Translations under genes and position numbers: made by a program | Assembly (NCBI RefSeq): GCF_025717675.1 | Contig: NZ_JAJIRT010000003.1 | Location: 124,001-188,000 of the forward strand | Direction: 5' to 3' | Origin: Paucibacter sp. DJ2R-2 | GTDB lineage: Bacteria; Pseudomonadota; Gammaproteobacteria; Burkholderiales; Burkholderiaceae_C | DNA: 64,000 nt | Part shown: positions 1 to 64,000 of the stretch, piece after piece | Position numbering within the stretch: position 1 is the stretch's first letter | How the letters are laid out: each line of letters opens with the position of its first letter | Notes under the pieces: model-generated | The model's database searches: none | What the model saw: the letters and a program-made list of their open reading frames with translations, nothing else | Told to the model about the DNA's origin: nothing

Positions 1-146
1 ACATGGCTCTGGACATCTATAAGAAGGACCCTACGATGTCCAGTCTGACCGTTGTCAATCAAGTCATCAACGGCAGCTATCCGAACAACTCCGGAAAATG
101 CCCGACCTCGGGAGTTCGGTGGTCGAAGAACATGGCTTGGCAGTGA
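1..146 (+). CDS. 3' end of an unidentified protein (partial)
   Basis: An open frame read from base 3 runs 47 codons to a TGA at 144-146 and is open to the window edge. The visible tail ends in ...RWSKNMAWQ and contains a Tyr-Pro-Asn-Asn-Ser-Gly-Lys-Cys stretch typical of a secreted, Asn/Gly-rich C-terminus. An ATG at 3-5 is in frame, but a 47-residue protein starting at the window edge is less likely than a truncated larger gene. I do not recognise the family. Its neighbour 58 bp downstream is a secreted chitosanase, so a carbohydrate-active role is possible but not shown. Confidence 0.45.
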   Translation, partial: MALDIYKKDPTMSSLTVVNQVINGSYPNNSGKCPTSGVRWSKNMAWQ

Positions 147-204
147 GTTCAGCGGATTGCTCGCAACTGGCCCAGCGGTGCTGCCCATTCTCGGAGTCTA
201 GATC

Positions 205-1032
205 TTGAGAACTCTGCTTCGAAAGTGGGTGGCGCCCCTGCTGAGTGTCTGTGCGCTTTGTGCTTGCGGTGGCGGCAGTGCTGTCACCAGCCCAGATGGA
301 AGCAGCGCACCTTCAGTTGAGGTTCCTGTCGCGGCTGCTCGGGCTTTGCAGCCCGAGCAGCGAAGGCGCGCAGAGTCATTGATGGCGATTTGGGAAAACG
401 GGCAAATCGAGAAGGCCTATGGATATGCCGAGAACATTCGGGATGGCCGTGGTGTGACTTGGGGCTGGGTCGGTTTCACCACGGCCGATGGCGATGCCAT
501 CGCCGTGCTGGAAGAGTTTGAAAGCCTGCATCCCAATAACCCCTTGAGTCCTTTTTTGACGCAGCTGCGGGCCATGGCAGTCAGCGATGAGGCCGGTTTC
601 ATTCGAGCAGTTCATGCCTCAGCAAGTGGCGAGTTCAATGCGGATTTTGAACGAGCCCAGAATCACCAAAGCGACCTGAAGTACTACCTTCCCGCGCTGA
701 AGGTCGCCCAAAAGCTGGGCCTGAAGACTGCAGCTGCGATCGCCCAAATCTACGACAGTGCGATCAATCATGGATTGGAAGGGGTGGACGCACTGGTGTC
801 CCAAGCGACACAGGAGCTGGCTGGCACTCCGTCGAGCGGTATCGACGAAGTCCGCTGGCTCAATGCCTATCTGGACATCCGCTATCGCGTACTCGTTGCA
901 GATCCAACGTGGCGTTCGTCTTCCGACAGAGTTGCGGTGTTCAAGGAACAGATCGTGGCGCGCGGCAATCTCAACCTGGATCGGCCCATCCATATTGAAT
1001 CCGTCCAGTACGGAGTGTTTGACATCCGATAG
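205..1032 (+). CDS. GH46-type chitosanase, probable lipoprotein
   Basis: Predicted endo-chitosanase hydrolysing beta-1,4 bonds between glucosamine units of chitosan. The 275-residue protein starts at TTG 205 with a basic N-terminus, a hydrophobic stretch and a lipobox-like Leu-Cys-Ala-Cys (Cys21), followed by a Gly/Ser/Pro linker to about residue 45. The rest follows glycoside hydrolase family 46: IWENG (Glu64) and IRDGRG (Asp80) match the catalytic Glu and Asp of Streptomyces N174 chitosanase. The later ERAQNH, YYLPAL, WLNAYLDIR and RGNLNLDRPI segments also match family positions in order. Length is normal for GH46 plus a signal and linker. Lipidation rather than free secretion is inferred from the lipobox. 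It appears monocistronic. Confidence 0.82.
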   Translation: MRTLLRKWVAPLLSVCALCACGGGSAVTSPDGSSAPSVEVPVAAARALQPEQRRRAESLMAIWENGQIEKAYGYAENIRDGRGVTWGWVGFTTADGDAIAVLEEFESLHPNNPLSPFLTQLRAMAVSDEAGFIRAVHASASGEFNADFERAQNHQSDLKYYLPALKVAQKLGLKTAAAIAQIYDSAINHGLEGVDALVSQATQELAGTPSSGIDEVRWLNAYLDIRYRVLVADPTWRSSSDRVAVFKEQIVARGNLNLDRPIHIESVQYGVFDIR

Positions 1033-3906
<2,874 letters not shown>

Positions 3907-4714
3907 TGCGTTCCGCGACGTTGGAGGTGTCGACGTCGCCGCAGGTCCGCTCCGTTTGGGCGGACCTGCTCGCACTGTTGTGGCTGGCTCAAGTTGCATG
4001 CAGCACGGACAGCGCCAAACACCAACTCCAGCTGATGGGATATCGGCGAGCGAAGACAGCATGTCGGATTTTGGCGGACGAACAGAAGCAGGTTTTACAG
4101 CTCGCGCAAAGGCTCAACGTTTGCCCCTGCGAGATTGCGCAGGCGCGCCGTATTGGTGAAATGGCGCGAGCAGCAACGTTCCCAGAGTGCCTTCGACGCA
4201 TCTGCCAAGCGTACATAGGATTGAAGGCACTGCATGCCGACCGACCTGACTTGACTGAGTGGTGTGAAAGCCGACTGCGAATTCACGGGGCGCAGATGCA
4301 ATTCATGGAATTCCCCGAGACCGGTCCACCTGAAGCGCATGCGCAGGAATATTAACCAAGTACCTACCTGATCGCCGGGACGCGTAGTTTCCGGCGAACG
4401 CTCGAACGCATGGAGCTTGAACGAATCAAGCTCGCATGCACTCCAATCGCGACTATTGCTGGCTTCTAAACGGTACCCGTTGCTGATTTGCATCGGTCCC
4501 GTGTGGCTCGATGGCAGGGGGCGAACGAGTCGCCTCAAATTCTTGACGCCCTTGGGCCGAACGCCAGCGAACGTATGTAGGACTGAGTTCATGCCGCCCA
4601 ACATTTGGCGCTGCAGCACGCTGCGATGCTGCTGAATGACAGCGTGCAGACCGCCTAAGCAGGCCGCGAGTTGCAAGGGCCGCGGCATTGCAGCCTGAGG
4701 CGGACGTGGTGAAC
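3907..4714. other. 808-bp interval, possible degenerate sequence
   Basis: A plus-strand frame at 3903-4355 (150 codons from a GTG overlapping the katG stop) and a minus-strand frame at 4095-4718 (207 codons) overlap each other. Neither translation shows a domain, signal peptide or membrane segment, and the katG hairpin lies inside the first. The plus frame has a moderately helical Ala/Arg-rich centre, so a small unrecognised protein cannot be excluded. I call the interval non-coding or decayed. Confidence 0.4.
3941..3969 (+). terminator. katG downstream hairpin
   Basis: GCAGGTCCGC and GCGGACCTGC form a perfect 10-bp stem with a 9-base loop, 35 bp after the katG stop. The position suits transcription termination or mRNA 3'-end protection. 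No T-tract follows, so intrinsic termination is not certain. Confidence 0.5.
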
Positions 4715-5269
4715 TCAATCAGCCAGGAAGCTGGCGGCCGAGATGTCGAAGGCGTCCATCGCGCGCAAGACCTGACCCCGGGCGTCGAGGCGCAAGATGC
4801 GGAAGTCGTGCATCACCCGGCCGTCGTAGAGCCACCAGCGTATGCCCAGAGTTTTGGCGACGAGATCCGTGTCGGCACGCTTGCCGGTCAGGAAGTGCCA
4901 GTTTTCTCGTTTCATGCCGCGCATCTCGCGGTATTCCCGCCACAGGGTCGGCGTATCGTGCTCAGGGTCGATGCTGATGACGAAGAAGCGCAGCTTTTGG
5001 CCACGGCGGTCAGCTTCGGCCTGGATTTCGGTCAATTTGCGCCAATTGACCGTGCAGACAAAACGGCACTCGCTGTACTCCATCGCCACAATGGCCGGCT
5101 GGCCAGCGAAGTCAGCGAGGTTGTGTTGGCGCTCGTGGTCATCGACGAAGCGACCAGGCAGGCGCCACAGCATCGTGCCGCTATCTGCGGTGCTGCCGGC
5201 TAGCGCTGCCGCCGGCACGGCCATCACCAGGGCAAAAAGCAGCGTTGCATTGAACCAGTTTTGGCGCAT
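4715..5269 (-). CDS. SCO1/SenC-type thioredoxin-fold protein
   Basis: Periplasmic thioredoxin-like protein of the SCO family; members deliver copper to cytochrome oxidase or act as thiol oxidoreductases. The 184-residue protein has a signal peptide (residues 1-25, AAALAG). The family Cys-x3-Cys is at Cys68-Cys72 (SECRFVC), followed by the FFVISIDPEHDTP strand-turn typical of SCO, and a C-terminal His154 (GRVMHDF) suits the third copper ligand. It is downstream of the PstS-like and porin genes on the same strand with a 7-bp gap, suggesting one transcript. No cytochrome oxidase genes are nearby, so the target is unknown. Confidence 0.75.
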   Translation of the reverse strand: MRQNWFNATLLFALVMAVPAAALAGSTADSGTMLWRLPGRFVDDHERQHNLADFAGQPAIVAMEYSECRFVCTVNWRKLTEIQAEADRRGQKLRFFVISIDPEHDTPTLWREYREMRGMKRENWHFLTGKRADTDLVAKTLGIRWWLYDGRVMHDFRILRLDARGQVLRAMDAFDISAASFLAD

Positions 5270-5276
5270 GGGCTGC

Positions 5277-5681
5277 TCAGTATTTCTGCAGCACCTTGAC
5301 GTCAGCCGAGGCTTTGGACACGTAGCCTACGGCGCCCGGTGTGGACTTGACCGCAGCGATCACCTCAAGATCACTTGCGCGTACTGGCGGCGGATTGATG
5401 CCCTCGCGGAAACCTTTCTTGGCCCAAATGGAAGCGTACTTTGCCGCATCGACCTTGATCACCTTGGCGAGGAAGTCGGCTTGCGCAGCGCTGTTGTCCA
5501 TCGGAGCGAGCTTGGTCCCGCCGGCGGTTTGTTTGTCGCCGACAAAGACCTCCCGGATTTCGTCCGCACTGAGTGTGACGTTGGCATTGGCGATCATGAA
5601 CACATCACCGGCTTGAGCCGCTTGCGACAGCAGCAGTGAGGTGGTGAGGGCGGCGGCAAGCAGAGAAGTGGGTTTGTGCAC
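5277..5681 (-). CDS. Short PstS-like periplasmic substrate-binding protein
   Basis: A 134-residue secreted protein resembling the small proteins annotated as phosphate ABC transporter substrate-binding. I chose GTG 5681 because it has an AAGGAG ribosome binding site and begins directly with a signal peptide ending AAQAG; the longer frame to 5753 would put 24 unrelated residues before it. DEIREVFVGDK and a C-terminal PGAVGYVSK segment are the recurring marks of this family. About half the size of a full PstS, it is unlikely to clamp phosphate in two lobes. It overlaps nothing but uses the tail of the upstream porin gene for its ribosome binding site. Ligand unknown. Confidence 0.72.
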   Translation of the reverse strand: MHKPTSLLAAALTTSLLLSQAAQAGDVFMIANANVTLSADEIREVFVGDKQTAGGTKLAPMDNSAAQADFLAKVIKVDAAKYASIWAKKGFREGINPPPVRASDLEVIAAVKSTPGAVGYVSKASADVKVLQKY

Positions 5682-5691
5682 GGCCTGCTCC

Positions 5692-7038
5692 TTAGAAACG
5701 GATCGCGTATTGCGCACGCAGCGAATTGACGGTGCCCAAGGGATTGGCGGCATCCCGGTTGTTGTCCAGCTGCACCTTCACAGCCGACCTTGGATCAAGG
5801 TCATAGCGCAGTCCGATGCTGGCTTGACGGTAGGAACTGCCGCTCTCCTGCAGGGCGAAATAGGGGTCGGCGCTATCCAGCGAGGCCTTCTCGACTCGGA
5901 CAAAACCAGTCAGCCTGCTGGCGAGGTTGTAGCCGACCTGCATGTACGCGGCCCAGGAGCGATGCTTACCACCACCGCTGGCGAGATCGCGATTGTTGAA
6001 TCGGTAGTACTCGCCGATCAGCTCAAAGCTGTCGCCCTCCCAAAAACCGTAGCCCCCAAGGAACTGGGTGCGGGCTTTGCCCTGGGTACTGCCGTTGGCA
6101 TTTTCTCCGCCGACCGTTTGGCGCATGCCGTGCAGACCGAGAGTCAGGCCGGGCACCGCCTTCAGGCTCAAACCGACATTGAAGCCGAGCATAGGGCTGC
6201 GGTTGTCATCACCGCTGGCATTGAAGTCCAGAACGCCTTCGCTGATGCGATTGCCGTTGCCAGTGTAGAAGTCGTAGTTCACCCGACCTAAATCTGTGGA
6301 TGCCCGGCCGGTCACCCAGGCGCCGACTGTGTGTGCCGGCAAAATTCCACCTTGGTCCTCGAAGGCGATGAAGCGCGGCCGGGTGATCGCGGTCTGGATC
6401 TGCGCGCCGTGGTGGAAGGCGGTATTCCAGTAGCCATAGGGGGTGTGGAAGCGACCCGCCCAGAGCACGAAGTCATCGCTGAAGGCATAGCCGATTTGCA
6501 GTCGTTCGGCGTCTGTGGCCAGCGAGCCACCTTCGCCGTACTCGAACGCCAGTTCGATCAAGCTGCGCACGTTGCTGCCGAACTGAGGGGTTAGGTAAAT
6601 GTCCATCACACCGAGCTTGCTGCCACTACGCAGGCCATCGGCGCTCTTGTTGTGGTGGACATAGCCGACATCGAGAAAGCCATGCAGGGGCACGCCAGTG
6701 TCTGTGCCCCTATTAGCACTTGCGGTGGCGGCTGCCAGGTCGCGCACGCCTTGCTCCAGTGTTTCGATTCGAGCTTGGGCTACCGGGTCAGGTTCGACAA
6801 CTGGCGTCTTTGCCGGCTGTGCAGGTGCTAACGCCATCGCCGCTTTGGGCTGCTTTTCCAACTCGGCCAGGCGCTGGTTCAGTTGCTCGATCACTGCGAG
6901 GCTCTTCTCCAACTTGGTTTCGAGCGCCTTGATGCGCTCTGCTTCCTTGCTGTCTTTGGCAGCTGCCATAGCTGGAAGCGTGTAGGCGCTTGCCAAGGCG
7001 ACGGCCAAGGCGCTCACGCGCAGTCGGGAGAGTTTCAT
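5692..7038 (-). CDS. Outer-membrane porin with N-terminal coiled coil
   Basis: A 448-residue outer-membrane beta-barrel channel. It has a signal peptide (about residues 1-25, PAMAAA), then a heptad-rich region at 27-65 (EAERIKALETKLEKSLAVIE) that should trimerise, and an Ala/Pro linker. Alternating aromatic strands run from about residue 115 to the final Phe (AQYAIRF), the classical barrel C-terminal signature. Segments such as LWAGRFHTPYGYWN are typical of phosphate- or carboxylate-selective porin-like barrels. An ACGGAG site precedes the ATG. It leads a three-gene minus-strand group with the PstS-like and SCO-like proteins. A decayed copy of its first 55 codons lies at 7546-7709. Confidence 0.85.
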   Translation of the reverse strand: MKLSRLRVSALAVALASAYTLPAMAAAKDSKEAERIKALETKLEKSLAVIEQLNQRLAELEKQPKAAMALAPAQPAKTPVVEPDPVAQARIETLEQGVRDLAAATASANRGTDTGVPLHGFLDVGYVHHNKSADGLRSGSKLGVMDIYLTPQFGSNVRSLIELAFEYGEGGSLATDAERLQIGYAFSDDFVLWAGRFHTPYGYWNTAFHHGAQIQTAITRPRFIAFEDQGGILPAHTVGAWVTGRASTDLGRVNYDFYTGNGNRISEGVLDFNASGDDNRSPMLGFNVGLSLKAVPGLTLGLHGMRQTVGGENANGSTQGKARTQFLGGYGFWEGDSFELIGEYYRFNNRDLASGGGKHRSWAAYMQVGYNLASRLTGFVRVEKASLDSADPYFALQESGSSYRQASIGLRYDLDPRSAVKVQLDNNRDAANPLGTVNSLRAQYAIRF

Positions 7039-7245
7039 TCGGGCTCCGTAGAAGATGGGTTGAGTGGGGTGAGCGGTCCGGTTTCGGGGCGGCGGGTCGC
7101 TTCATGCGGACAACGGCAGAAGCGGTTAAAGAGAGCGAGCTGGAAGTGACGCATCCTAGGCAAATGGCTCACCTTTGTTTGTCGCATAAAACAATACGGT
7201 CCGCCAGTTCTTTGCAACTTTCGATACCGATTGTTGTAAATGTAT

Positions 7246-7260
7246 GGAATCATTGTTTCC
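7246..7260. promoter_or_regulatory. Imperfect palindrome GGAATCATTGTTTCC, copy 1
   Basis: A 15-base GGAA...TTCC inverted repeat, identical to the copy at 14302-14316 and one mismatch from that at 34695-34709. It lies about 100 bp upstream of an MCP start (here a pseudogene), and a CCGATTGT element precedes it by 11 bases as in the intact promoter. Likely an operator or part of a promoter; the protein that binds it is unknown. Confidence 0.45.
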
Positions 7261-7358
7261 CTAAAATCGGTGGCGCCGGTCTGGCTTCAATCCAGGTGCG
7301 CGCAAGCCGCAGGCCTATCGAGCTGATCCAAGGAGGCGGAACATTTGCAGGAATCAGG

Positions 7359-7545
7359 ATGTACGTCCTAAGTAGAGTCAGCATTCGAGCGCGTTCGATG
7401 AGGTCGTTTTGCGTGATCAGAGCTTCTCCCATGGTTGGCGCTGTTTTGTCTTTGAGCGGCCGCTTTCACGGTCGATTCAAGGTTGTCTATTTGGAACTAG
7501 CGAAGTCGATTCAGGTTCGGGCGGAGATCGGCGCTTTCATGGTGC
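7359..7545 (+). pseudogene. Decayed 5' fragment of an MCP gene
   Basis: The frame begins MYVLSRVSIRARSMRSFC and aligns with the first 60-65 codons of the intact MCP at 14413 (MYVLNRVSIRTRLMASFC). Shared later words are AVLSLS, VHGR/FHGR, VYL and AEI...MVR. The first membrane helix is ruined by substitutions (RSFCVIRASPMVGA), and similarity stops near base 7545, where it joins porin sequence in reverse. Upstream similarity to 14270-14412 continues through the palindrome. The end coordinate is approximate. Confidence 0.8.
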
Positions 7546-7709
7546 GGATTCCGTTGTTCGATCACGCTGAAGCTTCATTGGTGCTTGGCTAGAGGCGCCG
7601 AGATGCGCTTGGTCCCCTTGCTGTCCTTCGCTGCCGCAACAGTCGGACGCGACAGGGTTCTGGCCAAGGCGAAGGCCAGGGTGATTTCTCGCAGTTGGGA
7701 GAGTTTCAT
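7546..7709 (-). pseudogene. Decayed 5' fragment of the porin gene
   Basis: Read on the minus strand from ATG 7709, this gives MKLSQLREITLAFALAR...VAAAKDSK, matching the intact porin start MKLSRLRVSALAVALA...MAAAKDSK. It then shifts frame; nucleotide similarity to the coiled-coil region (GTGATCGAACAAC against GTGATCGAGCAAC) continues to about 7546. It is joined tail to tail with the MCP fragment and cannot encode a functional protein. Confidence 0.8.
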
Positions 7710-8030
7710 GCGGGCTTGATGGTTGACGGGTAGCGCAGCGCCAGTCCCTTTGTCTGTGCCGCGCCTCTTTCACCTGTCCGCATGTGGTGCCGAATGGGCC
7801 TATCTGAACTGCGCTCATCCAAGGCAGATGGACGATTCCATAACGTTGACCCAGCAGGCACGGCTCCTATTTTCTCAAGCGACCGCACTTGCCATAGATC
7901 ACGACCACAACCGCCCATTGAGGGACCCGTCTGAGTCTGACCGGGTGCCGCTTCATGTTTGCTTTTCGCGCTTCCCTCTGGTTGGAACCTGACCGGAAGT
8001 GGCGCAGCGCTCTAAATTGAGGAGTTTTAA

Positions 8031-9992
8031 ATGCCGAGGGATGTTTCCAGGTCGGGTTCGAATCACCAAGGATTCAAGCGCTTGTTCTCGCCAGCGCTGC
8101 GCCTTATGCAGCGCTGCCAGTTTTCGGCCAAAGCCGCCATCATCAGCGCGGCCTTCTTGATTCCCATGCTGGTCTTGCTCAGTTCGTTCTGGCAGACCAA
8201 GCGTGAACTGATCGAGGCTACGCGTGTGGAGCGCAGAGGCGTTGAATACGTAGCCAAGCTGTTGCCTGTGCTGCGGCAAGCGCAAGTGCATCGCGATGCA
8301 GTGTTGCGTCAGAGCGTGAAAATGGCTGGCGGTGAAGTAGGTGGCGCCACGGCACTGACTCACGCGATCAAGGCGCTGAAGCCGCTGGATGCGCAGTTTG
8401 GCGCATCCTTCGAGACGGCCGAACCATTGGCAAAGGCTGAGCAGGCCTTGGCGAGCTTGCCGGGCAGCAGCGAGGGCCTCTTCAAGCTCTATGCTGGACA
8501 TGCGAAGCATGTGGCTGGCTGGTCGCGGGTTCTGGGTGCGGTGGTGGATTCCAGCGGGTTGGTGCTCGACCCTGATCTGGATAGTTATTTCACGATGGAC
8601 GCTGCCTTTCTGGTGCTCCCGGAATTGATCGAACACGTGAGCAAGATGGGCATTCTTTCGGCCACGAGTTCGGCCGCCGGACAGGGGGCTGATATTGCGG
8701 CGCAGGAGTTGGCGCGAATGGATGCGCTGATCGAACTGTTCGAAGCCCGCCTCATCGACGATGCCTCTAAAGTGGCCAAGGCCCGGACGGAACTCGCGGC
8801 TGTCTTGGACCTTGCCGAATTGCCAAAGCAGATTGCCAAGTTCCGCGATTTGGCCACCGATTCACCGGGTGCGGGTGGTGTGGAGCAGGCGCAGAAGGTC
8901 TCCGCCAGTGCGGATGCATTGGTCTCGCAACTCTGGAAGCTGCAAGGCAAGTACAACCAATTGTTGGCCGCCATGTTGGAAATGCGGGAAGCTGATTTGG
9001 GTGGCCGGCTGACATCGACCCTGGCGCTGGTGAGCGGCTTCATTGTGCTGGCGGCTTATCTGTTTTATGCCTTTGCTTTGGCCATGAATGCAGGCATGCG
9101 CGCGGTGACACGCGAGGTAATCGCAGTGGCCGATGGTGATTTGACGACAGCAGTCAGAGTGCGCGGTCGTGATGAATTGAGCCAGGTGCTGTTGCATATG
9201 CGCGATATGCAGCAACGTCTGTCCGGAACGCTGGGTAAGGTGCAGCGCTCAGCCGATCAAGTCGCTTCGGCCAGCCAGCAACTGACAATCGGCACATCAG
9301 ATCTATCCAATCGTACCGAGCAGACCGCAGCGCAATTGCAGAAGACGGCCAGTTCCATGGAACAGATGCAAGTCACAGTGGCCAGCACTGCTGCAACGAC
9401 TCGGGAAGCGGCCGCGCTTGCGGAGCGAAATGCCAGCGTGGCGTCGCGCGGCGGTGAGGTGATTGGCGAGGTCGTGGCGACGATGCAGCGCATTCAGTCT
9501 TCAGCCAACACCATCAATGACATCATCGGCTTGATTGATTCGATCGCGTTCCAGACCAATATCCTGGCGTTGAATGCGGCGGTCGAAGCGGCTCGTGCGG
9601 GTGAACAGGGCAAAGGCTTTGCTGTGGTCGCGTCTGAGGTGCGTAGTTTGGCCCAACGATCGGCCAATGCAGCGAAGGAGATCAAGGGGCTGATCGGCGT
9701 CAGCGTCGAGCAGACCGAATCCGGCGTGCGGGTTGTGCGTCAGGCCGGCGCGACGATGGAGGAGATTGTCTTGTCAGCGGGTCGAATAAATCAACTGCTT
9801 GCTGATATCGCTCGGGCTACCGCAGAGCAATCCATTGGCATCAGTCTGGTGAGCGAAGCGGTGGGCCAGCTGGATCAAATGACACAACAAAACGCGGCCT
9901 TGGTTGAGGAGACGCTGGCGGCCTCCAACACGATGATGGAGCAAGCGGCCGGGCTGGCTACTGAGGTGGGCACCTTCAAGCTGCCTGGATGA
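8031..9992 (+). CDS. Methyl-accepting chemotaxis protein
   Basis: Inner-membrane chemoreceptor controlling CheA. The 653-residue protein has a basic N-terminus, TM1 at about 35-54, a roughly 275-residue helical periplasmic region and TM2 at about 331-352. A HAMP domain follows to about 405, and then the cytoplasmic signalling coiled coil. The highly conserved hairpin tip ([19 protein letters not shown]) begins at residue 506. The periplasmic domain is long for a Tar-type four-helix bundle and may be a double helical bundle; its ligand is unknown. An AGGAG site precedes the ATG. No C-terminal CheR-docking pentapeptide is seen (it ends TFKLPG). It stands alone, without che genes nearby. Confidence 0.95.
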   Translation: MPRDVSRSGSNHQGFKRLFSPALRLMQRCQFSAKAAIISAAFLIPMLVLLSSFWQTKRELIEATRVERRGVEYVAKLLPVLRQAQVHRDAVLRQSVKMAGGEVGGATALTHAIKALKPLDAQFGASFETAEPLAKAEQALASLPGSSEGLFKLYAGHAKHVAGWSRVLGAVVDSSGLVLDPDLDSYFTMDAAFLVLPELIEHVSKMGILSATSSAAGQGADIAAQELARMDALIELFEARLIDDASKVAKARTELAAVLDLAELPKQIAKFRDLATDSPGAGGVEQAQKVSASADALVSQLWKLQGKYNQLLAAMLEMREADLGGRLTSTLALVSGFIVLAAYLFYAFALAMNAGMRAVTREVIAVADGDLTTAVRVRGRDELSQVLLHMRDMQQRLSGTLGKVQRSADQVASASQQLTIGTSDLSNRTEQTAAQLQKTASSMEQMQVTVASTAATTREAAALAERNASVASRGGEVIGEVVATMQRIQSSANTINDIIGLIDSIAFQTNILALNAAVEAARAGEQGKGFAVVASEVRSLAQRSANAAKEIKGLIGVSVEQTESGVRVVRQAGATMEEIVLSAGRINQLLADIARATAEQSIGISLVSEAVGQLDQMTQQNAALVEETLAASNTMMEQAAGLATEVGTFKLPG

Positions 9993-10504
9993 GAGACTCG
10001 CAGTCGCGAGGCAAGAAGGAGGCAGAAGTTCTAGTGTCTATTGGCAGTGCACAGCTGCCTCTTCGTCGAGCTGCGAGAGGAAGTAGCAGAGTCCTCGCCA
10101 CCTTGACGGTCGAGTGACCAGCGACTGCGCTTAGACAAATACCCAGGCTTCGGAATGTGCGCCATTGGATGTGTCGCAGCATAGGTGTACGGATGTCGCC
10201 CCAGCGTGTGTGCGAAGGGCACCTTGATGACAGGTCTCACATTCGGGCTTGGGGTATGGGTTTGGTTTGTGTCGAAGTCCATGCCTTGGTGGTGCTTGCT
10301 GGCGCGTCTTCATCGACTTTTCCATCAGCATCAGGCTAGACATCGATGCCAGAGCTCCAGCCCGAACGTCACCGTTCATCCAAATGGGGCGTCTACGCTC
10401 GAAAGTGGCCAGGGATGGGCTTCGCCGGCATCCACCAGCTCTTCGACTTGGTGTAACTGCAAGTGCTGAATGAGCTTACCAATACGCATCGCTGAGATGC
10501 TCGC
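9993..10504. other. 512-bp interval between MCP and hxsA 3' ends, no gene seen
   Basis: The converging ends of the MCP and hxsA leave only short overlapping frames without recognisable content. A small inverted repeat (GCATC/GATGC, 10486-10500) just past the hxsA stop could form a weak hairpin, but there is no T-run. Confidence 0.5.
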
Positions 10505-11170
10505 TTAGTTCACAGCAGGAAGACCGAGCGCGTTCATTGTTTGTGTCGTCATCATCCCGGTGGTTGGCAAGTTCTTCACCGTCTGGAAGTTCGACAAGGC
10601 CTCCCGCGTTTCAGCAGTGAAGACGCCGTCCACGACCCCATGAAACAGGCCCAGGCGCTTCAATGCGATTTGCACACGCATGACCTGTAAACGGAGCTTC
10701 TCGCCTCGGGTCAAGTCTGGTGCCGCGCCCTCGTCTTGCTGAGCCGACGCCTTTGAGGCGCTTCCCAGTGGCTGCGCTGCCGCGGGGATTGGAGCCTTTG
10801 ACTTCGTACCCTTCTGATCCGCTCCCGAGTCTTCAGGCACCAAGGAGTAAGACTGTCGCGGCGGCGGAGCCGGAGTCAGCGTCGGGGTGGGGGCTGGCGT
10901 TGGTACATAGTACGGTGGTGGACTTGGCGCCGCCGACCCTGTACCAGACCCGGAGTAGTGCGAACTGTGGCTGGCGTGCGATCGGTGGCTGGAATGGGAT
11001 CGGTGGCCAGCGAACAGGTTGTCCATCTCAAGGTTCAGCGGCCTCAGAGACACGGGCTTGGGTTCGAGTGGCGGGGACGCGGATCCTGTCGCGGCCTCGG
11101 CATTGGCCTTTGTGCCGAGTAGCGGGGCACTGGCGATGAAGAGAGCCAGGGTATGAATGAATTTAGACAT
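10505..11170 (-). CDS. hxsA: His-Xaa-Ser repeat protein HxsA
   Basis: Probable secreted substrate of the HXS radical SAM maturation system. The 221-residue protein starts at ATG 11170, which has a GGAGG site and overlaps the hxsC stop by 8 bases. A signal peptide (1-25, ANAEA) is followed by six perfect tandem HXS triplets at residues 56-73 (HRS HSS HRS HAS HSS HYS). A Pro/Thr-rich linker of about 85-120 and a variable Ala/Gly region follow. The C-terminal peptidoglycan-binding type 1 domain (about 155-221) contains LKRLGLFHGVVDGVFTAET. This signal/HXS/PG-binding layout is the family signature. The chemistry installed on the repeats is not known from sequence. Confidence 0.9.
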   Translation of the reverse strand: MSKFIHTLALFIASAPLLGTKANAEAATGSASPPLEPKPVSLRPLNLEMDNLFAGHRSHSSHRSHASHSSHYSGSGTGSAAPSPPPYYVPTPAPTPTLTPAPPPRQSYSLVPEDSGADQKGTKSKAPIPAAAQPLGSASKASAQQDEGAAPDLTRGEKLRLQVMRVQIALKRLGLFHGVVDGVFTAETREALSNFQTVKNLPTTGMMTTQTMNALGLPAVN

Positions 11171-12275
11171 GTGCGCCTCCAAAAACCTGCACAGGGACGG
11201 GCTTGATGCCCGTTCGATAGAGTGAGCTCTTGTCCCAAACGAAGAAGCCTGCACACGCTCCTTTGAGTGCGCAGCCTTCGCATGCGGGCGTGTAGTCGTT
11301 CTTCCAGTCTGAAATGCTTCGAGCTGCGAATCGCCGCAGTGGTTCGGGTACTTTGCAAAGAGGCATGTTCATCAGGACTGGGCATATGCCGCTATGCACC
11401 AAGTTCTGGACGGCGACACCCAATTCGTCGGCATATTCAGTGACGTCGACGAGGCACGCTTCCTGGTTGGCCAACGCAAACCCGATCGGTTCCGTGGCCA
11501 TCAAGGCTGCCGCTTTAACAAATGGCAAACTGTGCCCTACAAAACGGGCCCATTGCTCAAGATGCTCAATCACGGGCTTCACCATCACGGTTCGGAGCTG
11601 AATGCCTTGGCCGAATTGCTGAAGATTGAGCAGCCCCGAGAGCGTTTCGTCAAAGGCTCCGGCGGACTGCACGACGAAATCATGGACTTCATCGTTGCCT
11701 GCATACAGCGGGATAAGCCAGTTGGTACGACCAGGTGGCAGTCCGCTGAGGAGGGCCTCCGCCACCTGGTCATCGCCAAGACAGCGGCCGTTCGTGAGCA
11801 CCTCCACTTTGGTATCCGGCCACCGCGAATGGATGCAATCGAGGAGTTTTCGCAGCCGCATTGGCTGGAGCGTCGGTTCCCCTCCTGTGATCCCGACCAC
11901 TTCCGGCGCAACGGACACCAGTTCGACAATGCGCTCTGCCTCGGTGAAAAGCCAACCGTCATCGTCTGAAGTCGGTGGCTGCGAGCACATCAGGCAGCGG
12001 CTATTGCACTGATTGGTGACGAACAGAGTGTGATGGCGGTCGCTGGGGCGAAAGCAGACGACGGCGCGGGAGCTACCCTGCGCCAGTTTCACAATGTCTC
12101 CGACCTCGAGGGAGCCGAGCGCACCAGGTTCCTGAGCTGAAGTTCGCGTTCGAACTTCGATGGTGATAGGGCCTGTCCAGTTAGACCCACTCAATTGAGC
12201 CAGGTCAGGGTCGATCCGGTCCACCCTGAACATGCCAGAGGCATGTGCTTCAGTCGTTAGGTGCACATTCCGCAT
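11163..12275 (-). CDS. hxsC: His-Xaa-Ser system radical SAM maturase HxsC
   Basis: Radical SAM enzyme thought to modify HxsA together with HxsB. I chose ATG 12275, 2 bases after the hxsB stop; the frame extends upstream inside hxsB but coupling favours this start (370 residues). The radical SAM cluster motif is Cys90-x3-Cys94-x2-Cys97 (CNSRCLMC), preceded by an N-terminal region of about 85 residues typical of HxsC. ITGGEPTL is the SAM-binding GGE motif. A Cys-rich C-terminus (CEGCALKGACAG) probably binds an auxiliary iron-sulfur cluster. Its last codons overlap the hxsA start, so expression is translationally coupled. Confidence 0.9.
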   Translation of the reverse strand: MRNVHLTTEAHASGMFRVDRIDPDLAQLSGSNWTGPITIEVRTRTSAQEPGALGSLEVGDIVKLAQGSSRAVVCFRPSDRHHTLFVTNQCNSRCLMCSQPPTSDDDGWLFTEAERIVELVSVAPEVVGITGGEPTLQPMRLRKLLDCIHSRWPDTKVEVLTNGRCLGDDQVAEALLSGLPPGRTNWLIPLYAGNDEVHDFVVQSAGAFDETLSGLLNLQQFGQGIQLRTVMVKPVIEHLEQWARFVGHSLPFVKAAALMATEPIGFALANQEACLVDVTEYADELGVAVQNLVHSGICPVLMNMPLCKVPEPLRRFAARSISDWKNDYTPACEGCALKGACAGFFVWDKSSLYRTGIKPVPVQVFGGAHV

Positions 12276-12277
12276 GA

Positions 12278-13729
12278 CTACGAGCCCTGTCCGGCCGGAC
12301 TTGCCCAGGCATGAAAGAGCACCCCAGCGCTGCCCCCGCATTCCCGGGTCGCAACCAGTCTTTGCAGCATCTCGCCAAAGAGTGCTTTGCTCCTGAGGCA
12401 GTGCTCAGTGCTGGCCGTTGGCCGAGCAGTGCCACTCAATGATGCTGCATCGACAGGGCTGGGAGCGCAATGGTGCTTGAACGAACAGGCCTTGCAGGCC
12501 TTATCAGCATCGGCGGAGCCTTCACGGGCGATGCGTTGAGCGGCTTCGCTCGCCAGCAAGGTGGTGAGAGGCGTACCGATGAGTCCCATCCGGAAGCTGG
12601 TGTCACCCGCTTCAGCGAGCATCCGCGCCTCGTCGCTTGGGTAGACATGCCCGTCGTAGTTGTAGACCAGCACGGCGCTGCCGGCTGCGTTCGGACTTTG
12701 CAGGTCCACATAGCCCGCGTCGAAGCTGCCAATCAGCTTGTTCAATACGAGGCTCGCGTGGACTTCCCGGATGGGCACTCCTCTGTCGTTCCACCAGAGA
12801 ATTCGGTCGAGCGCTCGTCGGTAGAAAGCCATGAAGGCGTTTGTGGTGTATCCCAGTAGTCCAAGGTTGCGGCGCGCAAATCCGTAGTGGCTGAGCGGGC
12901 GAAGGAAGATCTCGTGCAGCCCGAGCGACACATATTCATCAACGATGTCCTCAGGATGATCAAGGCTGGTCTTGGTGGTTGTCATCAAGGCAGAAATGCT
13001 CTCGCGGCCCAGTACTTCGACAGCCAACTTGATGCCAGCAACCGTGCGATCGTAGGAGTCACGACTTGGAATAGGGCGGTTCTTGTTGTGCAGCCAGGCG
13101 GGCCCGTCAATGCTTGTCGATAACTTGACGTCGTACTGGGCAAAGTATCGGCACATGTCGGCAGTGAGTTGGTGGAGCGTCGAGGCGATGACGAAGCGAA
13201 TGGGGCGTCCTCGGCGATTGTGGTGATGTGCCAGCGCTTCGATTCCGAACTCAACAAGGTCGAATCGATTCAAGGGGTCGCCCCCTTGGAACTCGACAGT
13301 GAGGGAGCTCGCGCCGCTGTCCATGATGGTGTCACAGGCCATCAAAAGTTGATCCTGCGTGAGCGAAAAGCCTTCTGAATCGATTGCTCGGCTGACCTGG
13401 CAATACTGGCAGCTGTGCGCGCACTGCAGGGTTGGGACAAGAATATGTAGTTCCGGCCCGTTGGCGGCGATCGAGCGCTTCGCACTCAGTCTGGCGGCAT
13501 ACAGGCGATCCAGGCCTGGGCTGTTTCCAGCGCTTTTCAACACGTGCCTGGACTTGAGCTCGCGGACCGTGGCTGCTGGAAGGCCGGCGGGATCCCGTAG
13601 AAGTTGCTCGACTTCAATCGGGGACAGGAAGACCACTTCCCCAACCGGGGACAGGCAGGCCATCAGGGTTTCGTTGATCTGATGTACTTCGAAACTACGG
13701 ATCTCTGGCGCATAACCTCCAAACTTCAC
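12278..13729 (-). CDS. hxsB: His-Xaa-Ser system radical SAM maturase HxsB
   Basis: The partner radical SAM protein of the HXS system, 483 residues. It begins at GTG 13729, overlapping the stop of a 36-codon ORF by 4 bases (GTGA). The first 95 residues form a small N-terminal domain. The cluster motif is Cys103-x3-Cys107-x2-Cys110 (CAHSCQYC), and FQGGDPL is a GGD variant of the usual GGE SAM contact. The C-terminal third has a SPASM-like Cys pattern (CKACSFKHHC and a later ...EHC) for auxiliary clusters. Gene order hxsB-hxsC-hxsA with 2- to 8-base junctions indicates a single transcript. The modification and substrate residues remain inference. Confidence 0.9.
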   Translation of the reverse strand: MKFGGYAPEIRSFEVHQINETLMACLSPVGEVVFLSPIEVEQLLRDPAGLPAATVRELKSRHVLKSAGNSPGLDRLYAARLSAKRSIAANGPELHILVPTLQCAHSCQYCQVSRAIDSEGFSLTQDQLLMACDTIMDSGASSLTVEFQGGDPLNRFDLVEFGIEALAHHHNRRGRPIRFVIASTLHQLTADMCRYFAQYDVKLSTSIDGPAWLHNKNRPIPSRDSYDRTVAGIKLAVEVLGRESISALMTTTKTSLDHPEDIVDEYVSLGLHEIFLRPLSHYGFARRNLGLLGYTTNAFMAFYRRALDRILWWNDRGVPIREVHASLVLNKLIGSFDAGYVDLQSPNAAGSAVLVYNYDGHVYPSDEARMLAEAGDTSFRMGLIGTPLTTLLASEAAQRIAREGSADADKACKACSFKHHCAPSPVDAASLSGTARPTASTEHCLRSKALFGEMLQRLVATRECGGSAGVLFHAWASPAGQGS

Positions 13730-13836
13730 GGGGACACTCCCTTCTTGCTGGTGTTTGAGTATTCAAGAGTAGCGTCGACATGGTTGAAGGCTTCTTCATC
13801 GAAATCCTGTAAGGGCTCGTCGATGTAAAGCCTCAT
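13726..13836 (-). CDS. 36-residue acidic ORF upstream of hxsB
   Basis: ATG 13836 opens 36 codons ending in a TGA that overlaps the hxsB GTG by 4 bases, a coupling pattern shared with the rest of the cluster. The peptide begins MRLYIDEPLQDFDEEAFNHV and is strongly acidic. It occupies the place where hxsD is found in many HXS loci, but is far shorter than HxsD (about 80-125 residues) and I cannot see the LLNDYxLRE motif. It could be a leader for coupling, a truncated hxsD or a new component. The ribosome binding site is weak. Confidence 0.45.
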   Translation of the reverse strand: MRLYIDEPLQDFDEEAFNHVDATLEYSNTSKKGVSP

Positions 13837-14412
13837 CCGGTGGCACCTCGTGAGTCAACTGGACGCGGACGAGCCGCGGAGAAAATTGCGGTCAAGACTA
13901 GCGTTTTCGTCGGCGTACCTTCTGTCGCGAGAATTGTCGACATAGCTTTCACGGAATGTGGAGCGTGGCTTTCGTTGAATAGCCGTGGTCGCAACGGCCT
14001 GCGATCTGCCGCCAACTTGGCCCCATCCTGAAAGATGCAATTGGCTGATGGATCCCATGTGTTTGGGTTGATGGTCTCAAGCACCTGGCTGCTCCAGTAG
14101 GGCGTTTGACTCAGTGGGTTCTCTCGGCTTGAGTTCGAGCGCGTACCGAACACCAGCGCTTTGCTCAGGTGAGGTTGGTTCAAGAACGCTCTTGCGACCA
14201 TTGGCATAGAGACAAGCTCTGCTCAACTGGATAGATTCTCGTAGACCAAGATTTGCCTGGAAATTCCGTGCAACTCCGTCTACCGATTGTCGCGCATTTA
14301 TGGAATCATTGTTTCCCAAAATAAGGTGGCGCATCGCTTGCCTTGAATCAAGAGTGCGCAAGCCGATGGCCTATTGAGCTGATGCGGGGTAGGACCAATT
14401 TCAGGAGCCAGG
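13837..14412. other. Divergent regulatory interval between the hxs locus and an MCP
   Basis: Minus-strand frames at 13833-14207 and 13855-14058 overlap and look non-coding; I searched them for an hxsD and did not find one. The right half (about 14270-14412) is the MCP upstream region and contains the shared palindrome. Promoters for both hxsBCA and the MCP should lie here. Confidence 0.5.
14302..14316. promoter_or_regulatory. Imperfect palindrome GGAATCATTGTTTCC, copy 2
   Basis: Identical to 7246-7260 and about 97 bp upstream of an intact MCP start, preceded by the same CCGATTGT element. TATGGAAT at its left edge could also serve as a -10 box, so it may be a core promoter rather than an operator. 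Confidence 0.5.
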
Positions 14413-15960
14413 ATGTACGTACTAAACAGAGTCAGTATTCGAACCCGTTTGATGGCGTCATTTTGCGCAATTGCAGCTCTGCTTGCGATTAGCGCTGTTT
14501 TGTCTCTGTCCTTGATCGACCAGGTTCACGGTCGACTGAAGACTGTCTATTTGGATCGAACGAAGGCGATCCAGTCTCTGGCGGAAATCAACTACCTCAT
14601 GGTGCGCAATCGAGTTCTCGTTCTCGACATGCAACAGAGGCCAGATCAAGAGAATTTGACAAAGCGAAGCGTTGAGATCTTGAGCAACGTCGAGCGTGTA
14701 GGGAAGGCCTGGGACGCGTACAAATCTACAGCGATGGCTCCGGACGAAGAGCGTTTGGCTGAGCAATTCATTGCTGTGCGCTCGCGTTACGTGAAAGAAG
14801 GAATACTGCCAGCGATGCGGGCGATGCAAGCTGGCAAGTTGGAAGAGAGCTTGAAGGTCAATTCAGACGTTATTCATCCAATTGCACCCATGGCGCAGAA
14901 AGCATTGGATGAATTGATCTTGCTGCAAACCGATGTAGCGAAGAACGAGTACGAGCAGGCAACGGAGGACCGGGCTACAGCGATGAAGCTGACGATTGGC
15001 GCTTCGTCCGTCGGTATCGCGGCTGCACTCTTCTTCGCTTGGCTGGTTACTCGCTCCATCACCAAGCCTCTAGCGCTGGCCATTGACTTCTCTGAGCAAA
15101 TCAAAAACGGAAATCTACGAGCCCGAATTGACAACGTCACCAGTGATGAGCTGGGTGTGCTGTCTCAGGCGCTGCGCGAGATGCAAGGGGCACTTTCTGG
15201 CTTGGTACTCAGCGTGCGAGAAAATGCTCACAGCGTCGCCACTGCAAGTGTTCAGATCGCCCTTGGAAACTCTGATCTCAGTCAGCGCACTGAAGAGCAA
15301 GCCAGTGCGCTGGAGCAAACGGCGGCCACCATGAGTCAGTTGGATGCCGCGGTCCAGAACAATGCGAACAATGCGAGGGATGCGAATGAGCTGGCCCATG
15401 CGGTGGCCAAGACTGCGATCCGTGGCCGCGAGGTCGTTGGTGAAGTCGTATCGAGCATGGGGGAAATCAGCTCGGCCTCCGCCCGCATCTCTGAAATCAT
15501 TGGCACCATCGATCAGATCGCCTTCCAAACGAACATCCTGGCGCTCAATGCCGCTGTGGAAGCCGCTCGCGCAGGGGAGCAGGGGCGTGGCTTTGCCGTG
15601 GTTGCGGGTGAAGTCCGGGCTTTGGCGCAAAGGTGCGCAGCCGCCGCGAAGGATGTCAAAACACTGATCGGTGCGAGTGCAGTTTCCGTTGAAAAAGGAA
15701 CGTCGATGGTTGAGCACGCAGGCTCAACCATGGCGGAGCTGTTGCATTCGATTGAAATCGTTACATCGAGGGTAGGCGGCATTGCGGCAGCAAGCGTGCA
15801 ACAGGCGAATGGCATTCGACAGGTCAGTGAAGCCATCAGTCAGATGGATCGAGTTACGCAGCAAAACTCTGCATTGGTCGAGCAATCGGCCGCCGCAGCT
15901 GAAAGCTTGAAACATCAATCTAGCCAATTGGTGGACGCTGTCGCTCGATTTCAAGCGTAA
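14413..15960 (+). CDS. Methyl-accepting chemotaxis protein, Tar/Tsr-like
   Basis: Chemoreceptor of 515 residues, the standard length. TM1 is at about 15-36. The periplasmic region (37-190) has the size and helical character of a four-helix-bundle ligand domain, with DMQQRP and the helix RSRYVKEGILPAMRAMQ. TM2 is at about 193-215, then HAMP to about 268 and the signalling domain. The tip motif [18 protein letters not shown] starts near residue 369, and methylation-helix pairs such as QRTEEQASALEQTA are present. An AGGAGCCAGG site precedes the ATG. Ligand unknown. A decayed relative of its first 65 codons is at 7359. Confidence 0.96.
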   Translation: MYVLNRVSIRTRLMASFCAIAALLAISAVLSLSLIDQVHGRLKTVYLDRTKAIQSLAEINYLMVRNRVLVLDMQQRPDQENLTKRSVEILSNVERVGKAWDAYKSTAMAPDEERLAEQFIAVRSRYVKEGILPAMRAMQAGKLEESLKVNSDVIHPIAPMAQKALDELILLQTDVAKNEYEQATEDRATAMKLTIGASSVGIAAALFFAWLVTRSITKPLALAIDFSEQIKNGNLRARIDNVTSDELGVLSQALREMQGALSGLVLSVRENAHSVATASVQIALGNSDLSQRTEEQASALEQTAATMSQLDAAVQNNANNARDANELAHAVAKTAIRGREVVGEVVSSMGEISSASARISEIIGTIDQIAFQTNILALNAAVEAARAGEQGRGFAVVAGEVRALAQRCAAAAKDVKTLIGASAVSVEKGTSMVEHAGSTMAELLHSIEIVTSRVGGIAAASVQQANGIRQVSEAISQMDRVTQQNSALVEQSAAAAESLKHQSSQLVDAVARFQA

Positions 15961-17401
15961 GGGGTGGGTGCTTGTCAGCCATCAAATCCAGAGCAAGGTG
16001 GCAATGGTCAGATGCGGTTGATTTTGATGGTGCAGGCCCTGCCAGACGAGATGGTTTCCCGGAAGAAGGGGGCAATGGACTGTTGCTGCTTCTTCTGCTC
16101 GTCGGTTGCGCAGTTTGCAGCTGGTCCTTCTTGCCTGCACCATGCTTTGCGGTCAACTATTCGATGGTGCCGCTACTTTGCGGCTCCCCGCTCGCAGCTG
16201 GCCCAGTGTCAAGGGTCTCTGTCATATCAAGTACCTTGGCGAGAGAGTGGTTCTGCTCGAGTCTTGCCTTGTGGACTCGGGCTACTGTTGGGCCTGAAGT
16301 GCATTCAATCCGTTGGCGATCGCCCTTTGCCTCCTAGGCCGGCGATCCGCAGAACCCAGATGTGGTGCCGTGGTTCTGGGGATGCATAGAGACCTCATGT
16401 ATTTGTGAGGCTGTTCATCTTCTGATCCCAAAGGATGAAAGAGCGGAGTTCCTATGTATGAGCAGCCATGGGTTGAGAGTTCGATGGACGACGAGCCTCA
16501 GTCGGGCCGACAGATAGGCGTCCGTTGCCGATGGCTTCGTTACGAATTGGATGGAGCGTGCTTACACCTCAGTTCGGCATGTTTATATGTGCCGGGTGTC
16601 TGGTGAAATCCACGGACATGACGCCGTTGGAGGCAGATGCCTCATCCGCCGGCCAGGTCCAGCCAGTTGGAGGATGGTGTGTTTGCCAGTCTACCCTTGA
16701 AGGAGTTTGCCACTTGGGCGTGTGCCACTTTGGTGGAGGCGAGTCGGCCGAGGGGGCATTGGTGGAGACTGCGACTCTTAGTTTTAATGGAAATCTACGA
16801 GGCTTTGATACCAAAAATCTGCTGGACTCCGCGAAGTTCCAAAGGTCGACGCTCGCGAGAGTGCGAATTGGCATGTCGCTAGGCAGTTCTGCCGTACTTA
16901 AATGCGGCGAACGTGCCCCGGCCAGATCTGGCAATCGCATTCCGGGCGCCCAGGGGGGCGTCGACGCATTGCCGAGCGGTCCAAACACATTCAAGGGTGA
17001 GTCGGTGTCGGCTAGCACCTTGCTCTCTGGGCCTTTGGGCGCTAATCGCGGTGCGGGAGGTAGCTGTGACGTCGGCGCTCGAGTCAAGCAAGGAGACGCT
17101 GGCTGCAGCTTCGTGACTGCGTCGTCTGCAATAGCTCCTGCAATGAGAGGTGTACTCAGTGCGCAGGCAGTCATGCAGAAATATCGCCTTGTCGAAGTGT
17201 TTGGTTCGACAGCTCATGATCGACGTTCAAGCAGTACGACGCTCTCTTTAAGCAGGTGTGCGCTTCAGTTCAGATCAACCATGCGTCGAAGGACTGGCCT
17301 TACAGAAAGTGAGGCTTTGTCCATTGCTGCGGTGACGGATGCTGCATTTGGATTGAACCTTTTGTTGCTCGTCTGGAACTCAAGGGTTTTCGAGGACAAG
17401 A
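15961..17401. other. 1.44-kb interval without a confident gene
   Basis: The longest frames are 16525-17436 on the plus strand (303 codons, Ser/Gly/Cys-rich, running into the sigma factor gene) and 16569-17174 on the minus strand (201 codons, Pro-rich). They oppose each other and neither has a ribosome binding site, signal peptide or recognisable domain. The sequence looks like decayed coding DNA or long intergenic spacer. The sigma factor promoter should be in the last 200 bp. Confidence 0.45.
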
Positions 17402-18022
17402 ATGTTGAAGTGGCCCAGCTCCAAAAAAATGCGTGAGGATGCCCCGGTTGATGGTCGAACGCCGTCGGCTGAGTCCGCGGAGTTGGCGCTGCTGGAGTCC
17501 ATTAAGCGTGGACGGCGGAGCGAATTTGACGTCCTCTACCGGATCTATCACCCCCGGTTGTGGCGATTTTTAGCGCACATGATGCGCCGCCCGGAAGCGA
17601 TCGAGGAGGTGTTGAATGACACGATGATGGTTGTTTGGCAGCGCGCTGAGAGCTTTGACGGGCGCAGCAAGCTGTCGACATGGATTTTTGGTATCGCCTA
17701 CCGCAAGGCGCTTAAGGCATTGGCTAGGCAGGACTTGCCGGTGGACGACGGAAGCGTTGATGAGCCGATGGATCCCGGGCCAGGACCGGAGCAGCGTTTG
17801 GATCTCGAGCAACTGCGTGGTCGGCTGCGTGAAGCAATGGCAGAGCTGTCGCTCGAGCATCGGACGGTTGTGGAGCTCTGTTATTTCCATGATATGGCCT
17901 ATGCCGAAATTGCTGATGTGGTGCGCTGTCCACCCGAGACCGTGAAAACGCGAATGTTTTACGCTCGGCGGCGGCTACGTCTGCTGTTGGACGACTTGGC
18001 CGGGCGGCAAGGTGAATTGTGA
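17402..18022 (+). CDS. ECF-type RNA polymerase sigma factor
   Basis: Alternative sigma-70 factor of the extracytoplasmic function class, 206 residues. Region 2 spans about 40-105 with the core-binding and -10-recognition helices (AIEEVLNDTMMVVWQRAESF, then LSTWIFGIAYRKAL). An acidic linker leads to region 4 at about 138-195 (LSLEHRTVVELCYFHDM, then CPPETVKTRMFYARRRL), the helix-turn-helix for -35 contact. Its stop overlaps the anti-sigma start (TGATG), and four genes run with overlapping ends. Such sigma factors usually autoregulate, but I could not identify the promoter motif. Confidence 0.93.
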   Translation: MLKWPSSKKMREDAPVDGRTPSAESAELALLESIKRGRRSEFDVLYRIYHPRLWRFLAHMMRRPEAIEEVLNDTMMVVWQRAESFDGRSKLSTWIFGIAYRKALKALARQDLPVDDGSVDEPMDPGPGPEQRLDLEQLRGRLREAMAELSLEHRTVVELCYFHDMAYAEIADVVRCPPETVKTRMFYARRRLRLLLDDLAGRQGEL

Positions 18023-18633
18023 TGAGCGTGGTCGTACACATGGAAAAAGATGAACACGTGGCTGTGCAGGCCCTGCTGCCCTGGTTTGCGCGCGGCAAGC
18101 TCGGGGAGGCTGATTTGAAGCAAGTGCGGCAACACTTGTTGCACTGCCAGGCTTGCCGCAATGAGTTGGCTGCTGAGCAACCCATGCAGACGGTGCTGGC
18201 CGTGGCGCGAGCTCAAGGTGATTGCGGTGATGTCGAGGTGGGCTTAGCCAAGATGCACGCACTGATGCGGCCTGCCAAGTCGACGGCATCTACGGTGCCG
18301 CGGTGGATTGCTTGGGTACTGGGCCTACAGGGGGCGGCGATTGCCATGTTGCTGGGTTTGTGGCTGCAGGCGAGCCCGGCTGAGTCGGTCTATGAAGGAT
18401 TGTCGGCTTCTAACAGCGTGCCTGTTGTTGCGGATGCATTGGTCATGTTCAAGCCCGAGACGAGTGAACGCGCAGTGCGTAAGTTGCTGCTGTCCGAGGG
18501 GGCTAGTGTTGTAGGTGGACCTACTGAAACCGGCGCTTGGTTGTTGCGCGTTGATGCGAAAGGCCTCGCTGCACTCCGCAAAGCGCCTATCGTTGCGCTT
18601 GCAGAGTCACTGCAACCGAGACCGCCGCGATGA
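18022..18633 (+). CDS. Membrane anti-sigma factor with zinc-finger and a prodomain-like periplasmic domain
   Basis: Predicted regulator holding the adjacent ECF sigma factor; 203 residues from ATG 18022 (a GTG one codon earlier is possible). The cytoplasmic part has the zf-HC2/ZAS motif His38-x3-Cys42-x2-Cys45. A single membrane helix is at about 95-116. The periplasmic domain (about 135-198) contains DALVMFKPETSERAVRKLL and VVGGPTETGAWLLRV, with the beta-alpha-beta pattern of subtilase propeptides (inhibitor I9-like). With an S8 protease gene starting inside its last codon, this suggests that the protease recognises or is controlled by this domain. That link is inference. Confidence 0.83.
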   Translation: MSVVVHMEKDEHVAVQALLPWFARGKLGEADLKQVRQHLLHCQACRNELAAEQPMQTVLAVARAQGDCGDVEVGLAKMHALMRPAKSTASTVPRWIAWVLGLQGAAIAMLLGLWLQASPAESVYEGLSASNSVPVVADALVMFKPETSERAVRKLLLSEGASVVGGPTETGAWLLRVDAKGLAALRKAPIVALAESLQPRPPR

Positions 18634-19859
18634 GGGCTTGGCGGAACACCCTTGTTTTGTGGGCCTGTTGGTTGCTTGTTGGCGGTGCGTGGGCGCAAGG
18701 AAATTTGCAAGCGGACGAAGCGCGACGTCAAGTGCTTGTCATGCTGCAACTTCCCAAGGCGCATTACCGTCCGGATGGTAGCTACGCTGGTACGTATGGC
18801 GAAGGCGTGGGCCGGCAGTCGCGCCGGCATGTGGCTCAGGCCTTGGCCCGTACGCATGGGCTGGAGATGCTCAGCGAGTGGGCGATGCCGCTGGCTGGCG
18901 TGGACTGTTTTGTCATGCGTCTGCCTGAGGGTGATCCTCGCTCAGCGAATGAATCGGCTCAGAAGGTGGGGGAAGACCATCGAGTCGCCTGGGCTCAAGC
19001 GGTGAGTCTCTATGAAGCGCAAGGCCTAGCGTCAGTGAGTCAAAAGGAGCCGCTCTATACGGCGCAGCCCGCAGCCCAACAGTGGCAACTGGCTGAGTTG
19101 CACAAGCTTGCCACCGGCCGTGGCGTGCGCGTGGCGGTTGTGGATAGTGGCGTCGAGACGCGTCATCCGGATCTTGCTGGACAGATCGCCTTCAGCGAGA
19201 ACTTTGTCGACGACCGGCCTCTGCAGGCGGAGGCTCATGGCACTGCGGTGGCCTCCATCATTGCGGCGAGAGCTGACAACGGCGCCGGCATCGTCGGCGT
19301 AGCGCCACAAGCTCGGCTGTTGGCATTGCGCGCCTGCTGGCAGGCACCGCGGGACCAGACGCTGTGCACAAGCCTTGGCTTGGCCAAGGCCTTGCATGCG
19401 GCGATCCAGCATGGCGCGCACATCATCAATATGAGCCTGGGTGGCCCTGATGATCGCTTGCTGGCGCTATTGCTGGACCAAGCGCAGGCGCGCGGCGCCA
19501 CCATCGTTGCGGCGCAATCGATGCGGGGCGGGCCATTTCCGGCCAGCCATCGAGGTGTGCTGGTCGTTGGCAGCGCACCGCCCGGGCCGGAAGGAACTTT
19601 GTTCGCGCCGGGGCGTGATGTGCCCAGCGCCGCACCGGGCGGTGGCTGGACAGTGGTGACGGGTTCGTCCTTTGCGGCCGCGCATGCCTCAGGTTTGCTG
19701 GCGCTGGTGCGTGAATTGGATGCAAAAGCTCAGCCCTTGGATGTGTTGAAGGCGACGTTGATCACCGACAAAGGCCGCATCGACGGTTGTGCGACCTTGG
19801 CGCACCATGCTGGGCGCCGTGGGCCCGTGTGCCTTGCGCTGGGGCAAACTTCCGACTGA
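18630..19859 (+). CDS. Secreted S8 (subtilisin-like) serine protease
   Basis: A 409-residue exported subtilase. The signal peptide (1-22, GGAWAQ) is followed by a prodomain to about residue 145. In the catalytic domain, Asp172 (VVDSGV), His203 (HGTAVAS) and Ser347 (GSSFAAAHASG) form the triad, and the oxyanion region INMSLGG is present. It starts by ATGA overlap with the anti-sigma gene and ends by an overlap with the barrel gene, so it is in the sigma operon. The short C-terminus shows no anchor, so periplasmic or secreted location is open. Likely role: processing of the anti-sigma factor or an envelope protein under stress. Confidence 0.9.
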   Translation: MRAWRNTLVLWACWLLVGGAWAQGNLQADEARRQVLVMLQLPKAHYRPDGSYAGTYGEGVGRQSRRHVAQALARTHGLEMLSEWAMPLAGVDCFVMRLPEGDPRSANESAQKVGEDHRVAWAQAVSLYEAQGLASVSQKEPLYTAQPAAQQWQLAELHKLATGRGVRVAVVDSGVETRHPDLAGQIAFSENFVDDRPLQAEAHGTAVASIIAARADNGAGIVGVAPQARLLALRACWQAPRDQTLCTSLGLAKALHAAIQHGAHIINMSLGGPDDRLLALLLDQAQARGATIVAAQSMRGGPFPASHRGVLVVGSAPPGPEGTLFAPGRDVPSAAPGGGWTVVTGSSFAAAHASGLLALVRELDAKAQPLDVLKATLITDKGRIDGCATLAHHAGRRGPVCLALGQTSD

Positions 19860-20569
19860 TGTTCTCCGCGCGCTTGCTTCGTTTGACGCTCTTGATTGTC
19901 TCGCTGCTCGGTGTCACCGGGCCGGCGTGGGCCGATCTGGGTGGGACCTTGTCTATGCAGACCGATGCAAGGAATCGAGGCATGTCCTACAGCAGCAATC
20001 GGCCAAGCGTTCAATTGGGTCTGGCGTGGGATGGCGACGCGGGCTGGTATGGCGGCGTACAGATGGCGCAAGCGCGTTTTACCGCAGGCCGGCAGGGCGC
20101 CTGGCTGCAGGGCTACAGTGGCCGGGTCTTCGCGATCCTGCCGGGGCTCGACGCAGAAGTAGGTGCCTTGGCCCACACGTTTCACCGGGCAGGACCTTAT
20201 GACTTCAATGAGGTCTACGCAGGGCTGTTGGGCGAGCGCTGGAGCGTGCGTTTTTTCCACTCGCCGGACTACTATGGCAGCGGCAACCGCAGTGCCTATG
20301 CGGAGTTCAACCTGCGGTGGCCACTCGCCAATGGGGTTGCTGCAATTGGCCATGTCGGTGTGCTGGATGGGCGTGGAGGGCGGATCCTGTCCTATGTCGG
20401 GTCGCATGGACCGACTCGCGTGGACCTTCGCCTCGGCGTGTCCTGGCAGCTTGGCGCCAGCAGCGACTTGCAACTCGCTTGGGTGTCAGTCAGCCGTGGC
20501 GGGCCCTATATCTGGACGGATTCGAGTCGTCGCCAAACTGCGGTGCTCGGACTCACGACTGCCTTTTGA
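19859..20569 (+). CDS. TorF-like outer-membrane beta-barrel protein
   Basis: A 236-residue putative porin of the TorF/Gcw_chp type. I chose ATG 19859, which overlaps the protease stop (TGATG); the frame extends upstream but that part is the protease gene read in another frame. A signal peptide (about 1-23, GPAWA) is followed by LGGTLSMQTDARNRGMSYS, the typical opening strand. Alternating aromatic strands then run to a C-terminal Phe (LGLTTAF) for BAM recognition. As last gene of the sigma/anti-sigma/protease operon it may be the regulated envelope output, but no substrate is known. Confidence 0.75.
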   Translation: MFSARLLRLTLLIVSLLGVTGPAWADLGGTLSMQTDARNRGMSYSSNRPSVQLGLAWDGDAGWYGGVQMAQARFTAGRQGAWLQGYSGRVFAILPGLDAEVGALAHTFHRAGPYDFNEVYAGLLGERWSVRFFHSPDYYGSGNRSAYAEFNLRWPLANGVAAIGHVGVLDGRGGRILSYVGSHGPTRVDLRLGVSWQLGASSDLQLAWVSVSRGGPYIWTDSSRRQTAVLGLTTAF

Positions 20570-20671
20570 TTATTTGCAGATCCTGCCGCCTGTCGTTCAT
20601 TTCACCTAGCCTTGAACCTGACCCCGCCGGACGGGTACTCACCGGGCAATGAGTGCCAAGAAAGGGCGGAC

Positions 20672-21124
20672 ATGAGGAAAGCTTCCAAGGTAATGTTGTA
20701 CGGGCTATGCGCTGCATTGGCGGCCATCGCCGGTTGTGGTGGCGGCAGCGGCGAAGGTCTAGATGCCAATGGCAGGCCGATCGGTGAGGGCGACGATCCA
20801 GCGGGACCGATGACGGCCAAGTTCAGCTCCATCCAGTCCCATGTGTTCACGCCCGCCTGCACGGCTTGCCATTCCGGGGCTGCAGCGCCTCGCGGTTTGC
20901 GCTTGGACGCGAGCAACAGCTTTGTGATGCTGGTCGGCGTGTCTAGCGGAGGTGTGCCAGCGCTCAAGCGCGTGGCGCCAGGTGATGCGGACAACAGCTA
21001 CTTGATTCACAAGCTCGAGGGCCATCAGGCCGTCGGAGCTCGCATGCCCCTGGGTGGTCCCTATCTGGACGCCCAGACCATCGGGCTCATTCGTCAGTGG
21101 ATCAACAACGGAGCACAAAAATGA
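20672..21124 (+). CDS. Monohaem c-type cytochrome lipoprotein
   Basis: A 150-residue electron carrier. It starts at ATG 20672, where a lipoprotein signal ends in AIAGC (Cys22); the frame upstream has no signal and is not used. One haem-binding CxxCH sits at residues 63-67 (CTACH), and Met125 (ARMPLGG) is a plausible distal ligand. FSSIQSHVFTPACTACH and the PGDADNSYLIHKLEGH segment match the small cytochrome domain found in many outer-membrane electron-transfer lipoproteins. Its stop overlaps the next start (ATGA), so it is translated with the cytochrome-barrel fusion. Confidence 0.82.
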   Translation: MRKASKVMLYGLCAALAAIAGCGGGSGEGLDANGRPIGEGDDPAGPMTAKFSSIQSHVFTPACTACHSGAAAPRGLRLDASNSFVMLVGVSSGGVPALKRVAPGDADNSYLIHKLEGHQAVGARMPLGGPYLDAQTIGLIRQWINNGAQK

Positions 21125-22203
21125 AGGCCTTTCGATTGCTCATCGGTATGGCTTTTGTGCTGCTGTTTTCAAGTGTCAGTGCTGAGCCCTATCTCGCTGT
21201 TCGAAGCGGTCTCAAATGCGCCGCTTGTCATGTGAACCCCACCGGCGGAGGGCTGCGCAATGCCGTTGGTAATGCATTCGTTCAAGGCGCCATCCCGGCT
21301 ACTTCCTTGCCCGAGGCGCTTCAGGGTTGGAATGGATCGCTGTTCGATGACCGCCTGCGCCTGGGCGGCGATTCGCGTAGCGCTACGACGCGTACCTCAG
21401 TCTCTGGTCAGCCCGTGCGCAGCGTTGGCGGCACCGAGCAGGTGCGGCTTTATGCCGACGTGCAGCTCATCAAGGACTATCTTGGCGTCTACCTCGATCA
21501 GCAGGTTGGACCCGGCAAGGCTGAACGGCAGGAGGCCTACGTGCGGCTGCAGACGCCAGGTCTGGGCTGGTACGCCAAGGCCGGCCAGTTCTACTTGCCC
21601 TTTGGATGGCGCCTGCAGGACAACCTGACTTTTGTGCGCCAGCTGAGCGGCGTGAGCATGACCGTGCCCGACAAGGGGCTGGAGTTGGGGCACGAGAGCG
21701 ATGAGTGGTCGATTCAGTTGGTGCGAAGCAATGGCCCTGGCAACACGGGTGCTTCTAAGGGGCACCAGACCACGGCCCAAGCCACCTGGATGCAACCCTG
21801 GGGCCGTCTAGGTGTCGCTGCTGCTCAGGTCAAGTCTGCGACAGGGGGGCGCCAGGCGTATGGTCTGTTCGCGGGCACGACGACGGGGCCGGTGGCCTGG
21901 CTGGCCGAAATCGACCTGGTCAGCGATGCCGGATATCCGGAGGGCAAGCGTCGTCAAGTTGCCGCGCTACTGGAAGCCAACTGGTTGGTGCGGCAGGGCC
22001 ATAACTTGAAGTTCACGAGTGAGCATCTCGATCCCGACCGCCGCGTGGCTCATGACGACAAAGTGCGATATAGCCTCGTGTATGAGTACACGCCCATTGC
22101 CTTCTTGCAGCTGCGCATGGGCTATCGAAAGTTCGGCGGCATCCCGCAGAACGCAATCGACAACCGGCGACAGAGCTTCGTCGAGCTCCATGGCATGTTC
22201 TGA
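21121..22203 (+). CDS. Cytochrome-beta-barrel fusion (monohaem head, outer-membrane barrel)
   Basis: A 360-residue secreted protein. A signal peptide (1-21, SVSA) is followed at once by a haem-c site, CAACH at 33-37, within LKCAACHVNPTGGGLRNAVGN. From about residue 75 to the end are alternating beta strands with barrel-type aromatics (YAKAGQFYLPFGWRLQD, YSLVYEYTPIAFLQLRMGYR) and a terminal Phe. One haem fused to a small barrel recalls the Cyc2 class of iron-oxidising porin-cytochromes, though the head sequence differs and I do not claim orthology. Translationally coupled to the cytochrome lipoprotein, it could pass electrons across the outer membrane; a non-redox outer-membrane role is also possible. 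Confidence 0.75.
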   Translation: MKAFRLLIGMAFVLLFSSVSAEPYLAVRSGLKCAACHVNPTGGGLRNAVGNAFVQGAIPATSLPEALQGWNGSLFDDRLRLGGDSRSATTRTSVSGQPVRSVGGTEQVRLYADVQLIKDYLGVYLDQQVGPGKAERQEAYVRLQTPGLGWYAKAGQFYLPFGWRLQDNLTFVRQLSGVSMTVPDKGLELGHESDEWSIQLVRSNGPGNTGASKGHQTTAQATWMQPWGRLGVAAAQVKSATGGRQAYGLFAGTTTGPVAWLAEIDLVSDAGYPEGKRRQVAALLEANWLVRQGHNLKFTSEHLDPDRRVAHDDKVRYSLVYEYTPIAFLQLRMGYRKFGGIPQNAIDNRRQSFVELHGMF

Positions 22204-22228
22204 AATCTTCTTGGAACGTCGGACAGAA

Positions 22229-23194
22229 ATGGCCGAGCCGCTCACCAAGCTGTCTTTGGCGACGATCTACTTCACGGAGCGTTGCAACTCGCGCTGTGTG
22301 AGCTGCGACTATTGGCGGCACGGTCGACGAGACATCGAGCTTGCGACCGTGCAGCAGATGCTGCCGGGGCTGCGTGAGCTCGGCACGCAGACCGTGCTGG
22401 TCTCTGGTGGCGAGCCGCTTCTGCACCCGCAATGGGCTGAGATTTCTGAACTGCTGAAATCTAGCGGCCTCAATTTGTGGCTGTTGACAGCGGGCCTGAG
22501 TCTTGCCAAGAACGCAGCTGAGGTTGCAGGGCTGTTCGAGCAGGTGACCGTGTCCTTGGATGGCAGCACGGCCGCGAGCTATTCAGCCATCCGCGGGCTG
22601 GATGCCTTCGAGGCGGTCTGCGCCGGCATCCGAGCCCTGGTGCGCGAAGGTGTGCCCGTGGGGTTGCGCGTGACGGTGCAGCGGCGCAATGCCAGCGAGC
22701 TGGGCGATCTGGTTCGGCTCGCGCGCAAGTTGGGCGTGGGCGGGATTTCCTTCCTGGCTGCGGACGTCAGTCATGGCGAGGCCTTTGGTCGCCATAGCGA
22801 AGTCGCCGAGGGTGTCGCCTTGCGCCCGGAGGACTTACCTGTGCTTGTCGCGGCCCTTGATGCGCTGGAGCGAGACCATGGCGATGACTTCGACAGCGGC
22901 TTTATCGTCGAGACGCCGGCCAAGCTGCGCCGGATCGAGGCCCACTACCGGGCCCTGCTCGGCCAGGGCGAAGCACCGCCGGTACGCTGCAATGCACCCG
23001 AGCACTCGATCGTCGTTGAAGCAGACGGCGGACTGAGGCCTTGTTTCTTCATTGCCGGCCCTACCCAGCTTGGCGAAGCCGGATTGAGCGAGGGACTGAA
23101 CGCCGCCTCCATGCGCCACTTGCGCGCGGACATCCGCGCTGGCCTGCGGCCCGAGTGTCGGCATTGCGTATGCTCCAAGTGGTTTTCGACATGA
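22229..23194 (+). CDS. Radical SAM protein with SPASM-like C-terminus
   Basis: A 321-residue radical SAM enzyme. The cluster motif is Cys19-x3-Cys23-x2-Cys26 (CNSRCVSC) and the SAM contact is SGGEPLL. The C-terminus carries further cysteines (RCNAPEHS, RPCFFIAG, ECRHCVC) arranged like a shortened SPASM/twitch auxiliary cluster, which is common in peptide-modifying enzymes and some sugar or cofactor enzymes. I chose ATG 22229, 26 bases after the previous stop; an in-frame ATG at 22190 inside the preceding gene is possible. Its stop overlaps the methyltransferase start (ATGA). Substrate unknown. Confidence 0.88.
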   Translation: MAEPLTKLSLATIYFTERCNSRCVSCDYWRHGRRDIELATVQQMLPGLRELGTQTVLVSGGEPLLHPQWAEISELLKSSGLNLWLLTAGLSLAKNAAEVAGLFEQVTVSLDGSTAASYSAIRGLDAFEAVCAGIRALVREGVPVGLRVTVQRRNASELGDLVRLARKLGVGGISFLAADVSHGEAFGRHSEVAEGVALRPEDLPVLVAALDALERDHGDDFDSGFIVETPAKLRRIEAHYRALLGQGEAPPVRCNAPEHSIVVEADGGLRPCFFIAGPTQLGEAGLSEGLNAASMRHLRADIRAGLRPECRHCVCSKWFST

Positions 23195-23856
23195 GTCGCT
23201 TTGCCAATGAAGCGGCCTATGACCTCTGGGCCGAAAGCTACCCGCCGCTGCCGCACAACCCGCTGATGCACGCCGAGCAGAGCGCTGTGCTGAGCCTGCT
23301 GCCGGAAGTGATTGGCCGGCGCGTGCTGGATCTGGCTTGCGGCAGTGGGCGCTATGGCCTTTGGCTTCAGCCGCGCGGCGCGAGCCTGATTGTCGGTACC
23401 GACTTGTCCTCCGGCATGCTGGCGCGTGCGCCGCTGGCCCACCGTGTGCGGGCTGATATGGGGAGGCTGCCGTTCTCCGCGGCAAGCTTTGATGTCATTG
23501 TGAGTGGACTCGCCGTCGGCCATGCGCCCAGCCTCAGTGCCTGGATGGCCGAGGCTGCTCGCGTGCTCGCTCCTGGTGGCCATCTCGTGTATTCCGATTT
23601 TCACCCGGCGGCCGCGCGCGCTGGTATGACACGCAGCTTCACCGACGCTGCTGGCGAGCGCCACGAACTGCTGCATGCCGTCTATGACCTCGACGCCCAT
23701 CTGGCGGCTGCCGGGCAGGCTGGTTTGGTGTTGGAGGCCAGCCGCGAAGTGTGTGTCGGGCGCGAGTTGTGTGAGCCCTTCACCGGCTCAGAGGCTTTCT
23801 ATTCACGCTGGGCGGGGCTGGCTGTTGTTTTGGCCTTGAGGCTGATGAAGCCGTGA
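23191..23856 (+). CDS. Class I SAM-dependent methyltransferase
   Basis: A 221-residue methyltransferase of the Methyltransf_11/UbiE-like group. The SAM-binding motif I is VLDLACGSGRYG (45-56), the acidic residue after strand 2 is in GTDLSSGML, and motif IV-like LPFSAASFDVI is followed by RVLAPGGHLVYSDF. ATG 23191 overlaps the radical SAM stop by 4 bases; the longer frame upstream belongs to that gene. Its own stop overlaps the amidohydrolase GTG. Acceptor unknown; an O-, N- or C-methylation of the cluster product is inferred. Confidence 0.88.
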   Translation: MSRFANEAAYDLWAESYPPLPHNPLMHAEQSAVLSLLPEVIGRRVLDLACGSGRYGLWLQPRGASLIVGTDLSSGMLARAPLAHRVRADMGRLPFSAASFDVIVSGLAVGHAPSLSAWMAEAARVLAPGGHLVYSDFHPAAARAGMTRSFTDAAGERHELLHAVYDLDAHLAAAGQAGLVLEASREVCVGRELCEPFTGSEAFYSRWAGLAVVLALRLMKP

Positions 23857-24962
23857 GCTTTCACTTCTTCAATGCGGCCGATGGCATGAGCCTGAGCACG
23901 GAAGGTGGCTTGATTGCTGCCGGGGAGGGGGGCTTGCGTGTGGACCTCGGCGGTGCGCGCTTGCTGCCCGGCCTGATCAACGCCCACGACCATTTGCAGC
24001 TCAACGGCGCACTGCCGCGCCTGAAGTTTCGCGAGGGCTATCGCAATGCGAGCGAATGGATTGCCGACATCACCCCTCGCTTGTCAACCGATCCGTGCCT
24101 GCTTGAGCACCGATCCAGGCCGCGTGTAGAGCGTTTGCGTGCAGGCGGACTGAAGAACTTGCTGAGTGGCGTGACGACGGTCTTGCATCACGACCCGCGG
24201 GATCCCGTGCTGGACGAGCCCGGCTTTGCGGTCGACGCGCCGGCGCCTGGCGGATGGGCGCATTCTCTGGCGCTGGACGGCGATGAGGCCGTGCGCGCTT
24301 CGCATCAGGCGACGCCGCTCGGTCAATCCTGGATCATCCATGCGGCCGAGGGGATCGACAGCGCTGCGGCGCTGGAGTTTGATCGGCTCGAAGCCCTGGG
24401 CTGCATCACGCCGGGCACGCTGCTGGTTCATGGCCTGAGCCTGAGTGCCGCGCAGCAAGACCGTCTTGTTCAGGCGGGCTCTGCTGTTGTCTGGTGTCCA
24501 GGCTCCAACTTGCATCTGTTCGGCCGGACGCTGGACCCCGACGCCTTGTTTCAACAGGGTCGGCTGCTGTTGGGCAGCGACTCGCGCATCAGCGGCGGGC
24601 GGGATCTTCTGGCGGAGCTGGCCCTGGTGCAAGCGCTGACGGGCTGGCATGACGAACGCTTGGAGACCTGGCTGACCGAAGGCGCCGCCCGCCTGCTGGG
24701 CTTGAGCGATCGCGGGCGACTGGAGCCCGGCTTGCGGGCTGATCTGATTGCCTTGCCGCCTGGCCTGCCGCTGGCGCAAGCGACCCGGGCCGACCTGCGC
24801 CTCGTCGTCGTGGCCGGGCAGGCGCTCTATGCCGATGCCGATCTGGGCGAGGCGCTCCAGCTGATGCCGGTGCGGGTGGACGGCCGCGCCAAGGCCCTGG
24901 CTCGGCATCTCCTCGCCCCTGAGCCCGGGTTGGAATTGTTGAACCCTGGGACCTCTGTATGA
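23853..24962 (+). CDS. Metal-dependent amidohydrolase
   Basis: Amidohydrolase-superfamily protein of 369 residues, beginning at GTG 23853 (GTGA overlap). The first metal motif His45-Asp-His47 (INAHDHL) is intact. Later WIIHAAEGID, LLVHGLSL and LLGSDSRISG supply the two further histidines and the catalytic Asp of the cytosine/adenosine-deaminase and atrazine-hydrolase branch. It could deaminate or hydrolyse a nucleoside, guanidine or cyclic amide; the sequence does not distinguish these. Its presence between a methyltransferase and a radical SAM enzyme supports a tailoring role. Confidence 0.82.
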   Translation: MSFHFFNAADGMSLSTEGGLIAAGEGGLRVDLGGARLLPGLINAHDHLQLNGALPRLKFREGYRNASEWIADITPRLSTDPCLLEHRSRPRVERLRAGGLKNLLSGVTTVLHHDPRDPVLDEPGFAVDAPAPGGWAHSLALDGDEAVRASHQATPLGQSWIIHAAEGIDSAAALEFDRLEALGCITPGTLLVHGLSLSAAQQDRLVQAGSAVVWCPGSNLHLFGRTLDPDALFQQGRLLLGSDSRISGGRDLLAELALVQALTGWHDERLETWLTEGAARLLGLSDRGRLEPGLRADLIALPPGLPLAQATRADLRLVVVAGQALYADADLGEALQLMPVRVDGRAKALARHLLAPEPGLELLNPGTSV

Positions 24963-26437
24963 AGCGCGTGCTGCTGATCAACCCTCGCATCACCTCGAAT
25001 GCGCGCTTCCCTCTCGCTGTCATGCATCTCGCTGCGGCGCTGAGGGGCCGTTATGCCACGCGCATCCTCGACGGCAACCTTGACCCCAATGTGCCTGAGG
25101 CGGCTGCTGCCGCGGTGCGCGAGGGTGGCTATGCCGCCGTGGGCCTGTCGGTGATGGGCGGGCCGCAGCTGCCGGGGGCGCTGGCCGTCTCACGCGCCAT
25201 ACGCGCCGTGGCACCCGAACTGCCCATTGTCTGGGGCGGCTATTTCCCGACCCTGTGCACGGACGCCACCTTGAACAGCGACTGCGTGGACTACGCCTTA
25301 CGCGGCCAGGGCGAACAAGGCTTTGTCGAACTGCTGGATGCGCTGACCCAGGGCCAGCCGCTGGGCGAGGTGGCCGGCCTGTCTTGGTGCCGCGAGGGGG
25401 AGATCGTGCACAACGCCGACCGCACCTTCTCGACCGCTCCGCTGCAGCTCGAGCTCAGCTATGACGAGGTGGACGAGCCGCAGCGCTATCTGGGCCCGAC
25501 CTATCTCGGCCACCGCACCACCGGCTATCAGGCCGCCCTGGGCTGTCGCTATCGCTGCACTTTCTGTGGCGTGGCCGCCATGTTCCGTGGCAAGACGGCC
25601 TTACCCGAAGCCGAGCGCCTGGAGCGGGATCTGCGTCGGCTGCAGAGCCGATTCGGTGCTGACTCGGTGCAGTTCTACGACCACAACTTCTTTGACCGAG
25701 AGGTGGAGATGGCGCCGGTGCTGGAGGTCCTGGCTCGCGTGCAGATGCCGTGGTGGTGCTATGCCCGCGCAGATGCGCTGCAGGGCCTGTCCGCTGCCTC
25801 TTGGGCCCAGGTGCGGCGCAGCCGGCTGCGCATGGCCTATATCGGGGCCGAGTCGCCCAGCGACAGCATGCTGCGCGATATGCGCAAGGGAACGCGCTCT
25901 GACCAGACTCTGGCCGTCGTCGAGACCTGCCGCGCCAACGGCGTGGTGCCCGAGCTGTCCTTCATGCTGGCGCCGCCGCACGACCCCGAGGGCGAGACGG
26001 AGAGGACCTTTGACTTCATCCGTCAGGTCAAGCGCCTGCACCCGCAGGCCGAGATCATGTTGCACATCCACACGCCGCTGCCGCCGCGGCGGCTGGGTGA
26101 GGGGCGCTGGACGCCGCGTGACCCGGCATTGCCCAAGGGCTTTGTGTTCCCCGACAGTGCCGATGCCTGGGCGCAAAAGGAATGGGTGGACTACTGGTGC
26201 CACAAGGACGCAGCCTGGCTCAGTCCTGCCTTGCGCGAGCGCATTCGCGACTTCCGAACGGTGCTGGGCTGCCGCTTCCCGACGCTGACCGATATCCGTG
26301 CGCCCGCTTGGCAGAAGACCGCCCTGCGCGCCGCTTCGGCCTGGCGCTACCGGACGGCGCGCTACGACCGGCCGCGCGAGCTTCGCTGGCTGGAGCGCGC
26401 CGTCAAGTTGTGGGATCCCCAACTGAATGCACTGTGA
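24959..26437 (+). CDS. B12-binding-type radical SAM protein
   Basis: A 492-residue protein: an N-terminal Rossmann-like cobalamin-binding-type domain (about 1-140, LLINPRITSNARFPLAVMHL) followed by a radical SAM core. The cluster is Cys196-x3-Cys200-x2-Cys203 (CRYRCTFC). Family motifs YDHNFF and YIGAESPSDSMLRDMRKG resemble BchE/P-methylase relatives. The classical DxHxxG lower-ligand motif is not seen in the first domain, as in many relatives. Typical chemistry is methylation of an unactivated carbon or ring formation. It starts and ends with ATGA overlaps inside the cluster. A second member is at 33083-34480. Confidence 0.87.
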   Translation: MKRVLLINPRITSNARFPLAVMHLAAALRGRYATRILDGNLDPNVPEAAAAAVREGGYAAVGLSVMGGPQLPGALAVSRAIRAVAPELPIVWGGYFPTLCTDATLNSDCVDYALRGQGEQGFVELLDALTQGQPLGEVAGLSWCREGEIVHNADRTFSTAPLQLELSYDEVDEPQRYLGPTYLGHRTTGYQAALGCRYRCTFCGVAAMFRGKTALPEAERLERDLRRLQSRFGADSVQFYDHNFFDREVEMAPVLEVLARVQMPWWCYARADALQGLSAASWAQVRRSRLRMAYIGAESPSDSMLRDMRKGTRSDQTLAVVETCRANGVVPELSFMLAPPHDPEGETERTFDFIRQVKRLHPQAEIMLHIHTPLPPRRLGEGRWTPRDPALPKGFVFPDSADAWAQKEWVDYWCHKDAAWLSPALRERIRDFRTVLGCRFPTLTDIRAPAWQKTALRAASAWRYRTARYDRPRELRWLERAVKLWDPQLNAL

Positions 26438-27534
26438 TGGCACGGGTCGTTCAGATCAGTTTCCATCGTGACCCGCAGGGGCGGGCGCCAGCGCAGCTTT
26501 TGCAGGTCTGGCCGACTGTCCCTCAACTCGCTCAGGCCGCGGCCGCTGCAGGCGCTGATGTGGCGGTCGTACAGGCCTGTGCCTCTGAGGAGCAGCTGCG
26601 GCAAGGCGGTATCGGCTACCACTTTTTGCCCTGCGACAGCGAACCGGAGCGACTGGCCAAGCTGCTTGATCGTCTGCGACACGAGCTGGTGCATGTCCAG
26701 GGCCTGGGCTTTGTCCAGCAAGTGAGGGCGCTCGCTTCCCTGGTCCCAGGTCGCCCCATGGTGCTGCAGGACCGCGCCGATGCACCGCCGCGTCCCTGGC
26801 ACTGGCCGGCCTGGCGGCGCGCGCTGAAGACGGCCCGCGGCCTGATGTTCTGCGCGCGCGAACAGGCCTTGCCCTTTCGCCGCCGAGGCTTGATCGCTGC
26901 GCAGACGCGCATCTATGAAGTCCCTGGTTCGAGCTGCGCCTTCGAAACCCGCGACCCGGCAGCTGCGCGCGCCGACGCCCAGCTGGTTGGTGAACCCTGC
27001 CTGCTGTGGGTGGCACACCTGGATCGCAACAAGGACCCATTGACCGTGCTTGACGGCGTGGCCTTGGCCGTGCCGCGCCTGCCCGGCCTGCAAATGTGGC
27101 TCTGCTATGGCCGATCACCGCTGCATGACGCCGTTCGGGAACGCATGCGTGACCCTTTGCTCGCCGGGCGCGTGCATCTCCTGGGTGCCCAGCCGCATGC
27201 GCGCATCGAGACCTTGATGGCCGCGGCCGACATCCTGGTCCAGGGGAGCCACCGCGAGGCCACGGGCTACAGCGTCATCGAGGCCTTGGCCTGCGGCCTG
27301 GGCGTGGCGGTGACCGACATCCCGTCCTTCCGGGCGCTCACCGGCGGCTGTGAAGCCGCACGCCTGTGGCCGGCCGGTGACGCGTCAAGGCTGGCCGATG
27401 CCCTGGTGGAGCTGGCCGCTTTGCCGGCGACGCAGCGTCGCGCGCTGGCCCGGGCGCGTTTTGACTCGCACTGCTCGGTGGAGGCCCTAGGCCGCCGCTT
27501 GATGGCTGCCTATCAGGACCTGCTTGCCGTATGA
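26437..27534 (+). CDS. Glycosyltransferase, GT4 family
   Basis: A 365-residue GT-B glycosyltransferase. ATG 26437 overlaps the preceding stop (TGATG); the upstream extension of the frame lies in the radical SAM gene. The acceptor-binding N-terminal half is divergent. The C-terminal half has the GT4 donor-site pattern: LLWVAHLDRNKDPLTVLDG, then HREATGYSVIEALACGLGVAVTDIPSFR with the conserved EALACG turn for nucleotide-sugar binding. No membrane helix is visible. With the flippase gene starting inside its last codon, it probably builds a lipid-linked glycan or glycosylates the cluster product. Confidence 0.83.
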   Translation: MARVVQISFHRDPQGRAPAQLLQVWPTVPQLAQAAAAAGADVAVVQACASEEQLRQGGIGYHFLPCDSEPERLAKLLDRLRHELVHVQGLGFVQQVRALASLVPGRPMVLQDRADAPPRPWHWPAWRRALKTARGLMFCAREQALPFRRRGLIAAQTRIYEVPGSSCAFETRDPAAARADAQLVGEPCLLWVAHLDRNKDPLTVLDGVALAVPRLPGLQMWLCYGRSPLHDAVRERMRDPLLAGRVHLLGAQPHARIETLMAAADILVQGSHREATGYSVIEALACGLGVAVTDIPSFRALTGGCEAARLWPAGDASRLADALVELAALPATQRRALARARFDSHCSVEALGRRLMAAYQDLLAV

Positions 27535-28937
27535 GCGACGTGGCCCTGGCCCCCGCAGTCGTCGATTTCCGGCGCGCCTTCCTCGTCAACCTCGCTTCAT
27601 CGATCGGCGGCGTTGCGACACGTTTTTTGCTGGGGCTGCTGCTGGCGCGCCTGCTGCTGCCGGCCGAATTGGGCTTGTATGCGGTGGCAGCGACATTGTT
27701 CGGTATCACCCAGCTGCTGCGTGACGTTGGCTTGTCGGCCTATCTGCAGCGGGAACCCGAGCTGACGGCGCAGCGCTTCTCGGCATGTCTGGGGCTGATG
27801 GCGAGCACAACCGTGGTGGCGACGCTGGCCCTGCTTGTTCTGGCAGAACCACTGGCCCGGCAATTTGCGCAACCCGGTCTGGCGGCGCTGCTGCAGGTGA
27901 TGGCGCTGGGCTTGCTGCCGTCGGCATTCGGCAGTGTCATGGCCGCACTGCAGGTGCGCGAGCTGGCTGCGGCGCGCATTGCCTTTGTCTCACGCATCGG
28001 CACGCTGGGCCATGCGGTCGTGGCACTGTTCCTGTCAGTACAGGGTTATGGTGCGCTGGGCCTGGCCTGGGCCCAGGTTGCCAACGTCTGCATTTGCGGA
28101 CTGGCCTATGCCTGCCTGCCGTCAGGGCGCAACTGGTGGCCATCGTGGCGTGGCTGGGGCGAGGTGCTGCGTTTTGGCCTCCGCGCTTTGCTCGTCAACT
28201 TGCTGAATGGGCTGAACGGCGCGTTCCCTGATCTGTGGCTGGGGCGGTTTGGCTCAGCCCATCTCGTGGGACTGTTGGGCCGCGCCCAGGCCGTGGTCGG
28301 CCTGCTGCAGGCCGTGTTCGGCCATGCCTTGAGTTTTGGTGCATTGCCGATGCTGGCCCGCCAGCATGCAAACTGCCAAAGTTTGGAGCCCGCGCTGCGC
28401 CATGCCACGGCGCTGTTGACGGGCCTGGGTTGGCCGCTGCTAGCCCTGACCGTGGCTCACCGGGAGGCGCTGCTTGGGCTGCTCTATGGTCCTGCCTGGG
28501 TCGACTGCACGCCGGCTGTGCTCCCCCTGGCGCTGATGACCGCGCTGGGGCTGGTGTTCGCGCAGCTCAATGCCGCGCTGGCCGCCATCGGCCGGCCGGA
28601 GCTGGCTGCGCTGCCGATTGGCGTGACGCTGGCTGCTCGCTTGGTCTTGGGCGCGGCACTCTTCGACGGCAGCCTGCTGTCCTTTGCCTGGGCCTTGTTC
28701 GGGGCGGCGGCCGTGGCGCTGCCGGTGCAGCTCTGGCTGGCCGCCCGGCATCTTGACCAGTCGCCGCGTGCGCTGGCTGCTGCGCTGGGTGGCAGTCTGC
28801 TTGCGACCTTGGCGGTCTTGGCCGTGCCGCTGGTCTTCGTACCGATCGCCTGGCTGGCGGCCATGCGCTGGAGCCGCCACCCGCTGCTGGACGAGGCGCT
28901 TCAGCTCATGCGACGGCGCATGACGAGCAGGAAATGA
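27531..28937 (+). CDS. Polysaccharide/lipid-linked oligosaccharide flippase (MOP family, Wzx-like)
   Basis: A 468-residue multipass membrane protein with about 12-14 hydrophobic segments and the opening FLVNLASSIGGVATRFLLGLLLARLL, typical of MOP-superfamily polysaccharide exporters. Charged loops carry RDVGLSAYLQREPEL, a common motif after TM2 (in Wzx/RfbX-type proteins it reads G-ups-L-ups-AL-I-Q-type). It would move an undecaprenyl-linked sugar or glycolipid across the inner membrane. It starts by ATGA overlap; its 3' end overlaps the opposite-strand methyltransferase by 37 bp. No Wzy polymerase or Wzz is present, which argues against a long O-antigen. Confidence 0.82.
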   Translation: MSDVALAPAVVDFRRAFLVNLASSIGGVATRFLLGLLLARLLLPAELGLYAVAATLFGITQLLRDVGLSAYLQREPELTAQRFSACLGLMASTTVVATLALLVLAEPLARQFAQPGLAALLQVMALGLLPSAFGSVMAALQVRELAAARIAFVSRIGTLGHAVVALFLSVQGYGALGLAWAQVANVCICGLAYACLPSGRNWWPSWRGWGEVLRFGLRALLVNLLNGLNGAFPDLWLGRFGSAHLVGLLGRAQAVVGLLQAVFGHALSFGALPMLARQHANCQSLEPALRHATALLTGLGWPLLALTVAHREALLGLLYGPAWVDCTPAVLPLALMTALGLVFAQLNAALAAIGRPELAALPIGVTLAARLVLGAALFDGSLLSFAWALFGAAAVALPVQLWLAARHLDQSPRALAAALGGSLLATLAVLAVPLVFVPIAWLAAMRWSRHPLLDEALQLMRRRMTSRK

Positions 28938-29713
28938 TCACCCAGTCGATTGATGCCCGGCCAGCCGGCCACGCGCCTGTCCAGTGCCCACAGCCTTTCG
29001 TGCCAGCGTGGGTGGCGTTCGGCCAACCACGTCAAATAGGGCGGCGGCACAAAGACACAGAGGCCACGCTGCACTTCCAATTCGAAGTGCGATGCAAAGG
29101 CGGCATGGAACTCTCTTGGCGTGTAGTAACGCGTCCAAATGGTACGGCCGTTCATGCCCACAGCCACGGTGTCGCGCGCAAAGCGGATGCCCGCGCGTGC
29201 CCAGCGGCGCTGCCGCACATAGTGGGCGATCTCCCAGGGGCAGTAGCGGCCGATGACGGTGAAGACCAAGCGGCCGCCGGGTTTGATGAGCCGCGCGCAT
29301 TGGGCGGCGACGGCTCCCAGGTCAGGAACGCAGTTCAGCGGGCCGAGGTTGGAGTAGGCGCCGTCGAAGCTGGCATCACCTTCCAGGTGTTGCAGCTCGT
29401 GAGCACCGATGGCGCGCGCGTCGACGGCCAGTCCAGCGGCGCGTGCGCGGTCGCGCGTGCGCTCCACCATGCGTTCGGACCAGTCCGTCGCCGTCACAAA
29501 GTGGCCTTGGCTTGCCAAATGCACAGCATCCAGTCCGGTGCCGCAGCCCAAGTCGATGAGCCGGTTGCCCGGCTCGAAGCTGCGTCCCAGCCAGCGCCAC
29601 ATCTCGGCTCGCATGTCCTGGATGGCGGTGTTGTTCCCGCGTGGGCCGTCGTAGTCTGCGGCGACGCTGTCGAAGGCTTCTTGAGTGTCAAGCAATTGGG
29701 TTTGTGTCTTCAT
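28901..29713 (-). CDS. Class I SAM-dependent methyltransferase (opposite strand)
   Basis: A 270-residue methyltransferase. Motif I is LIDLGCGTGLDAVHL (about 53-67) and the post-II acidic residue is in TATDWSERM. LINCVPD-type loops (LGPLNCVPDLGAV) and IKPGGRLVFTVIG follow. The C-terminal third (WARAGIRFARDTV...) carries a variable acceptor domain. It is the only minus-strand gene between the flippase and the second glycosyltransferase: its 3' end overlaps the flippase by 37 bp and its start is 14 bp from the divergent TTG start at 29728. It may represent an inserted or separately regulated cluster member. Confidence 0.87.
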   Translation of the reverse strand: MKTQTQLLDTQEAFDSVAADYDGPRGNNTAIQDMRAEMWRWLGRSFEPGNRLIDLGCGTGLDAVHLASQGHFVTATDWSERMVERTRDRARAAGLAVDARAIGAHELQHLEGDASFDGAYSNLGPLNCVPDLGAVAAQCARLIKPGGRLVFTVIGRYCPWEIAHYVRQRRWARAGIRFARDTVAVGMNGRTIWTRYYTPREFHAAFASHFELEVQRGLCVFVPPPYLTWLAERHPRWHERLWALDRRVAGWPGINRLGDHFLLVMRRRMS

Positions 29714-29727
29714 GCGGAGGGCTCGTT

Positions 29728-30828
29728 TTGAAAATCGCGATCGTGGTGCCAGGCGGTGTGGATCGCTCGGGCGAGGTGCGGGTTGTGCCGGCTTTGTTGG
29801 CTTTGCTCAAGCGCCTTGCCGTGCTGCACGAGGTGCATGTGTTCGCTCTGCGGCAGGAACCTGATCCGGGCCAGTGGTGGCTGTGCGGCGCGCGCGTGCA
29901 CAACATCGGTGGGCCCAGCATGGCGCTGGGTCAGGCCCTTGCCCTGTGGGCCATTGCCAAGGAGCACCGGCGCGGCCGCTTCGAACTCATTCAGTCGATC
30001 TGGTCGGGACCCGCCGGACTCGTGGCTGTGCTTGCAGCAAAGTTGCTCGGGCTGCCGAGTGCGGTGCATGTGGCCGGTGGCGAACTGGTGGCCTTGCACG
30101 ACATCGGCTATGGCGGCCGCCTGGCGTGGCGCGGTCGCCTGCGCGAGGCCCTGGTGCTGCGCGGCGCTGATGTGCTGACGGCGGCCAGCCGGCCGGTGCT
30201 TGATCAATTGGCTGCGCTGGGTCATGCGGGTCAACGCCTGCCGCTGGGCGTGGACCTCGCCGAATTCCCGCTCAGCGAACCACGACCGCGCGTGGTCGGT
30301 GCCGCGCTGCGCCTCGTGCAGGTGGCCAGCCTCAACCGTGTAAAGGACCAGAGCTGCCTGCTGCGTGCTTTGGCGCAAGTGCCGAGGGCTGAGCTCGACG
30401 TGATAGGCGAGGATACCTTGAACGGCGAGATGCAGGCGCTCGCTGCGCAACTGGGGGTCAGCGGTCGTGTGCGCTTTCATGGATTTTTGACTCAGGCTGA
30501 AATGCGGCCGTTGCTGGCGCGAGCGGATCTGTATGTTGTCAGTTCTCGCCACGAAGCTGGCCCGCTTGCCATGCTCGAGGCTGCTGTGCTTGGCGTGCCG
30601 AGCATTGGAACTGCTGTAGGCCATCTGGTCGAGTGGACGCCGCAGGCGGCGCTGGTCGTGGCTCCAGGCGATGTGCAGGGGATGGCGGCACTGATCGCCC
30701 GTGTGAACGGTGATGAGGTCTTGCGGTTGCGGCTGGCGCGTGAAGCTCAGCGCTTGGCGCGCGCCGAAGATGCCGACTTCAGTCATGGCCAGTTCGAGCA
30801 GCTTCATGCCGAGTTGGCCGGTCGATAG
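29728..30828 (+). CDS. Glycosyltransferase, GT4 family (TTG start)
   Basis: A 366-residue GT-B enzyme. I chose TTG 29728, giving LKIAIVVPGGVDRSGEVRV, the usual GT4 opening with the Gly-rich acceptor loop, and preceded by GCGGAGGG. The upstream frame is antisense to the methyltransferase. Donor-site signs: VQVASLNRVKDQSCLLRAL, VRFHGFLTQAEM and SSRHEAGPLAMLEAAVLGVPSIGT, with the conserved acidic residue of the EX7E-type element (E-A-G-P-L-A-M-L-E). Its 3' end overlaps the opposite-strand nucleotidyltransferase-like gene by 25 bp. Together with 26437 it implies at least two sugars. Confidence 0.86.
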   Translation: MKIAIVVPGGVDRSGEVRVVPALLALLKRLAVLHEVHVFALRQEPDPGQWWLCGARVHNIGGPSMALGQALALWAIAKEHRRGRFELIQSIWSGPAGLVAVLAAKLLGLPSAVHVAGGELVALHDIGYGGRLAWRGRLREALVLRGADVLTAASRPVLDQLAALGHAGQRLPLGVDLAEFPLSEPRPRVVGAALRLVQVASLNRVKDQSCLLRALAQVPRAELDVIGEDTLNGEMQALAAQLGVSGRVRFHGFLTQAEMRPLLARADLYVVSSRHEAGPLAMLEAAVLGVPSIGTAVGHLVEWTPQAALVVAPGDVQGMAALIARVNGDEVLRLRLAREAQRLARAEDADFSHGQFEQLHAELAGR

Positions 30829-32057
30829 TTGAGGGCGCGGTGCATGGAATACAGCGTCTGCGCCCGAGGCTGCGCGCCGAGCACAAAGCTCAGCGCTTTG
30901 CGCCAGTGCGGCCGGCGCGTCCAGTCCGAGCTGGCCAGGGAATGCTGGCCTTGCAGCATCATCGCGGTGGCGGCCTGCTCCGGTGGATGCAGCCGCCGCC
31001 ACGCCAGGCCCAGCGCATCGGCAGGCCCGTGCGACCATTCGATGCCCGGCAGCAGCGGAATGTCCAGCCGCGACAGCGACACGTCGGCCAACTGCCAGCC
31101 GCCGCAGGCTCGGCGCAGCCAGGGCGGGCATGCTGCAGACGCTGCAACGATGCTGGGCGTCAGGCGGGCGGTCATCGGCTTAGGGAATTGCAAAGGGAAC
31201 AGTTGCTGCGTCAGTGTCAAAACTGGCAAGGCCCACCAAGCGGCGCGGCCGTCGTTGGCCGGAGCCAGCGCCTCATTCCAATCGGCGGTGCTCATGCGCT
31301 CAGCGAGCTGCGCGATGTCGTGCAATTGGATCAGCCTGACGCTGCGAACACACAGATTGCCCGCTGCGTGCATAAGCAGATGGCGCATCAGCGCTGCGAG
31401 GCTGGAGTACGGGTTCAAGCCTGGTTTGGCACCTGGAGAGAGTAGCCCCGCCGTGATGTCGACCTCGCGCAGTGGCAATGGCTCGCGCACGGCTTCATGA
31501 AGCTCGATCTTGATCGGGTTGTGCTCATGCTCGCCGAAGGCGCGGTCTGCGGCTTGTTGCAGCGGCTCGTAGGCGATGTGGCGCTGCTTGGTGATACCGA
31601 CCGCGTAGCCGGCGGCAAGGATCAGCCTGCCGCTCTCGGCAAGGTCGACCGGCTGAGCCAGCAGGTCCACGTCACTCATGGGGCGTTCGCCTTCCGCGTA
31701 GATACTCAGATTCAGAAGGGCCGAGCCCTTCATTGCCAGCAGCGGCAAACCGGCGTCGCGGGCCGCGTGATGCAGGCATTCCAGCAAGGAGCGCACCTTG
31801 CGCTCGCGCCGGCGCCCCTGCTCGGCCTGTTCGGCCAAAAAGGCCTGCCAGGCCGGCGGCCCCGCCCACTGAAGCCGATTGGCCAGCAGCGCGCTCACGC
31901 CGTGCATGACGGACACGGCCATCGCAGCCCGCCATTCGAAATCACTCCAGGCCGGCGCTTGGTGCGTGGCCTGGGTCAGCTCAGCGGACAGACGCTCCGT
32001 CGTGGCCTTCAGCGCAGCTCGCAGCGCAGATGCCGGCACCGCCGTATCTTTCTCCAT
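30804..32057 (-). CDS. Nucleotidyltransferase-family protein (NTP_transf_5)
   Basis: A 417-residue protein. I prefer ATG 32057, which has a GAAGGAAG ribosome binding site; the frame continues upstream to 32201 but crosses the divergent start at 32086. The polymerase-beta-like nucleotidyltransferase core is LLAMKGSALLNLSIY (Lys110-Gly-Ser), then GERPMSDVDLL with the catalytic-type Asp129-x-Asp131, matching the NTP_transf_5 family. Such proteins are often beside HPr-kinase-like genes in lasso-peptide or surface-glycan loci, as here (28 bp from it, divergent). The nucleotide and acceptor are unknown; phosphotransfer or AMP transfer to the product is possible. Confidence 0.8.
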   Translation of the reverse strand: MEKDTAVPASALRAALKATTERLSAELTQATHQAPAWSDFEWRAAMAVSVMHGVSALLANRLQWAGPPAWQAFLAEQAEQGRRRERKVRSLLECLHHAARDAGLPLLAMKGSALLNLSIYAEGERPMSDVDLLAQPVDLAESGRLILAAGYAVGITKQRHIAYEPLQQAADRAFGEHEHNPIKIELHEAVREPLPLREVDITAGLLSPGAKPGLNPYSSLAALMRHLLMHAAGNLCVRSVRLIQLHDIAQLAERMSTADWNEALAPANDGRAAWWALPVLTLTQQLFPLQFPKPMTARLTPSIVAASAACPPWLRRACGGWQLADVSLSRLDIPLLPGIEWSHGPADALGLAWRRLHPPEQAATAMMLQGQHSLASSDWTRRPHWRKALSFVLGAQPRAQTLYSMHRALNYRPANSA

Positions 32058-32085
32058 CTCAACTTCCTTCACGGACGACTCCTTC

Positions 32086-33093
32086 ATGAGCACCTGGCGC
32101 CCCGATCCCCGGCAGATTGCCGACCCGTTTGCCGAACAAGCCTCCTTGCCCCTGCGGCACCGCTTCACTCTGCTCGGCGCTGACGTCGAGTTCTGCAGCA
32201 ACAGTGCCGAACTGCTTGCCCTCGCGGATGAGGCCTACGCCGGTTTGCCGGCGCATGCGATGGGCGGGCCGGCGCTGCAGGTCGAGCTTCGATTGGTGCA
32301 AGAAGGCGCAGAGTTCAGCCGTGAGCCGCCCTCTGCACGCATGTTGGGCGGAGCCGGCTTGTTGGGCGCAGCTATGGATGCGAACAACCTGGCGCTGGTG
32401 AATACAGCCGCCGGTCGCGCCGTCGTGCAGGTGTCGCGTGCGCTCCTGGCGTGGCCCTATCACGTGCGCTATGAACTCATCGAGTTCGCCGTTTTCACGC
32501 TGGCCTGCCGGACACAAGGGCAGTTGGCTTTGCATGCGGGCTGCGTGGGTCTGGGCGGCATTGGCGCGCTGTTGATCGGTGAGAGCGGCGCCGGTAAATC
32601 GACTTTGACCCTGCACGCGCTGGGCGAGGGACTGGACTTCCTGACCGAGGATGCCAGCTTCGTCGATCCGCTGACGCTGCGCGCGACGGGCATCGCGAAT
32701 TTCCTGCACCTGCGCCAGGACGCGTTGCGCTGGGTGGACGATGCAGCGCAGCGCCAACGCATCCAAGCCGCACCGGTCATCCGCCGACGCAGCGGCGTCG
32801 AGAAATACGAACTGAATCTGCGCGGAGGCTGGGCGTCGCTGGCCGCAGAGCCGCTGCGCTTGGCGCATCTGGTGTTCGCGGCGCCGGAGCCGGCGGGCGA
32901 CGGCGAACTGCTGCGGCGCCTCGACGCCGATGAACTTTTCCATCGCCTGCAGCAGAGCCAGCCCTATGCGGCCGGCCAGCCCGGCTGGGCTGTGTTTGCC
33001 CAACGCTGCGCGCGGCTTCATGGCTGGGAGCTGCGCCGCGGCAGCCATCCTCGTGGCGGGGCGCTGGCCGTGAAGGGGTTGCTCATGGCATGA
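32086..33093 (+). CDS. HPr-kinase-like (HprK-related) protein
   Basis: A 335-residue P-loop protein from ATG 32086. The C-terminal half has HAGCVGLGGIGALLIGESGAGKST with Walker A at 165-173, followed by LDFLTEDASFVD, the acidic strand that follows Walker A in HPr kinase/phosphorylase. The N-terminal 140 residues are not the usual HprK N-domain, so it is an HprK-related protein rather than a true HPr kinase, and there is no ptsH beside it. Family relatives phosphorylate peptides (for example lasso-peptide tailoring) or act in HprK-related cassettes with an NTP_transf_5 protein. No PqqD-like gene was found. It overlaps the next minus-strand gene by 11 bp. Confidence 0.8.
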   Translation: MSTWRPDPRQIADPFAEQASLPLRHRFTLLGADVEFCSNSAELLALADEAYAGLPAHAMGGPALQVELRLVQEGAEFSREPPSARMLGGAGLLGAAMDANNLALVNTAAGRAVVQVSRALLAWPYHVRYELIEFAVFTLACRTQGQLALHAGCVGLGGIGALLIGESGAGKSTLTLHALGEGLDFLTEDASFVDPLTLRATGIANFLHLRQDALRWVDDAAQRQRIQAAPVIRRRSGVEKYELNLRGGWASLAAEPLRLAHLVFAAPEPAGDGELLRRLDADELFHRLQQSQPYAAGQPGWAVFAQRCARLHGWELRRGSHPRGGALAVKGLLMA

Positions 33094-34480
33094 GAGCCGC
33101 AGCCGGTTGCAGGGTGTCGATCAGCTGGGACCAGCGGCGCCTGATTTCGTCGCCCGCGTGCTGGCGAACTGAGGCGTCCAATCGGCCCAGATCCACCTGT
33201 TCATGCAAGAGATCGCGCACGGCGCGGTAGACCTCGGTGCTGAAACTGCCGCGGAACATCATGGCCAGCTCGGCGCTGTCGTCCCAATGGGTCTTGCTGC
33301 CCAGCTGGGCCTTGACCTGCTCGTGAAAGCTTGTTCCTGGCAGCGGGTAGGAGACGCTGACGCCGATGTGGTCGGGCCGGGCCTCCTCGATCAGCTGGCG
33401 AGTCTGCAGCAGTTCAGGCAGGCCTTCGCCGAGATAGCCGAGCTGGATGAAGAAGCCCACGCCCACGCCTGCCGCCTGCAAGTCCCGTCGGGCTTGCAGG
33501 ATCTCTTCCACCGTGGTGCCTTTGTTCATGGCGTCCAACACCTTCTGACTGCCGCTCTCGGCGCCAATCCAGGCCTCGCGGCAACCGGCATCGGCCAGAG
33601 CCCGGGCCATGGCCTCGGTGATCAGGTCGGCCCGGGTCTGGATGGAGAAGGGGATGCCGCCGCCGAGCCTCGCCAGCTCGGCCGCGAACTGTTCTACCCA
33701 GTCGACGCGGAAGCCGAAGATGTCGTCGGCGAACCAGATGTGATCCGGGGCGAAGCGCTCCTTCAGCTCCACCATTTCCGCGGCTACGGCCGCAGCGCTG
33801 CGCTGTTGGTATCGCTGGCCCCAGATGGGCTTGGCGCACCAGGAGCAGCGAAAAGAACAGCCTTTGGATGCGGCCATATTGAGACCGAAGTGGCCATGGG
33901 CTGCCACCCAGGTGGTGCGATAGCGCTCGATGTCAACGAGTTCCCAGGCGACCGGTGCTTCAAGCTCAGTGGTCTCTTTGCGTCTGAAGTTGATCGGCTG
34001 CTCGAGCCCGGCGACAAGGTCCGCGTCGCTCAGTCTAGGTCTATCCTGCAGGCGCTGCAGCAGCGCTGGAAGCACGTCAAGCCCTTCTCCGCGGAGTACC
34101 ACGTCCGCACCTGCGTTCCGGTAAACCTCGGGCGCGTCACTGGCGTCAGAGCCAGCCACGACGATGCGCGCTCCGGACTGGCGGCCGCTGGCGATCATCT
34201 GGCAAGCGGCCTCGCGCATCTTGGCCAGGCACATCTTGCTGAGGTAGTTGTAGTTGTCCTCGTACAGCAGCACAACCTCGGGCTGTGTGGCAGCGATTTT
34301 GTCGTCGAAGTCCTGCGTGCCAGCCGCCAGCATCGCGTCGAAGAGGGTGACCTCATGGCCGAGGCGCTGCAGCAATGCTGCAACTTGCAAAGTCGCAAGC
34401 GGAGGGTAGGGCTTAGCGCGTTCGAACTGCTTGTTGTCGAAGCGCAGGAAGAAACTGTGGGCGACCAGGATGGAAAGCAC
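33083..34480 (-). CDS. B12-binding-type radical SAM protein (second)
   Basis: A 465-residue protein starting at GTG 34480 (AAAGGTGAC site); TTG 34537 would add 19 residues without family features. The N-terminal cobalamin-type domain (about 1-140) contains YPPLATLQVAALLQRLGHEV. The radical SAM cluster is Cys208-x3-Cys212-x2-Cys215 (CSFRCSWC). WFADDIFGF and WIGAESGSQKVLDAMNKGT are typical of this superfamily, as is LGYLGEG. It is the outer boundary of the tailoring cluster, convergent with the HprK-like gene. The 1-kb spacing of its promoter from 34902 suggests independent transcription. Confidence 0.87.
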   Translation of the reverse strand: MLSILVAHSFFLRFDNKQFERAKPYPPLATLQVAALLQRLGHEVTLFDAMLAAGTQDFDDKIAATQPEVVLLYEDNYNYLSKMCLAKMREAACQMIASGRQSGARIVVAGSDASDAPEVYRNAGADVVLRGEGLDVLPALLQRLQDRPRLSDADLVAGLEQPINFRRKETTELEAPVAWELVDIERYRTTWVAAHGHFGLNMAASKGCSFRCSWCAKPIWGQRYQQRSAAAVAAEMVELKERFAPDHIWFADDIFGFRVDWVEQFAAELARLGGGIPFSIQTRADLITEAMARALADAGCREAWIGAESGSQKVLDAMNKGTTVEEILQARRDLQAAGVGVGFFIQLGYLGEGLPELLQTRQLIEEARPDHIGVSVSYPLPGTSFHEQVKAQLGSKTHWDDSAELAMMFRGSFSTEVYRAVRDLLHEQVDLGRLDASVRQHAGDEIRRRWSQLIDTLQPAAALMP

Positions 34481-35090
34481 GCCGTCACCTTTCGTGAAGT
34501 CGGCCTGTATGTCCCTGCTGGTTGCCTGCAGGTTCAATGGGCCTGCAATCGTGTTGCTTCATTGGAACCGCAATTAGCTATGAGTTCGATTCAATGTGCC
34601 GTGAACGGTGGTCAATCCAAGAGCCTTCTGGGGAACTTGCAGGTCAGGGTGATTTTCACTTTCGTGATGGGAGTTCCAATTCGTGTGGATATGTGGAATC
34701 ATGGTTTCCCTTGTTGTTCTTGGCGTTGCAGGCAATTTGATTGGGTAAGGGACTGCGCTTATCTTGCCCACATCACGTCGGGTCGTATCGGTGACACTGT
34801 GCTGGCCAAGCTCGGAAAGCTGCTGCTCGTGTCCTGCACTTTTCGGAAACAGTAGCAGCCACCTCAGCGTCTGTTGACGTTTCAAACCGTAGAGAGACTC
34901 TATGTCTGAGAACTGGGAAAGATGCGATCGACCTTGCGCAATGGCCGTGGACTCTGACCACGGCGACGGCGATTCTCAAATCGGAGGTGCGCCCCAACGC
35001 TTTCACGGATGGGCTTTAGGCTGTAGCAAAGGAAGGTATCGGGCCGGCGCGAGTGCCACATGTCGTGATGAAGGTGGGCGCCTACTGCCG
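34481..35090. other. 610-bp divergent interval with palindrome copy 3
   Basis: Contains the 5' region of the radical SAM gene (minus) and the solute-binding gene (plus). The frame from ATG 34902 to 35090 would add 63 residues (Arg/Gly/Cys-rich, no signal) to the solute-binding protein; I treat it as untranslated or uncertain. The palindrome at 34695-34709 lies between the two genes. Confidence 0.45.
34695..34709. promoter_or_regulatory. Imperfect palindrome GGAATCATGGTTTCC, copy 3
   Basis: Differs by one base from the copies at 7246 and 14302, and is preceded by CCAATTCG at the same distance as CCGATTGT in the other two. It is about 390 bp upstream of the solute-binding gene and 215 bp upstream of the radical SAM start on the other strand, and not beside an MCP. 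Confidence 0.45.
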
Positions 35091-35852
35091 GTGCTCAAGC
35101 ACATCGCCATTTGGGGCTTGCAGGCACTCCTGGTGTTTTTCGTACCGCCGGCACATGCAGACGCGGGAATCTTGGTTGTTTACGCTGAGCAGTATCGGCC
35201 GTACTCGTGGCAGGAAGGAACTCAGGTCCAGGGTCTTGAGGTTGAGCTCGCCGAAGAAATTCTGCAGCGTCGCATGGGTCTGGCTGTCGAGCACCGTGTA
35301 CTCCCCTGGGCCAGAGCACAAGCTGATGTGTCCATGGGAAATGCGGACTTCTTCTTTGCGGTCGAGACGCCAGATAGAAATCTGTTTTCCCGACCTATCG
35401 GCGGCGGCTTGATTCCTTGGCGCGCCAGTGTGTTCGTACGAGCCAAAGATGGCGAGGAACTGTCGGGTGCAGCGGTCAGCCTAGAGGCTCTATGCAGTCC
35501 AAAGACTGGCGCAGTCAGAGGAAATGGCTGGGTAAGAAAGCACTTGCCCTGCGGGACGCTTTCTTTTGCAAACAGTCCACAAGCGCTGGTTCGAATGCTT
35601 CTTTTGAAGAGAACCGATTTGATTGTCGACGACGGCCTGATGCTCAGAAGCACGGCCAGGCAACTTCAGGTTGAGAACGATTTGCTCGAGATTCCACTTA
35701 AAGGGGAATCGGTATCAATTCAGTTTCGAATCAGCCTGAAGAGCCAACACCAAGCCCTGATCCCTCAGCTAGAAAAGGCGATAGACACCATGCGAGTCGA
35801 CGGCACCCTGAAGAAAATACTTGGTCGATATGCAGAGCCACTTCGCCCGTGA
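35091..35852 (+). CDS. Periplasmic solute-binding protein, family 3-like
   Basis: A 253-residue exported protein starting at GTG 35091, which gives a clean signal peptide (VLKHIAIWGLQALLVFFVPPAHADA). The longer ATG at 34902 would bury that signal after 63 unusual residues. The mature protein shows the bacterial extracellular solute-binding family 3 pattern: YRPYSWQEGTQVQGLEVELAEEILQRR, ...ALVRMLLLKRTDLIVDDGLML and a C-terminal KILGRYAEPL. The substrate is probably an amino acid or small organic ion. No ABC permease or ATPase is next to it, so it may be an orphan receptor protein or serve the diguanylate cyclase on the other strand. Confidence 0.75.
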   Translation: MLKHIAIWGLQALLVFFVPPAHADAGILVVYAEQYRPYSWQEGTQVQGLEVELAEEILQRRMGLAVEHRVLPWARAQADVSMGNADFFFAVETPDRNLFSRPIGGGLIPWRASVFVRAKDGEELSGAAVSLEALCSPKTGAVRGNGWVRKHLPCGTLSFANSPQALVRMLLLKRTDLIVDDGLMLRSTARQLQVENDLLEIPLKGESVSIQFRISLKSQHQALIPQLEKAIDTMRVDGTLKKILGRYAEPLRP

Positions 35853-35946
35853 TGGTGCGAACAGATTTTTCGCGGCTGTGAAATTTTTCTGTGGCTGTGA
35901 GCATTCAATGGGTGGGGTACTGACTTGTCGAACCCCCGCACAAAGT

Positions 35947-37203
35947 TCACTTTACGCTGGAGGCTGCTGACACCGCATGAACTACGGTTCTATTGCGCCC
36001 GGTGGATTTCGCTTGATACATGGCTTGGTCCGCTTGAGCAATCAGTTCGTCGACATCGCTCCGGGTGGGCGCGCCTTCAGAGCTAGACACACCAACACTT
36101 ATCGTGAGTGGTTCGCATCCAGCAGGTACTTCGACCCTCTCCAGTTGAAGCGCCTGATGCAGTCTCATCATCACTGCAACTGCACCCTGTGCACTCGTCT
36201 CGGGAAGAATGATCAAGAACTCTTCGCCGCCCCAGCGCCCAACAATGTCGGAGGTTCTCAGCTCGCGATTCAGCAGCGCTGCAGTGGTTCGCAATACCTC
36301 GTCGCCTTGCTTGTGTCCGCCTAAGTCGTTGATGCGCTTGAAGTGATCGATGTCAACAAATGCGAGGCCGAGGACTTTGCCACTGCGTTCATGTCGCGCC
36401 CATTCGCCACGCAAGATCCTTGCTGTCTCAAAGCGGTTGAGAAGCCCAGTGAGGCTATCGGTTGTGGCGACCTTCTTCATGCTTTTCAGCAGACGAGAGA
36501 CATACAGACCCAGGAATGAAATGTTGACAGCACCAGCAACAGATATGACGAAAACAAAGAGGCCCAAACGGGAGTCGCTCGAAGGGACTTCAGTCTTGGA
36601 TACCCCTGATCCGACAAAAAACGCGATGGTCTTAACAGCCAGAAGCAGCGCATACAGGATGCTCGGAAGCAGCGCTATCAGCCCGGCCGTCCCGAACTCT
36701 CGACGCAGAGGTCGAGCAAACATTGCAGCTCCAATGGCGCAAAACGCAATGGCGCTCCCATTGAGGCTGATGACTTGTGCTGTTTGCTCGCGCAGCATTG
36801 CGAGGGGATTGAGCGCAATTATTGAGAACGCTGCTAAGAGGCAGATCCAGATCCAAGCGAATCGAACACGTTCGTTCAAGAAGTGGTCAACGCCCGCGTT
36901 GGAAAGCGCGTAGCCCCAAATGGCGAGAAGCAGGCTCAGGGCACCGACGCCCCCCGAATTCCATGTCATCGAAAGAGCGAAGAGCGCTATCGACAGTGCT
37001 TGAAACAGGGCATAGAGGGCCCAGTAGGAGCTCGAAACACGGCGCCGTTTGTCCACGCAGGCTATGCCTGCCCAGGCTACGGCATAAACGAGAAATTGCG
37101 CGCCAACAACTATGGCCAGATCGTCGCGCATAAGGGAGATGTCCAAGCTTTGATAGATGAAATTAATCGTAGCTGGTCGGCACTGAACTTGGGTCGGCAG
37201 CAT
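35947..37203 (-). CDS. Membrane diguanylate cyclase (GGDEF)
   Basis: A 418-residue cyclic-di-GMP synthase. I chose ATG 37203 (GAGCGAGG site); GTG 37230 is 9 codons upstream. The N-terminal 235 residues hold about seven hydrophobic helices, a MASE-like sensor of unidentified subtype. The GGDEF domain (about 250-405) has TDSLTGLLNR, VDIDHFKRIND, and the active signature GGEEF at 325-329. An allosteric inhibition site, Arg316-x-x-Asp319, sits five residues before it. No EAL domain. It converges with the solute-binding gene. Signal unknown. Confidence 0.95.
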   Translation of the reverse strand: MLPTQVQCRPATINFIYQSLDISLMRDDLAIVVGAQFLVYAVAWAGIACVDKRRRVSSSYWALYALFQALSIALFALSMTWNSGGVGALSLLLAIWGYALSNAGVDHFLNERVRFAWIWICLLAAFSIIALNPLAMLREQTAQVISLNGSAIAFCAIGAAMFARPLRREFGTAGLIALLPSILYALLLAVKTIAFFVGSGVSKTEVPSSDSRLGLFVFVISVAGAVNISFLGLYVSRLLKSMKKVATTDSLTGLLNRFETARILRGEWARHERSGKVLGLAFVDIDHFKRINDLGGHKQGDEVLRTTAALLNRELRTSDIVGRWGGEEFLIILPETSAQGAVAVMMRLHQALQLERVEVPAGCEPLTISVGVSSSEGAPTRSDVDELIAQADQAMYQAKSTGRNRTVVHAVSAASSVK

Positions 37204-38066
37204 GCCTCGCTCACGTTGCTTTGTGCACACAAAGCCACGTGAGTCGCTCGAGCGCCGTATTTACGGCCTTGTAGTCAGTCGGACCTGAAATTCATCATTG
37301 CAATGACTGCTTATAGGTGATAGCACTGATTGGGCTGGCCAGTGCAGTCTCATGCCGTTGAAAAACTCGTGGCTTGTTCCCATCCGCATTGGCGGTCACA
37401 CCAGTCGGGTAGAGGACGGGGAGGGTTCCCGGCACTGCGTAGCGTGTGCTGCCTGGCTTCCCGGCCTACTTGGGGCAGAGCACGACTGCGGTGAATTTGT
37501 AGTTGGATTGCATCCCGTATGCATGGCAGTCGAGTGTGTGTGGGTGTCTCTTCGCACGGGGCTGTTTGGCTTTGTCGAATGAAGGAGATTTTCAGCGCTG
37601 CGGAATCCGAAAGAAGCTTGCGCAGTCACATGAATGGTGCAGATTTTGGATGGCATTCAAACCGAGCGTAGCTTGCCTTGGCGCTCCTTCATCCAAAGCT
37701 CGTCGGTGCTGCTTGCTTGCTGTGGGGCATTGGCCGTCCGCACCGTGTATGGCCACATCGCCGGGACGAGTTCCTTCCACGCATTTCTCGTGACTCGGGT
37801 ACTGAGCTTGATGCATCGAATGACGTGATTGCACTGCCACGGCGAAGGTGTGATGTCCGCTCCTGGGGTCAACCAATGGGTGCCAACTGCTCCGTAGACC
37901 ATTGGGTTCTTTCGGGCATTCGAGGGTGCCTTCTTCGTTCGTTTCATGTGTGTTGCGAGCTTGGTTCGCGCATAGATGTAAACCCTGCTACTTTCATCCT
38001 TGAGATTAAGATTCATTGGTGATACTCTTCAATCGTTGAAAAATTCCCCCAACTAAGGAGACGTCG
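37204..38066. other. 863-bp upstream region of the TonB receptor, no confident gene
   Basis: Overlapping short frames (37352-37582 plus, 37657-38016 minus) lack ribosome binding sites and domains; the minus 119-codon frame has a Lys/Thr-rich unplaceable translation. The final 70 bp before 38067 contain a perfect inverted repeat (38028-38040) and a TTCATTGGTGAT element (38012-38023) similar to the fucose palindromes. Confidence 0.45.
38028..38040. promoter_or_regulatory. Inverted repeat TTCAATCGTTGAA upstream of TonB receptor
   Basis: A perfect TTCAA-N3-TTGAA palindrome 26 bp before the TonB-receptor start. It overlaps the likely 5' leader or promoter and could be the operator of the IclR regulator encoded at 44822 or another repressor. 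No experiment or family consensus supports a specific protein. Confidence 0.4.
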
Positions 38067-40481
38067 ATGAGAGATTTGGCACGAGGCTTGTTTGCGGTTT
38101 CAAGCATTGCATTCGCCGTAAGTGCGATGGCTGCTGAAGAGCAGACTGAGACCAGCAAGACAGGTGAAAGCGCGGTTCAGCTGGAGCAGGTGGTGGTTCA
38201 GGCGCGTCGCCGTGAAGAACGTCTTTCCGACGTTCCGGCATCCGTTTCCGCCATGAGCGCCGCTGCGCTGAAGTCGGCGGGCGTGAGTAGCGTCGCGGGC
38301 CTCACGCAGTACATCCCGGGTCTCAATGTTGCAGAAGGGGTGGACAACAACACGGCACGCTTCTTCATTCGCGGCATGGGCACGGCGACGCCAGCCGTGG
38401 GTATTGAGCCTTCCGTGCCGGTCTACATTGATGATGTCTACACGCCCTCGGGCCTGGGCTCCAACATCAATCTGTTCTCGGTTGATCGCGTGGAAGTTCT
38501 GCGCGGTCCGCAGGGCACTTTGTACGGCCGCAATGCATTTGGCGGTGCGATCAAGGTTTACACCAAGCCCCTCAACGACAGGGCTGATGGCTACGTTGAA
38601 GTTGCCACTGGAAATAGCAACCGTCGTGATGTCAAGGCCGAGATGAGTGGTGTCTTGGTGCCCGGCATGCTTCGTTTCAATCTTGGCGCAGCTTCTCTCA
38701 TGCGTGACGGCTACCAGACCTTGGTGAACACCGGAAAAAAGGGCTGGGGTGAAGACACCAAGGTGCTGAAGGGCAAGCTGCAATTCGACCCGACCGACAA
38801 GCTGCGCTTCACTGTCGCCTATGACAAGACCGACGCCGATGCGGCGGCGAAGCAGCTGAAGATCACGAACAGCGGTATGAAGGACATCTTCAATACGGGT
38901 CCGTTGTCTGGCTATCCGAAGATCGTGCCGAATCGCTTGCAGTCTTCGACAGATCCTGATGTCCTTGACACCGACACCTACGGTAATTCGACCGTCAAGG
39001 CCCGAGGCTTGACTTGGTCTGCCCAGTGGCAGGTGTCGGACGAGCTGGTGATCAAGTACCTCGGTGCAGATCGGAAGATGAGCAATGGTCGTATCTTCGA
39101 CATCGAAGGCACAGCGGCACCTTTCCTTGCAGTCAGTGAGCAATTGAATTTGCGCGGCAAGAGTCACGAGCTGCAGGCCAACTGGACCAGCGGAGCCCTC
39201 AGTCTGATCGGTGGCCTTTTCTACTATCAGGAGGACACCAGCTCACGAAGTGGTGAGGTAAATAACTTCCTCTCGTTCCTCGATTCGAAGCACCAGGCTA
39301 GCTATGTGACGGACCCGAATGGTCGCCAGACAGCTGTTGACATTCGCCGAGTTTTTGACGGCTTGTCCCAGCAAGTCACATCGAAGGCCGCTTTCGTCAA
39401 TGCCGGCTATGCGTTGACCAAAGACGTCAATGTGACCGGCGGCATCCGATTCACCGAAGACGACAAGGCCACCCAAGGGAATCGTCCGAGCACGACCTTT
39501 GTTGGCGGTTCCCTGGCGGACTTCAGCACGAATTCGTGCTTCTGCGTGCCTCAGGGCGCGACCATCATTGATACCGCCTTCGGTGCACAACTTTCTGGGC
39601 AGCGTAAGTACCGTGCTGTGACGCCGGAGTTCACTGTGGACTACAGCTACGCAAGGAATCAGATGGCATACGCATCGGTCAAGCGTGGCTTCCAAGCGGG
39701 CAGCATTTTCCCGGCCTCGAATGTGGTGCCGGGTGCCGCACTCAGTACCGACGCGCAAGGTGTAGATGCTCTTGAGTTGGGCAACAAGGGAACCTTCCTT
39801 GATGGCCGTTTGAGCTTGAATGCGTCGGTCTACTACAACCGATACAAGGACCTTCTCGTCTCGGTGAATACGGCGGTACCCATCGCTGTAAGCGCAACCG
39901 GATTTGCTGGCGTTCCGCAGAATGCAGGTGCGGCACACAGCACTGGCATTGAGTTGGAGTCTCGCTACCAAGTGACTCGCGAACTGCTGTTGACCGCCAA
40001 CGTCGCCTACAACCAGTTCAAGGTCACTGAGGTGATGGCTGCCTCTCCGACAGGTCCGGTCAACATCGCGAACACCTTCCTGGATGTCCCGACGCTGTCG
40101 CCATCCCTGCAGGGCAACGTGCGCTTTGACTACAGGTTCAATCTCAATTCGGGTCTGGCTGCTCGCATCTTCGCGAATGCGGCGTATCGCTCAAAGGTGG
40201 GTATCAATTCAGCCAATGCGTCTGAGAGTTCTGGCCTGGGCTTGGTTGGAGCCAATCCGGCAACCGACAAGTATTACATCAGCCCAGCAGTGACCTTGAT
40301 TTCGGCCGGCGTCTCGCTGAACACTGAAGACCAAAAGTGGCGAGTCGATTTCATTGGTCAGAACTTGAACAATCAGCGTCGCCCAGTTTCGACTGTGGCT
40401 GTCGTGCCTGACTTCTTCGGCGCGATTCAGCAATGGAACGAACCTCGCAATTGGCGTTTGAGTGTGACGCGCTCGTTCTAA
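38067..40481 (+). CDS. TonB-dependent outer-membrane receptor
   Basis: An 804-residue receptor. The signal peptide (1-22, SAMAAE) and a TonB-box-like VVVQARRREERLSDVPASV open the protein; the plug domain carries PGLNVAEGV, FFIRGMGT and the conserved VEVLRGPQGTLYGRNAFGGAI. A 22-strand barrel fills the rest and ends in WRLSVTRSF. It belongs to the group with RREE plug openings, common for carbohydrates and aromatics in plant-associated and aquatic bacteria. AAGGAG precedes the ATG. The next genes encode a glycosidase and a sugar symporter, so a glycoside or oligosaccharide substrate is inferred. There is no SusD-like partner. Confidence 0.94.
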   Translation: MRDLARGLFAVSSIAFAVSAMAAEEQTETSKTGESAVQLEQVVVQARRREERLSDVPASVSAMSAAALKSAGVSSVAGLTQYIPGLNVAEGVDNNTARFFIRGMGTATPAVGIEPSVPVYIDDVYTPSGLGSNINLFSVDRVEVLRGPQGTLYGRNAFGGAIKVYTKPLNDRADGYVEVATGNSNRRDVKAEMSGVLVPGMLRFNLGAASLMRDGYQTLVNTGKKGWGEDTKVLKGKLQFDPTDKLRFTVAYDKTDADAAAKQLKITNSGMKDIFNTGPLSGYPKIVPNRLQSSTDPDVLDTDTYGNSTVKARGLTWSAQWQVSDELVIKYLGADRKMSNGRIFDIEGTAAPFLAVSEQLNLRGKSHELQANWTSGALSLIGGLFYYQEDTSSRSGEVNNFLSFLDSKHQASYVTDPNGRQTAVDIRRVFDGLSQQVTSKAAFVNAGYALTKDVNVTGGIRFTEDDKATQGNRPSTTFVGGSLADFSTNSCFCVPQGATIIDTAFGAQLSGQRKYRAVTPEFTVDYSYARNQMAYASVKRGFQAGSIFPASNVVPGAALSTDAQGVDALELGNKGTFLDGRLSLNASVYYNRYKDLLVSVNTAVPIAVSATGFAGVPQNAGAAHSTGIELESRYQVTRELLLTANVAYNQFKVTEVMAASPTGPVNIANTFLDVPTLSPSLQGNVRFDYRFNLNSGLAARIFANAAYRSKVGINSANASESSGLGLVGANPATDKYYISPAVTLISAGVSLNTEDQKWRVDFIGQNLNNQRRPVSTVAVVPDFFGAIQQWNEPRNWRLSVTRSF

Positions 40482-40493
40482 GCGTGTAAGTCG

Positions 40494-40539
40494 AGAGCAG
40501 GGCGAGCTTTGTGCACGGCACGAGGCTCGCCTTTGCTCT
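40494..40539 (+). terminator. Hairpin after TonB receptor
   Basis: GGCGAGC/GCTCGCC (7 bp) is extended by AGAGCA/TGCTCT flanks, with a 17-base loop, 13 bp past the stop. No long T-run follows, and the downstream glycosidase starts 48 bp later, so this may be a partial terminator or an mRNA-stability element that lowers downstream expression. Confidence 0.5.
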
Positions 40540-40587
40540 TCATTCGCCGCCTATGTTTGTCGGCGAAACAAGAAACCTTTGCCTCCC

Positions 40588-43311
40588 ATGTCGGACCTCG
40601 CTGTGACTGCTGAAAAACTCACCCAATTTCCCACGCTCGACGGTGCATTGCCTCCAGAAAACGTTGAGCACGCGCGTTTGCTTCCTGCGGACAAAGTACT
40701 GCCCGCTGACTGGCTGGATCGTCTGAGCGGTGACGCTGATGCTTTGCGACTTCATGGTGAAGATTTGCGTTATGTCGGAATGCCCGTCAGCGGAATTTGC
40801 ACGGGACAGGTGTACTTGAGTGGTGATGGGCGCCTTTGCCACTGGGATGTCTTCAAGGCCTATGGTGGGCGCAAGGACACTGGGGATCCGCACGGGCCGC
40901 ATTACGCAGAGCCGCAGGTGCCTGATCAGCCTTTCCTTCTTGGAGTGGCTTTTCGAACTTCAGATGGCGAGCTGCGCACCCTGGATGCGCAAGGCTTCAA
41001 GAACGTTGACTTTGAAGGGACCTACCCTATCGGTAGGGTTCGCTTCAATGACCCGGATTGCTCCATCGGCGTAGAGCTGGAAGCGTTCTCACCTTTCGTG
41101 CCCCTCAATTCTGACGACTCGGGGCTGCCGGCTACCGTGCTCACCTATCGCTTCAGGAATCTTTCGACGGAGATTCAGGAACTGACCGTTGGAGCCTGGA
41201 TGGAGAACGCGGTCTTTCCCTTCGAGATCAAGCCAGAAGGTCGTCGCAAGAATGAGATCCATACCTCCCGCGACAGCGTCGTTCTTCATTGCACGGCGGA
41301 GTTGGAGGACCCGAGCGTTGTTGTTGACGGATGGGGTTCCATGTCCTTGGCGCTTTTGCACCCTGGTGGTGCCGGACATGCCAAGCTTGACTTGCAAAAT
41401 CCGAGTGACTTTACTGAGCAGACTCTGGACCTTGCCTCGGAAGTTTGCGGACAGGCCAGTGCAGACTTGAATGAGCGAATCCTGGGCGGCCTGAGCAAGA
41501 AGATCATGCTTCCGGTTGGTGGCTTTGCTGAGCTCAACTTTGTCGTCAGTTGGCACTTTCCTCGGTACTCGGGCGGAAAGGTCTTCTTCTCGACGATGGA
41601 GACGATTCCAAAGCTCAGCAGCAAGCGGCGCTATTACGCCACCAAGTTTTCTGACAGCTTGGAGGTGGCACGCTATGTCGAGCGCCACTTTGAACGACTG
41701 TCTGCTGCCACCAAGCTGTGGGTCTCAACCTGGTATGACACCAGTTTGCCGCGCTGGTTCATGGACCGAACCTTCATCAATACCTCCATCTTGGCGACGC
41801 AAACTGCGCATCGCTTCGAAGATGGTCGCTTCTACGGCTGGGAGGGGGTCGACTCTTGCCCCGGAACTTGCCAGCATGTGTGGCAGTACGCTCAAGCCGT
41901 TGCTGCTGTTTTTCCTGACCTGGAGCGATTGACTCGCGAGCATGTGGACTATGGGATCGCCTTCCATTCCGATGGTTCCATGGACTACAGAGCTGAGGCC
42001 TCCAGTCATGGCGACCAGGCGGTGGCGCCAGCCGAAGCTGTAGGCGAAGCGATCATGGCCGTGGACGGGACGGCCGGCACCATCATTCGCGTGCTTCGGG
42101 AGCATAAGCATTCCCCCGACATTCAGTTTCTGCGTCGCCTTTGGCCCCGAGTCCGAAAGAGTCTTGAGTTCCTCATGAAGTTTGACCGTGATGGAGACGG
42201 GCTGCTTGAGGGGCCGCAATACAACACTCTGGATGCGACCTGGTACGGCAAGATTCCATGGATCAGCTCACTCTACCTGGCCGCTCTGGCGGCTGGTAAG
42301 CAGATGGCGATCGATATCGATGATCAAGAATTCGCAGCGCGTTGCGAAGCCTTGCTTGCAGTTGGTCGCCAGAGCTTTGTTGAGCAGCTCTTCAACGGCC
42401 GCTACTTTGAGCACGTTGGGGATGCGACCAGGCCCAGGGCCGTGGACTTGCAAGAGGGGTGCTATATCGATCAGGTGCTGGGACAAAGCTTCGCGCATCA
42501 GGTGGGCGTCGAGCGTGTCATTTCACAAAAGCACAGCGTGTCTGCACTTACCGCACTCTGGCGCTACAACTTTGCGGTCGATGTGGGTCCGTATCGCAAT
42601 GGGTTCACTGGAGTCAGCGGTGGGCGTTGGTATGCCATGCCAGGCGAAGCTGGCATGCTGATGTGCACTTGGCCCCAGGCAGCGTACGACCCCAGCGGCC
42701 GGATCCAGGCAGACATTGGTCTTGGCATCACGTCGGAGGGCTACCTCAATGAATGCATGACCGGATTTGAGTATCAGGTTGCTGCGCACATGCTGGCTGA
42801 GGGTATGGTCTTTGAGGGGCTGAGTCTCACCCGAGCTATTCACGACCGCTATGCGCCTTCGCTTCGGAATCCGTGGAACGAAGTCGAATGCGGCGATCAC
42901 TACTCGCGGGCGATGGCGAGTTACGGTGTGTACATCACGGCTTGTGGCTTCGACTACCACGGACCTCGCCAGTCTCTGACGATGGATCCGAAGATCGGCG
43001 AAGAGAGCTTTAAGGCACCGGTGCTGTTTGCTGAGGGCTGGGGAAACTACTCTCAGAAGCATGTCAGCTATGGAATTGAGGCGGACCTGTATTTGAAGTT
43101 TGGCAGCGTCAAGCTGAGGACGCTGAAGGTGCGCCCACCCGAGGGGATCAAGGTCGAGTCCGTTGAACTGAACGCTGCAGGGCTGGTGCATGACTGCAAG
43201 TTCAGCGAAACCGAGGATGGCATGCTGGAGATTTGCTTGGGTTCGACGGTCGTGCTTGATGCGGCGGGCACACCTGGGCTGAAGCTTCGCGTCACTGGGC
43301 TCGCCTCCTGA
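40588..43311 (+). CDS. GH116-like glycosidase (glucosylceramidase-type)
   Basis: A 907-residue protein from ATG 40588 (a TTG three codons upstream is possible). It has the N-terminal beta domain of GBA2/GH116 (LRYVGMPVSGICTGQVYLSGDG) and a C-terminal (alpha/alpha)6 catalytic domain. DSCPGTCQHVWQY (422-434) and DGDGLLEG...NTLDATWYG match GH116 positions, with Asp549 aligning to the family acid/base region; I do not assign the nucleophile. No signal peptide is visible, so it acts in the cytoplasm on an imported glycoside. Members hydrolyse beta-glucosides, beta-xylosides or N-acetylglucosaminides. It sits between receptor and symporter. Confidence 0.82.
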   Translation: MSDLAVTAEKLTQFPTLDGALPPENVEHARLLPADKVLPADWLDRLSGDADALRLHGEDLRYVGMPVSGICTGQVYLSGDGRLCHWDVFKAYGGRKDTGDPHGPHYAEPQVPDQPFLLGVAFRTSDGELRTLDAQGFKNVDFEGTYPIGRVRFNDPDCSIGVELEAFSPFVPLNSDDSGLPATVLTYRFRNLSTEIQELTVGAWMENAVFPFEIKPEGRRKNEIHTSRDSVVLHCTAELEDPSVVVDGWGSMSLALLHPGGAGHAKLDLQNPSDFTEQTLDLASEVCGQASADLNERILGGLSKKIMLPVGGFAELNFVVSWHFPRYSGGKVFFSTMETIPKLSSKRRYYATKFSDSLEVARYVERHFERLSAATKLWVSTWYDTSLPRWFMDRTFINTSILATQTAHRFEDGRFYGWEGVDSCPGTCQHVWQYAQAVAAVFPDLERLTREHVDYGIAFHSDGSMDYRAEASSHGDQAVAPAEAVGEAIMAVDGTAGTIIRVLREHKHSPDIQFLRRLWPRVRKSLEFLMKFDRDGDGLLEGPQYNTLDATWYGKIPWISSLYLAALAAGKQMAIDIDDQEFAARCEALLAVGRQSFVEQLFNGRYFEHVGDATRPRAVDLQEGCYIDQVLGQSFAHQVGVERVISQKHSVSALTALWRYNFAVDVGPYRNGFTGVSGGRWYAMPGEAGMLMCTWPQAAYDPSGRIQADIGLGITSEGYLNECMTGFEYQVAAHMLAEGMVFEGLSLTRAIHDRYAPSLRNPWNEVECGDHYSRAMASYGVYITACGFDYHGPRQSLTMDPKIGEESFKAPVLFAEGWGNYSQKHVSYGIEADLYLKFGSVKLRTLKVRPPEGIKVESVELNAAGLVHDCKFSETEDGMLEICLGSTVVLDAAGTPGLKLRVTGLAS

Positions 43312-43357
43312 GGAATTCGGTCCGTACCGGTGGGTTTGATGCTACATAAGGAACTTC

Positions 43358-44743
43358 ATGTTTGATCGTAAGAGGGCAGTCTTATATGCACTGCCAATCT
43401 TCTTCCTGGCCATCATGGTCGGCCCCGCAGGCAGCATTATTCAAGGCATTTACACGCGTGAGTTCGGTGTCAGCCTCAGCGCCATCGCAACAGCCATCAC
43501 CCTGTGCAAGATTCTCGATGCACTGACTGACCCTGTGGTTGGTATGCTGTCTGATCGCACGCGCCATTGGCCTGGTGGGCGAAAGTTCTGGGTGGTGTTG
43601 GGCTCGGTGATCCTGCTGATCGGGGCCTACTTCCTCTTCAATCCCACCCAAGAGCGGCTGTTCGACGGCTACTTCTTCGTGGCCTACTTTGTCACCCTTC
43701 TTGGATGGACGGTGGTGGAGGTTTCGCACCTCTCCTGGGGCGCCGAGCTCAGCCGGGATTACGACGACCGTTCGCGCATCTTTTCCTACCGCACCGGTTT
43801 CTTGTTTGCTGGCACTTTGTTGTTCTTGGTGCTGCCGCTCATCATCGAGTTGCACAAGACCGGCAATGTGCACTCGCTGTTGCTGGCAGAGTACAACGGT
43901 GAAACGCTGCGAATTGCGTTCATGTTGATCGCCTTCGTGTTTCCGCTCACCATCTTTTTGGCCACGCGCTTTTGCCCACAAGGTGAAGTGGCGGAGCAGG
44001 CCGCGAAGCGGGTCTCGCCTAGAGAGCTCATGCGCACCTTGCGCGCCAACCGGCCCTTGCGTATTTTTTCGGCGATGGTGGTGCTGTTCTTCATCGGCAA
44101 TGGCATGCAGGTGGCATTGGCGTATCTGCACCTGGCCAGCTATCTGCAGTTGGGCAAGCAGGCCCCCTTCATCTATGCGGTGTGCCTCCCGCTCAACCTG
44201 ATCATGATCCCAGTCTGGCTGAAGTGGATGGGCCGGTTTGAGAAGAGCCATATGCTGCTGCTTGGCATCGCTCTGAGCGGCTTCTTCTTCATCCTGCTGG
44301 GCTTCATCCGGCCCGGTCCGAACGCCTTCATCCAGTACCTCTTGGTGTTTGCGGCTTTGCAGCTGGTGCAGCCTGCCTGGCAGATTCTTCCGCCTTCCAT
44401 CCTGGGCGACGTGTCTGACTACGCCACGCTCAAGACCTCGGTAGATCAGACGGCCACCTTCTATGCCATCTACGCCTTTCTCTACAAGGCCATCTCTGGC
44501 CTGGGTGCCGCTTTTGGTTTCGCCTTGGCAAGTGCCTTTGGCTTTGATCCAGCCAACAACACCCACAGTGCCTCTGCCGCTTTCGGGATCTGTATGGCAA
44601 TGGCATTTGTGCCGGCATGCCTTGCTTTTGGCGCGGCCTGGTGTGCTTCTCGCCTGCCCCTATCTCGTGCCCGTCATGGGGTGATTCGCAAGCGCCTGGA
44701 GCGCCGGGCGCAACGTCGGGCCGCAGCCCTAGGGGTGGGTTAA
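43358..44743 (+). CDS. GPH-family sugar:cation symporter (MelB-like)
   Basis: A 461-residue, 12-helix major-facilitator transporter. The glycoside-pentoside-hexuronide signature DALTDPVVGMLSDRT occurs after TM2, followed by GGRKFWVVLG, and ISRIFSYRTG-type and SDYATLKTSVDQTATF segments in the second half. It would take up a glycoside, pentoside or hexuronide with Na+ or H+. The start has AAGGAAC upstream and lies 46 bp after the glycosidase, suggesting a shared transcript. The Arg-rich C-terminus (RKRLERRAQRR) is cytoplasmic. Exact sugar unknown. Confidence 0.87.
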   Translation: MFDRKRAVLYALPIFFLAIMVGPAGSIIQGIYTREFGVSLSAIATAITLCKILDALTDPVVGMLSDRTRHWPGGRKFWVVLGSVILLIGAYFLFNPTQERLFDGYFFVAYFVTLLGWTVVEVSHLSWGAELSRDYDDRSRIFSYRTGFLFAGTLLFLVLPLIIELHKTGNVHSLLLAEYNGETLRIAFMLIAFVFPLTIFLATRFCPQGEVAEQAAKRVSPRELMRTLRANRPLRIFSAMVVLFFIGNGMQVALAYLHLASYLQLGKQAPFIYAVCLPLNLIMIPVWLKWMGRFEKSHMLLLGIALSGFFFILLGFIRPGPNAFIQYLLVFAALQLVQPAWQILPPSILGDVSDYATLKTSVDQTATFYAIYAFLYKAISGLGAAFGFALASAFGFDPANNTHSASAAFGICMAMAFVPACLAFGAAWCASRLPLSRARHGVIRKRLERRAQRRAAALGVG

Positions 44744-44775
44744 CGGGTGTAGCAGTCCGATATGATTTCGGCACC

Positions 44776-44790
44776 CCACCCATTGGGTGG
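44776..44790. promoter_or_regulatory. CCACCC-ATT-GGGTGG inverted repeat before iclR-type gene
   Basis: A perfect 6-bp palindrome 31 bp upstream of the IclR-family start and 32 bp after the symporter stop. It could be a weak terminator or an operator for autoregulation; the sequence does not decide. Confidence 0.3.
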
Positions 44791-44821
44791 CCATGACCCC
44801 TCTTTACACAGGCTGAGCTAC

Positions 44822-45628
44822 ATGCCCAAACAAGTCGAATCCAAACCTGTCCCTGAGGCTGACGAGCGCTTGTACAAGGCGCCTGCCCTTGAAAAAGGTC
44901 TGGACATCTTGGAGTTGATCGCCGCGCAACGTGGGCCGATCACGGTGGCTGAGATCGTGCGCCAGCTTGACCGGTCCACCGGTGAGCTTTTCCGCATGAT
45001 CCAGGTGCTGGAGTTCCGTGGGTTCCTGGAACGCGCCCAGGGCACGGAAGGCTATCACCTGACGGACAAGTTGTTTGCCCTCAGCATGAACCAGCCGGCG
45101 GTAAAGGGGCTGGTAGAAGTGGCGCTACCGTGCATGCGCCAGCTTTCGCAAGACATCGGGCAGTCCTGCCATTTGGTCCTGCACTCGCAAGGCCAGATGG
45201 TGGTCGTTGCTCGTATGGAGTCCAGCGAGGACATCGGGTTTTCGGTACGAGTGGGCTATCGCCGTCCCCTGATCAGCACGCTTTCTGGCGCGGTGCTGTA
45301 TGCCTTCCAGAACGAGAAGACGCGCGAGCGTTGGGCACGCTGGTTCGACACTGATGCCGCTGACTACGACGCTGAGATGGATGCTTTCATCAAGCGAGTC
45401 AACAAGATATGCAAGTCCGGCTACGGCGTATTGCCTAGCAACTTTGTCGCTGGCGTTACCGATTTGTCTGCGCCTATCTGCCGCGGTGAATTTGCCGCTG
45501 CTGCTTTGACCGTGCCCTTCGTCAAGTCATCCAGCATGGTCTGTACACAAGATGAAGCGTTGGCGCACCTGAGTCAGACAGCGGCGACGATCGCGAGCCA
45601 GTTGGTGGTGAGTGACGCGCGGACTTGA
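44822..45628 (+). CDS. IclR-family transcriptional regulator
   Basis: A 268-residue regulator starting at ATG 44822. The N-terminal winged helix-turn-helix (about 22-80) reads ALEKGLDILELIAAQRG...TVAEIVRQLDRSTGELFRMIQVLE, typical IclR. The effector-binding domain follows with LVLHSQGQMVVVARMES, GYRRPLISTLSGAVLYAF and SNFVAGVTDLSAPI. It closes the sugar locus after the symporter and most likely controls the TonB receptor, glycosidase and symporter in response to a sugar catabolite; the inverted repeat at 38028 is a candidate site. Confidence 0.92.
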   Translation: MPKQVESKPVPEADERLYKAPALEKGLDILELIAAQRGPITVAEIVRQLDRSTGELFRMIQVLEFRGFLERAQGTEGYHLTDKLFALSMNQPAVKGLVEVALPCMRQLSQDIGQSCHLVLHSQGQMVVVARMESSEDIGFSVRVGYRRPLISTLSGAVLYAFQNEKTRERWARWFDTDAADYDAEMDAFIKRVNKICKSGYGVLPSNFVAGVTDLSAPICRGEFAAAALTVPFVKSSSMVCTQDEALAHLSQTAATIASQLVVSDART

Positions 45629-46082
45629 GTCTAGGGTTGTTGGTTGCGCACTTTGAGTCATCGTGAATCGCACTGGCCTTTGTGCAAGCTGGTCGTTTCG
45701 TCGCGTCGTCAGGTATCCGTTGCCGGAACGGCTGATGGGTGCGGAGCAGTTGGAAAGTGCGGGTTGGGGATAGGGATGAAGCGAGGAATTCAACCGTTAG
45801 CAATGTGAAGTCAGCTTAAGGCTGACCAGTGGCGTGCTCGGCGGGCCTTCTGAATTGCCATTTTGCCCATCATGGGCCTTTCGCCGGCCGGCTACAGCAT
45901 CCGCGCGACCGTCACTCCGTTTGGGTCGAGAAAGTTGACCGTCAGCGCTGGTAAGCGCTGAGTCTTCGAGTCCTTTATCGCAAACTCAAGTTAAACATTT
46001 CGAGACATGAAGTTGGTGTGCTTGTCGTCATTTCCGTTTGACGACAGGCCCTTCTTTCGAGTCTCAAAGGGAAGTACCCAAA
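45629..46082. other. 454-bp interval upstream of the CBASS pair, no gene seen
   Basis: No frame with recognisable content. TTG 46038 is an in-frame earlier start candidate for the effector. The promoter of the defence genes should be here. Confidence 0.5.
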
Positions 46083-46718
46083 GTGGCACCACACGATCAC
46101 GAATACTCCGTCATGGGCGGCGTCAACCGAGCGAGAGTTGGTCGGGTCCTCGCGCTCGGTGCGGGAGTGCTTTCTAGCTGGGCTGTCTACGGGCTGTTGT
46201 CGGCGGTAGACCTGGCGAGGGCTTTGGGCTGGAACGTCAATTTGCCTCCTGCTGTGTTGTCACTTGTCGGCGCGGGCGCTTTCTTCGGGCTTCTGTATTA
46301 CCTGCTGAGCAGGTTCGCCTGGAAATGGCCTGTGGTCACGTGGTTGATCAAGGTGCCCGATATTTCGGGGGCCTGGGATTGTGAAGGCGTGACCCTCGAT
46401 GCAGTGGGCAAGCCGAAGCACTGCTGGCAGGGTGAAATCACGATCAAACAGTGCTGGGACAAGCTGAGGATTCAGCTCAAGACAAGTACCTCAGGGTCGA
46501 GCAGCATCTCCGCAGCGGTGGCCCACGACAGCATCAACGGTTTCGTGCTGCTGTACCACTATCGGAACGAACCTAAGCCTGGGCCTGGAGATCTTGCGGC
46601 TCATGCGGGTTGTGCCGTGATGACTATCGGTAAGGAACTCGAATCCGCTACGGGCGAATATTTCAACGGCCGCGGGCGTCTGAACTTCGGAACGATGCAG
46701 TGGAGGAAGAGGAACTGA
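46083..46718 (+). CDS. cap15: CBASS effector, Cap15-type (2TM plus beta-barrel)
   Basis: Predicted cell-killing effector of a CBASS anti-phage system. I chose GTG 46083 (GGGAAG 8 bases upstream); TTG 46038 would add 15 residues and ATG 46113 remove 10. Two hydrophobic helices at about 24-44 and 57-79 (AVLSLVGAGAFFGLLYYLL) precede a compact soluble domain. It opens PDISGAWDCEG and continues WQGEITIKQCWDKLRIQL, GFVLLYHYRNEP and GRLNFGTMQW, the short-strand pattern of the Cap15 cyclic-nucleotide-binding beta-barrel. Known Cap15 proteins oligomerise in the inner membrane after binding a cyclic dinucleotide. The TGATG overlap with the CD-NTase gene supports the assignment. Confidence 0.75.
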   Translation: MAPHDHEYSVMGGVNRARVGRVLALGAGVLSSWAVYGLLSAVDLARALGWNVNLPPAVLSLVGAGAFFGLLYYLLSRFAWKWPVVTWLIKVPDISGAWDCEGVTLDAVGKPKHCWQGEITIKQCWDKLRIQLKTSTSGSSSISAAVAHDSINGFVLLYHYRNEPKPGPGDLAAHAGCAVMTIGKELESATGEYFNGRGRLNFGTMQWRKRN

Positions 46719-47851
46719 TGGCCAAGGACATCAACACGCGACTCACACGTTTGCGAGAGCGCCGTAAAGGCCCGGACAACGTCTCGATGGAGGCGATTGC
46801 CAAAGCTGCGACTGCAAGTTTGCGCCCAGCGACGGTCGTGACACCCGAGGCCTGGGAGAATCGGGGGGGCGCTACACAGCACTGGACACGCTATGCGATC
46901 GGCTCGATGCAGGCGGTGAGCCATAGGTCTACCGAAATCAGCCTGGAGACCGGCTTGCGAGTGGCTGATCAGCTTCGTGATCGACTTGCAAGGGCCGGCG
47001 TCCATGCCGAATTCCGACTTCAGGGCTCTGTCCCACTGAACGTTCACATCCAGGGTGTCAGTGATGTAGACCTTCTTGCAATCTCAACGGAGCTCTGGAC
47101 ATACGATTCGAGCGGGGCCAAGGCTCGCCTAGGCGAGTATCGCAACCCATCTCAGAAGACTTCTGTTCAATTGCTGCGGGAGCTCCGTCAGCAGGTCGAG
47201 GCAGACTTGCCTAACGCGTTTCCGGCTGCGAAGGTCGACACGATGGGTGCCAAGTCGGTGAAAGCCTCTGGCGGGTCGTTGCCTCGCGACGTCGATGTGG
47301 TGCCTTCGCACTGGCATGACACGACCAGCTACCAACTCAGTGACCGAGAGATGGATAGAGCCGTCACGATCTACAACAAGAAGACCGGCGAGACGATTGA
47401 AAACCGCCCGTTCGTTCACATCGACCGAATCAGAAGTCGTTGCGAGTTGATCGGTGGAGGACTACGCAAAGCGATTCGGCTGTGCAAGAACATCAAGGCG
47501 GATTCCGAGCGCGGCATCCAACTTTCAAGCTTCGACATTGGCGCGATCATGTATCACGCAGATATGAACGCCTTGCGCGCGGGTCAGTTCACCGATCTCG
47601 CAGTGCTTGCAGAGACTCAGCGGCATCTCGATGCCCTATATGCGAATCAAGCGCTCGCTGAGAGCTTGATGGTGCCGGACGGCACCCGATGCATCTTTGA
47701 CACCCCCGACAAGCGTGCCGGGCTGCTTGGTTTGTCCGTGGAGATGGATGAATTGCTTGACAACGTATTTGAGGAAAACGGTGCAGGTTTAATCGGCTCA
47801 GCACTATCCCGGCAATTGAAGCGTGAGAGGGTGAGCGCCTTGGCAATTTAG
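46718..47851 (+). CDS. CBASS CD-NTase (cGAS/DncV-like nucleotidyltransferase, SMODS)
   Basis: A 377-residue cyclic oligonucleotide synthase. ATG 46718 overlaps the effector stop and has GAGGAAGAGG. The polymerase-beta-like core shows Gly103-Ser104 (LQGSVPLNV), the metal pair Asp116-x-Asp118 (SDVDLLAIS) and the third carboxylate in PRDVDVVPSHW (Asp191/Asp193), so all catalytic positions are intact. The C-terminal helical half matches the SMODS/OAS layout. The product is expected to be a cyclic dinucleotide matching the Cap15 effector; its base identity cannot be read. No Cap2/Cap3 ubiquitin-like or HORMA/TRIP13 genes are present, making this a minimal type I CBASS. Confidence 0.87.
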   Translation: MAKDINTRLTRLRERRKGPDNVSMEAIAKAATASLRPATVVTPEAWENRGGATQHWTRYAIGSMQAVSHRSTEISLETGLRVADQLRDRLARAGVHAEFRLQGSVPLNVHIQGVSDVDLLAISTELWTYDSSGAKARLGEYRNPSQKTSVQLLRELRQQVEADLPNAFPAAKVDTMGAKSVKASGGSLPRDVDVVPSHWHDTTSYQLSDREMDRAVTIYNKKTGETIENRPFVHIDRIRSRCELIGGGLRKAIRLCKNIKADSERGIQLSSFDIGAIMYHADMNALRAGQFTDLAVLAETQRHLDALYANQALAESLMVPDGTRCIFDTPDKRAGLLGLSVEMDELLDNVFEENGAGLIGSALSRQLKRERVSALAI

Positions 47852-48031
47852 CAGTTGCCTTTGATGCTGTAGCAATCAAGAAACTGAAACTGATCAAGTG
47901 GGAGTGGAAGTCATCGAAAAGGCCATGTTGACTTTCGAGAAATGGCTCTTTGCATGAGCAGGACTTTAAAAAGGTGGGAAGACAAAGGCATGTGTGGCTT
48001 TGCTTCTTTTCTGCATCCCATATGTGCTCAA

Positions 48032-48049
48032 AGTAAAATTCACTTTACT
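48032..48049. terminator. Small hairpin between convergent CBASS and reductase genes
   Basis: AGTAAA-ATTCAC-TTTACT forms a 6-bp stem between the convergent ends at 47851 and 48132, the right place for a bidirectional terminator. The stem is short and AT-rich. Confidence 0.3.
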
Positions 48050-48131
48050 CTCTCTTTGTGGCGGTCAATTCCGTCGTGCCCACCTATTTTTCTGAACGAA
48101 GTCGCTATGCTTCTTCAATAGTTTGTTGCCC

Positions 48132-49151
48132 TTACCAAGCATATGCATATGGGGCTTCGCCGCCTGGGCCGGGGAATATTTCATCTAAGCGATTTAGGGT
48201 GGCTGCATCCAAAACCACTTCTGTTGCTCGAATCGCACTATCCAATTGGTCAATTGCTCTGGGCCCGATGATCGGCGCCGTCACAACTGGATTGTGCAGC
48301 AGCCAAGCTAAACCAATAGTCGCAGGCTGTTCGCCGAGTTCTTTGCATAAGTCTTCATATTGAGTCAATTGGCTCTGCCATTTGTTGATGGCGGATTCCA
48401 TCTCCAAACTATTGCGTCGACCGCTTGCTTTGGATTTATCCAATAGTCCGGCCAAGATGCCCCCAGCCAGCGGACTCCACGGCATTATGCCCATGCCATA
48501 GTGCTTGCATGATGGAATTACTTCTAGCTCTATAGTTCGGTTAACTAGACTATAGATACTTTGCTCTGCTATCAAGCCGTGCATTCCACGCTTGTCAGCC
48601 TCTTGGTTTGCTGTGGCAATATCCCAGCCGGCAAAGTTGCTTGAACCGTTGTAAACGATCTTACCTTGGATCCGCAACGAATTCATAGCATCCCAGATTT
48701 CGCTCCAAGGGCATTCTCTATCAATATGGTGCATTTGATAAAGATCTATCCATTCTGTCTGCATACGTCGCAAGCTATCTTCACAGTGCTTTTTGATTTT
48801 CATGGCAGACAAGCACAAGCCATCTGTGTTGGGCTCTCTTAAGCGGTCATCTCGTTTGACCGAGCCATATACTTTTGCAGCCAGCACTACAGCGTCCCTG
48901 CGCCCACCGCCTTGAGCAAACCATTTGCCAATAATCTCTTCGGTAAGTCCCTTTTTTTGGAAATCTCCGTTTACGCTTTCGCCGCCATAAACGTCGGCAG
49001 TATCAAAGAAGTTGATGCCATGGTCCAGCGCTTTGTCCATTATTCTAAAGGCTTCTTTTTCAGATGTTTTCCATCCAAAGTTCATTGTTCCCAAACAAAG
49101 ATTGCTGACGATTACGCCATTTTTCCCTACGCGCCTATGTTGGATCGGCAT
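48132..49151 (-). CDS. Aldo/keto reductase
   Basis: A 339-residue NADPH-dependent (beta/alpha)8 reductase of the YghZ/Kv-beta-like AKR group. The catalytic tetrad is Asp50, Tyr55 (FFDTADVYGG), Lys93 (AAKVYG) and His141 (LYQMHHID). NADPH-loop PIIGPRAIDQLDSAI is at the C-terminus. AAAGGA precedes the ATG. Base composition is clearly lower in GC than the flanking genes, with AT-ending codons and lysine-rich stretches, suggesting recent acquisition; it sits beside the CBASS pair. Substrate probably an aldehyde or a sugar-derived carbonyl. Confidence 0.92.
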   Translation of the reverse strand: MPIQHRRVGKNGVIVSNLCLGTMNFGWKTSEKEAFRIMDKALDHGINFFDTADVYGGESVNGDFQKKGLTEEIIGKWFAQGGGRRDAVVLAAKVYGSVKRDDRLREPNTDGLCLSAMKIKKHCEDSLRRMQTEWIDLYQMHHIDRECPWSEIWDAMNSLRIQGKIVYNGSSNFAGWDIATANQEADKRGMHGLIAEQSIYSLVNRTIELEVIPSCKHYGMGIMPWSPLAGGILAGLLDKSKASGRRNSLEMESAINKWQSQLTQYEDLCKELGEQPATIGLAWLLHNPVVTAPIIGPRAIDQLDSAIRATEVVLDAATLNRLDEIFPGPGGEAPYAYAW

Positions 49152-49660
49152 AATTTTTCCTTTGATTTTTGGATTTGCAAAACAATGGCAAAAGAGCCTT
49201 GGCCTTTAGTTTTTTCGGATGTTCTGGTGGCACTTTTTGATTCTTCATGGCGCCCCATCAAAGTCGGTGCAAAAAGTGCCAAGATACTTCTGGAACTTCG
49301 GTCGCAACCACAATAGCCCTTGAGCAGGGCCTCTTGTGATGGCGAATGATCTTGGTTCAAAACCATGTCTAGTCTCTATGCAGCGTCCTTTGACGCGGCG
49401 TCATTCACGGAAACCTTTTCGGTCAATGCTCTGGCCGAACGGATGATGTGAGTGGTCCTGGGAATCGGTTTTCGACCAAACCAATGAACCACCCGTCGGG
49501 CCTAATTCACAACAGAAGTAGCGCCGCGTCCTGCTTAGCTAGTTTTCATGAATGTCGAGGGTCGAGGGGCTGATGCGCAGTAGATGTTGAATTCGGTGGA
49601 GGTCGCCGGTCGCTCGTCCACGCATCCGGCAGGACAGCACCTCAGAGGTCCTGCTTTCTT
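49152..49660. other. 509-bp interval between reductase and pyruvate carboxylase, no gene seen
   Basis: The reductase upstream region remains AT-rich to about 49300, then composition returns to that of the chromosome. No frame above 80 codons has recognisable content; I see no repeat or integration site. Confidence 0.45.
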
Positions 49661-52600
49661 TCAGTCCCCCAGCCGGATCAGCAACTCCTTCGCTGTCACC
49701 ATCTGGCCGGTGGTCACCAGCAGTTCGGCCACGCAGCCATCTCGTTCAGCGAAGACCGACGATTCCATCTTCATGGATTCGATGCAGAGCAGGGTGTCAC
49801 CGCGGCGAACACGTTGGCCCACGCGAACGGCCACGCTGGCGACCAGGCCGGGCATGGGTGCGCCCACTTGGCTGTTGTCGCCGGGCTCGGCCTTGGCGCG
49901 GTCGCGGGTACCAGCTTGCTTGCCCGCACGTTCCACGCGAAGCAGCCGGGGTTGGCCATTCACTTCAAAGAACAACTCTTGTGTCTCGTCGGCGTCTTCC
50001 GCAGTGGAGATGCCCTGCAACCGAATGGCCAGTGTTTTGCCGGCATCGATGCGTACGGCCAGTTCGTCACCTGCCTTGAGTCCATGGAAGAAGCTGGATG
50101 TGGGCAGTACGCTGACGTCACCGTAGTTGCGCAGGTGGGCGTGGTAGTCGGCAAACACCTTGGGGTACATGAGGTAGGAGGCCAGCTCTTGGTCGCTGGC
50201 GTGGTGGCCCGCGATCTTGGAGGCGTGGTTGCGCTCGGCCTCCAGATCCGCTGGCGCCAGGCCCAGGCCGGGGCGGCCGGGCAGGGGAGACTCGCCTTGC
50301 AAGACCTTGGCTGCCAATTCGGCTGGGAACCCGTCGGTAGGCCTACCTAGGTCACCCTTGAACAGCGAGACCACCGAGTCCGGGAAAGCAATGTCGCGCG
50401 CGGGATCCAGGACATCCTCGGCCGAGAGGCCATTCATGACCATGAAGAGGGCCATGTCGCCCACCACCTTTGAGGTGGGGGTGACTTTGACGATATCGCC
50501 AAAAAGCTGGTTGACGTCAGCGTAGGCCCTCGCAATTTCGGACCAGCGGTGGGCAATGCCGAGGGATCGCGCTTGTTCGCGCAAGTTGGTCACCTGACCG
50601 CCCGGCATCTCGTGGCCGTATACCTCGGAGGTGCCAGCGCGCATTTCGGCTTCGAACGGTGCGTAGTGGCGGCGCACGCCTTCCCAGTAGGCCGAGATCT
50701 CTCGCATGGAGGTGGTGTTCACCTCGGGGCAGCGTTCCGTTCCGGCTAAGGCATCGGCGATGGCCGTGAGGTTGGGTTGCGAGGTCAGCCCCGACAGTGC
50801 ATCCAGGGCTCCGTCCACCGCATCCACGCCAGCGTCGATCGCTGCCAGCACGGTGGCGGCAGAGATGCCCGAGGTATCGTGGGTGTGGAAGTGGATTGGC
50901 AAGCCGGCTTCCTCGCGCAGCACACGCACCAATTCTCGGATGGCGCGGGGGCGGCAGATTCCGGCCATGTCCTTGATGCCCAGCACGTGGGCGCCCGCAC
51001 GTTCCAGCTCCTTGGCCATGGTGACATAGGCCTTCAGGCCGAACTTGGGTCGGCTGCTGTCGAAGAGGTCACCGGAGTAGCAGATCGTGCCCTCACACAC
51101 TGCACCGGCTTCGATCACGGCGTCCATGGCCACGCGCATGTTCTCCACCCAGTTGAGCGAGTCGAACACGCGGAAGATGTCCACGCCGGTCTGAGCCGCC
51201 TGGCGAATGAAGAACTGGACTACGTTGTCCGGGTAGTTGGTGTAGCCCACTGCATTGGCTGAGCGCAGCAGCATTTGCAGTGGCAGGTTGGGCATTGCGG
51301 CACGCAGGCGACGCAGGCGGTCCCAGGGGTCTTCTTTCAGGAAGCGAAGGGCCACGTCGAAGGTGGCACCACCCCAGCACTCCACAGAGAGTAGGTGCGG
51401 CAGCATGCGTGCGTAGTAGGGCGCGATGTCAGCCATGTCCCGCGTACGCATGCGCGTGGCGAAGAGCGATTGGTGGGCATCGCGCATGCTGGTGTCGGTG
51501 AGCAGGACCTGCGGCTGTTCACGCATCCATGTGGCGAAGCCTTGCGGTCCCAGCAGACGCAAGCGGTCCCGTGTGCCAGCCGGCAATTCGCCATGTCCGC
51601 CCTGGGCGGGCTTGTGCGCGGCGGGGATGGCATGCTCCGGCGCTTTGCGCCCCTTCATCTCAGGGTTGCCGTTGACGGTGACTTCGCCCAAGAAGCGCAG
51701 CAGGCGAGTGGCGCGGTCGCGGCGTGGCGCCAGACGGAACAGCTCGGGCGTGTTGTCCAGGAAACGGGTGGTGCAGCTGCCGTCCGCAAAGCTGGGATGG
51801 CGGATGACGTTCTCCAGAAACTGGAGGTTGGTGGCGACGCCGCGGATGCGGAACTCGCGCAAGGCGCGATCCATGCGCTGGATGGCCTCGGCTGGCGTTT
51901 GTCCGCGTGTGGTGACCTTGACCAACAAGGAATCAAAGAACGGGGTGATCACGGCGCCGCTGTATGCGGTGCCGCCGTCCAGGCGCACGCCAAAGCCTGC
52001 GGCGCTGCGGTAGGCGCTGATGCGGCCATAGTCGGGAGCGAAGCCCTTTTCTGGGTCTTCTGTCGTGACCCGGCATTGCAGTGCATGGGCTTGCAGTCGG
52101 ATGTCTTGCTGGGCAGGAACGCCGGACGCTGCTTCACCGATGCGTGCACCCTGGCTGACGCGGATTTGCGCTTTGACAATGTCGATGCCGGTCACTTCCT
52201 CGGTGACAGTGTGTTCGACCTGGATGCGCGGGTTCACCTCGATGAAGTAGTACTGCTCGCTGTCCACGTCATACAGAAACTCCACCGTACCGGCGTGGGT
52301 GTAGCCCACGCGATGACAGAGCTTGAGCGCGCTGGCGCAAAGGGCCTGGCGTTGGGTGTCTTCGAGGTAAGGGGCTGGTGCTCGTTCCACCACCTTTTGA
52401 TTGCGCCGCTGTACCGAGCAGTCGCGTTCAAAGAGGTGCACAAGCTGGCCATGCAAGTCGCCAAGGATCTGGACTTCCACGTGGCGAGCACGGCGGATGA
52501 GCTTTTCCAAGTACACCTCGTCGTTGCCGAAGGCGGCCAGTGCCTCACGCCGACCGGCGGCCACTTGTTCCAGCAGCTGATCGGCCGACTCGATCGCGCG

Positions 52601-53113
52601 CATACCCCGCCCACCGCCACCCCAGCTGGCTTTCAGCATCAGGGGATAACCGATCTCGGCGGCGATGCGGAGTTGCTCATCTGGTTCTTGGGGCAGGGCC
52701 TGCGATGCGGGGATGACTGGCACGCCCGCGGCCATGGCCGCAGTTCGGGCGGCCACCTTGTTGCCCAAGGTTCGCATGACCTCTGCCGTGGGGCCGATGA
52801 AGCAGATCCCCTCATTGGCGCAGGCATCAGCGAACTCTGGGTTTTCGGATAGGAATCCGTAGCCGGGGTGAATGGCATCGGCGCCGGCTTCCCGGGCGAT
52901 GCGCATGATGTCGGGAATGTCCAGATAGGCGGCAATGGGCTTCTTGCCCTCGCCCACGAGATAGCTCTCATCCGCCTTCAGGCGGTGCAAGGCAAAGCGG
53001 TCTTCGTTGGCATAGATGCCCACAGTGCGTATGCCGAGCTCGCTGGCCGCGCGCATCACCCGAATGGCGATCTCGCCTCGATTGGCGACCAGCAGGGTCT
53101 TGATCTTGTTCAC
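49661..53113 (-). CDS. pyc: Pyruvate carboxylase
   Basis: Biotin- and ATP-dependent carboxylation of pyruvate to oxaloacetate, an anaplerotic step. The 1150-residue single chain has three parts: biotin carboxylase (about 1-450, ANRGEIAIRVMRA, GGGGRGMRA, EVNPRIQVEHTVTEE), carboxyltransferase (about 535-835, TDTSMRDAHQSLFATRMRT and HFHTHDTSG metal site), and biotinyl domain. The biotin lysine is Lys1115 in ESMKMES (the usual Ala is replaced by Ser). It starts at GTG 53113 with GGAGC. It is co-directional with and downstream of fucU, 109 bp away, which places it in the fucose locus; carrying off pyruvate from fucose cleavage is a plausible reason. Confidence 0.96.
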   Translation of the reverse strand: MNKIKTLLVANRGEIAIRVMRAASELGIRTVGIYANEDRFALHRLKADESYLVGEGKKPIAAYLDIPDIMRIAREAGADAIHPGYGFLSENPEFADACANEGICFIGPTAEVMRTLGNKVAARTAAMAAGVPVIPASQALPQEPDEQLRIAAEIGYPLMLKASWGGGGRGMRAIESADQLLEQVAAGRREALAAFGNDEVYLEKLIRRARHVEVQILGDLHGQLVHLFERDCSVQRRNQKVVERAPAPYLEDTQRQALCASALKLCHRVGYTHAGTVEFLYDVDSEQYYFIEVNPRIQVEHTVTEEVTGIDIVKAQIRVSQGARIGEAASGVPAQQDIRLQAHALQCRVTTEDPEKGFAPDYGRISAYRSAAGFGVRLDGGTAYSGAVITPFFDSLLVKVTTRGQTPAEAIQRMDRALREFRIRGVATNLQFLENVIRHPSFADGSCTTRFLDNTPELFRLAPRRDRATRLLRFLGEVTVNGNPEMKGRKAPEHAIPAAHKPAQGGHGELPAGTRDRLRLLGPQGFATWMREQPQVLLTDTSMRDAHQSLFATRMRTRDMADIAPYYARMLPHLLSVECWGGATFDVALRFLKEDPWDRLRRLRAAMPNLPLQMLLRSANAVGYTNYPDNVVQFFIRQAAQTGVDIFRVFDSLNWVENMRVAMDAVIEAGAVCEGTICYSGDLFDSSRPKFGLKAYVTMAKELERAGAHVLGIKDMAGICRPRAIRELVRVLREEAGLPIHFHTHDTSGISAATVLAAIDAGVDAVDGALDALSGLTSQPNLTAIADALAGTERCPEVNTTSMREISAYWEGVRRHYAPFEAEMRAGTSEVYGHEMPGGQVTNLREQARSLGIAHRWSEIARAYADVNQLFGDIVKVTPTSKVVGDMALFMVMNGLSAEDVLDPARDIAFPDSVVSLFKGDLGRPTDGFPAELAAKVLQGESPLPGRPGLGLAPADLEAERNHASKIAGHHASDQELASYLMYPKVFADYHAHLRNYGDVSVLPTSSFFHGLKAGDELAVRIDAGKTLAIRLQGISTAEDADETQELFFEVNGQPRLLRVERAGKQAGTRDRAKAEPGDNSQVGAPMPGLVASVAVRVGQRVRRGDTLLCIESMKMESSVFAERDGCVAELLVTTGQMVTAKELLIRLGD

Positions 53114-53198
53114 AAATGCTCCGTTCCGATTGCTAATAAATCAGGCAGCGCTCCGCGGCGGCACTGCGCCCTGGTCAAGCAAGGGCGGGGCCGGCAAG

Positions 53199-53216
53199 CA
53201 GCGCTGTGTAGCGCTG
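53199..53216. terminator. CAGCGCT/AGCGCTG hairpin after fucU
   Basis: A 7-bp stem with a 4-base loop, 6 bp downstream of the fucU stop on the minus strand, before pyruvate carboxylase. No T-run; it may attenuate read-through or be an mRNA end. Confidence 0.4.
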
Positions 53217-53222
53217 GTGTCC

Positions 53223-53660
53223 TCAGTTGGCGGGCGGAATCACGCCTTTGGTCAGGATCACATTGCCGTACAGCTTTGTTTCTCCGGTTGCGATCACGAG
53301 GTAGCTGCGGGCGGCGCGCTCGTAGAAGGCGTGGCGCTCGATCTTCCCGAGTTGGCCAAACGCGGAACCGGACTGCTTCACCACGATGTCCCGGTACTCG
53401 TTGGCAATGGGGGGCACATCCTCGCTTCCGACGACTTGCATCACATGGGCTGCAGCGTCGACATAGGTGTCGAGTGGCAGCAGAGACAAGACAGCTGTCA
53501 GCACATGCGTAGACGAAACGCCATCCAGTCGGACGAGTCTTTGGGCGACGCGCTGAGCGGGGAAATTGGCGTCAACGATGGCCACTTCGTCGCCGTGCCC
53601 CATGGCGCGTAGGTGTGCCAGCAGCTCGGGGGAAAGGATGGGGTCGATGTTCTTAAGCAT
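53223..53660 (-). CDS. fucU: L-fucose mutarotase FucU (RbsD/FucU family)
   Basis: Interconverts alpha and beta anomers of L-fucose. The 145-residue length and the opening LKNIDPILSPELLAHLRAMGHGDEVAIVDANFPA with the family His in MGHGDE are diagnostic of RbsD/FucU. The C-terminal EYRDIVVKQ...RAARSYLVIATGE matches FucU rather than RbsD. It is transcribed away from the fucose catabolic operon and shares the control region at 53661-53899, so both sides are probably co-regulated. Confidence 0.92.
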   Translation of the reverse strand: MLKNIDPILSPELLAHLRAMGHGDEVAIVDANFPAQRVAQRLVRLDGVSSTHVLTAVLSLLPLDTYVDAAAHVMQVVGSEDVPPIANEYRDIVVKQSGSAFGQLGKIERHAFYERAARSYLVIATGETKLYGNVILTKGVIPPAN

Positions 53661-53726
53661 GATCAGAGGGCTATCCGTAGTGAAGACCGGCCGAAGGGCT
53701 CTTTAATGTCACTGGTAGAATAACAG

Positions 53727-53738
53727 TTCATCAGTGAA
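53727..53738. promoter_or_regulatory. Candidate fucose operator TTCATCAGTGAA
   Basis: First of three 12-base TTCAT-N2-RTGAA-like repeats in the fucU/fucose-operon divergent region; it is imperfect (one arm mismatch). Closest to fucU. Confidence 0.4.
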
Positions 53739-53812
53739 AATCACAGGCATGATCGCCATGTTGTCGGCAATGGGCGTTTTGTATCTGTTGGCAAGATTTT
53801 TGTTGACCAGTG

Positions 53813-53824
53813 TTCATCCATGAA
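53813..53824. promoter_or_regulatory. Candidate fucose operator TTCATCCATGAA
   Basis: A palindrome with 5-base arms TTCAT/ATGAA, 19 bp centre to centre from the next copy (about two helical turns), suitable for cooperative binding by a repressor on one DNA face. Confidence 0.55.
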
Positions 53825-53831
53825 TGTACGA

Positions 53832-53843
53832 TTCATGCATGAA
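53832..53843. promoter_or_regulatory. Candidate fucose operator TTCATGCATGAA
   Basis: A perfect 12-base palindrome, 56 bp upstream of the dehydrogenase start at 53900. With the copy at 53813 it likely forms a paired operator. The binding regulator is not encoded next to it; an IclR or GntR-type repressor elsewhere is possible. Confidence 0.55.
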
Positions 53844-53899
53844 ATTTACGGCAGGATTTGAAGCCTGCAATCTTGTGCGCAACCCGGCGGAGCTAGGCG

Positions 53900-54652
53900 A
53901 TGAGACTGAACCAGAAGACCATCTTGATCACGGCAGCAGGTCAGGGAATTGGGAGGGCAAGTGTGCTGGCGTGCGCCGCGCAGGGTGCGCGTGTCATCGC
54001 CACCGACATCAATCAGGACTTGTTGGATCGCCTGAAGGCTGACGCCCCGGGCGTTGAAGTGCATCGTTTGGATGTGATGGATGCTTCGGCGATCCTGGCG
54101 CTTGCTCAGCGGGTCGGTGAAATTGACGCGCTCTTCAACTGCGCCGGCTATGTGCACAACGGCAGCGTCTTGAACTGTGAGGAAAAGGATTGGGCATTCA
54201 GCTTTGAGCTGAATGTGACCAGCATGTACCGGATGATCCGTGCCTTTTTGCCAGGCATGCTGGCCAAGTCCGAACGGACGGGCGGCAGCGCTTCTATCTT
54301 GAACATGGCTTCGATGGCCTCATCGATCAAAGGCTTCGCCAATCGAACAGCCTACGGAGCCAGCAAAGCGGCAGTGATCGGCTTGACCAAGGGCGTGGCA
54401 GCAGACTTTGTTCGCGCCGGCTTGCGTTGCAATGCCATCTGCCCGGGCACTGTGGACACGCCTTCGCTGCGTGAGCGAATTGCAGCCAATCCGGATCCGA
54501 TTCAAGCAGAAAAGGACTTCATTGCGCGCCAGCCTATGGGGCGTCTTGCGACCGTAGACGACATCGTCCCTCAGGTGGTCTATCTGTTGAGCGATGAATC
54601 CAGCTTTGTGACCGGTCAGGCCATTCTGGTCGACGGAGGGGTGACGATTTGA
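53900..54652 (+). CDS. SDR dehydrogenase, probable 2-keto-3-deoxy-L-fuconate dehydrogenase
   Basis: A 250-residue short-chain dehydrogenase. TAAGQGIGRA is the nucleotide-binding Gly motif (variant of TGxxxGxG) and DINQD indicates NAD preference. Catalytic Ser138, Tyr152 and Lys156 are in NMASMAS and TAYGASK. Similarity to mammalian BDH2/DHRS6 is strong (ALFNCAGYVHNGSVL, CEEKDW, CPGTVDTPSLRERI), the group to which the 2-keto-3-deoxy-L-fuconate dehydrogenase of Xanthomonas belongs. It oxidises this intermediate to 2,4-diketo-3-deoxy-L-fuconate in the non-phosphorylating pathway. First gene of the plus-strand operon; its stop overlaps the lactonase TTG. Confidence 0.85.
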   Translation: MRLNQKTILITAAGQGIGRASVLACAAQGARVIATDINQDLLDRLKADAPGVEVHRLDVMDASAILALAQRVGEIDALFNCAGYVHNGSVLNCEEKDWAFSFELNVTSMYRMIRAFLPGMLAKSERTGGSASILNMASMASSIKGFANRTAYGASKAAVIGLTKGVAADFVRAGLRCNAICPGTVDTPSLRERIAANPDPIQAEKDFIARQPMGRLATVDDIVPQVVYLLSDESSFVTGQAILVDGGVTI

Positions 54653-55557
54653 AGCCAGATGCGACTGGTTCTCGGTCTGCAGAGGCGGTTCGACTCGACA
54701 GCCACCACCATTTCTGGCGACCGTCGCGAGGTGACTATCACTGGATGTCGCCGGATGACCCAGCGCTCGCTCCACTGAGACGAGACTTTCTGCCGCCGGA
54801 GCTTGCCGCTCTGATGCAGGCGGCAGATGTCCGGCATTCGGTTCTAGTCCAGGCTGCAGCAACGGAGGCGGAGACTGCTTTCATGCTGGAAATCGCCGAG
54901 GTGACGCCTTGGGTCGCGGGAGTGGTGGGTTGGGTTGACCTAGCAGCCCCAGATTGCGTCTCGCGACTCATCCGAATGGCAACCAACTCAAAGCTCCGCG
55001 GCATACGTCCGATGCTGCAGGATTTGCCGGACCCACATTGGCTGCTACGGGCGCCAGGCGTGCAGGTCTGGGACGCCATGACGCTTCTGGAGCTGAAGTT
55101 GGACGCACTGGTGAAGGTGGACCATCTGCCTATGCTGGAGCTGTTCGCCCGGCAGCATGCGGGACTTGAGGTGGTTATCGACCACGCCGCCAAACCCGCC
55201 CTGCGGGATGGATGGTCCAGCGACGGCATGAGCCACTGGCGCTCGCAGATGCGCTCCTTGGCACAGCAGCCTCAGTTGCATTGCAAGTTCTCAGGGCTGT
55301 TCAACGAGGCCTCAGTTGCTGACGTGGCCACGATGGACAAGGCGCTCCATGCGATCCGACCCGTTTGGGAGTTCCTGTTGGAGCATTTTGGTCCCAGTCG
55401 ACTTATGTGGGGCAGTGACTGGCCTGTGCTCAATTTAGCCGGCAACTACGAACGTTGGGTCGCGGTGAGTGATGCGCTCATCGGCGAGTTGTCACCCCAT
55501 GAACAGAATCAGATCTGGTCGGCGAACGCTGTGGCGTTCTACGGCCTGAAGGTCTGA
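54649..55557 (+). CDS. Amidohydrolase_2 lactonase, probable L-fuconolactonase
   Basis: A 302-residue metal hydrolase of the Amidohydrolase_2 (COG3618) family, starting at TTG 54649 within the preceding stop (TTGA) after a GGAGGGG site. The family metal motif is His19-x-His21 (LDSHHHFW). Later VVIDHAAKP supplies another ligand and LMWGSDWPV the terminal Asp. The family includes the experimentally known L-fuconolactonases of Xanthomonas and Burkholderia. It would hydrolyse L-fucono-1,4/1,5-lactone to L-fuconate. Operon context supports it. Confidence 0.87.
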   Translation: MKPDATGSRSAEAVRLDSHHHFWRPSRGDYHWMSPDDPALAPLRRDFLPPELAALMQAADVRHSVLVQAAATEAETAFMLEIAEVTPWVAGVVGWVDLAAPDCVSRLIRMATNSKLRGIRPMLQDLPDPHWLLRAPGVQVWDAMTLLELKLDALVKVDHLPMLELFARQHAGLEVVIDHAAKPALRDGWSSDGMSHWRSQMRSLAQQPQLHCKFSGLFNEASVADVATMDKALHAIRPVWEFLLEHFGPSRLMWGSDWPVLNLAGNYERWVAVSDALIGELSPHEQNQIWSANAVAFYGLKV

Positions 55558-55581
55558 GCTTGAACACTCAGGATTGAATTT

Positions 55582-56439
55582 ATGAAACTACTTCGAGTCG
55601 GCCCGAAGGGCCAAGAGAAACCCGCTTTGCTGGATTCGCAAGGAAAGCTTCGCGATTTGTCCGGCGTGGTCCCGGATCTCGCTGAGGATGTGCTGCTGCC
55701 TGAGGGCTTGGCTTTCCTGCGCTCGGTGGATCAATCGCTGCTCCCTGAGATCGAGGGCGTCCTTGGGAGTGACATTCGTGTGGGGCCTTGTGTGGCGCGC
55801 GTGGGCAAGTTCATTTGCATTGGCTTGAATTACGCTGATCACGCTGCTGAGTCTGGCATGCCAGTCCCTTCGGAGCCGGTCGTATTTGGCAAGTGGACAA
55901 GCGCCATCGTCGGGCCGAACGATCCGGTTGAGATCCCTCGTGGCTCGGTGAAGACCGACTGGGAGGTGGAGTTGGGTGTGGTGATCGGCCGTGAAGGTCG
56001 CTACATCAAAGAGGAAGATGCGCTGTCGCACGTGGCCGGCTATTGCGTGATCAACGATGTCTCCGAGCGCGAGTTCCAGCTGGAGCGCGGTACGCAGTGG
56101 GACAAAGGCAAGGGCTGCGACACCTTCGGTCCCATCGGCCCGTGGCTGGTGACTGCTGACGAGGTTCCGGACCCTCAGAACCTCGACCTTTGGCTCGAAG
56201 TGGATGGGCGCCGCTACCAGACCGGCAACACGCGCACCATGGTGTTTGGTGTCGCGTATCTGGTGAGTTATCTCAGCCGCTTCATGAGCCTGCAACCAGG
56301 CGACATCATTTCCACAGGAACGCCTCCAGGCGTCGGCCTCGGTCAAAAGCCGACGCCTGTCTACCTTCGCGCTGGACAAACCATCCATTTGGGCATCCAG
56401 GGCCTGGGTGAGCAGCGTCAGACGACCGTACAGGCCTGA
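55582..56439 (+). CDS. FAH-family hydrolase, probable 2,4-diketo-3-deoxy-L-fuconate hydrolase
   Basis: A 285-residue fumarylacetoacetate-hydrolase-fold enzyme. The opening has a small N-terminal domain; CIGLNYADHAAESG, the metal pair in DWEVELGVVIGR and FTRD-equivalent INDVSEREFQ are present, with TGTPPGVG near the end. In this operon it is expected to cleave 2,4-diketo-3-deoxy-L-fuconate to pyruvate and L-lactate, completing the pathway; family relatives act as ureidoglycolate lyase or homoprotocatechuate enzymes, so the assignment rests on context. It starts 25 bp after the lactonase. Confidence 0.87.
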   Translation: MKLLRVGPKGQEKPALLDSQGKLRDLSGVVPDLAEDVLLPEGLAFLRSVDQSLLPEIEGVLGSDIRVGPCVARVGKFICIGLNYADHAAESGMPVPSEPVVFGKWTSAIVGPNDPVEIPRGSVKTDWEVELGVVIGREGRYIKEEDALSHVAGYCVINDVSEREFQLERGTQWDKGKGCDTFGPIGPWLVTADEVPDPQNLDLWLEVDGRRYQTGNTRTMVFGVAYLVSYLSRFMSLQPGDIISTGTPPGVGLGQKPTPVYLRAGQTIHLGIQGLGEQRQTTVQA

Positions 56440-56479
56440 GTTCCGCCAGCCTTCTATTTCACAAAGTTAGCCCAACACC

Positions 56480-58565
<2,086 letters not shown>

Positions 58566-58647
58566 GTTGCTGCTTCCTGACTAGTGAGAGTGGTGATGTC
58601 CGCACGACAGTGGGACTCTGTGTTCTCTTCGTTTGAGGGGCAGTGAT

Positions 58648-59445
58648 ATGACCGCGCGTTGGAGGCTATTTCTGTTCTGGAGCGCAGGAGCGACTCTTGG
58701 ACTATCTGGCTGGTTGTTCTGGCCGGTTGATCCCTTAGGGGCCATGCCGCATGTTCTTGTTGGCACAAGGGATGCTGAAGGCGAACTGGAAGTTTCTCCT
58801 GTGCGACCGGCGCCTTCGCGGACGCAGGTCATTGAGCCGCCTGACCGCGCAGACCGAGATCTTCTCGGGGTTGGCTCGGAGGGCTTTGGCCCCCATATAG
58901 AAGCCGTACTGAACCGCGGAACCCCACGACAGGCTCAGTGGCTGTTGGAGCAATTGATGAATTGTCTTCCTGCAAATCCGATAAGTCGTACACAGCCAGC
59001 TGTGGCTTGCGTTGGTGTGGATTCGGGGCGGTTGAAGCAAGCAGATGAGCTCGCGCAAAAGGCGATCAAATCTGAGCTACTCGGTTCCGCGCCAGTCTTC
59101 GCACAGTGGGTTATTCAGCGGCATCCCTCCAGTGCCAGCTGGCGCGAAGCCGCGCGCAGCGCGCTGAACGAAAGCGTCAGCCGAGGTGATGGAAATGCTC
59201 TGCGGTTTGTGGCGGAGCAGGGCGGGGCTGTTGGGTTCTCTGCTGTTGAGCGCCACGCGCATGGTGTGGTCTTCGAGGCGCATTGGGGACGTGGACCATA
59301 CAGAGACCCTAGTCTTCTTGATCCTCGGCCGCTGTATTCCGTGCATCAAAAGGCCGCGGCCGTTTTGAGTGAAACGGATAGTGCGCAGGTCCAAGCCATC
59401 GCATGGGGGCTCAGCAGGCAGTTTCCTCGTCGAGAGGATAGCTAG
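58648..59445 (+). CDS. Unidentified membrane-anchored protein
   Basis: A 265-residue protein starting at ATG 58648 (GAGGGGCAG site; an upstream in-frame start is less well placed). A hydrophobic segment at about 8-27 (LFLFWSAGATLGLSGWLFW) should anchor it in the inner membrane, leaving a periplasmic region with PPDRADRD and an Ala-rich helical repeat-like region. No family recognised. It is 83 bp past the fucose dehydrogenase but does not look metabolic and may be independently transcribed. Base composition is like its neighbours. A fragment of an IS3 element follows. Confidence 0.7.
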   Translation: MTARWRLFLFWSAGATLGLSGWLFWPVDPLGAMPHVLVGTRDAEGELEVSPVRPAPSRTQVIEPPDRADRDLLGVGSEGFGPHIEAVLNRGTPRQAQWLLEQLMNCLPANPISRTQPAVACVGVDSGRLKQADELAQKAIKSELLGSAPVFAQWVIQRHPSSASWREAARSALNESVSRGDGNALRFVAEQGGAVGFSAVERHAHGVVFEAHWGRGPYRDPSLLDPRPLYSVHQKAAAVLSETDSAQVQAIAWGLSRQFPRREDS

Positions 59446-59730
59446 GTGCAAACGGGCTGAATGGCTTCTGGATTCCCGTAGGTCGTTTGTTCTAGGTCTG
59501 GCGCTATGGAATGCCTTGACTTGCGAATTGAGGGCTGCTTCCCTTTGCATGGGCATTCATTCCCTCGTCGCGAATTCCACAGATGCTTTAGTTTTCCCTG
59601 GGCGTCGCGGTGAGCCAAAACGGTCTTGTCGAACTCGCAATCGTCTCGGCCAGAGGCCTGTATGCGTTTGGACATCCCATCTTGAATTGAGCCATCGCGA
59701 ATGGATGGATCGTGTCCACGCAAAACTGAA
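59446..59730. other. 285-bp interval before IS3 scar
   Basis: No supported gene; short overlapping frames only. Confidence 0.5.
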
Positions 59731-60229
59731 CTGACCCCGTGAAGTTGGACGGGTGGTGGGCTAGTTCGTGGCGACGCGTTGACGAAATTCGGTGGGGCTC
59801 AGTCCGTTCAATTTCAGCCTTATTCGGTCCTGGTTGTAGTAGCGGATATAGCCCCTCAGGCCGATCTCCAGTTCGTCCACACTGGCGAATTTGTGGAGAT
59901 GAAATACTCCGATTTCAACGTCCCGAAGAAGCTCTCTTTCGCAGCATTGTCCAAGCCAATTTCCTTTCGAGACATGCGTTGCGTGATGGAATGTTCGCGG
60001 AGGCTTTGCCGGTACTTGTCCATCTGATACTGCCAGCTTTTGTGGGAATGCAGAATCGGGCGGTCATCTGGTCCGTGGCGAGAGAACGCCCTGCTGAGCA
60101 TCCTGCCGATCATTTTGAAGAGCGGCCGCCTTGCGGTCGTATACGCACGTATCTCGCCGCTGAATAAGTCCATTACGGGGGGCAGGTAAAGCTTCTGCCG
60201 GCTGACCTTGAACTCAGTAACGTCGGTCA
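59731..60229 (-). mobile_element. IS3-family transposase remnant (OrfB 3' end)
   Basis: The minus strand encodes the C-terminal part of an IS3 OrfB transposase: LLTDVTEFKVSRQKLYLPPV, then MDLFSGEIRAYTTARRPLFK and MSRKEIGLDNAAKESFFGTL (with the catalytic Glu). After SEYF a 1-bp deletion shifts frame; the other frame continues SVDELEIGLRGYIRYYNQDR to VATN and TAG at 59761-59763. The presumed element end CTGACCCCGTGAAGTTGGAC lies at 59731-59750. The first catalytic Asp and OrfA are missing. It ends abruptly against an IS66 piece, so the element is dead. Confidence 0.85.
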
Positions 60230-60376
60230 GCAGCCGTCATGAGCCTGAGCCAGTCAGCCAAGCTCAATGGGCGGGAGCCCAGGGCCTTCCTGAAGGGCGT
60301 GCTGAATATGCTGCTGGCTAAACCAGCCAGTCGCATTGCGGAATTGGTGTCGCACCGATGGACGCAATCGGCATAG
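60230..60376 (+). mobile_element. IS66-family transposase (TnpC) 3' remnant
   Basis: Forty-eight codons to TAG 60374-60376 read AAVMSLSQSAKLNGREP, then LKGVLNMLLAKPASRIAELV and SHRW, the characteristic C-terminus of IS66 TnpC (the usual wording is MSLVQSAKLNGHDPYAYL...PASRIEELLPHRW). It is joined directly to the IS3 remnant in opposite orientation. No other IS66 gene is present. Confidence 0.82.
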
Positions 60377-61682
60377 ACCAAAGTCCGCTTAGGCCGTCAG
60401 CCAGGCAAGGTGAGTTGGCGGGACGTATACAACGCGCTCCTGTAATTGCCGGCTTTGCTGCGGACGGATAGCTCGACTCAGACTCTTGCCAAGAGTCTGA
60501 TATAGCGAATGCTGAGTCCATGAAAGCACCTGTAGGTCGAGGAGTCTTGAATCAGTCCAAGTCGCACGCGTAGGTTGATGCGCATGTGCCCAGCGATGCG
60601 TCGGTGTGCGTACTGAGTTCCGCCTCCATTCCCGGCACACCTTACCTTGGAAGCATGCAACGCTCCAGAGATACGTCACTGGCCTAAGTCATTGACCTCT
60701 TGATGGTCGTCCGTTGAAGAGGGTACGTTCCCACGGTCTCCTCCTGATCGGCCAGCAGCTGGGACACCGTCGAACTTCAGAGGTCGAGCATTTCATTTGA
60801 GCGTACGAAGCTGCCCTCCTTGATCGCGCGCTCAAATGGCTGCTTATGTCCAAATCATTCCAGCCTCAAAGATTGCATTGGGTTGTAAATTCGCGTAATC
60901 TAGAGTCATTGATGAATCTTTTGTTCGTGAAATTCGGTGCAGGGAACATCGTGTCAAGCATGCAAATCATGACAGTCACCGCAGTCACCGCAGTCGACGC
61001 GGGCGGGGCCGGATTGCTCTTCGCCAAGCAATCTAGACGTGCTGACTATCGAGGGAATCAAACCATCTACGTTTCATCTGGACCGGTTCAAGGCTTTGGC
61101 ATTTGTTCAGGTGTACATGTCATGTCGACTGCCGGCGTGGCCTTCGGTGCAGACGTCAGTCTGTCGCTGACAGAGGCGTCGCAACTTCGACTGAAGGTCT
61201 CACGCAGCGCCTTATCACTGCGGTGTGCGTCATCGACGTTCAGCGCAGGTGGGAAATCGGTTCCCATGAGAGGCCCGCCCTGATAGCTCTCACGCTCGGA
61301 CCTGTTGTCGGCATGACCAATATGTGTGTCCTGATTGTGCCGAACGTCGATCTGGGTGTTCGGTGGGCGATGGCTGACATTTCTTGCGGTTGCGTAGTCT
61401 CCCTGCCCCACTGAGTCGGGTTGTCGCGTTAGTTCGGCCCGGGCGCCCTTGGCAAATTTGTGTCAATGGGGCTATTTCGCCCTAACGGGTCCAGTTCTTG
61501 GATTTTGCTGTCAGTCGCTTGCTGGGAATGCGTCCCTAAGGCGTGGTTCGAGTTGCATCACCTATTGATCTCAGTTGATGCAGCCTTGTGCTGAGGCCTA
61601 AGTTGAGCAGCGATTGCTTTCATGACCCGCCATCTTCAAAGGCCTCTGGTTTATCCGCCCACTATTGAAAGAAAAGAAGACC
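60377..61682. other. 1.3-kb interval, probably decayed insertion-sequence and spacer DNA
   Basis: Opposing frames at 60389-60679 (minus), 60846-61283 (plus) and 61088-61411 (minus) give no recognisable domain. A short tandem repeat (CACCGCAGT twice, near 60975-60995) and odd composition suggest debris from insertions. The last 100 bp should carry the promoter of the PstS-like gene. Confidence 0.4.
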
Positions 61683-62435
61683 ATGAGTAAGACGTTCAAA
61701 CTTTTTGGCAGCTTGCTGGCTGCTGCAAACCTTGTTGGCACTGCCGTAGCTGACACGGTAAAAATGACCGGGGCCACAACGGTACTTAACGTGGTGATCT
61801 CGCCGGCAAAGCCGGCGGTCGAGAAGAGCACCGGGCACACGCTAGCCATCATCGGCTCGGGCACAGGCAAAGGTCTCGCTGATTTGGTTGAGGGCGCTAG
61901 CGACATCGCCATGGTGTCGGAGCCGATGGAAATTGCTATCGAGGCGGCGGCTGCAGCTGGCAAAAAGGTCGATCCCAAGACGATCCAGTTCTTCGAGCTG
62001 AAGAAAGACGAAATTGTGTTTGTCGTGCATCCGTCCAACCCTGTGGGCAAACTTACTTGGGAACAGATTCGTGACATCCATACCGGCAAGATCACCAATT
62101 GGAAGGGTGTCGGCGGCAAGGACCTGCCAATTGTTGTCTACAGCGACGCCATTACCGGTGGCACGCGTGCGATGGTGAAGAAGATCGTGATGGGAGGTGT
62201 TGAGTACGGATCGACCGTGAAGGCGCAGACCAGTGTCAAGCGCGCAGCTGAAATGGTCGGTGCCGATGAGGCCGGCATCACCGGCGTAGGCAAAGGTTTT
62301 GTCGATTTGTCCAAGAACAAGACGCTCGATACGAAGAAGCTTGAACGCCCGCTCGCTTTGGCAACGATGGGTGCGCCCAAGCCTCCTGCCAAGGCTGTGA
62401 TTGATGCTTTCATCAAGGAAGCCAAGTCGCAATGA
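61683..62435 (+). CDS. PstS-like phosphate-type periplasmic binding protein
   Basis: A 250-residue exported protein from ATG 61683 (AAAGAAAAGAAG upstream). The signal peptide ends GTAVADT; the mature part opens VKMTGATTVLNVVISP, the phosphate-binding-family opening, and contains IGSGTGKGLADLVEGASDIAMVSEP, with the SGTG and D/S anion-binding positions of PstS-like proteins. Later DITGGTRAMVKKIV-type residues provide more ligand contacts. No pstCAB genes follow; instead an MCP starts 55 bp downstream. The pair suggests binding-protein-mediated chemotaxis to phosphate or another oxyanion. Confidence 0.8.
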   Translation: MSKTFKLFGSLLAAANLVGTAVADTVKMTGATTVLNVVISPAKPAVEKSTGHTLAIIGSGTGKGLADLVEGASDIAMVSEPMEIAIEAAAAAGKKVDPKTIQFFELKKDEIVFVVHPSNPVGKLTWEQIRDIHTGKITNWKGVGGKDLPIVVYSDAITGGTRAMVKKIVMGGVEYGSTVKAQTSVKRAAEMVGADEAGITGVGKGFVDLSKNKTLDTKKLERPLALATMGAPKPPAKAVIDAFIKEAKSQ

Positions 62436-62490
62436 TGCGGCGCAATGTCTTCAGTCGTCGCACTACTCACAACAAAAGTAGCCTTTTCCT

Positions 62491-64000
62491 ATGAATCAAC
62501 TCGGCCTACGTAATGCTGGCATCGGTGTGCGGCTTGGTGGCGCGTTCGGCGCTCTGACACTGTTGTTGTTGGGCAGCGTGATCTTTGGTGTCACGCGCCT
62601 GGCCGCACTCAATCTCACAGTGGCATCACTTACTCGGCAGGCGCAAGTGGAACAGCTATCTGCGACGATGATCTCAATGGCGCACGAGACTTCGAGTGCA
62701 CTTGGCCGCGCCGTGATGGCTGATGAAATGGATTTGATCCAGTCCAGTCTCAAGGAAGTCGACAAACTACACGGCGAAATCGACAGGAAACAGGAGTTTC
62801 TGACTCGGGTCGTAAGCAGCGACGATACCCGTTTGCTGTTGAAGGCTGCGGAGGAAGCCGAGGCGGCATATCGAAGCAACCTGGACAAGGTGGCTGCTGC
62901 AATCAAGGGGGGGGACACCGACGCCGCGCGAATAGCGCTCAATGAAAAGTCGCTTCGCAGCGCACAGTCGAGCTATTTGGCTGCACTGTCAGAGCTCGTA
63001 GAGAGGGAAGGTAGGGCTATGGACGCCGCCAAGACTCAAGCGGATTACGCTTATGCAGAGAGTCGAAGCCTTCTGCTTTTCGCTGCTTTGTTTGCTGGCG
63101 TTTTGGCTGTTGTTCTAGCCATCTGGATCACTCGCGGACTGACTCGTCCCGCGGCGGAAGCTGTTGCAGTGGCAGCCCGCATTGCTGGTGGTGACTTGAC
63201 CCAGGATGCGAGCTCGGACAGAAACGATGAAATGGGCAAGATTCTCAATGCGATGCAAGTGATGCAAGAGTCATTGCGCGCCTTGGTAGGGGGTGTTCGC
63301 AGTACCAGTCACAGTATCGCGACGGCCAGTGCTGAAATCGCAGACGGAAACCTGGACTTGAGCCAGCGTACCGAGCAACAGGCATCGGCCCTAGAGGAAA
63401 CCGCTGCATCGATGGAGCAGCTGGGCGCAACAGTCAAGCAAAACGCTGACAACGCTCAGCACGCCAACAAATTGGCGCAAGGCGCCTCGGAAGTAGCCAT
63501 GAAAGGTGGCGCAGTTGTACGAGAGGTCGTTGAGATGATGCGGGGTATCAACGACAGCAGCAAGAAGATCGTCGACATCATCAGTGTCATTGATGGCATC
63601 GCATTCCAGACCAACATCCTTGCATTGAATGCTGCCGTTGAAGCGGCCCGCGCCGGCGAACAAGGCCGAGGCTTCGCAGTCGTGGCCAGCGAGGTGCGCA
63701 GCCTTGCGCAACGCTCGGCTGCTGCGGCCAAGGAGATCAAGACTCTTATCGGAGCCAGTGTCGAGAGCGTCGAGCAAGGGGCATCGTTGGCGGATCAGGC
63801 TGGTGCGACGATGGTGGAGATTGTGACTTCAACCAAGCGCGTGTCAGACATTGTCGGAGAGATCAGCAGAGCGAGTATGGAGCAAAGCGCTGGCGTGGTG
63901 CAGGTGGGAGAGGCGGTCAGCCAGATGGACCAGGCCACGCAGCAGAATGCCGCCCTGGTGGAAGAGAGTTCCGCCGCAACTGAAAGCCTAAAGGTTCAGG
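62491..64000 (+). CDS. Methyl-accepting chemotaxis protein (3' end outside window)
   Basis: An MCP open to the window edge (503 codons visible). ATG 62491 begins [17 protein letters not shown]1 is at about 17-38, a four-helix-type periplasmic region follows, TM2 is at about 193-215, and HAMP to about 268. The signalling domain has [20 protein letters not shown] methylation helices and the tip [18 protein letters not shown]. Only the last few residues appear missing. The 55-bp gap to the PstS-like gene suggests co-transcription. It has a Tar-like domain of about 150 residues, large enough to contact a binding protein. Confidence 0.95.

Follow-up and report, generated by a model that had tools for sequence, protein, structure and literature searches.

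The window, the whole 64,000-nucleotide stretch of DNA that was analysed, holds a unit of 17 genes at 17402-34480, the first three of which encode an ECF sigma factor, an anti-sigma factor and a subtilase (Table 1). An earlier note on this DNA had placed a cluster at 20672-34480, positions that are the start codons of the cytochrome-lipoprotein gene and the B12-radical SAM 2 gene. Profile searches found all of its named enzymes there, but the true start lies upstream at 17402, and its gene list had left out the genes for sigma factor, anti-sigma factor, subtilase and TorF. Start codons were assigned to the cluster genes by our own choice. DNA homology begins at 17399 in comparison with L014 and at 17402 with L013, and comparison of the window with nine other loci linked no flanking open reading frames. 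ABC/MlaD genes found upstream of the sigma gene in six Roseateles-type loci were excluded from the unit, since they are unlinked to the window or G111, and linked to L023 solely by one frame antisense to sigma.

By gene coordinates, intergenic DNA over 17402-34480 totals about 140 bases, with a widest gap of 102. The 4-base overlaps that had been reported between plus-strand genes are present at five of the seven junctions from 20672 to 28937, the other two being a 1-base overlap at 26437 and a 25-base gap. Downstream of 28937 the strand alternates across the last five genes.

Table 1. Genes and promoter-like sites of the cluster, with window positions. Scores are in bits, followed by the cut-off where available.
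Feature	Position	Strand	Evidence
Promoter-like site 1, upstream of sigma gene	17353..17382	+	9/9 loci covering the region; motif derived from these
ECF sigma factor	17402..18022	+	Sigma70_r2 and r4_2 above cut-off; syntenic in 8 other loci
Anti-sigma factor	18019..18633	+	zf-HC2 31.5 vs 22.2; hydrophobic stretch; alignment of 9
S8 subtilase	18630..19859	+	Peptidase_S8 107.5 vs 21.8; N-terminal export signal by eye
TorF/Gcw_chp outer-membrane barrel	19859..20569	+	PF09694 39 vs 24
Promoter-like site 2, upstream of cytochrome-lipoprotein gene	20612..20641	+	10/10 loci covering the region
Lipoprotein with one c-type haem motif, PSCyt1-like	20672..21124	+	20.9 vs 22, slightly below cut-off
CXXCH motif followed by barrel-like part (by eye), 360 aa	21121..22203	+	no family match
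SPASM-like radical SAM enzyme	22229..23194	+	PF04055 56.5; SPASM/twitch-like C-terminal cysteines
Class I methyltransferase 1	23191..23856	+	profile match
Amidohydrolase, TRZ/ATZ-deaminase type	23853..24962	+	PF01979 41.3
B12-binding/radical SAM 1	24959..26437	+	PF02310 57.2; PF04055 46.6
GT4 glycosyltransferase a	26437..27534	+	PF00534 57.5
Wzx-type flippase	27531..28937	+	PF13440 140.7 vs 23
Class I methyltransferase 2	28901..29713	-	PF13649 61.5
GT4 glycosyltransferase b	29728..30828	+	PF00534 75.6
NTP_transf_5 nucleotidyltransferase-like	30804..32087	-	PF14907 96.3 vs 31.2
HprK-like P-loop kinase	32086..33093	+	family matches below threshold
B12-binding/radical SAM 2	33083..34480	-	PF04055 68.9
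Promoter-like site 3, upstream of B12-radical SAM 2	34508..34537	-	6/6 loci covering the region, 5 of which served in motif derivation

Properties of the cluster proteins

The SPASM domain call is weak (20.1 bits against a cut-off of 21.5); the CxxxCxxC motif and five more cysteines of this enzyme are invariant in all 16 sequences. The cysteine triads of B12-radical SAM 1 and 2 are invariant in 15/15 and 14/14 sequences. A PDB search placed BlsE first and PqqE second for the SPASM-like enzyme, and for both B12 enzymes AprD4 first, 9ccb (function unstated) second and OxsB third, with remote similarity throughout (89 bits at best). AprD4, BlsE and OxsB are radical SAM enzymes of antibiotic sugars and nucleosides, and the best matches, BlsE and AprD4, are ones that we take to act on sugars. 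The top NCBIfam matches lie far below cut-off both for the SPASM-like enzyme (ScmF 80, ScmE 68 and a sactipeptide maturase 68 bits) and for B12-radical SAM 1 (HpnJ 80.5 and the RiPP enzymes ApyD 79 and rSAM_ocin_1 76 bits), while B12-radical SAM 2 matches a ladderane-lipid family first (104.5 bits) and HpnJ second (96.4 bits). Both HpnJ scores compare with a cut-off of 577.6 bits (TIGR03471). The SPASM-like enzyme reaches 49 of 400 bits for the BlsE model, B12-radical SAM 2 reaches 87.7 of 400 bits for B12_rSAM_oligo (TIGR04295), and the AprD4 model gives 33 and 55 of 500 bits in a profile search of the cluster proteins. Relatives of B12-radical SAM 2 in Acidobacteriota are fused to a GT4 glycosyltransferase.

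The amidohydrolase residues H45, H47, H163, E166, H193 and D243 are invariant in 14/14 sequences. We considered whether this enzyme might clear 5'-deoxyadenosine; it matches 5'-deoxyadenosine deaminase at 24 bits only, and MTA/SAH deaminase is one of many relatives. Among NCBIfam models the flippase is nearest to PRK10459 (82.4 bits against 273). Wzy, Wzz, initiating phosphoglycosyltransferase and sugar-nucleotide biosynthesis genes were not recognised among the cluster proteins; Wzy_C has four matches elsewhere in the genome, outside the cluster.

The HprK-like call is weak (Hpr_kinase_C 22.0 bits against 33.3, TIGR04352 32.9 against 200), and the residues H150, K171, E188 and D189 as well as the GxSGAGKST motif are invariant in 10/10 relatives. 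In the NTP_transf_5 protein the K-G and D-x-D motif residues are invariant (9/9). All ten Roseateles-type loci, the window included, have kept the cytochrome lipoprotein, and the CXXCH/barrel-like protein shows 60-88% identity across nine other loci.

Conservation and occurrence

Eight other Roseateles/Pelomonas-type loci (L013, L014, L016-L020 and L023) share the gene order and strand pattern of the window, at 40-90% protein identity, as far as their sequence extends; in L014, L017 and L018 it ends before B12-radical SAM 2. Methyltransferase 1 and B12-radical SAM 1 are missing in four of the eight, and in the Roseateles-type loci these two genes either co-occur or are jointly absent. Methyltransferase 2 is 66-90% identical across eight syntenic loci. 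A chance origin of the cluster is excluded because the gene order is kept in eight further loci. Homologous neighbourhoods, whose comparison had been proposed in the earlier note, have a conserved order, and scattered, unordered genes were not seen.

The core of radical SAM, methyltransferase, amidohydrolase and glycosyltransferase genes is not confined to these loci: Acidobacteriota, Chloroflexota and other Pseudomonadota have it too, and Gemmatimonadota and Myxococcota have a reduced form. Within the available DNA, a B12-radical SAM homologue is present in all 27 loci with a full SPASM-like enzyme of at least 38% identity (L013-L039) and in one of 22 loci with weaker hits, some of them on short contigs (L043-L064). 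Wzy_C lies near the core in L030, L031, L032, L034 and L037, and Wzx in L030 and L032; the neighbours in other core loci include GT2, GT87, Wzz, an ABC exporter and acyl- and sulfotransferases. The earlier statement that Wzy and Wzz are missing holds at this locus but not for some relatives, which have them nearby. In G359, a locus found via the amidohydrolase alone, nine of the cluster genes are accompanied by nearby genes for Wzz and a hexapeptide acyltransferase, with no SPASM or Wzx match within the 32 kb examined. Further neighbours of the distant core are a glyoxalase and Uma2 (L033) and an alpha/beta hydrolase and Mur ligase (L031), which are not glycan genes, and several have no Pfam match. 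Gene distances are correlated in 28/28 gene pairs (r 0.47-0.95), a pattern that shared descent of the hosts could also give.

Of 150 genomes sampled from the family, three carry the cluster, the window's own among them, and both other same-genus genomes in this sample lack it. This patchy occurrence fits an accessory unit. GC content climbs from 57-58% in the flanks to 65% in the cluster, but we rejected the recent-transfer island that this had suggested: the genome average over 28 five-kb pieces from seven stretches is 63.8% (sd 3.7), so the flanks and not the cluster are compositionally unusual. An empty site could not be demonstrated because the two tested flank proteins had no match (E 1e-20) in either of the same-genus genomes. 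Plasmid carriage was likewise rejected, as the hits came to only six plasmid records, from Agrobacterium/Rhizobium and about 29% identical. Literature searches for such a locus, mostly of open-access papers, gave no description of one among the titles listed. The earlier note had matched the set to no pathway class.

Regulation

An alignment of nine upstream regions yielded a promoter-like motif of ECF type, TTGAACC-N16-GNAYNYA. Site 2 played no part in deriving the motif and was recovered by searching with it. In each of the three cluster-bearing genomes, three of the four exact matches genome-wide lie inside the cluster, and two cluster-free genomes have 0 and 1 matches. The DNA around the single extra match per cluster-bearing genome has no similarity in the other two genomes. 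The cluster is apparently under the control of its own predicted sigma factor. The C-terminal part of the anti-sigma factor reads like a subtilisin prodomain, for which it is a candidate. The anti-sigma factor and subtilase would read a cell-envelope signal and free the sigma factor, which would then fire promoter 1 and hence its own operon. Promoter 2 would drive a plus-strand operon that begins with the cytochrome lipoprotein, reaches Wzx and probably continues to GT4b and the kinase, and promoter 3 the minus strand from B12-radical SAM 2, probably onward to NTP_transf_5 and methyltransferase 2.

The start codons of methyltransferase 2 and GT4b are 2-29 bases apart in nine loci, and 3' overlaps measure 37 and 25 bases, each length recurring in eight of nine loci. 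By its coordinates, the layout is compatible with a noncontiguous operon; promoters inside coding sequence are possible. Synteny, the shared promoter-like motif and the GT4-radical SAM fusion strongly support the 17 genes as one putative pathway, and so back the single-pathway claim of the earlier note.

Proposed product

We suggest that the cluster works as a single regulon for making and exporting a glycan, either an oligosaccharide or a glycolipid, with sugars remodelled by the radical enzymes. Judged from sequence comparisons, we assign this reading a probability of about 0.58. The two GT4 enzymes would assemble a short glycan attached to a lipid carrier. Its sugars might be deoxygenated, C-methylated or rearranged in the ring by the SPASM-like and two B12-type enzymes. 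The methyltransferases may cap the glycan, the amidohydrolase may trim or deaminate it, and the kinase/nucleotidyltransferase pair may add a phosphate or phospho-linked group, before Wzx would flip the finished glycan outward. A polymerase or ligase would come from elsewhere in the genome. A novel glycolipid or glycosylated molecule had been anticipated in the earlier note, which agrees with our reading in kind; the evidence is the core's neighbours in other phyla (Wzy_C, Wzx, GT2, GT87, Wzz, acyl-/sulfotransferase) and the GT4-radical SAM fusion.

Several observations count against a glycan. The SPASM-like enzyme and B12-radical SAM 1 have peptide-type family matches, PqqE comes second in the PDB search with the former, and kinase/NTP transferase pairs of known substrate modify peptides (PMC9266682, PMC13381572). 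No sugar-nucleotide, initiating phosphoglycosyltransferase, Wzy or Wzz gene was recognised in the cluster, the PDB similarity is remote, and some neighbours of the distant core are non-glycan genes. G359 is without a SPASM or Wzx match over its 32 kb, and it is not evident what the cytochrome and barrel genes would contribute to glycan assembly.

Among the alternatives, an HpnI/HpnK/HpnJ-type glycolipid survives best and is still unlikely. Here the amidohydrolase would deacylate a sugar placed on a membrane lipid, B12-radical SAM enzymes would rearrange it, and no polymer would form. HpnJ indeed tops the NCBIfam matches of B12-radical SAM 1 and comes second for B12-radical SAM 2, the cluster has no polymerase, and glycosyltransferase, deacetylase and radical SAM enzyme act in this order in the hopanoid cyclitol ether pathway (PMC12583986). 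The scores are, however, far under the HpnJ cut-off of 577.6, hopanoid genes were not recognised among the cluster proteins, the cluster has a Wzx-type flippase, and several relatives have Wzy_C or Wzz near the core.

Somewhat less likely still is a RiPP pathway, where the radical SAM enzymes, the HprK-like kinase and NTP_transf_5 would modify a peptide that the subtilase trims. Kinase/NTP transferase pairs tailor lasso peptides (PMC9266682) and lpp peptides (PMC13381572), and the top NCBIfam matches of the SPASM-like enzyme and of B12-radical SAM 1 (two of the latter's best three) include peptide-modifying families. The same contig does carry a lasso locus, but about 88 kb off, and its B2 family is unmatched in G111 and has a match with an internal stop in G084. 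PqqD/RRE, cyclase and precursor are all absent among the cluster proteins scanned, as the earlier note had said of a precursor peptide and lasso cyclase, and no linked short open reading frame outside known genes was found between the window and nine other loci. This search for conserved short frames in or beside the cluster, which weakly conserved peptides of 20-40 residues could escape, gave one weak match (32.7 bits, with G111), antisense to the B12-radical SAM 2 start. The extra promoter-motif match in each cluster-bearing genome also sits in DNA that has no similar counterpart in the other two, and polysaccharide genes stand beside several core relatives. A peptide product seems unlikely because neither a precursor nor a recognition domain was found and there are only about 140 intergenic bases, with a largest gap of 102; the earlier suggestion of a modified peptide encoded elsewhere is unsupported, though such a precursor gene in another part of the genome is conceivable.

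Protein glycosylation, with the glycan placed on the cytochrome lipoprotein, barrel and TorF and a phospho-linked sugar made by HprK/NTP_transf_5, is the least probable alternative: the cytochrome lipoprotein stands first in the glycan operon, behind a copy of the shared promoter motif, and all 10 Roseateles-type loci (window plus nine) keep it, but the cytochrome and barrel genes are unmatched in distant core loci at E 1e-8 and no oligosaccharyltransferase was recognised in the cluster.

Returning to a remodelled glycan, we tentatively propose, at slightly less than even odds, that it represents a widespread undescribed class of pathway. Three radical SAM enzymes, one of them fused to a glycosyltransferase in Acidobacteriota, would rebuild lipid-carrier-bound sugars, and the Roseateles-type loci would add the kinase/nucleotidyltransferase, a private ECF sigma factor and two interdigitated opposing operons. 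To our knowledge, radical SAM sugar remodelling has so far been seen in a few small-molecule antibiotics and in hopanoid cyclitol ethers. If true, several phyla would share a conserved multi-enzyme set for a glycan that is secreted or displayed at the surface, which would hint at bacterial sugars as yet unseen. The GT4-radical SAM fusion offers a single protein for testing the sugar-remodelling idea, and the private sigma factor a handle for turning the pathway on. The conserved alternating-strand order and overlap lengths make the cluster a natural case for studying opposing interleaved operons.

Comparison with known systems

The cluster resembles Wzx/Wzy polysaccharide loci in its two GT4 enzymes and Wzx, and in the Wzy_C, Wzz, GT2 or acyltransferases of some relatives. 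It differs in lacking recognised Wzy, Wzz or sugar-nucleotide genes and in adding three radical SAM enzymes, an amidohydrolase, a kinase, a nucleotidyltransferase and its own ECF sigma factor. AprD4 and BlsE are the best and OxsB the third-best solved relatives of its radical enzymes, although the similarity is remote and the scores fall below the BlsE and AprD4 model cut-offs. We know of none of these three located in a glycan-export locus.

With HpnI-HpnK-HpnJ the cluster shares a glycosyltransferase, a hydrolase and a radical SAM enzyme in series on a lipid-linked sugar (PMC12583986). The differences are scores short of the HpnJ model, the extra radical enzymes and the flippase. The HpnK hydrolase family presumably also differs from that of the cluster amidohydrolase.

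An HprK-type kinase adjoining an NTP_transf_5 protein is likewise found in the HPr-rel-A system, but the cluster kinase is below the TIGR04352 cut-off (32.9 of 200 bits) and the PqqD-family partner of that system was not found among the cluster proteins scanned. As a control, a canonical HPr-rel-A kinase is encoded in the same genome at L074 (TIGR04352 387.9 bits), next to a PqqD-like protein (27.1 of 35 bits) and an NTP_transf_5 protein. The pair also recalls PsmK/PsmN and LppK/LppN, which carry out phospho-glyco tailoring of RiPPs; the lasso loci of paeninodin and pseudomycoidin encode such tailoring pairs (PMC9266682), as does the lpp family of RiPPs (PMC13381572), whereas no precursor, RRE, cyclase or leader-peptidase partner was found in the cluster.

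In noncontiguous operons (PMC7154746), opposite-strand genes are interspersed without room for separate intergenic promoters. The layout of the cluster is compatible with this in its interspersed opposite-strand genes and scant intergenic DNA, and differs in that two plus and three minus genes alternate after a putative main operon.

Cluster extent and conservation

The best-supported account of the 17-gene cluster is a sigma-controlled glycan pathway, in which two GT4 enzymes would assemble a glycan, radical chemistry would remodel its sugars and Wzx would flip the remodelled product. The enzymes named in the earlier note are all found where it placed them (see table). Both of its limits, 20672 and 34480, are start codons (of the lipoprotein and B12-radical SAM 2), but the unit is larger and begins at the sigma gene. 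The 4-base overlaps that it described are seen at five of the seven plus-strand junctions in 20672-28937; the other two are a 1-base overlap and a 25-base gap.

Features of the cluster and its surroundings (window positions)
Feature	Position	Strand
His-Xaa-Ser system	10505-13729	-
ECF sigma factor	from 17402	
Anti-sigma factor	18019-18633	
Third motif site	20612-20641	
Cytochrome lipoprotein	20672-21124	+
SPASM-like radical SAM (SPASM)	22229-23194	+
Methyltransferase MT1	23191-23856	+
Amidohydrolase	23853-24962	+
B12-radical SAM 1	24959-26437	+
GT4a	26437-27534	+
Wzx	27531-28937	+
Methyltransferase MT2	28901-29713	-
GT4b	29728-30828	+
NTP_transf_5	30804-32087	-
HprK-like kinase (HprK)	32086-33093	+
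B12-radical SAM 2	33083-34480	-

The last five genes, from MT2 on, alternate in strand. At their 3' ends, Wzx and MT2 overlap by 37 bases and GT4b and NTP_transf_5 by 25 (8/9 loci each), and HprK and B12-radical SAM 2 by 11 (4/5 loci). The divergent starts are separated by 2-29 bases in MT2/GT4b and by -89 to 27 in NTP_transf_5/HprK, where the value varies with the start codons chosen. Terminator-like sites occur at chance level (13 against 12.8). The intergenic space leaves no room for each gene to have its own promoter, and the promoter sites are confined to the two ends and to the DNA ahead of the plus-strand operon. The simplest inference is therefore a predicted pair of opposing transcripts, each crossing antisense stretches, comparable to noncontiguous operons (PMC7154746); promoters could also lie within coding sequence.

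The earlier note had proposed a neighbourhood comparison, and gene order and strands are indeed kept in two relatives of the same family (G111 and G084, searched with window proteins) from the sigma gene to B12-radical SAM 2, G084 being without MT1 and B12-radical SAM 1. A SPASM alignment used to scan contigs retrieved 52 loci. The Roseateles-type arrangement is found in L013, L014, L016-L020 and L023, over the DNA available for each; L014, L017, L018 and L020 stop short of B12-radical SAM 2, a gene present on L020's contig. As L020 and L023 are, by length, the G111 and G084 contigs, the count is the window plus eight distinct loci. L015 shows the arrangement from TorF onward only, its sequence stops at B12-radical SAM 1, and no sigma, anti-sigma or subtilase gene was found in 7.6 kb upstream. 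DNA homology starts at 17399 (L014) or 17402 (L013) and ends near 34546 in L013; in all 24 linked groups of flanking ORFs checked, none links the window or G111 to other loci. B12-radical SAM 1 and MT1 are both present in the window, L014, L015, L017, L018 and L020, and both absent from L013, L016, L019 and L023. This joint occurrence suggests that they form a linked optional step.

Outside the unit, L013 has genes for MlaD, an ABC ATPase and a protein unmatched in Pfam (1953-4994), oriented divergently to the sigma gene. Their relatives occur in L014 and L016-L019, and they show no link to the window or G111. In base composition it is the window's flanks that are unusual (1-17400 and 34900-64000, 57-58% GC against a 63.8% average of same-genome samples), not the cluster.

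Predicted regulation

Alignment of upstream DNA shows that the sigma gene (9 loci) and B12-radical SAM 2 (5 loci) are preceded by a shared two-box motif, TTGAACC-N16-GNAYNYA. A search found the third site, outside the derivation set, 30 bases before the lipoprotein gene. With one mismatch allowed, 0.74 matches are expected by chance in the window, and three were reached in 6/100 shuffles; its three sites have zero mismatches. Where the region is present the site is always kept (sigma 9/9, lipoprotein 10/10, B12-radical SAM 2 6/6 loci), the independent sites being those of the lipoprotein and of G111, as the motif was derived from all sigma sites and all B12-radical SAM 2 sites but one. In each of the whole genomes G000 (the window's own), G111 and G084, the cluster contains three of the four exact matches, and the DNA around the lone extra matches is mutually dissimilar. 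Two genomes without the cluster have none (G013) and one (G144). A reversed-pattern control gave 0, 1 and 0 matches in G000, G111 and G084, and 0 and 4 in G013 and G144. Across 21 distant loci (L021-L042 minus L023; 352,624 bases) the motif is absent, so the predicted regulation is particular to the Roseateles-type form.

The anti-sigma factor has a putative subtilisin prodomain at its C-terminal end, and the next gene encodes a subtilase. This hints that sigma may be released when the subtilase encounters its prodomain, carried by the anti-sigma factor.

Distribution and context of the core

All 27 loci with a full SPASM of at least 38% identity (L013-L039) have at least one B12 enzyme homologue within the DNA available; L024 and L025 belong to a single metagenome bin. 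Among 22 weaker SPASM loci (L043-L064), some of them short, only L048 has one, and L040-L042 combine a partial SPASM with B12-radical SAM 2. Of the 27, 18 have the amidohydrolase; it was not seen in L021, L022, L024, L026, L029, L032, L036, L037 and L039, short contigs among them. Pairwise distances of eight genes are correlated in 28/28 pairs (r 0.47 to 0.95), most weakly by permutation for the two B12 enzymes (11/500); such correlation can also be obtained from the hosts' shared descent. In the SPASM tree Acidobacteriota group together and Chloroflexota are split, which makes some transfer between phyla likely, though not proven.

At E 1e-40, HprK matched only the window's genome among 399 genomes of the order. 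In Chloroflexota the radical SAM genes are preceded by the gene of a small protein different from NTP_transf_5, in which a nucleotidyltransferase-like motif was recognised by eye. Pfam gives this protein no match in L027 and L030 and a Polbeta match below threshold in L033, and we infer that it stands in for NTP_transf_5.

Glycan functions recur in a hand-chosen set of neighbour genes of distant core loci scanned against Pfam: Wzy_C O-antigen ligase (L030, L031, L032, L034, L037), Wzx-type flippases (L030, L032), GT2 (L021, L026, L030), an extra GT4 (L030), GT87 (L027, L033), an ABC exporter and acyltransferase/SGNH (L021) and a sulfotransferase (L026). Other neighbours do not look glycan-related: L033 has glyoxalase and Uma2, L031 an alpha/beta hydrolase and a Mur ligase, and L036 a GNAT protein. 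A further two in L030, two in L026 and one each in L027 and L037 have no Pfam match. Among 398 genomes of the phylum, an amidohydrolase profile seeded independently of SPASM matched only G359 and the genome of the window itself. The G359 locus holds MT2, amidohydrolase, MT1, B12-radical SAM 1, GT4a, GT4b, NTP_transf_5, B12-radical SAM 2 and HprK, with Wzz directly upstream (33.7 versus 25.5 bits), a hexapeptide acyltransferase farther upstream and, beyond it, weaker sigma/anti-sigma/subtilase relatives (28-42% identity); SPASM and Wzx matches are absent across the 32 kb examined.

GT4 and B12-radical SAM 2 share one open frame in L034 (912 residues) and L035 (935 residues). L031 shows the same arrangement with four codons masked, the frame continues from GT4 into B12-radical SAM 2 in L042, and in L040 the last part of GT4 is present. 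Pfam scans of L031 and L035 confirmed the GT4, B12-binding and radical SAM domains. Compared with gene neighbourhood, the predicted fusion is a more direct tie between the radical enzyme and sugar transfer.

Substrate and comparison with known systems

CxxxCxxC is invariant in SPASM (16/16, with five more cysteines), B12-radical SAM 1 (15/15) and B12-radical SAM 2 (14/14). Also kept are the amidohydrolase metal ligands and HxxE (14/14), the kinase P-loop, H, K and E-D (10/10) and the NTP_transf_5 D-x-D (9/9); all of these are catalytic residues. The nearest solved structures are BlsE, then PqqE (a peptide enzyme) and MoaA for SPASM, AprD4, 9ccb and OxsB, in that order, for both B12 enzymes, and nucleobase and MTA/SAH deaminases for the amidohydrolase. 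Sugars or nucleosides are the substrates of BlsE, AprD4 and OxsB. NCBIfam gives a more mixed picture, with all matches far under cut-off: ScmF, ScmE and sactipeptide maturase rank above BlsE for SPASM, B12-radical SAM 1 matches HpnJ and two RiPP families, and B12-radical SAM 2 a ladderane-lipid family, HpnJ and B12_rSAM_oligo. The substrate is thus not fixed by sequence alone.

Lasso peptides are phosphorylated and glycosylated by kinase and nucleotidyltransferase pairs of this kind (PMC9266682), which are also present in the lpp RiPP family (PMC13381572). A peptide is an unlikely substrate of the window's pair, because no precursor peptide or RRE was found in the cluster, which has about 140 intergenic bases. 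Elsewhere in the genome, a canonical HPr-rel-A kinase (L074, G000:C29 ~222900-225200; TIGR04352, 387.9 bits) neighbours a PqqD-like protein (27.1 of 35 bits) and NTP_transf_5. A lasso-type locus (L075, G000:C22 ~244800-247300) lies ~88 kb from the cluster, with a B2 protein (62 versus 33 bits), a macrolactam-cyclase relative under its cut-off and an ABC protein recognised by eye. The adjoining His-Xaa-Ser system has HxsB (473 bits, cut-off 370), HxsC (329, cut-off 268) and an HXS-repeat protein that carries a peptidoglycan-binding domain. HxsB was not matched in G111, G084 or two same-genus genomes.

Compared with HPr-rel-A, the window's kinase/NTP_transf_5 pair is a distant version without PqqD. 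As for the glycan pathway, we found no described locus with a matching tailoring set and regulation in the literature searched, and on that basis both appear new among glycan biosynthesis loci.
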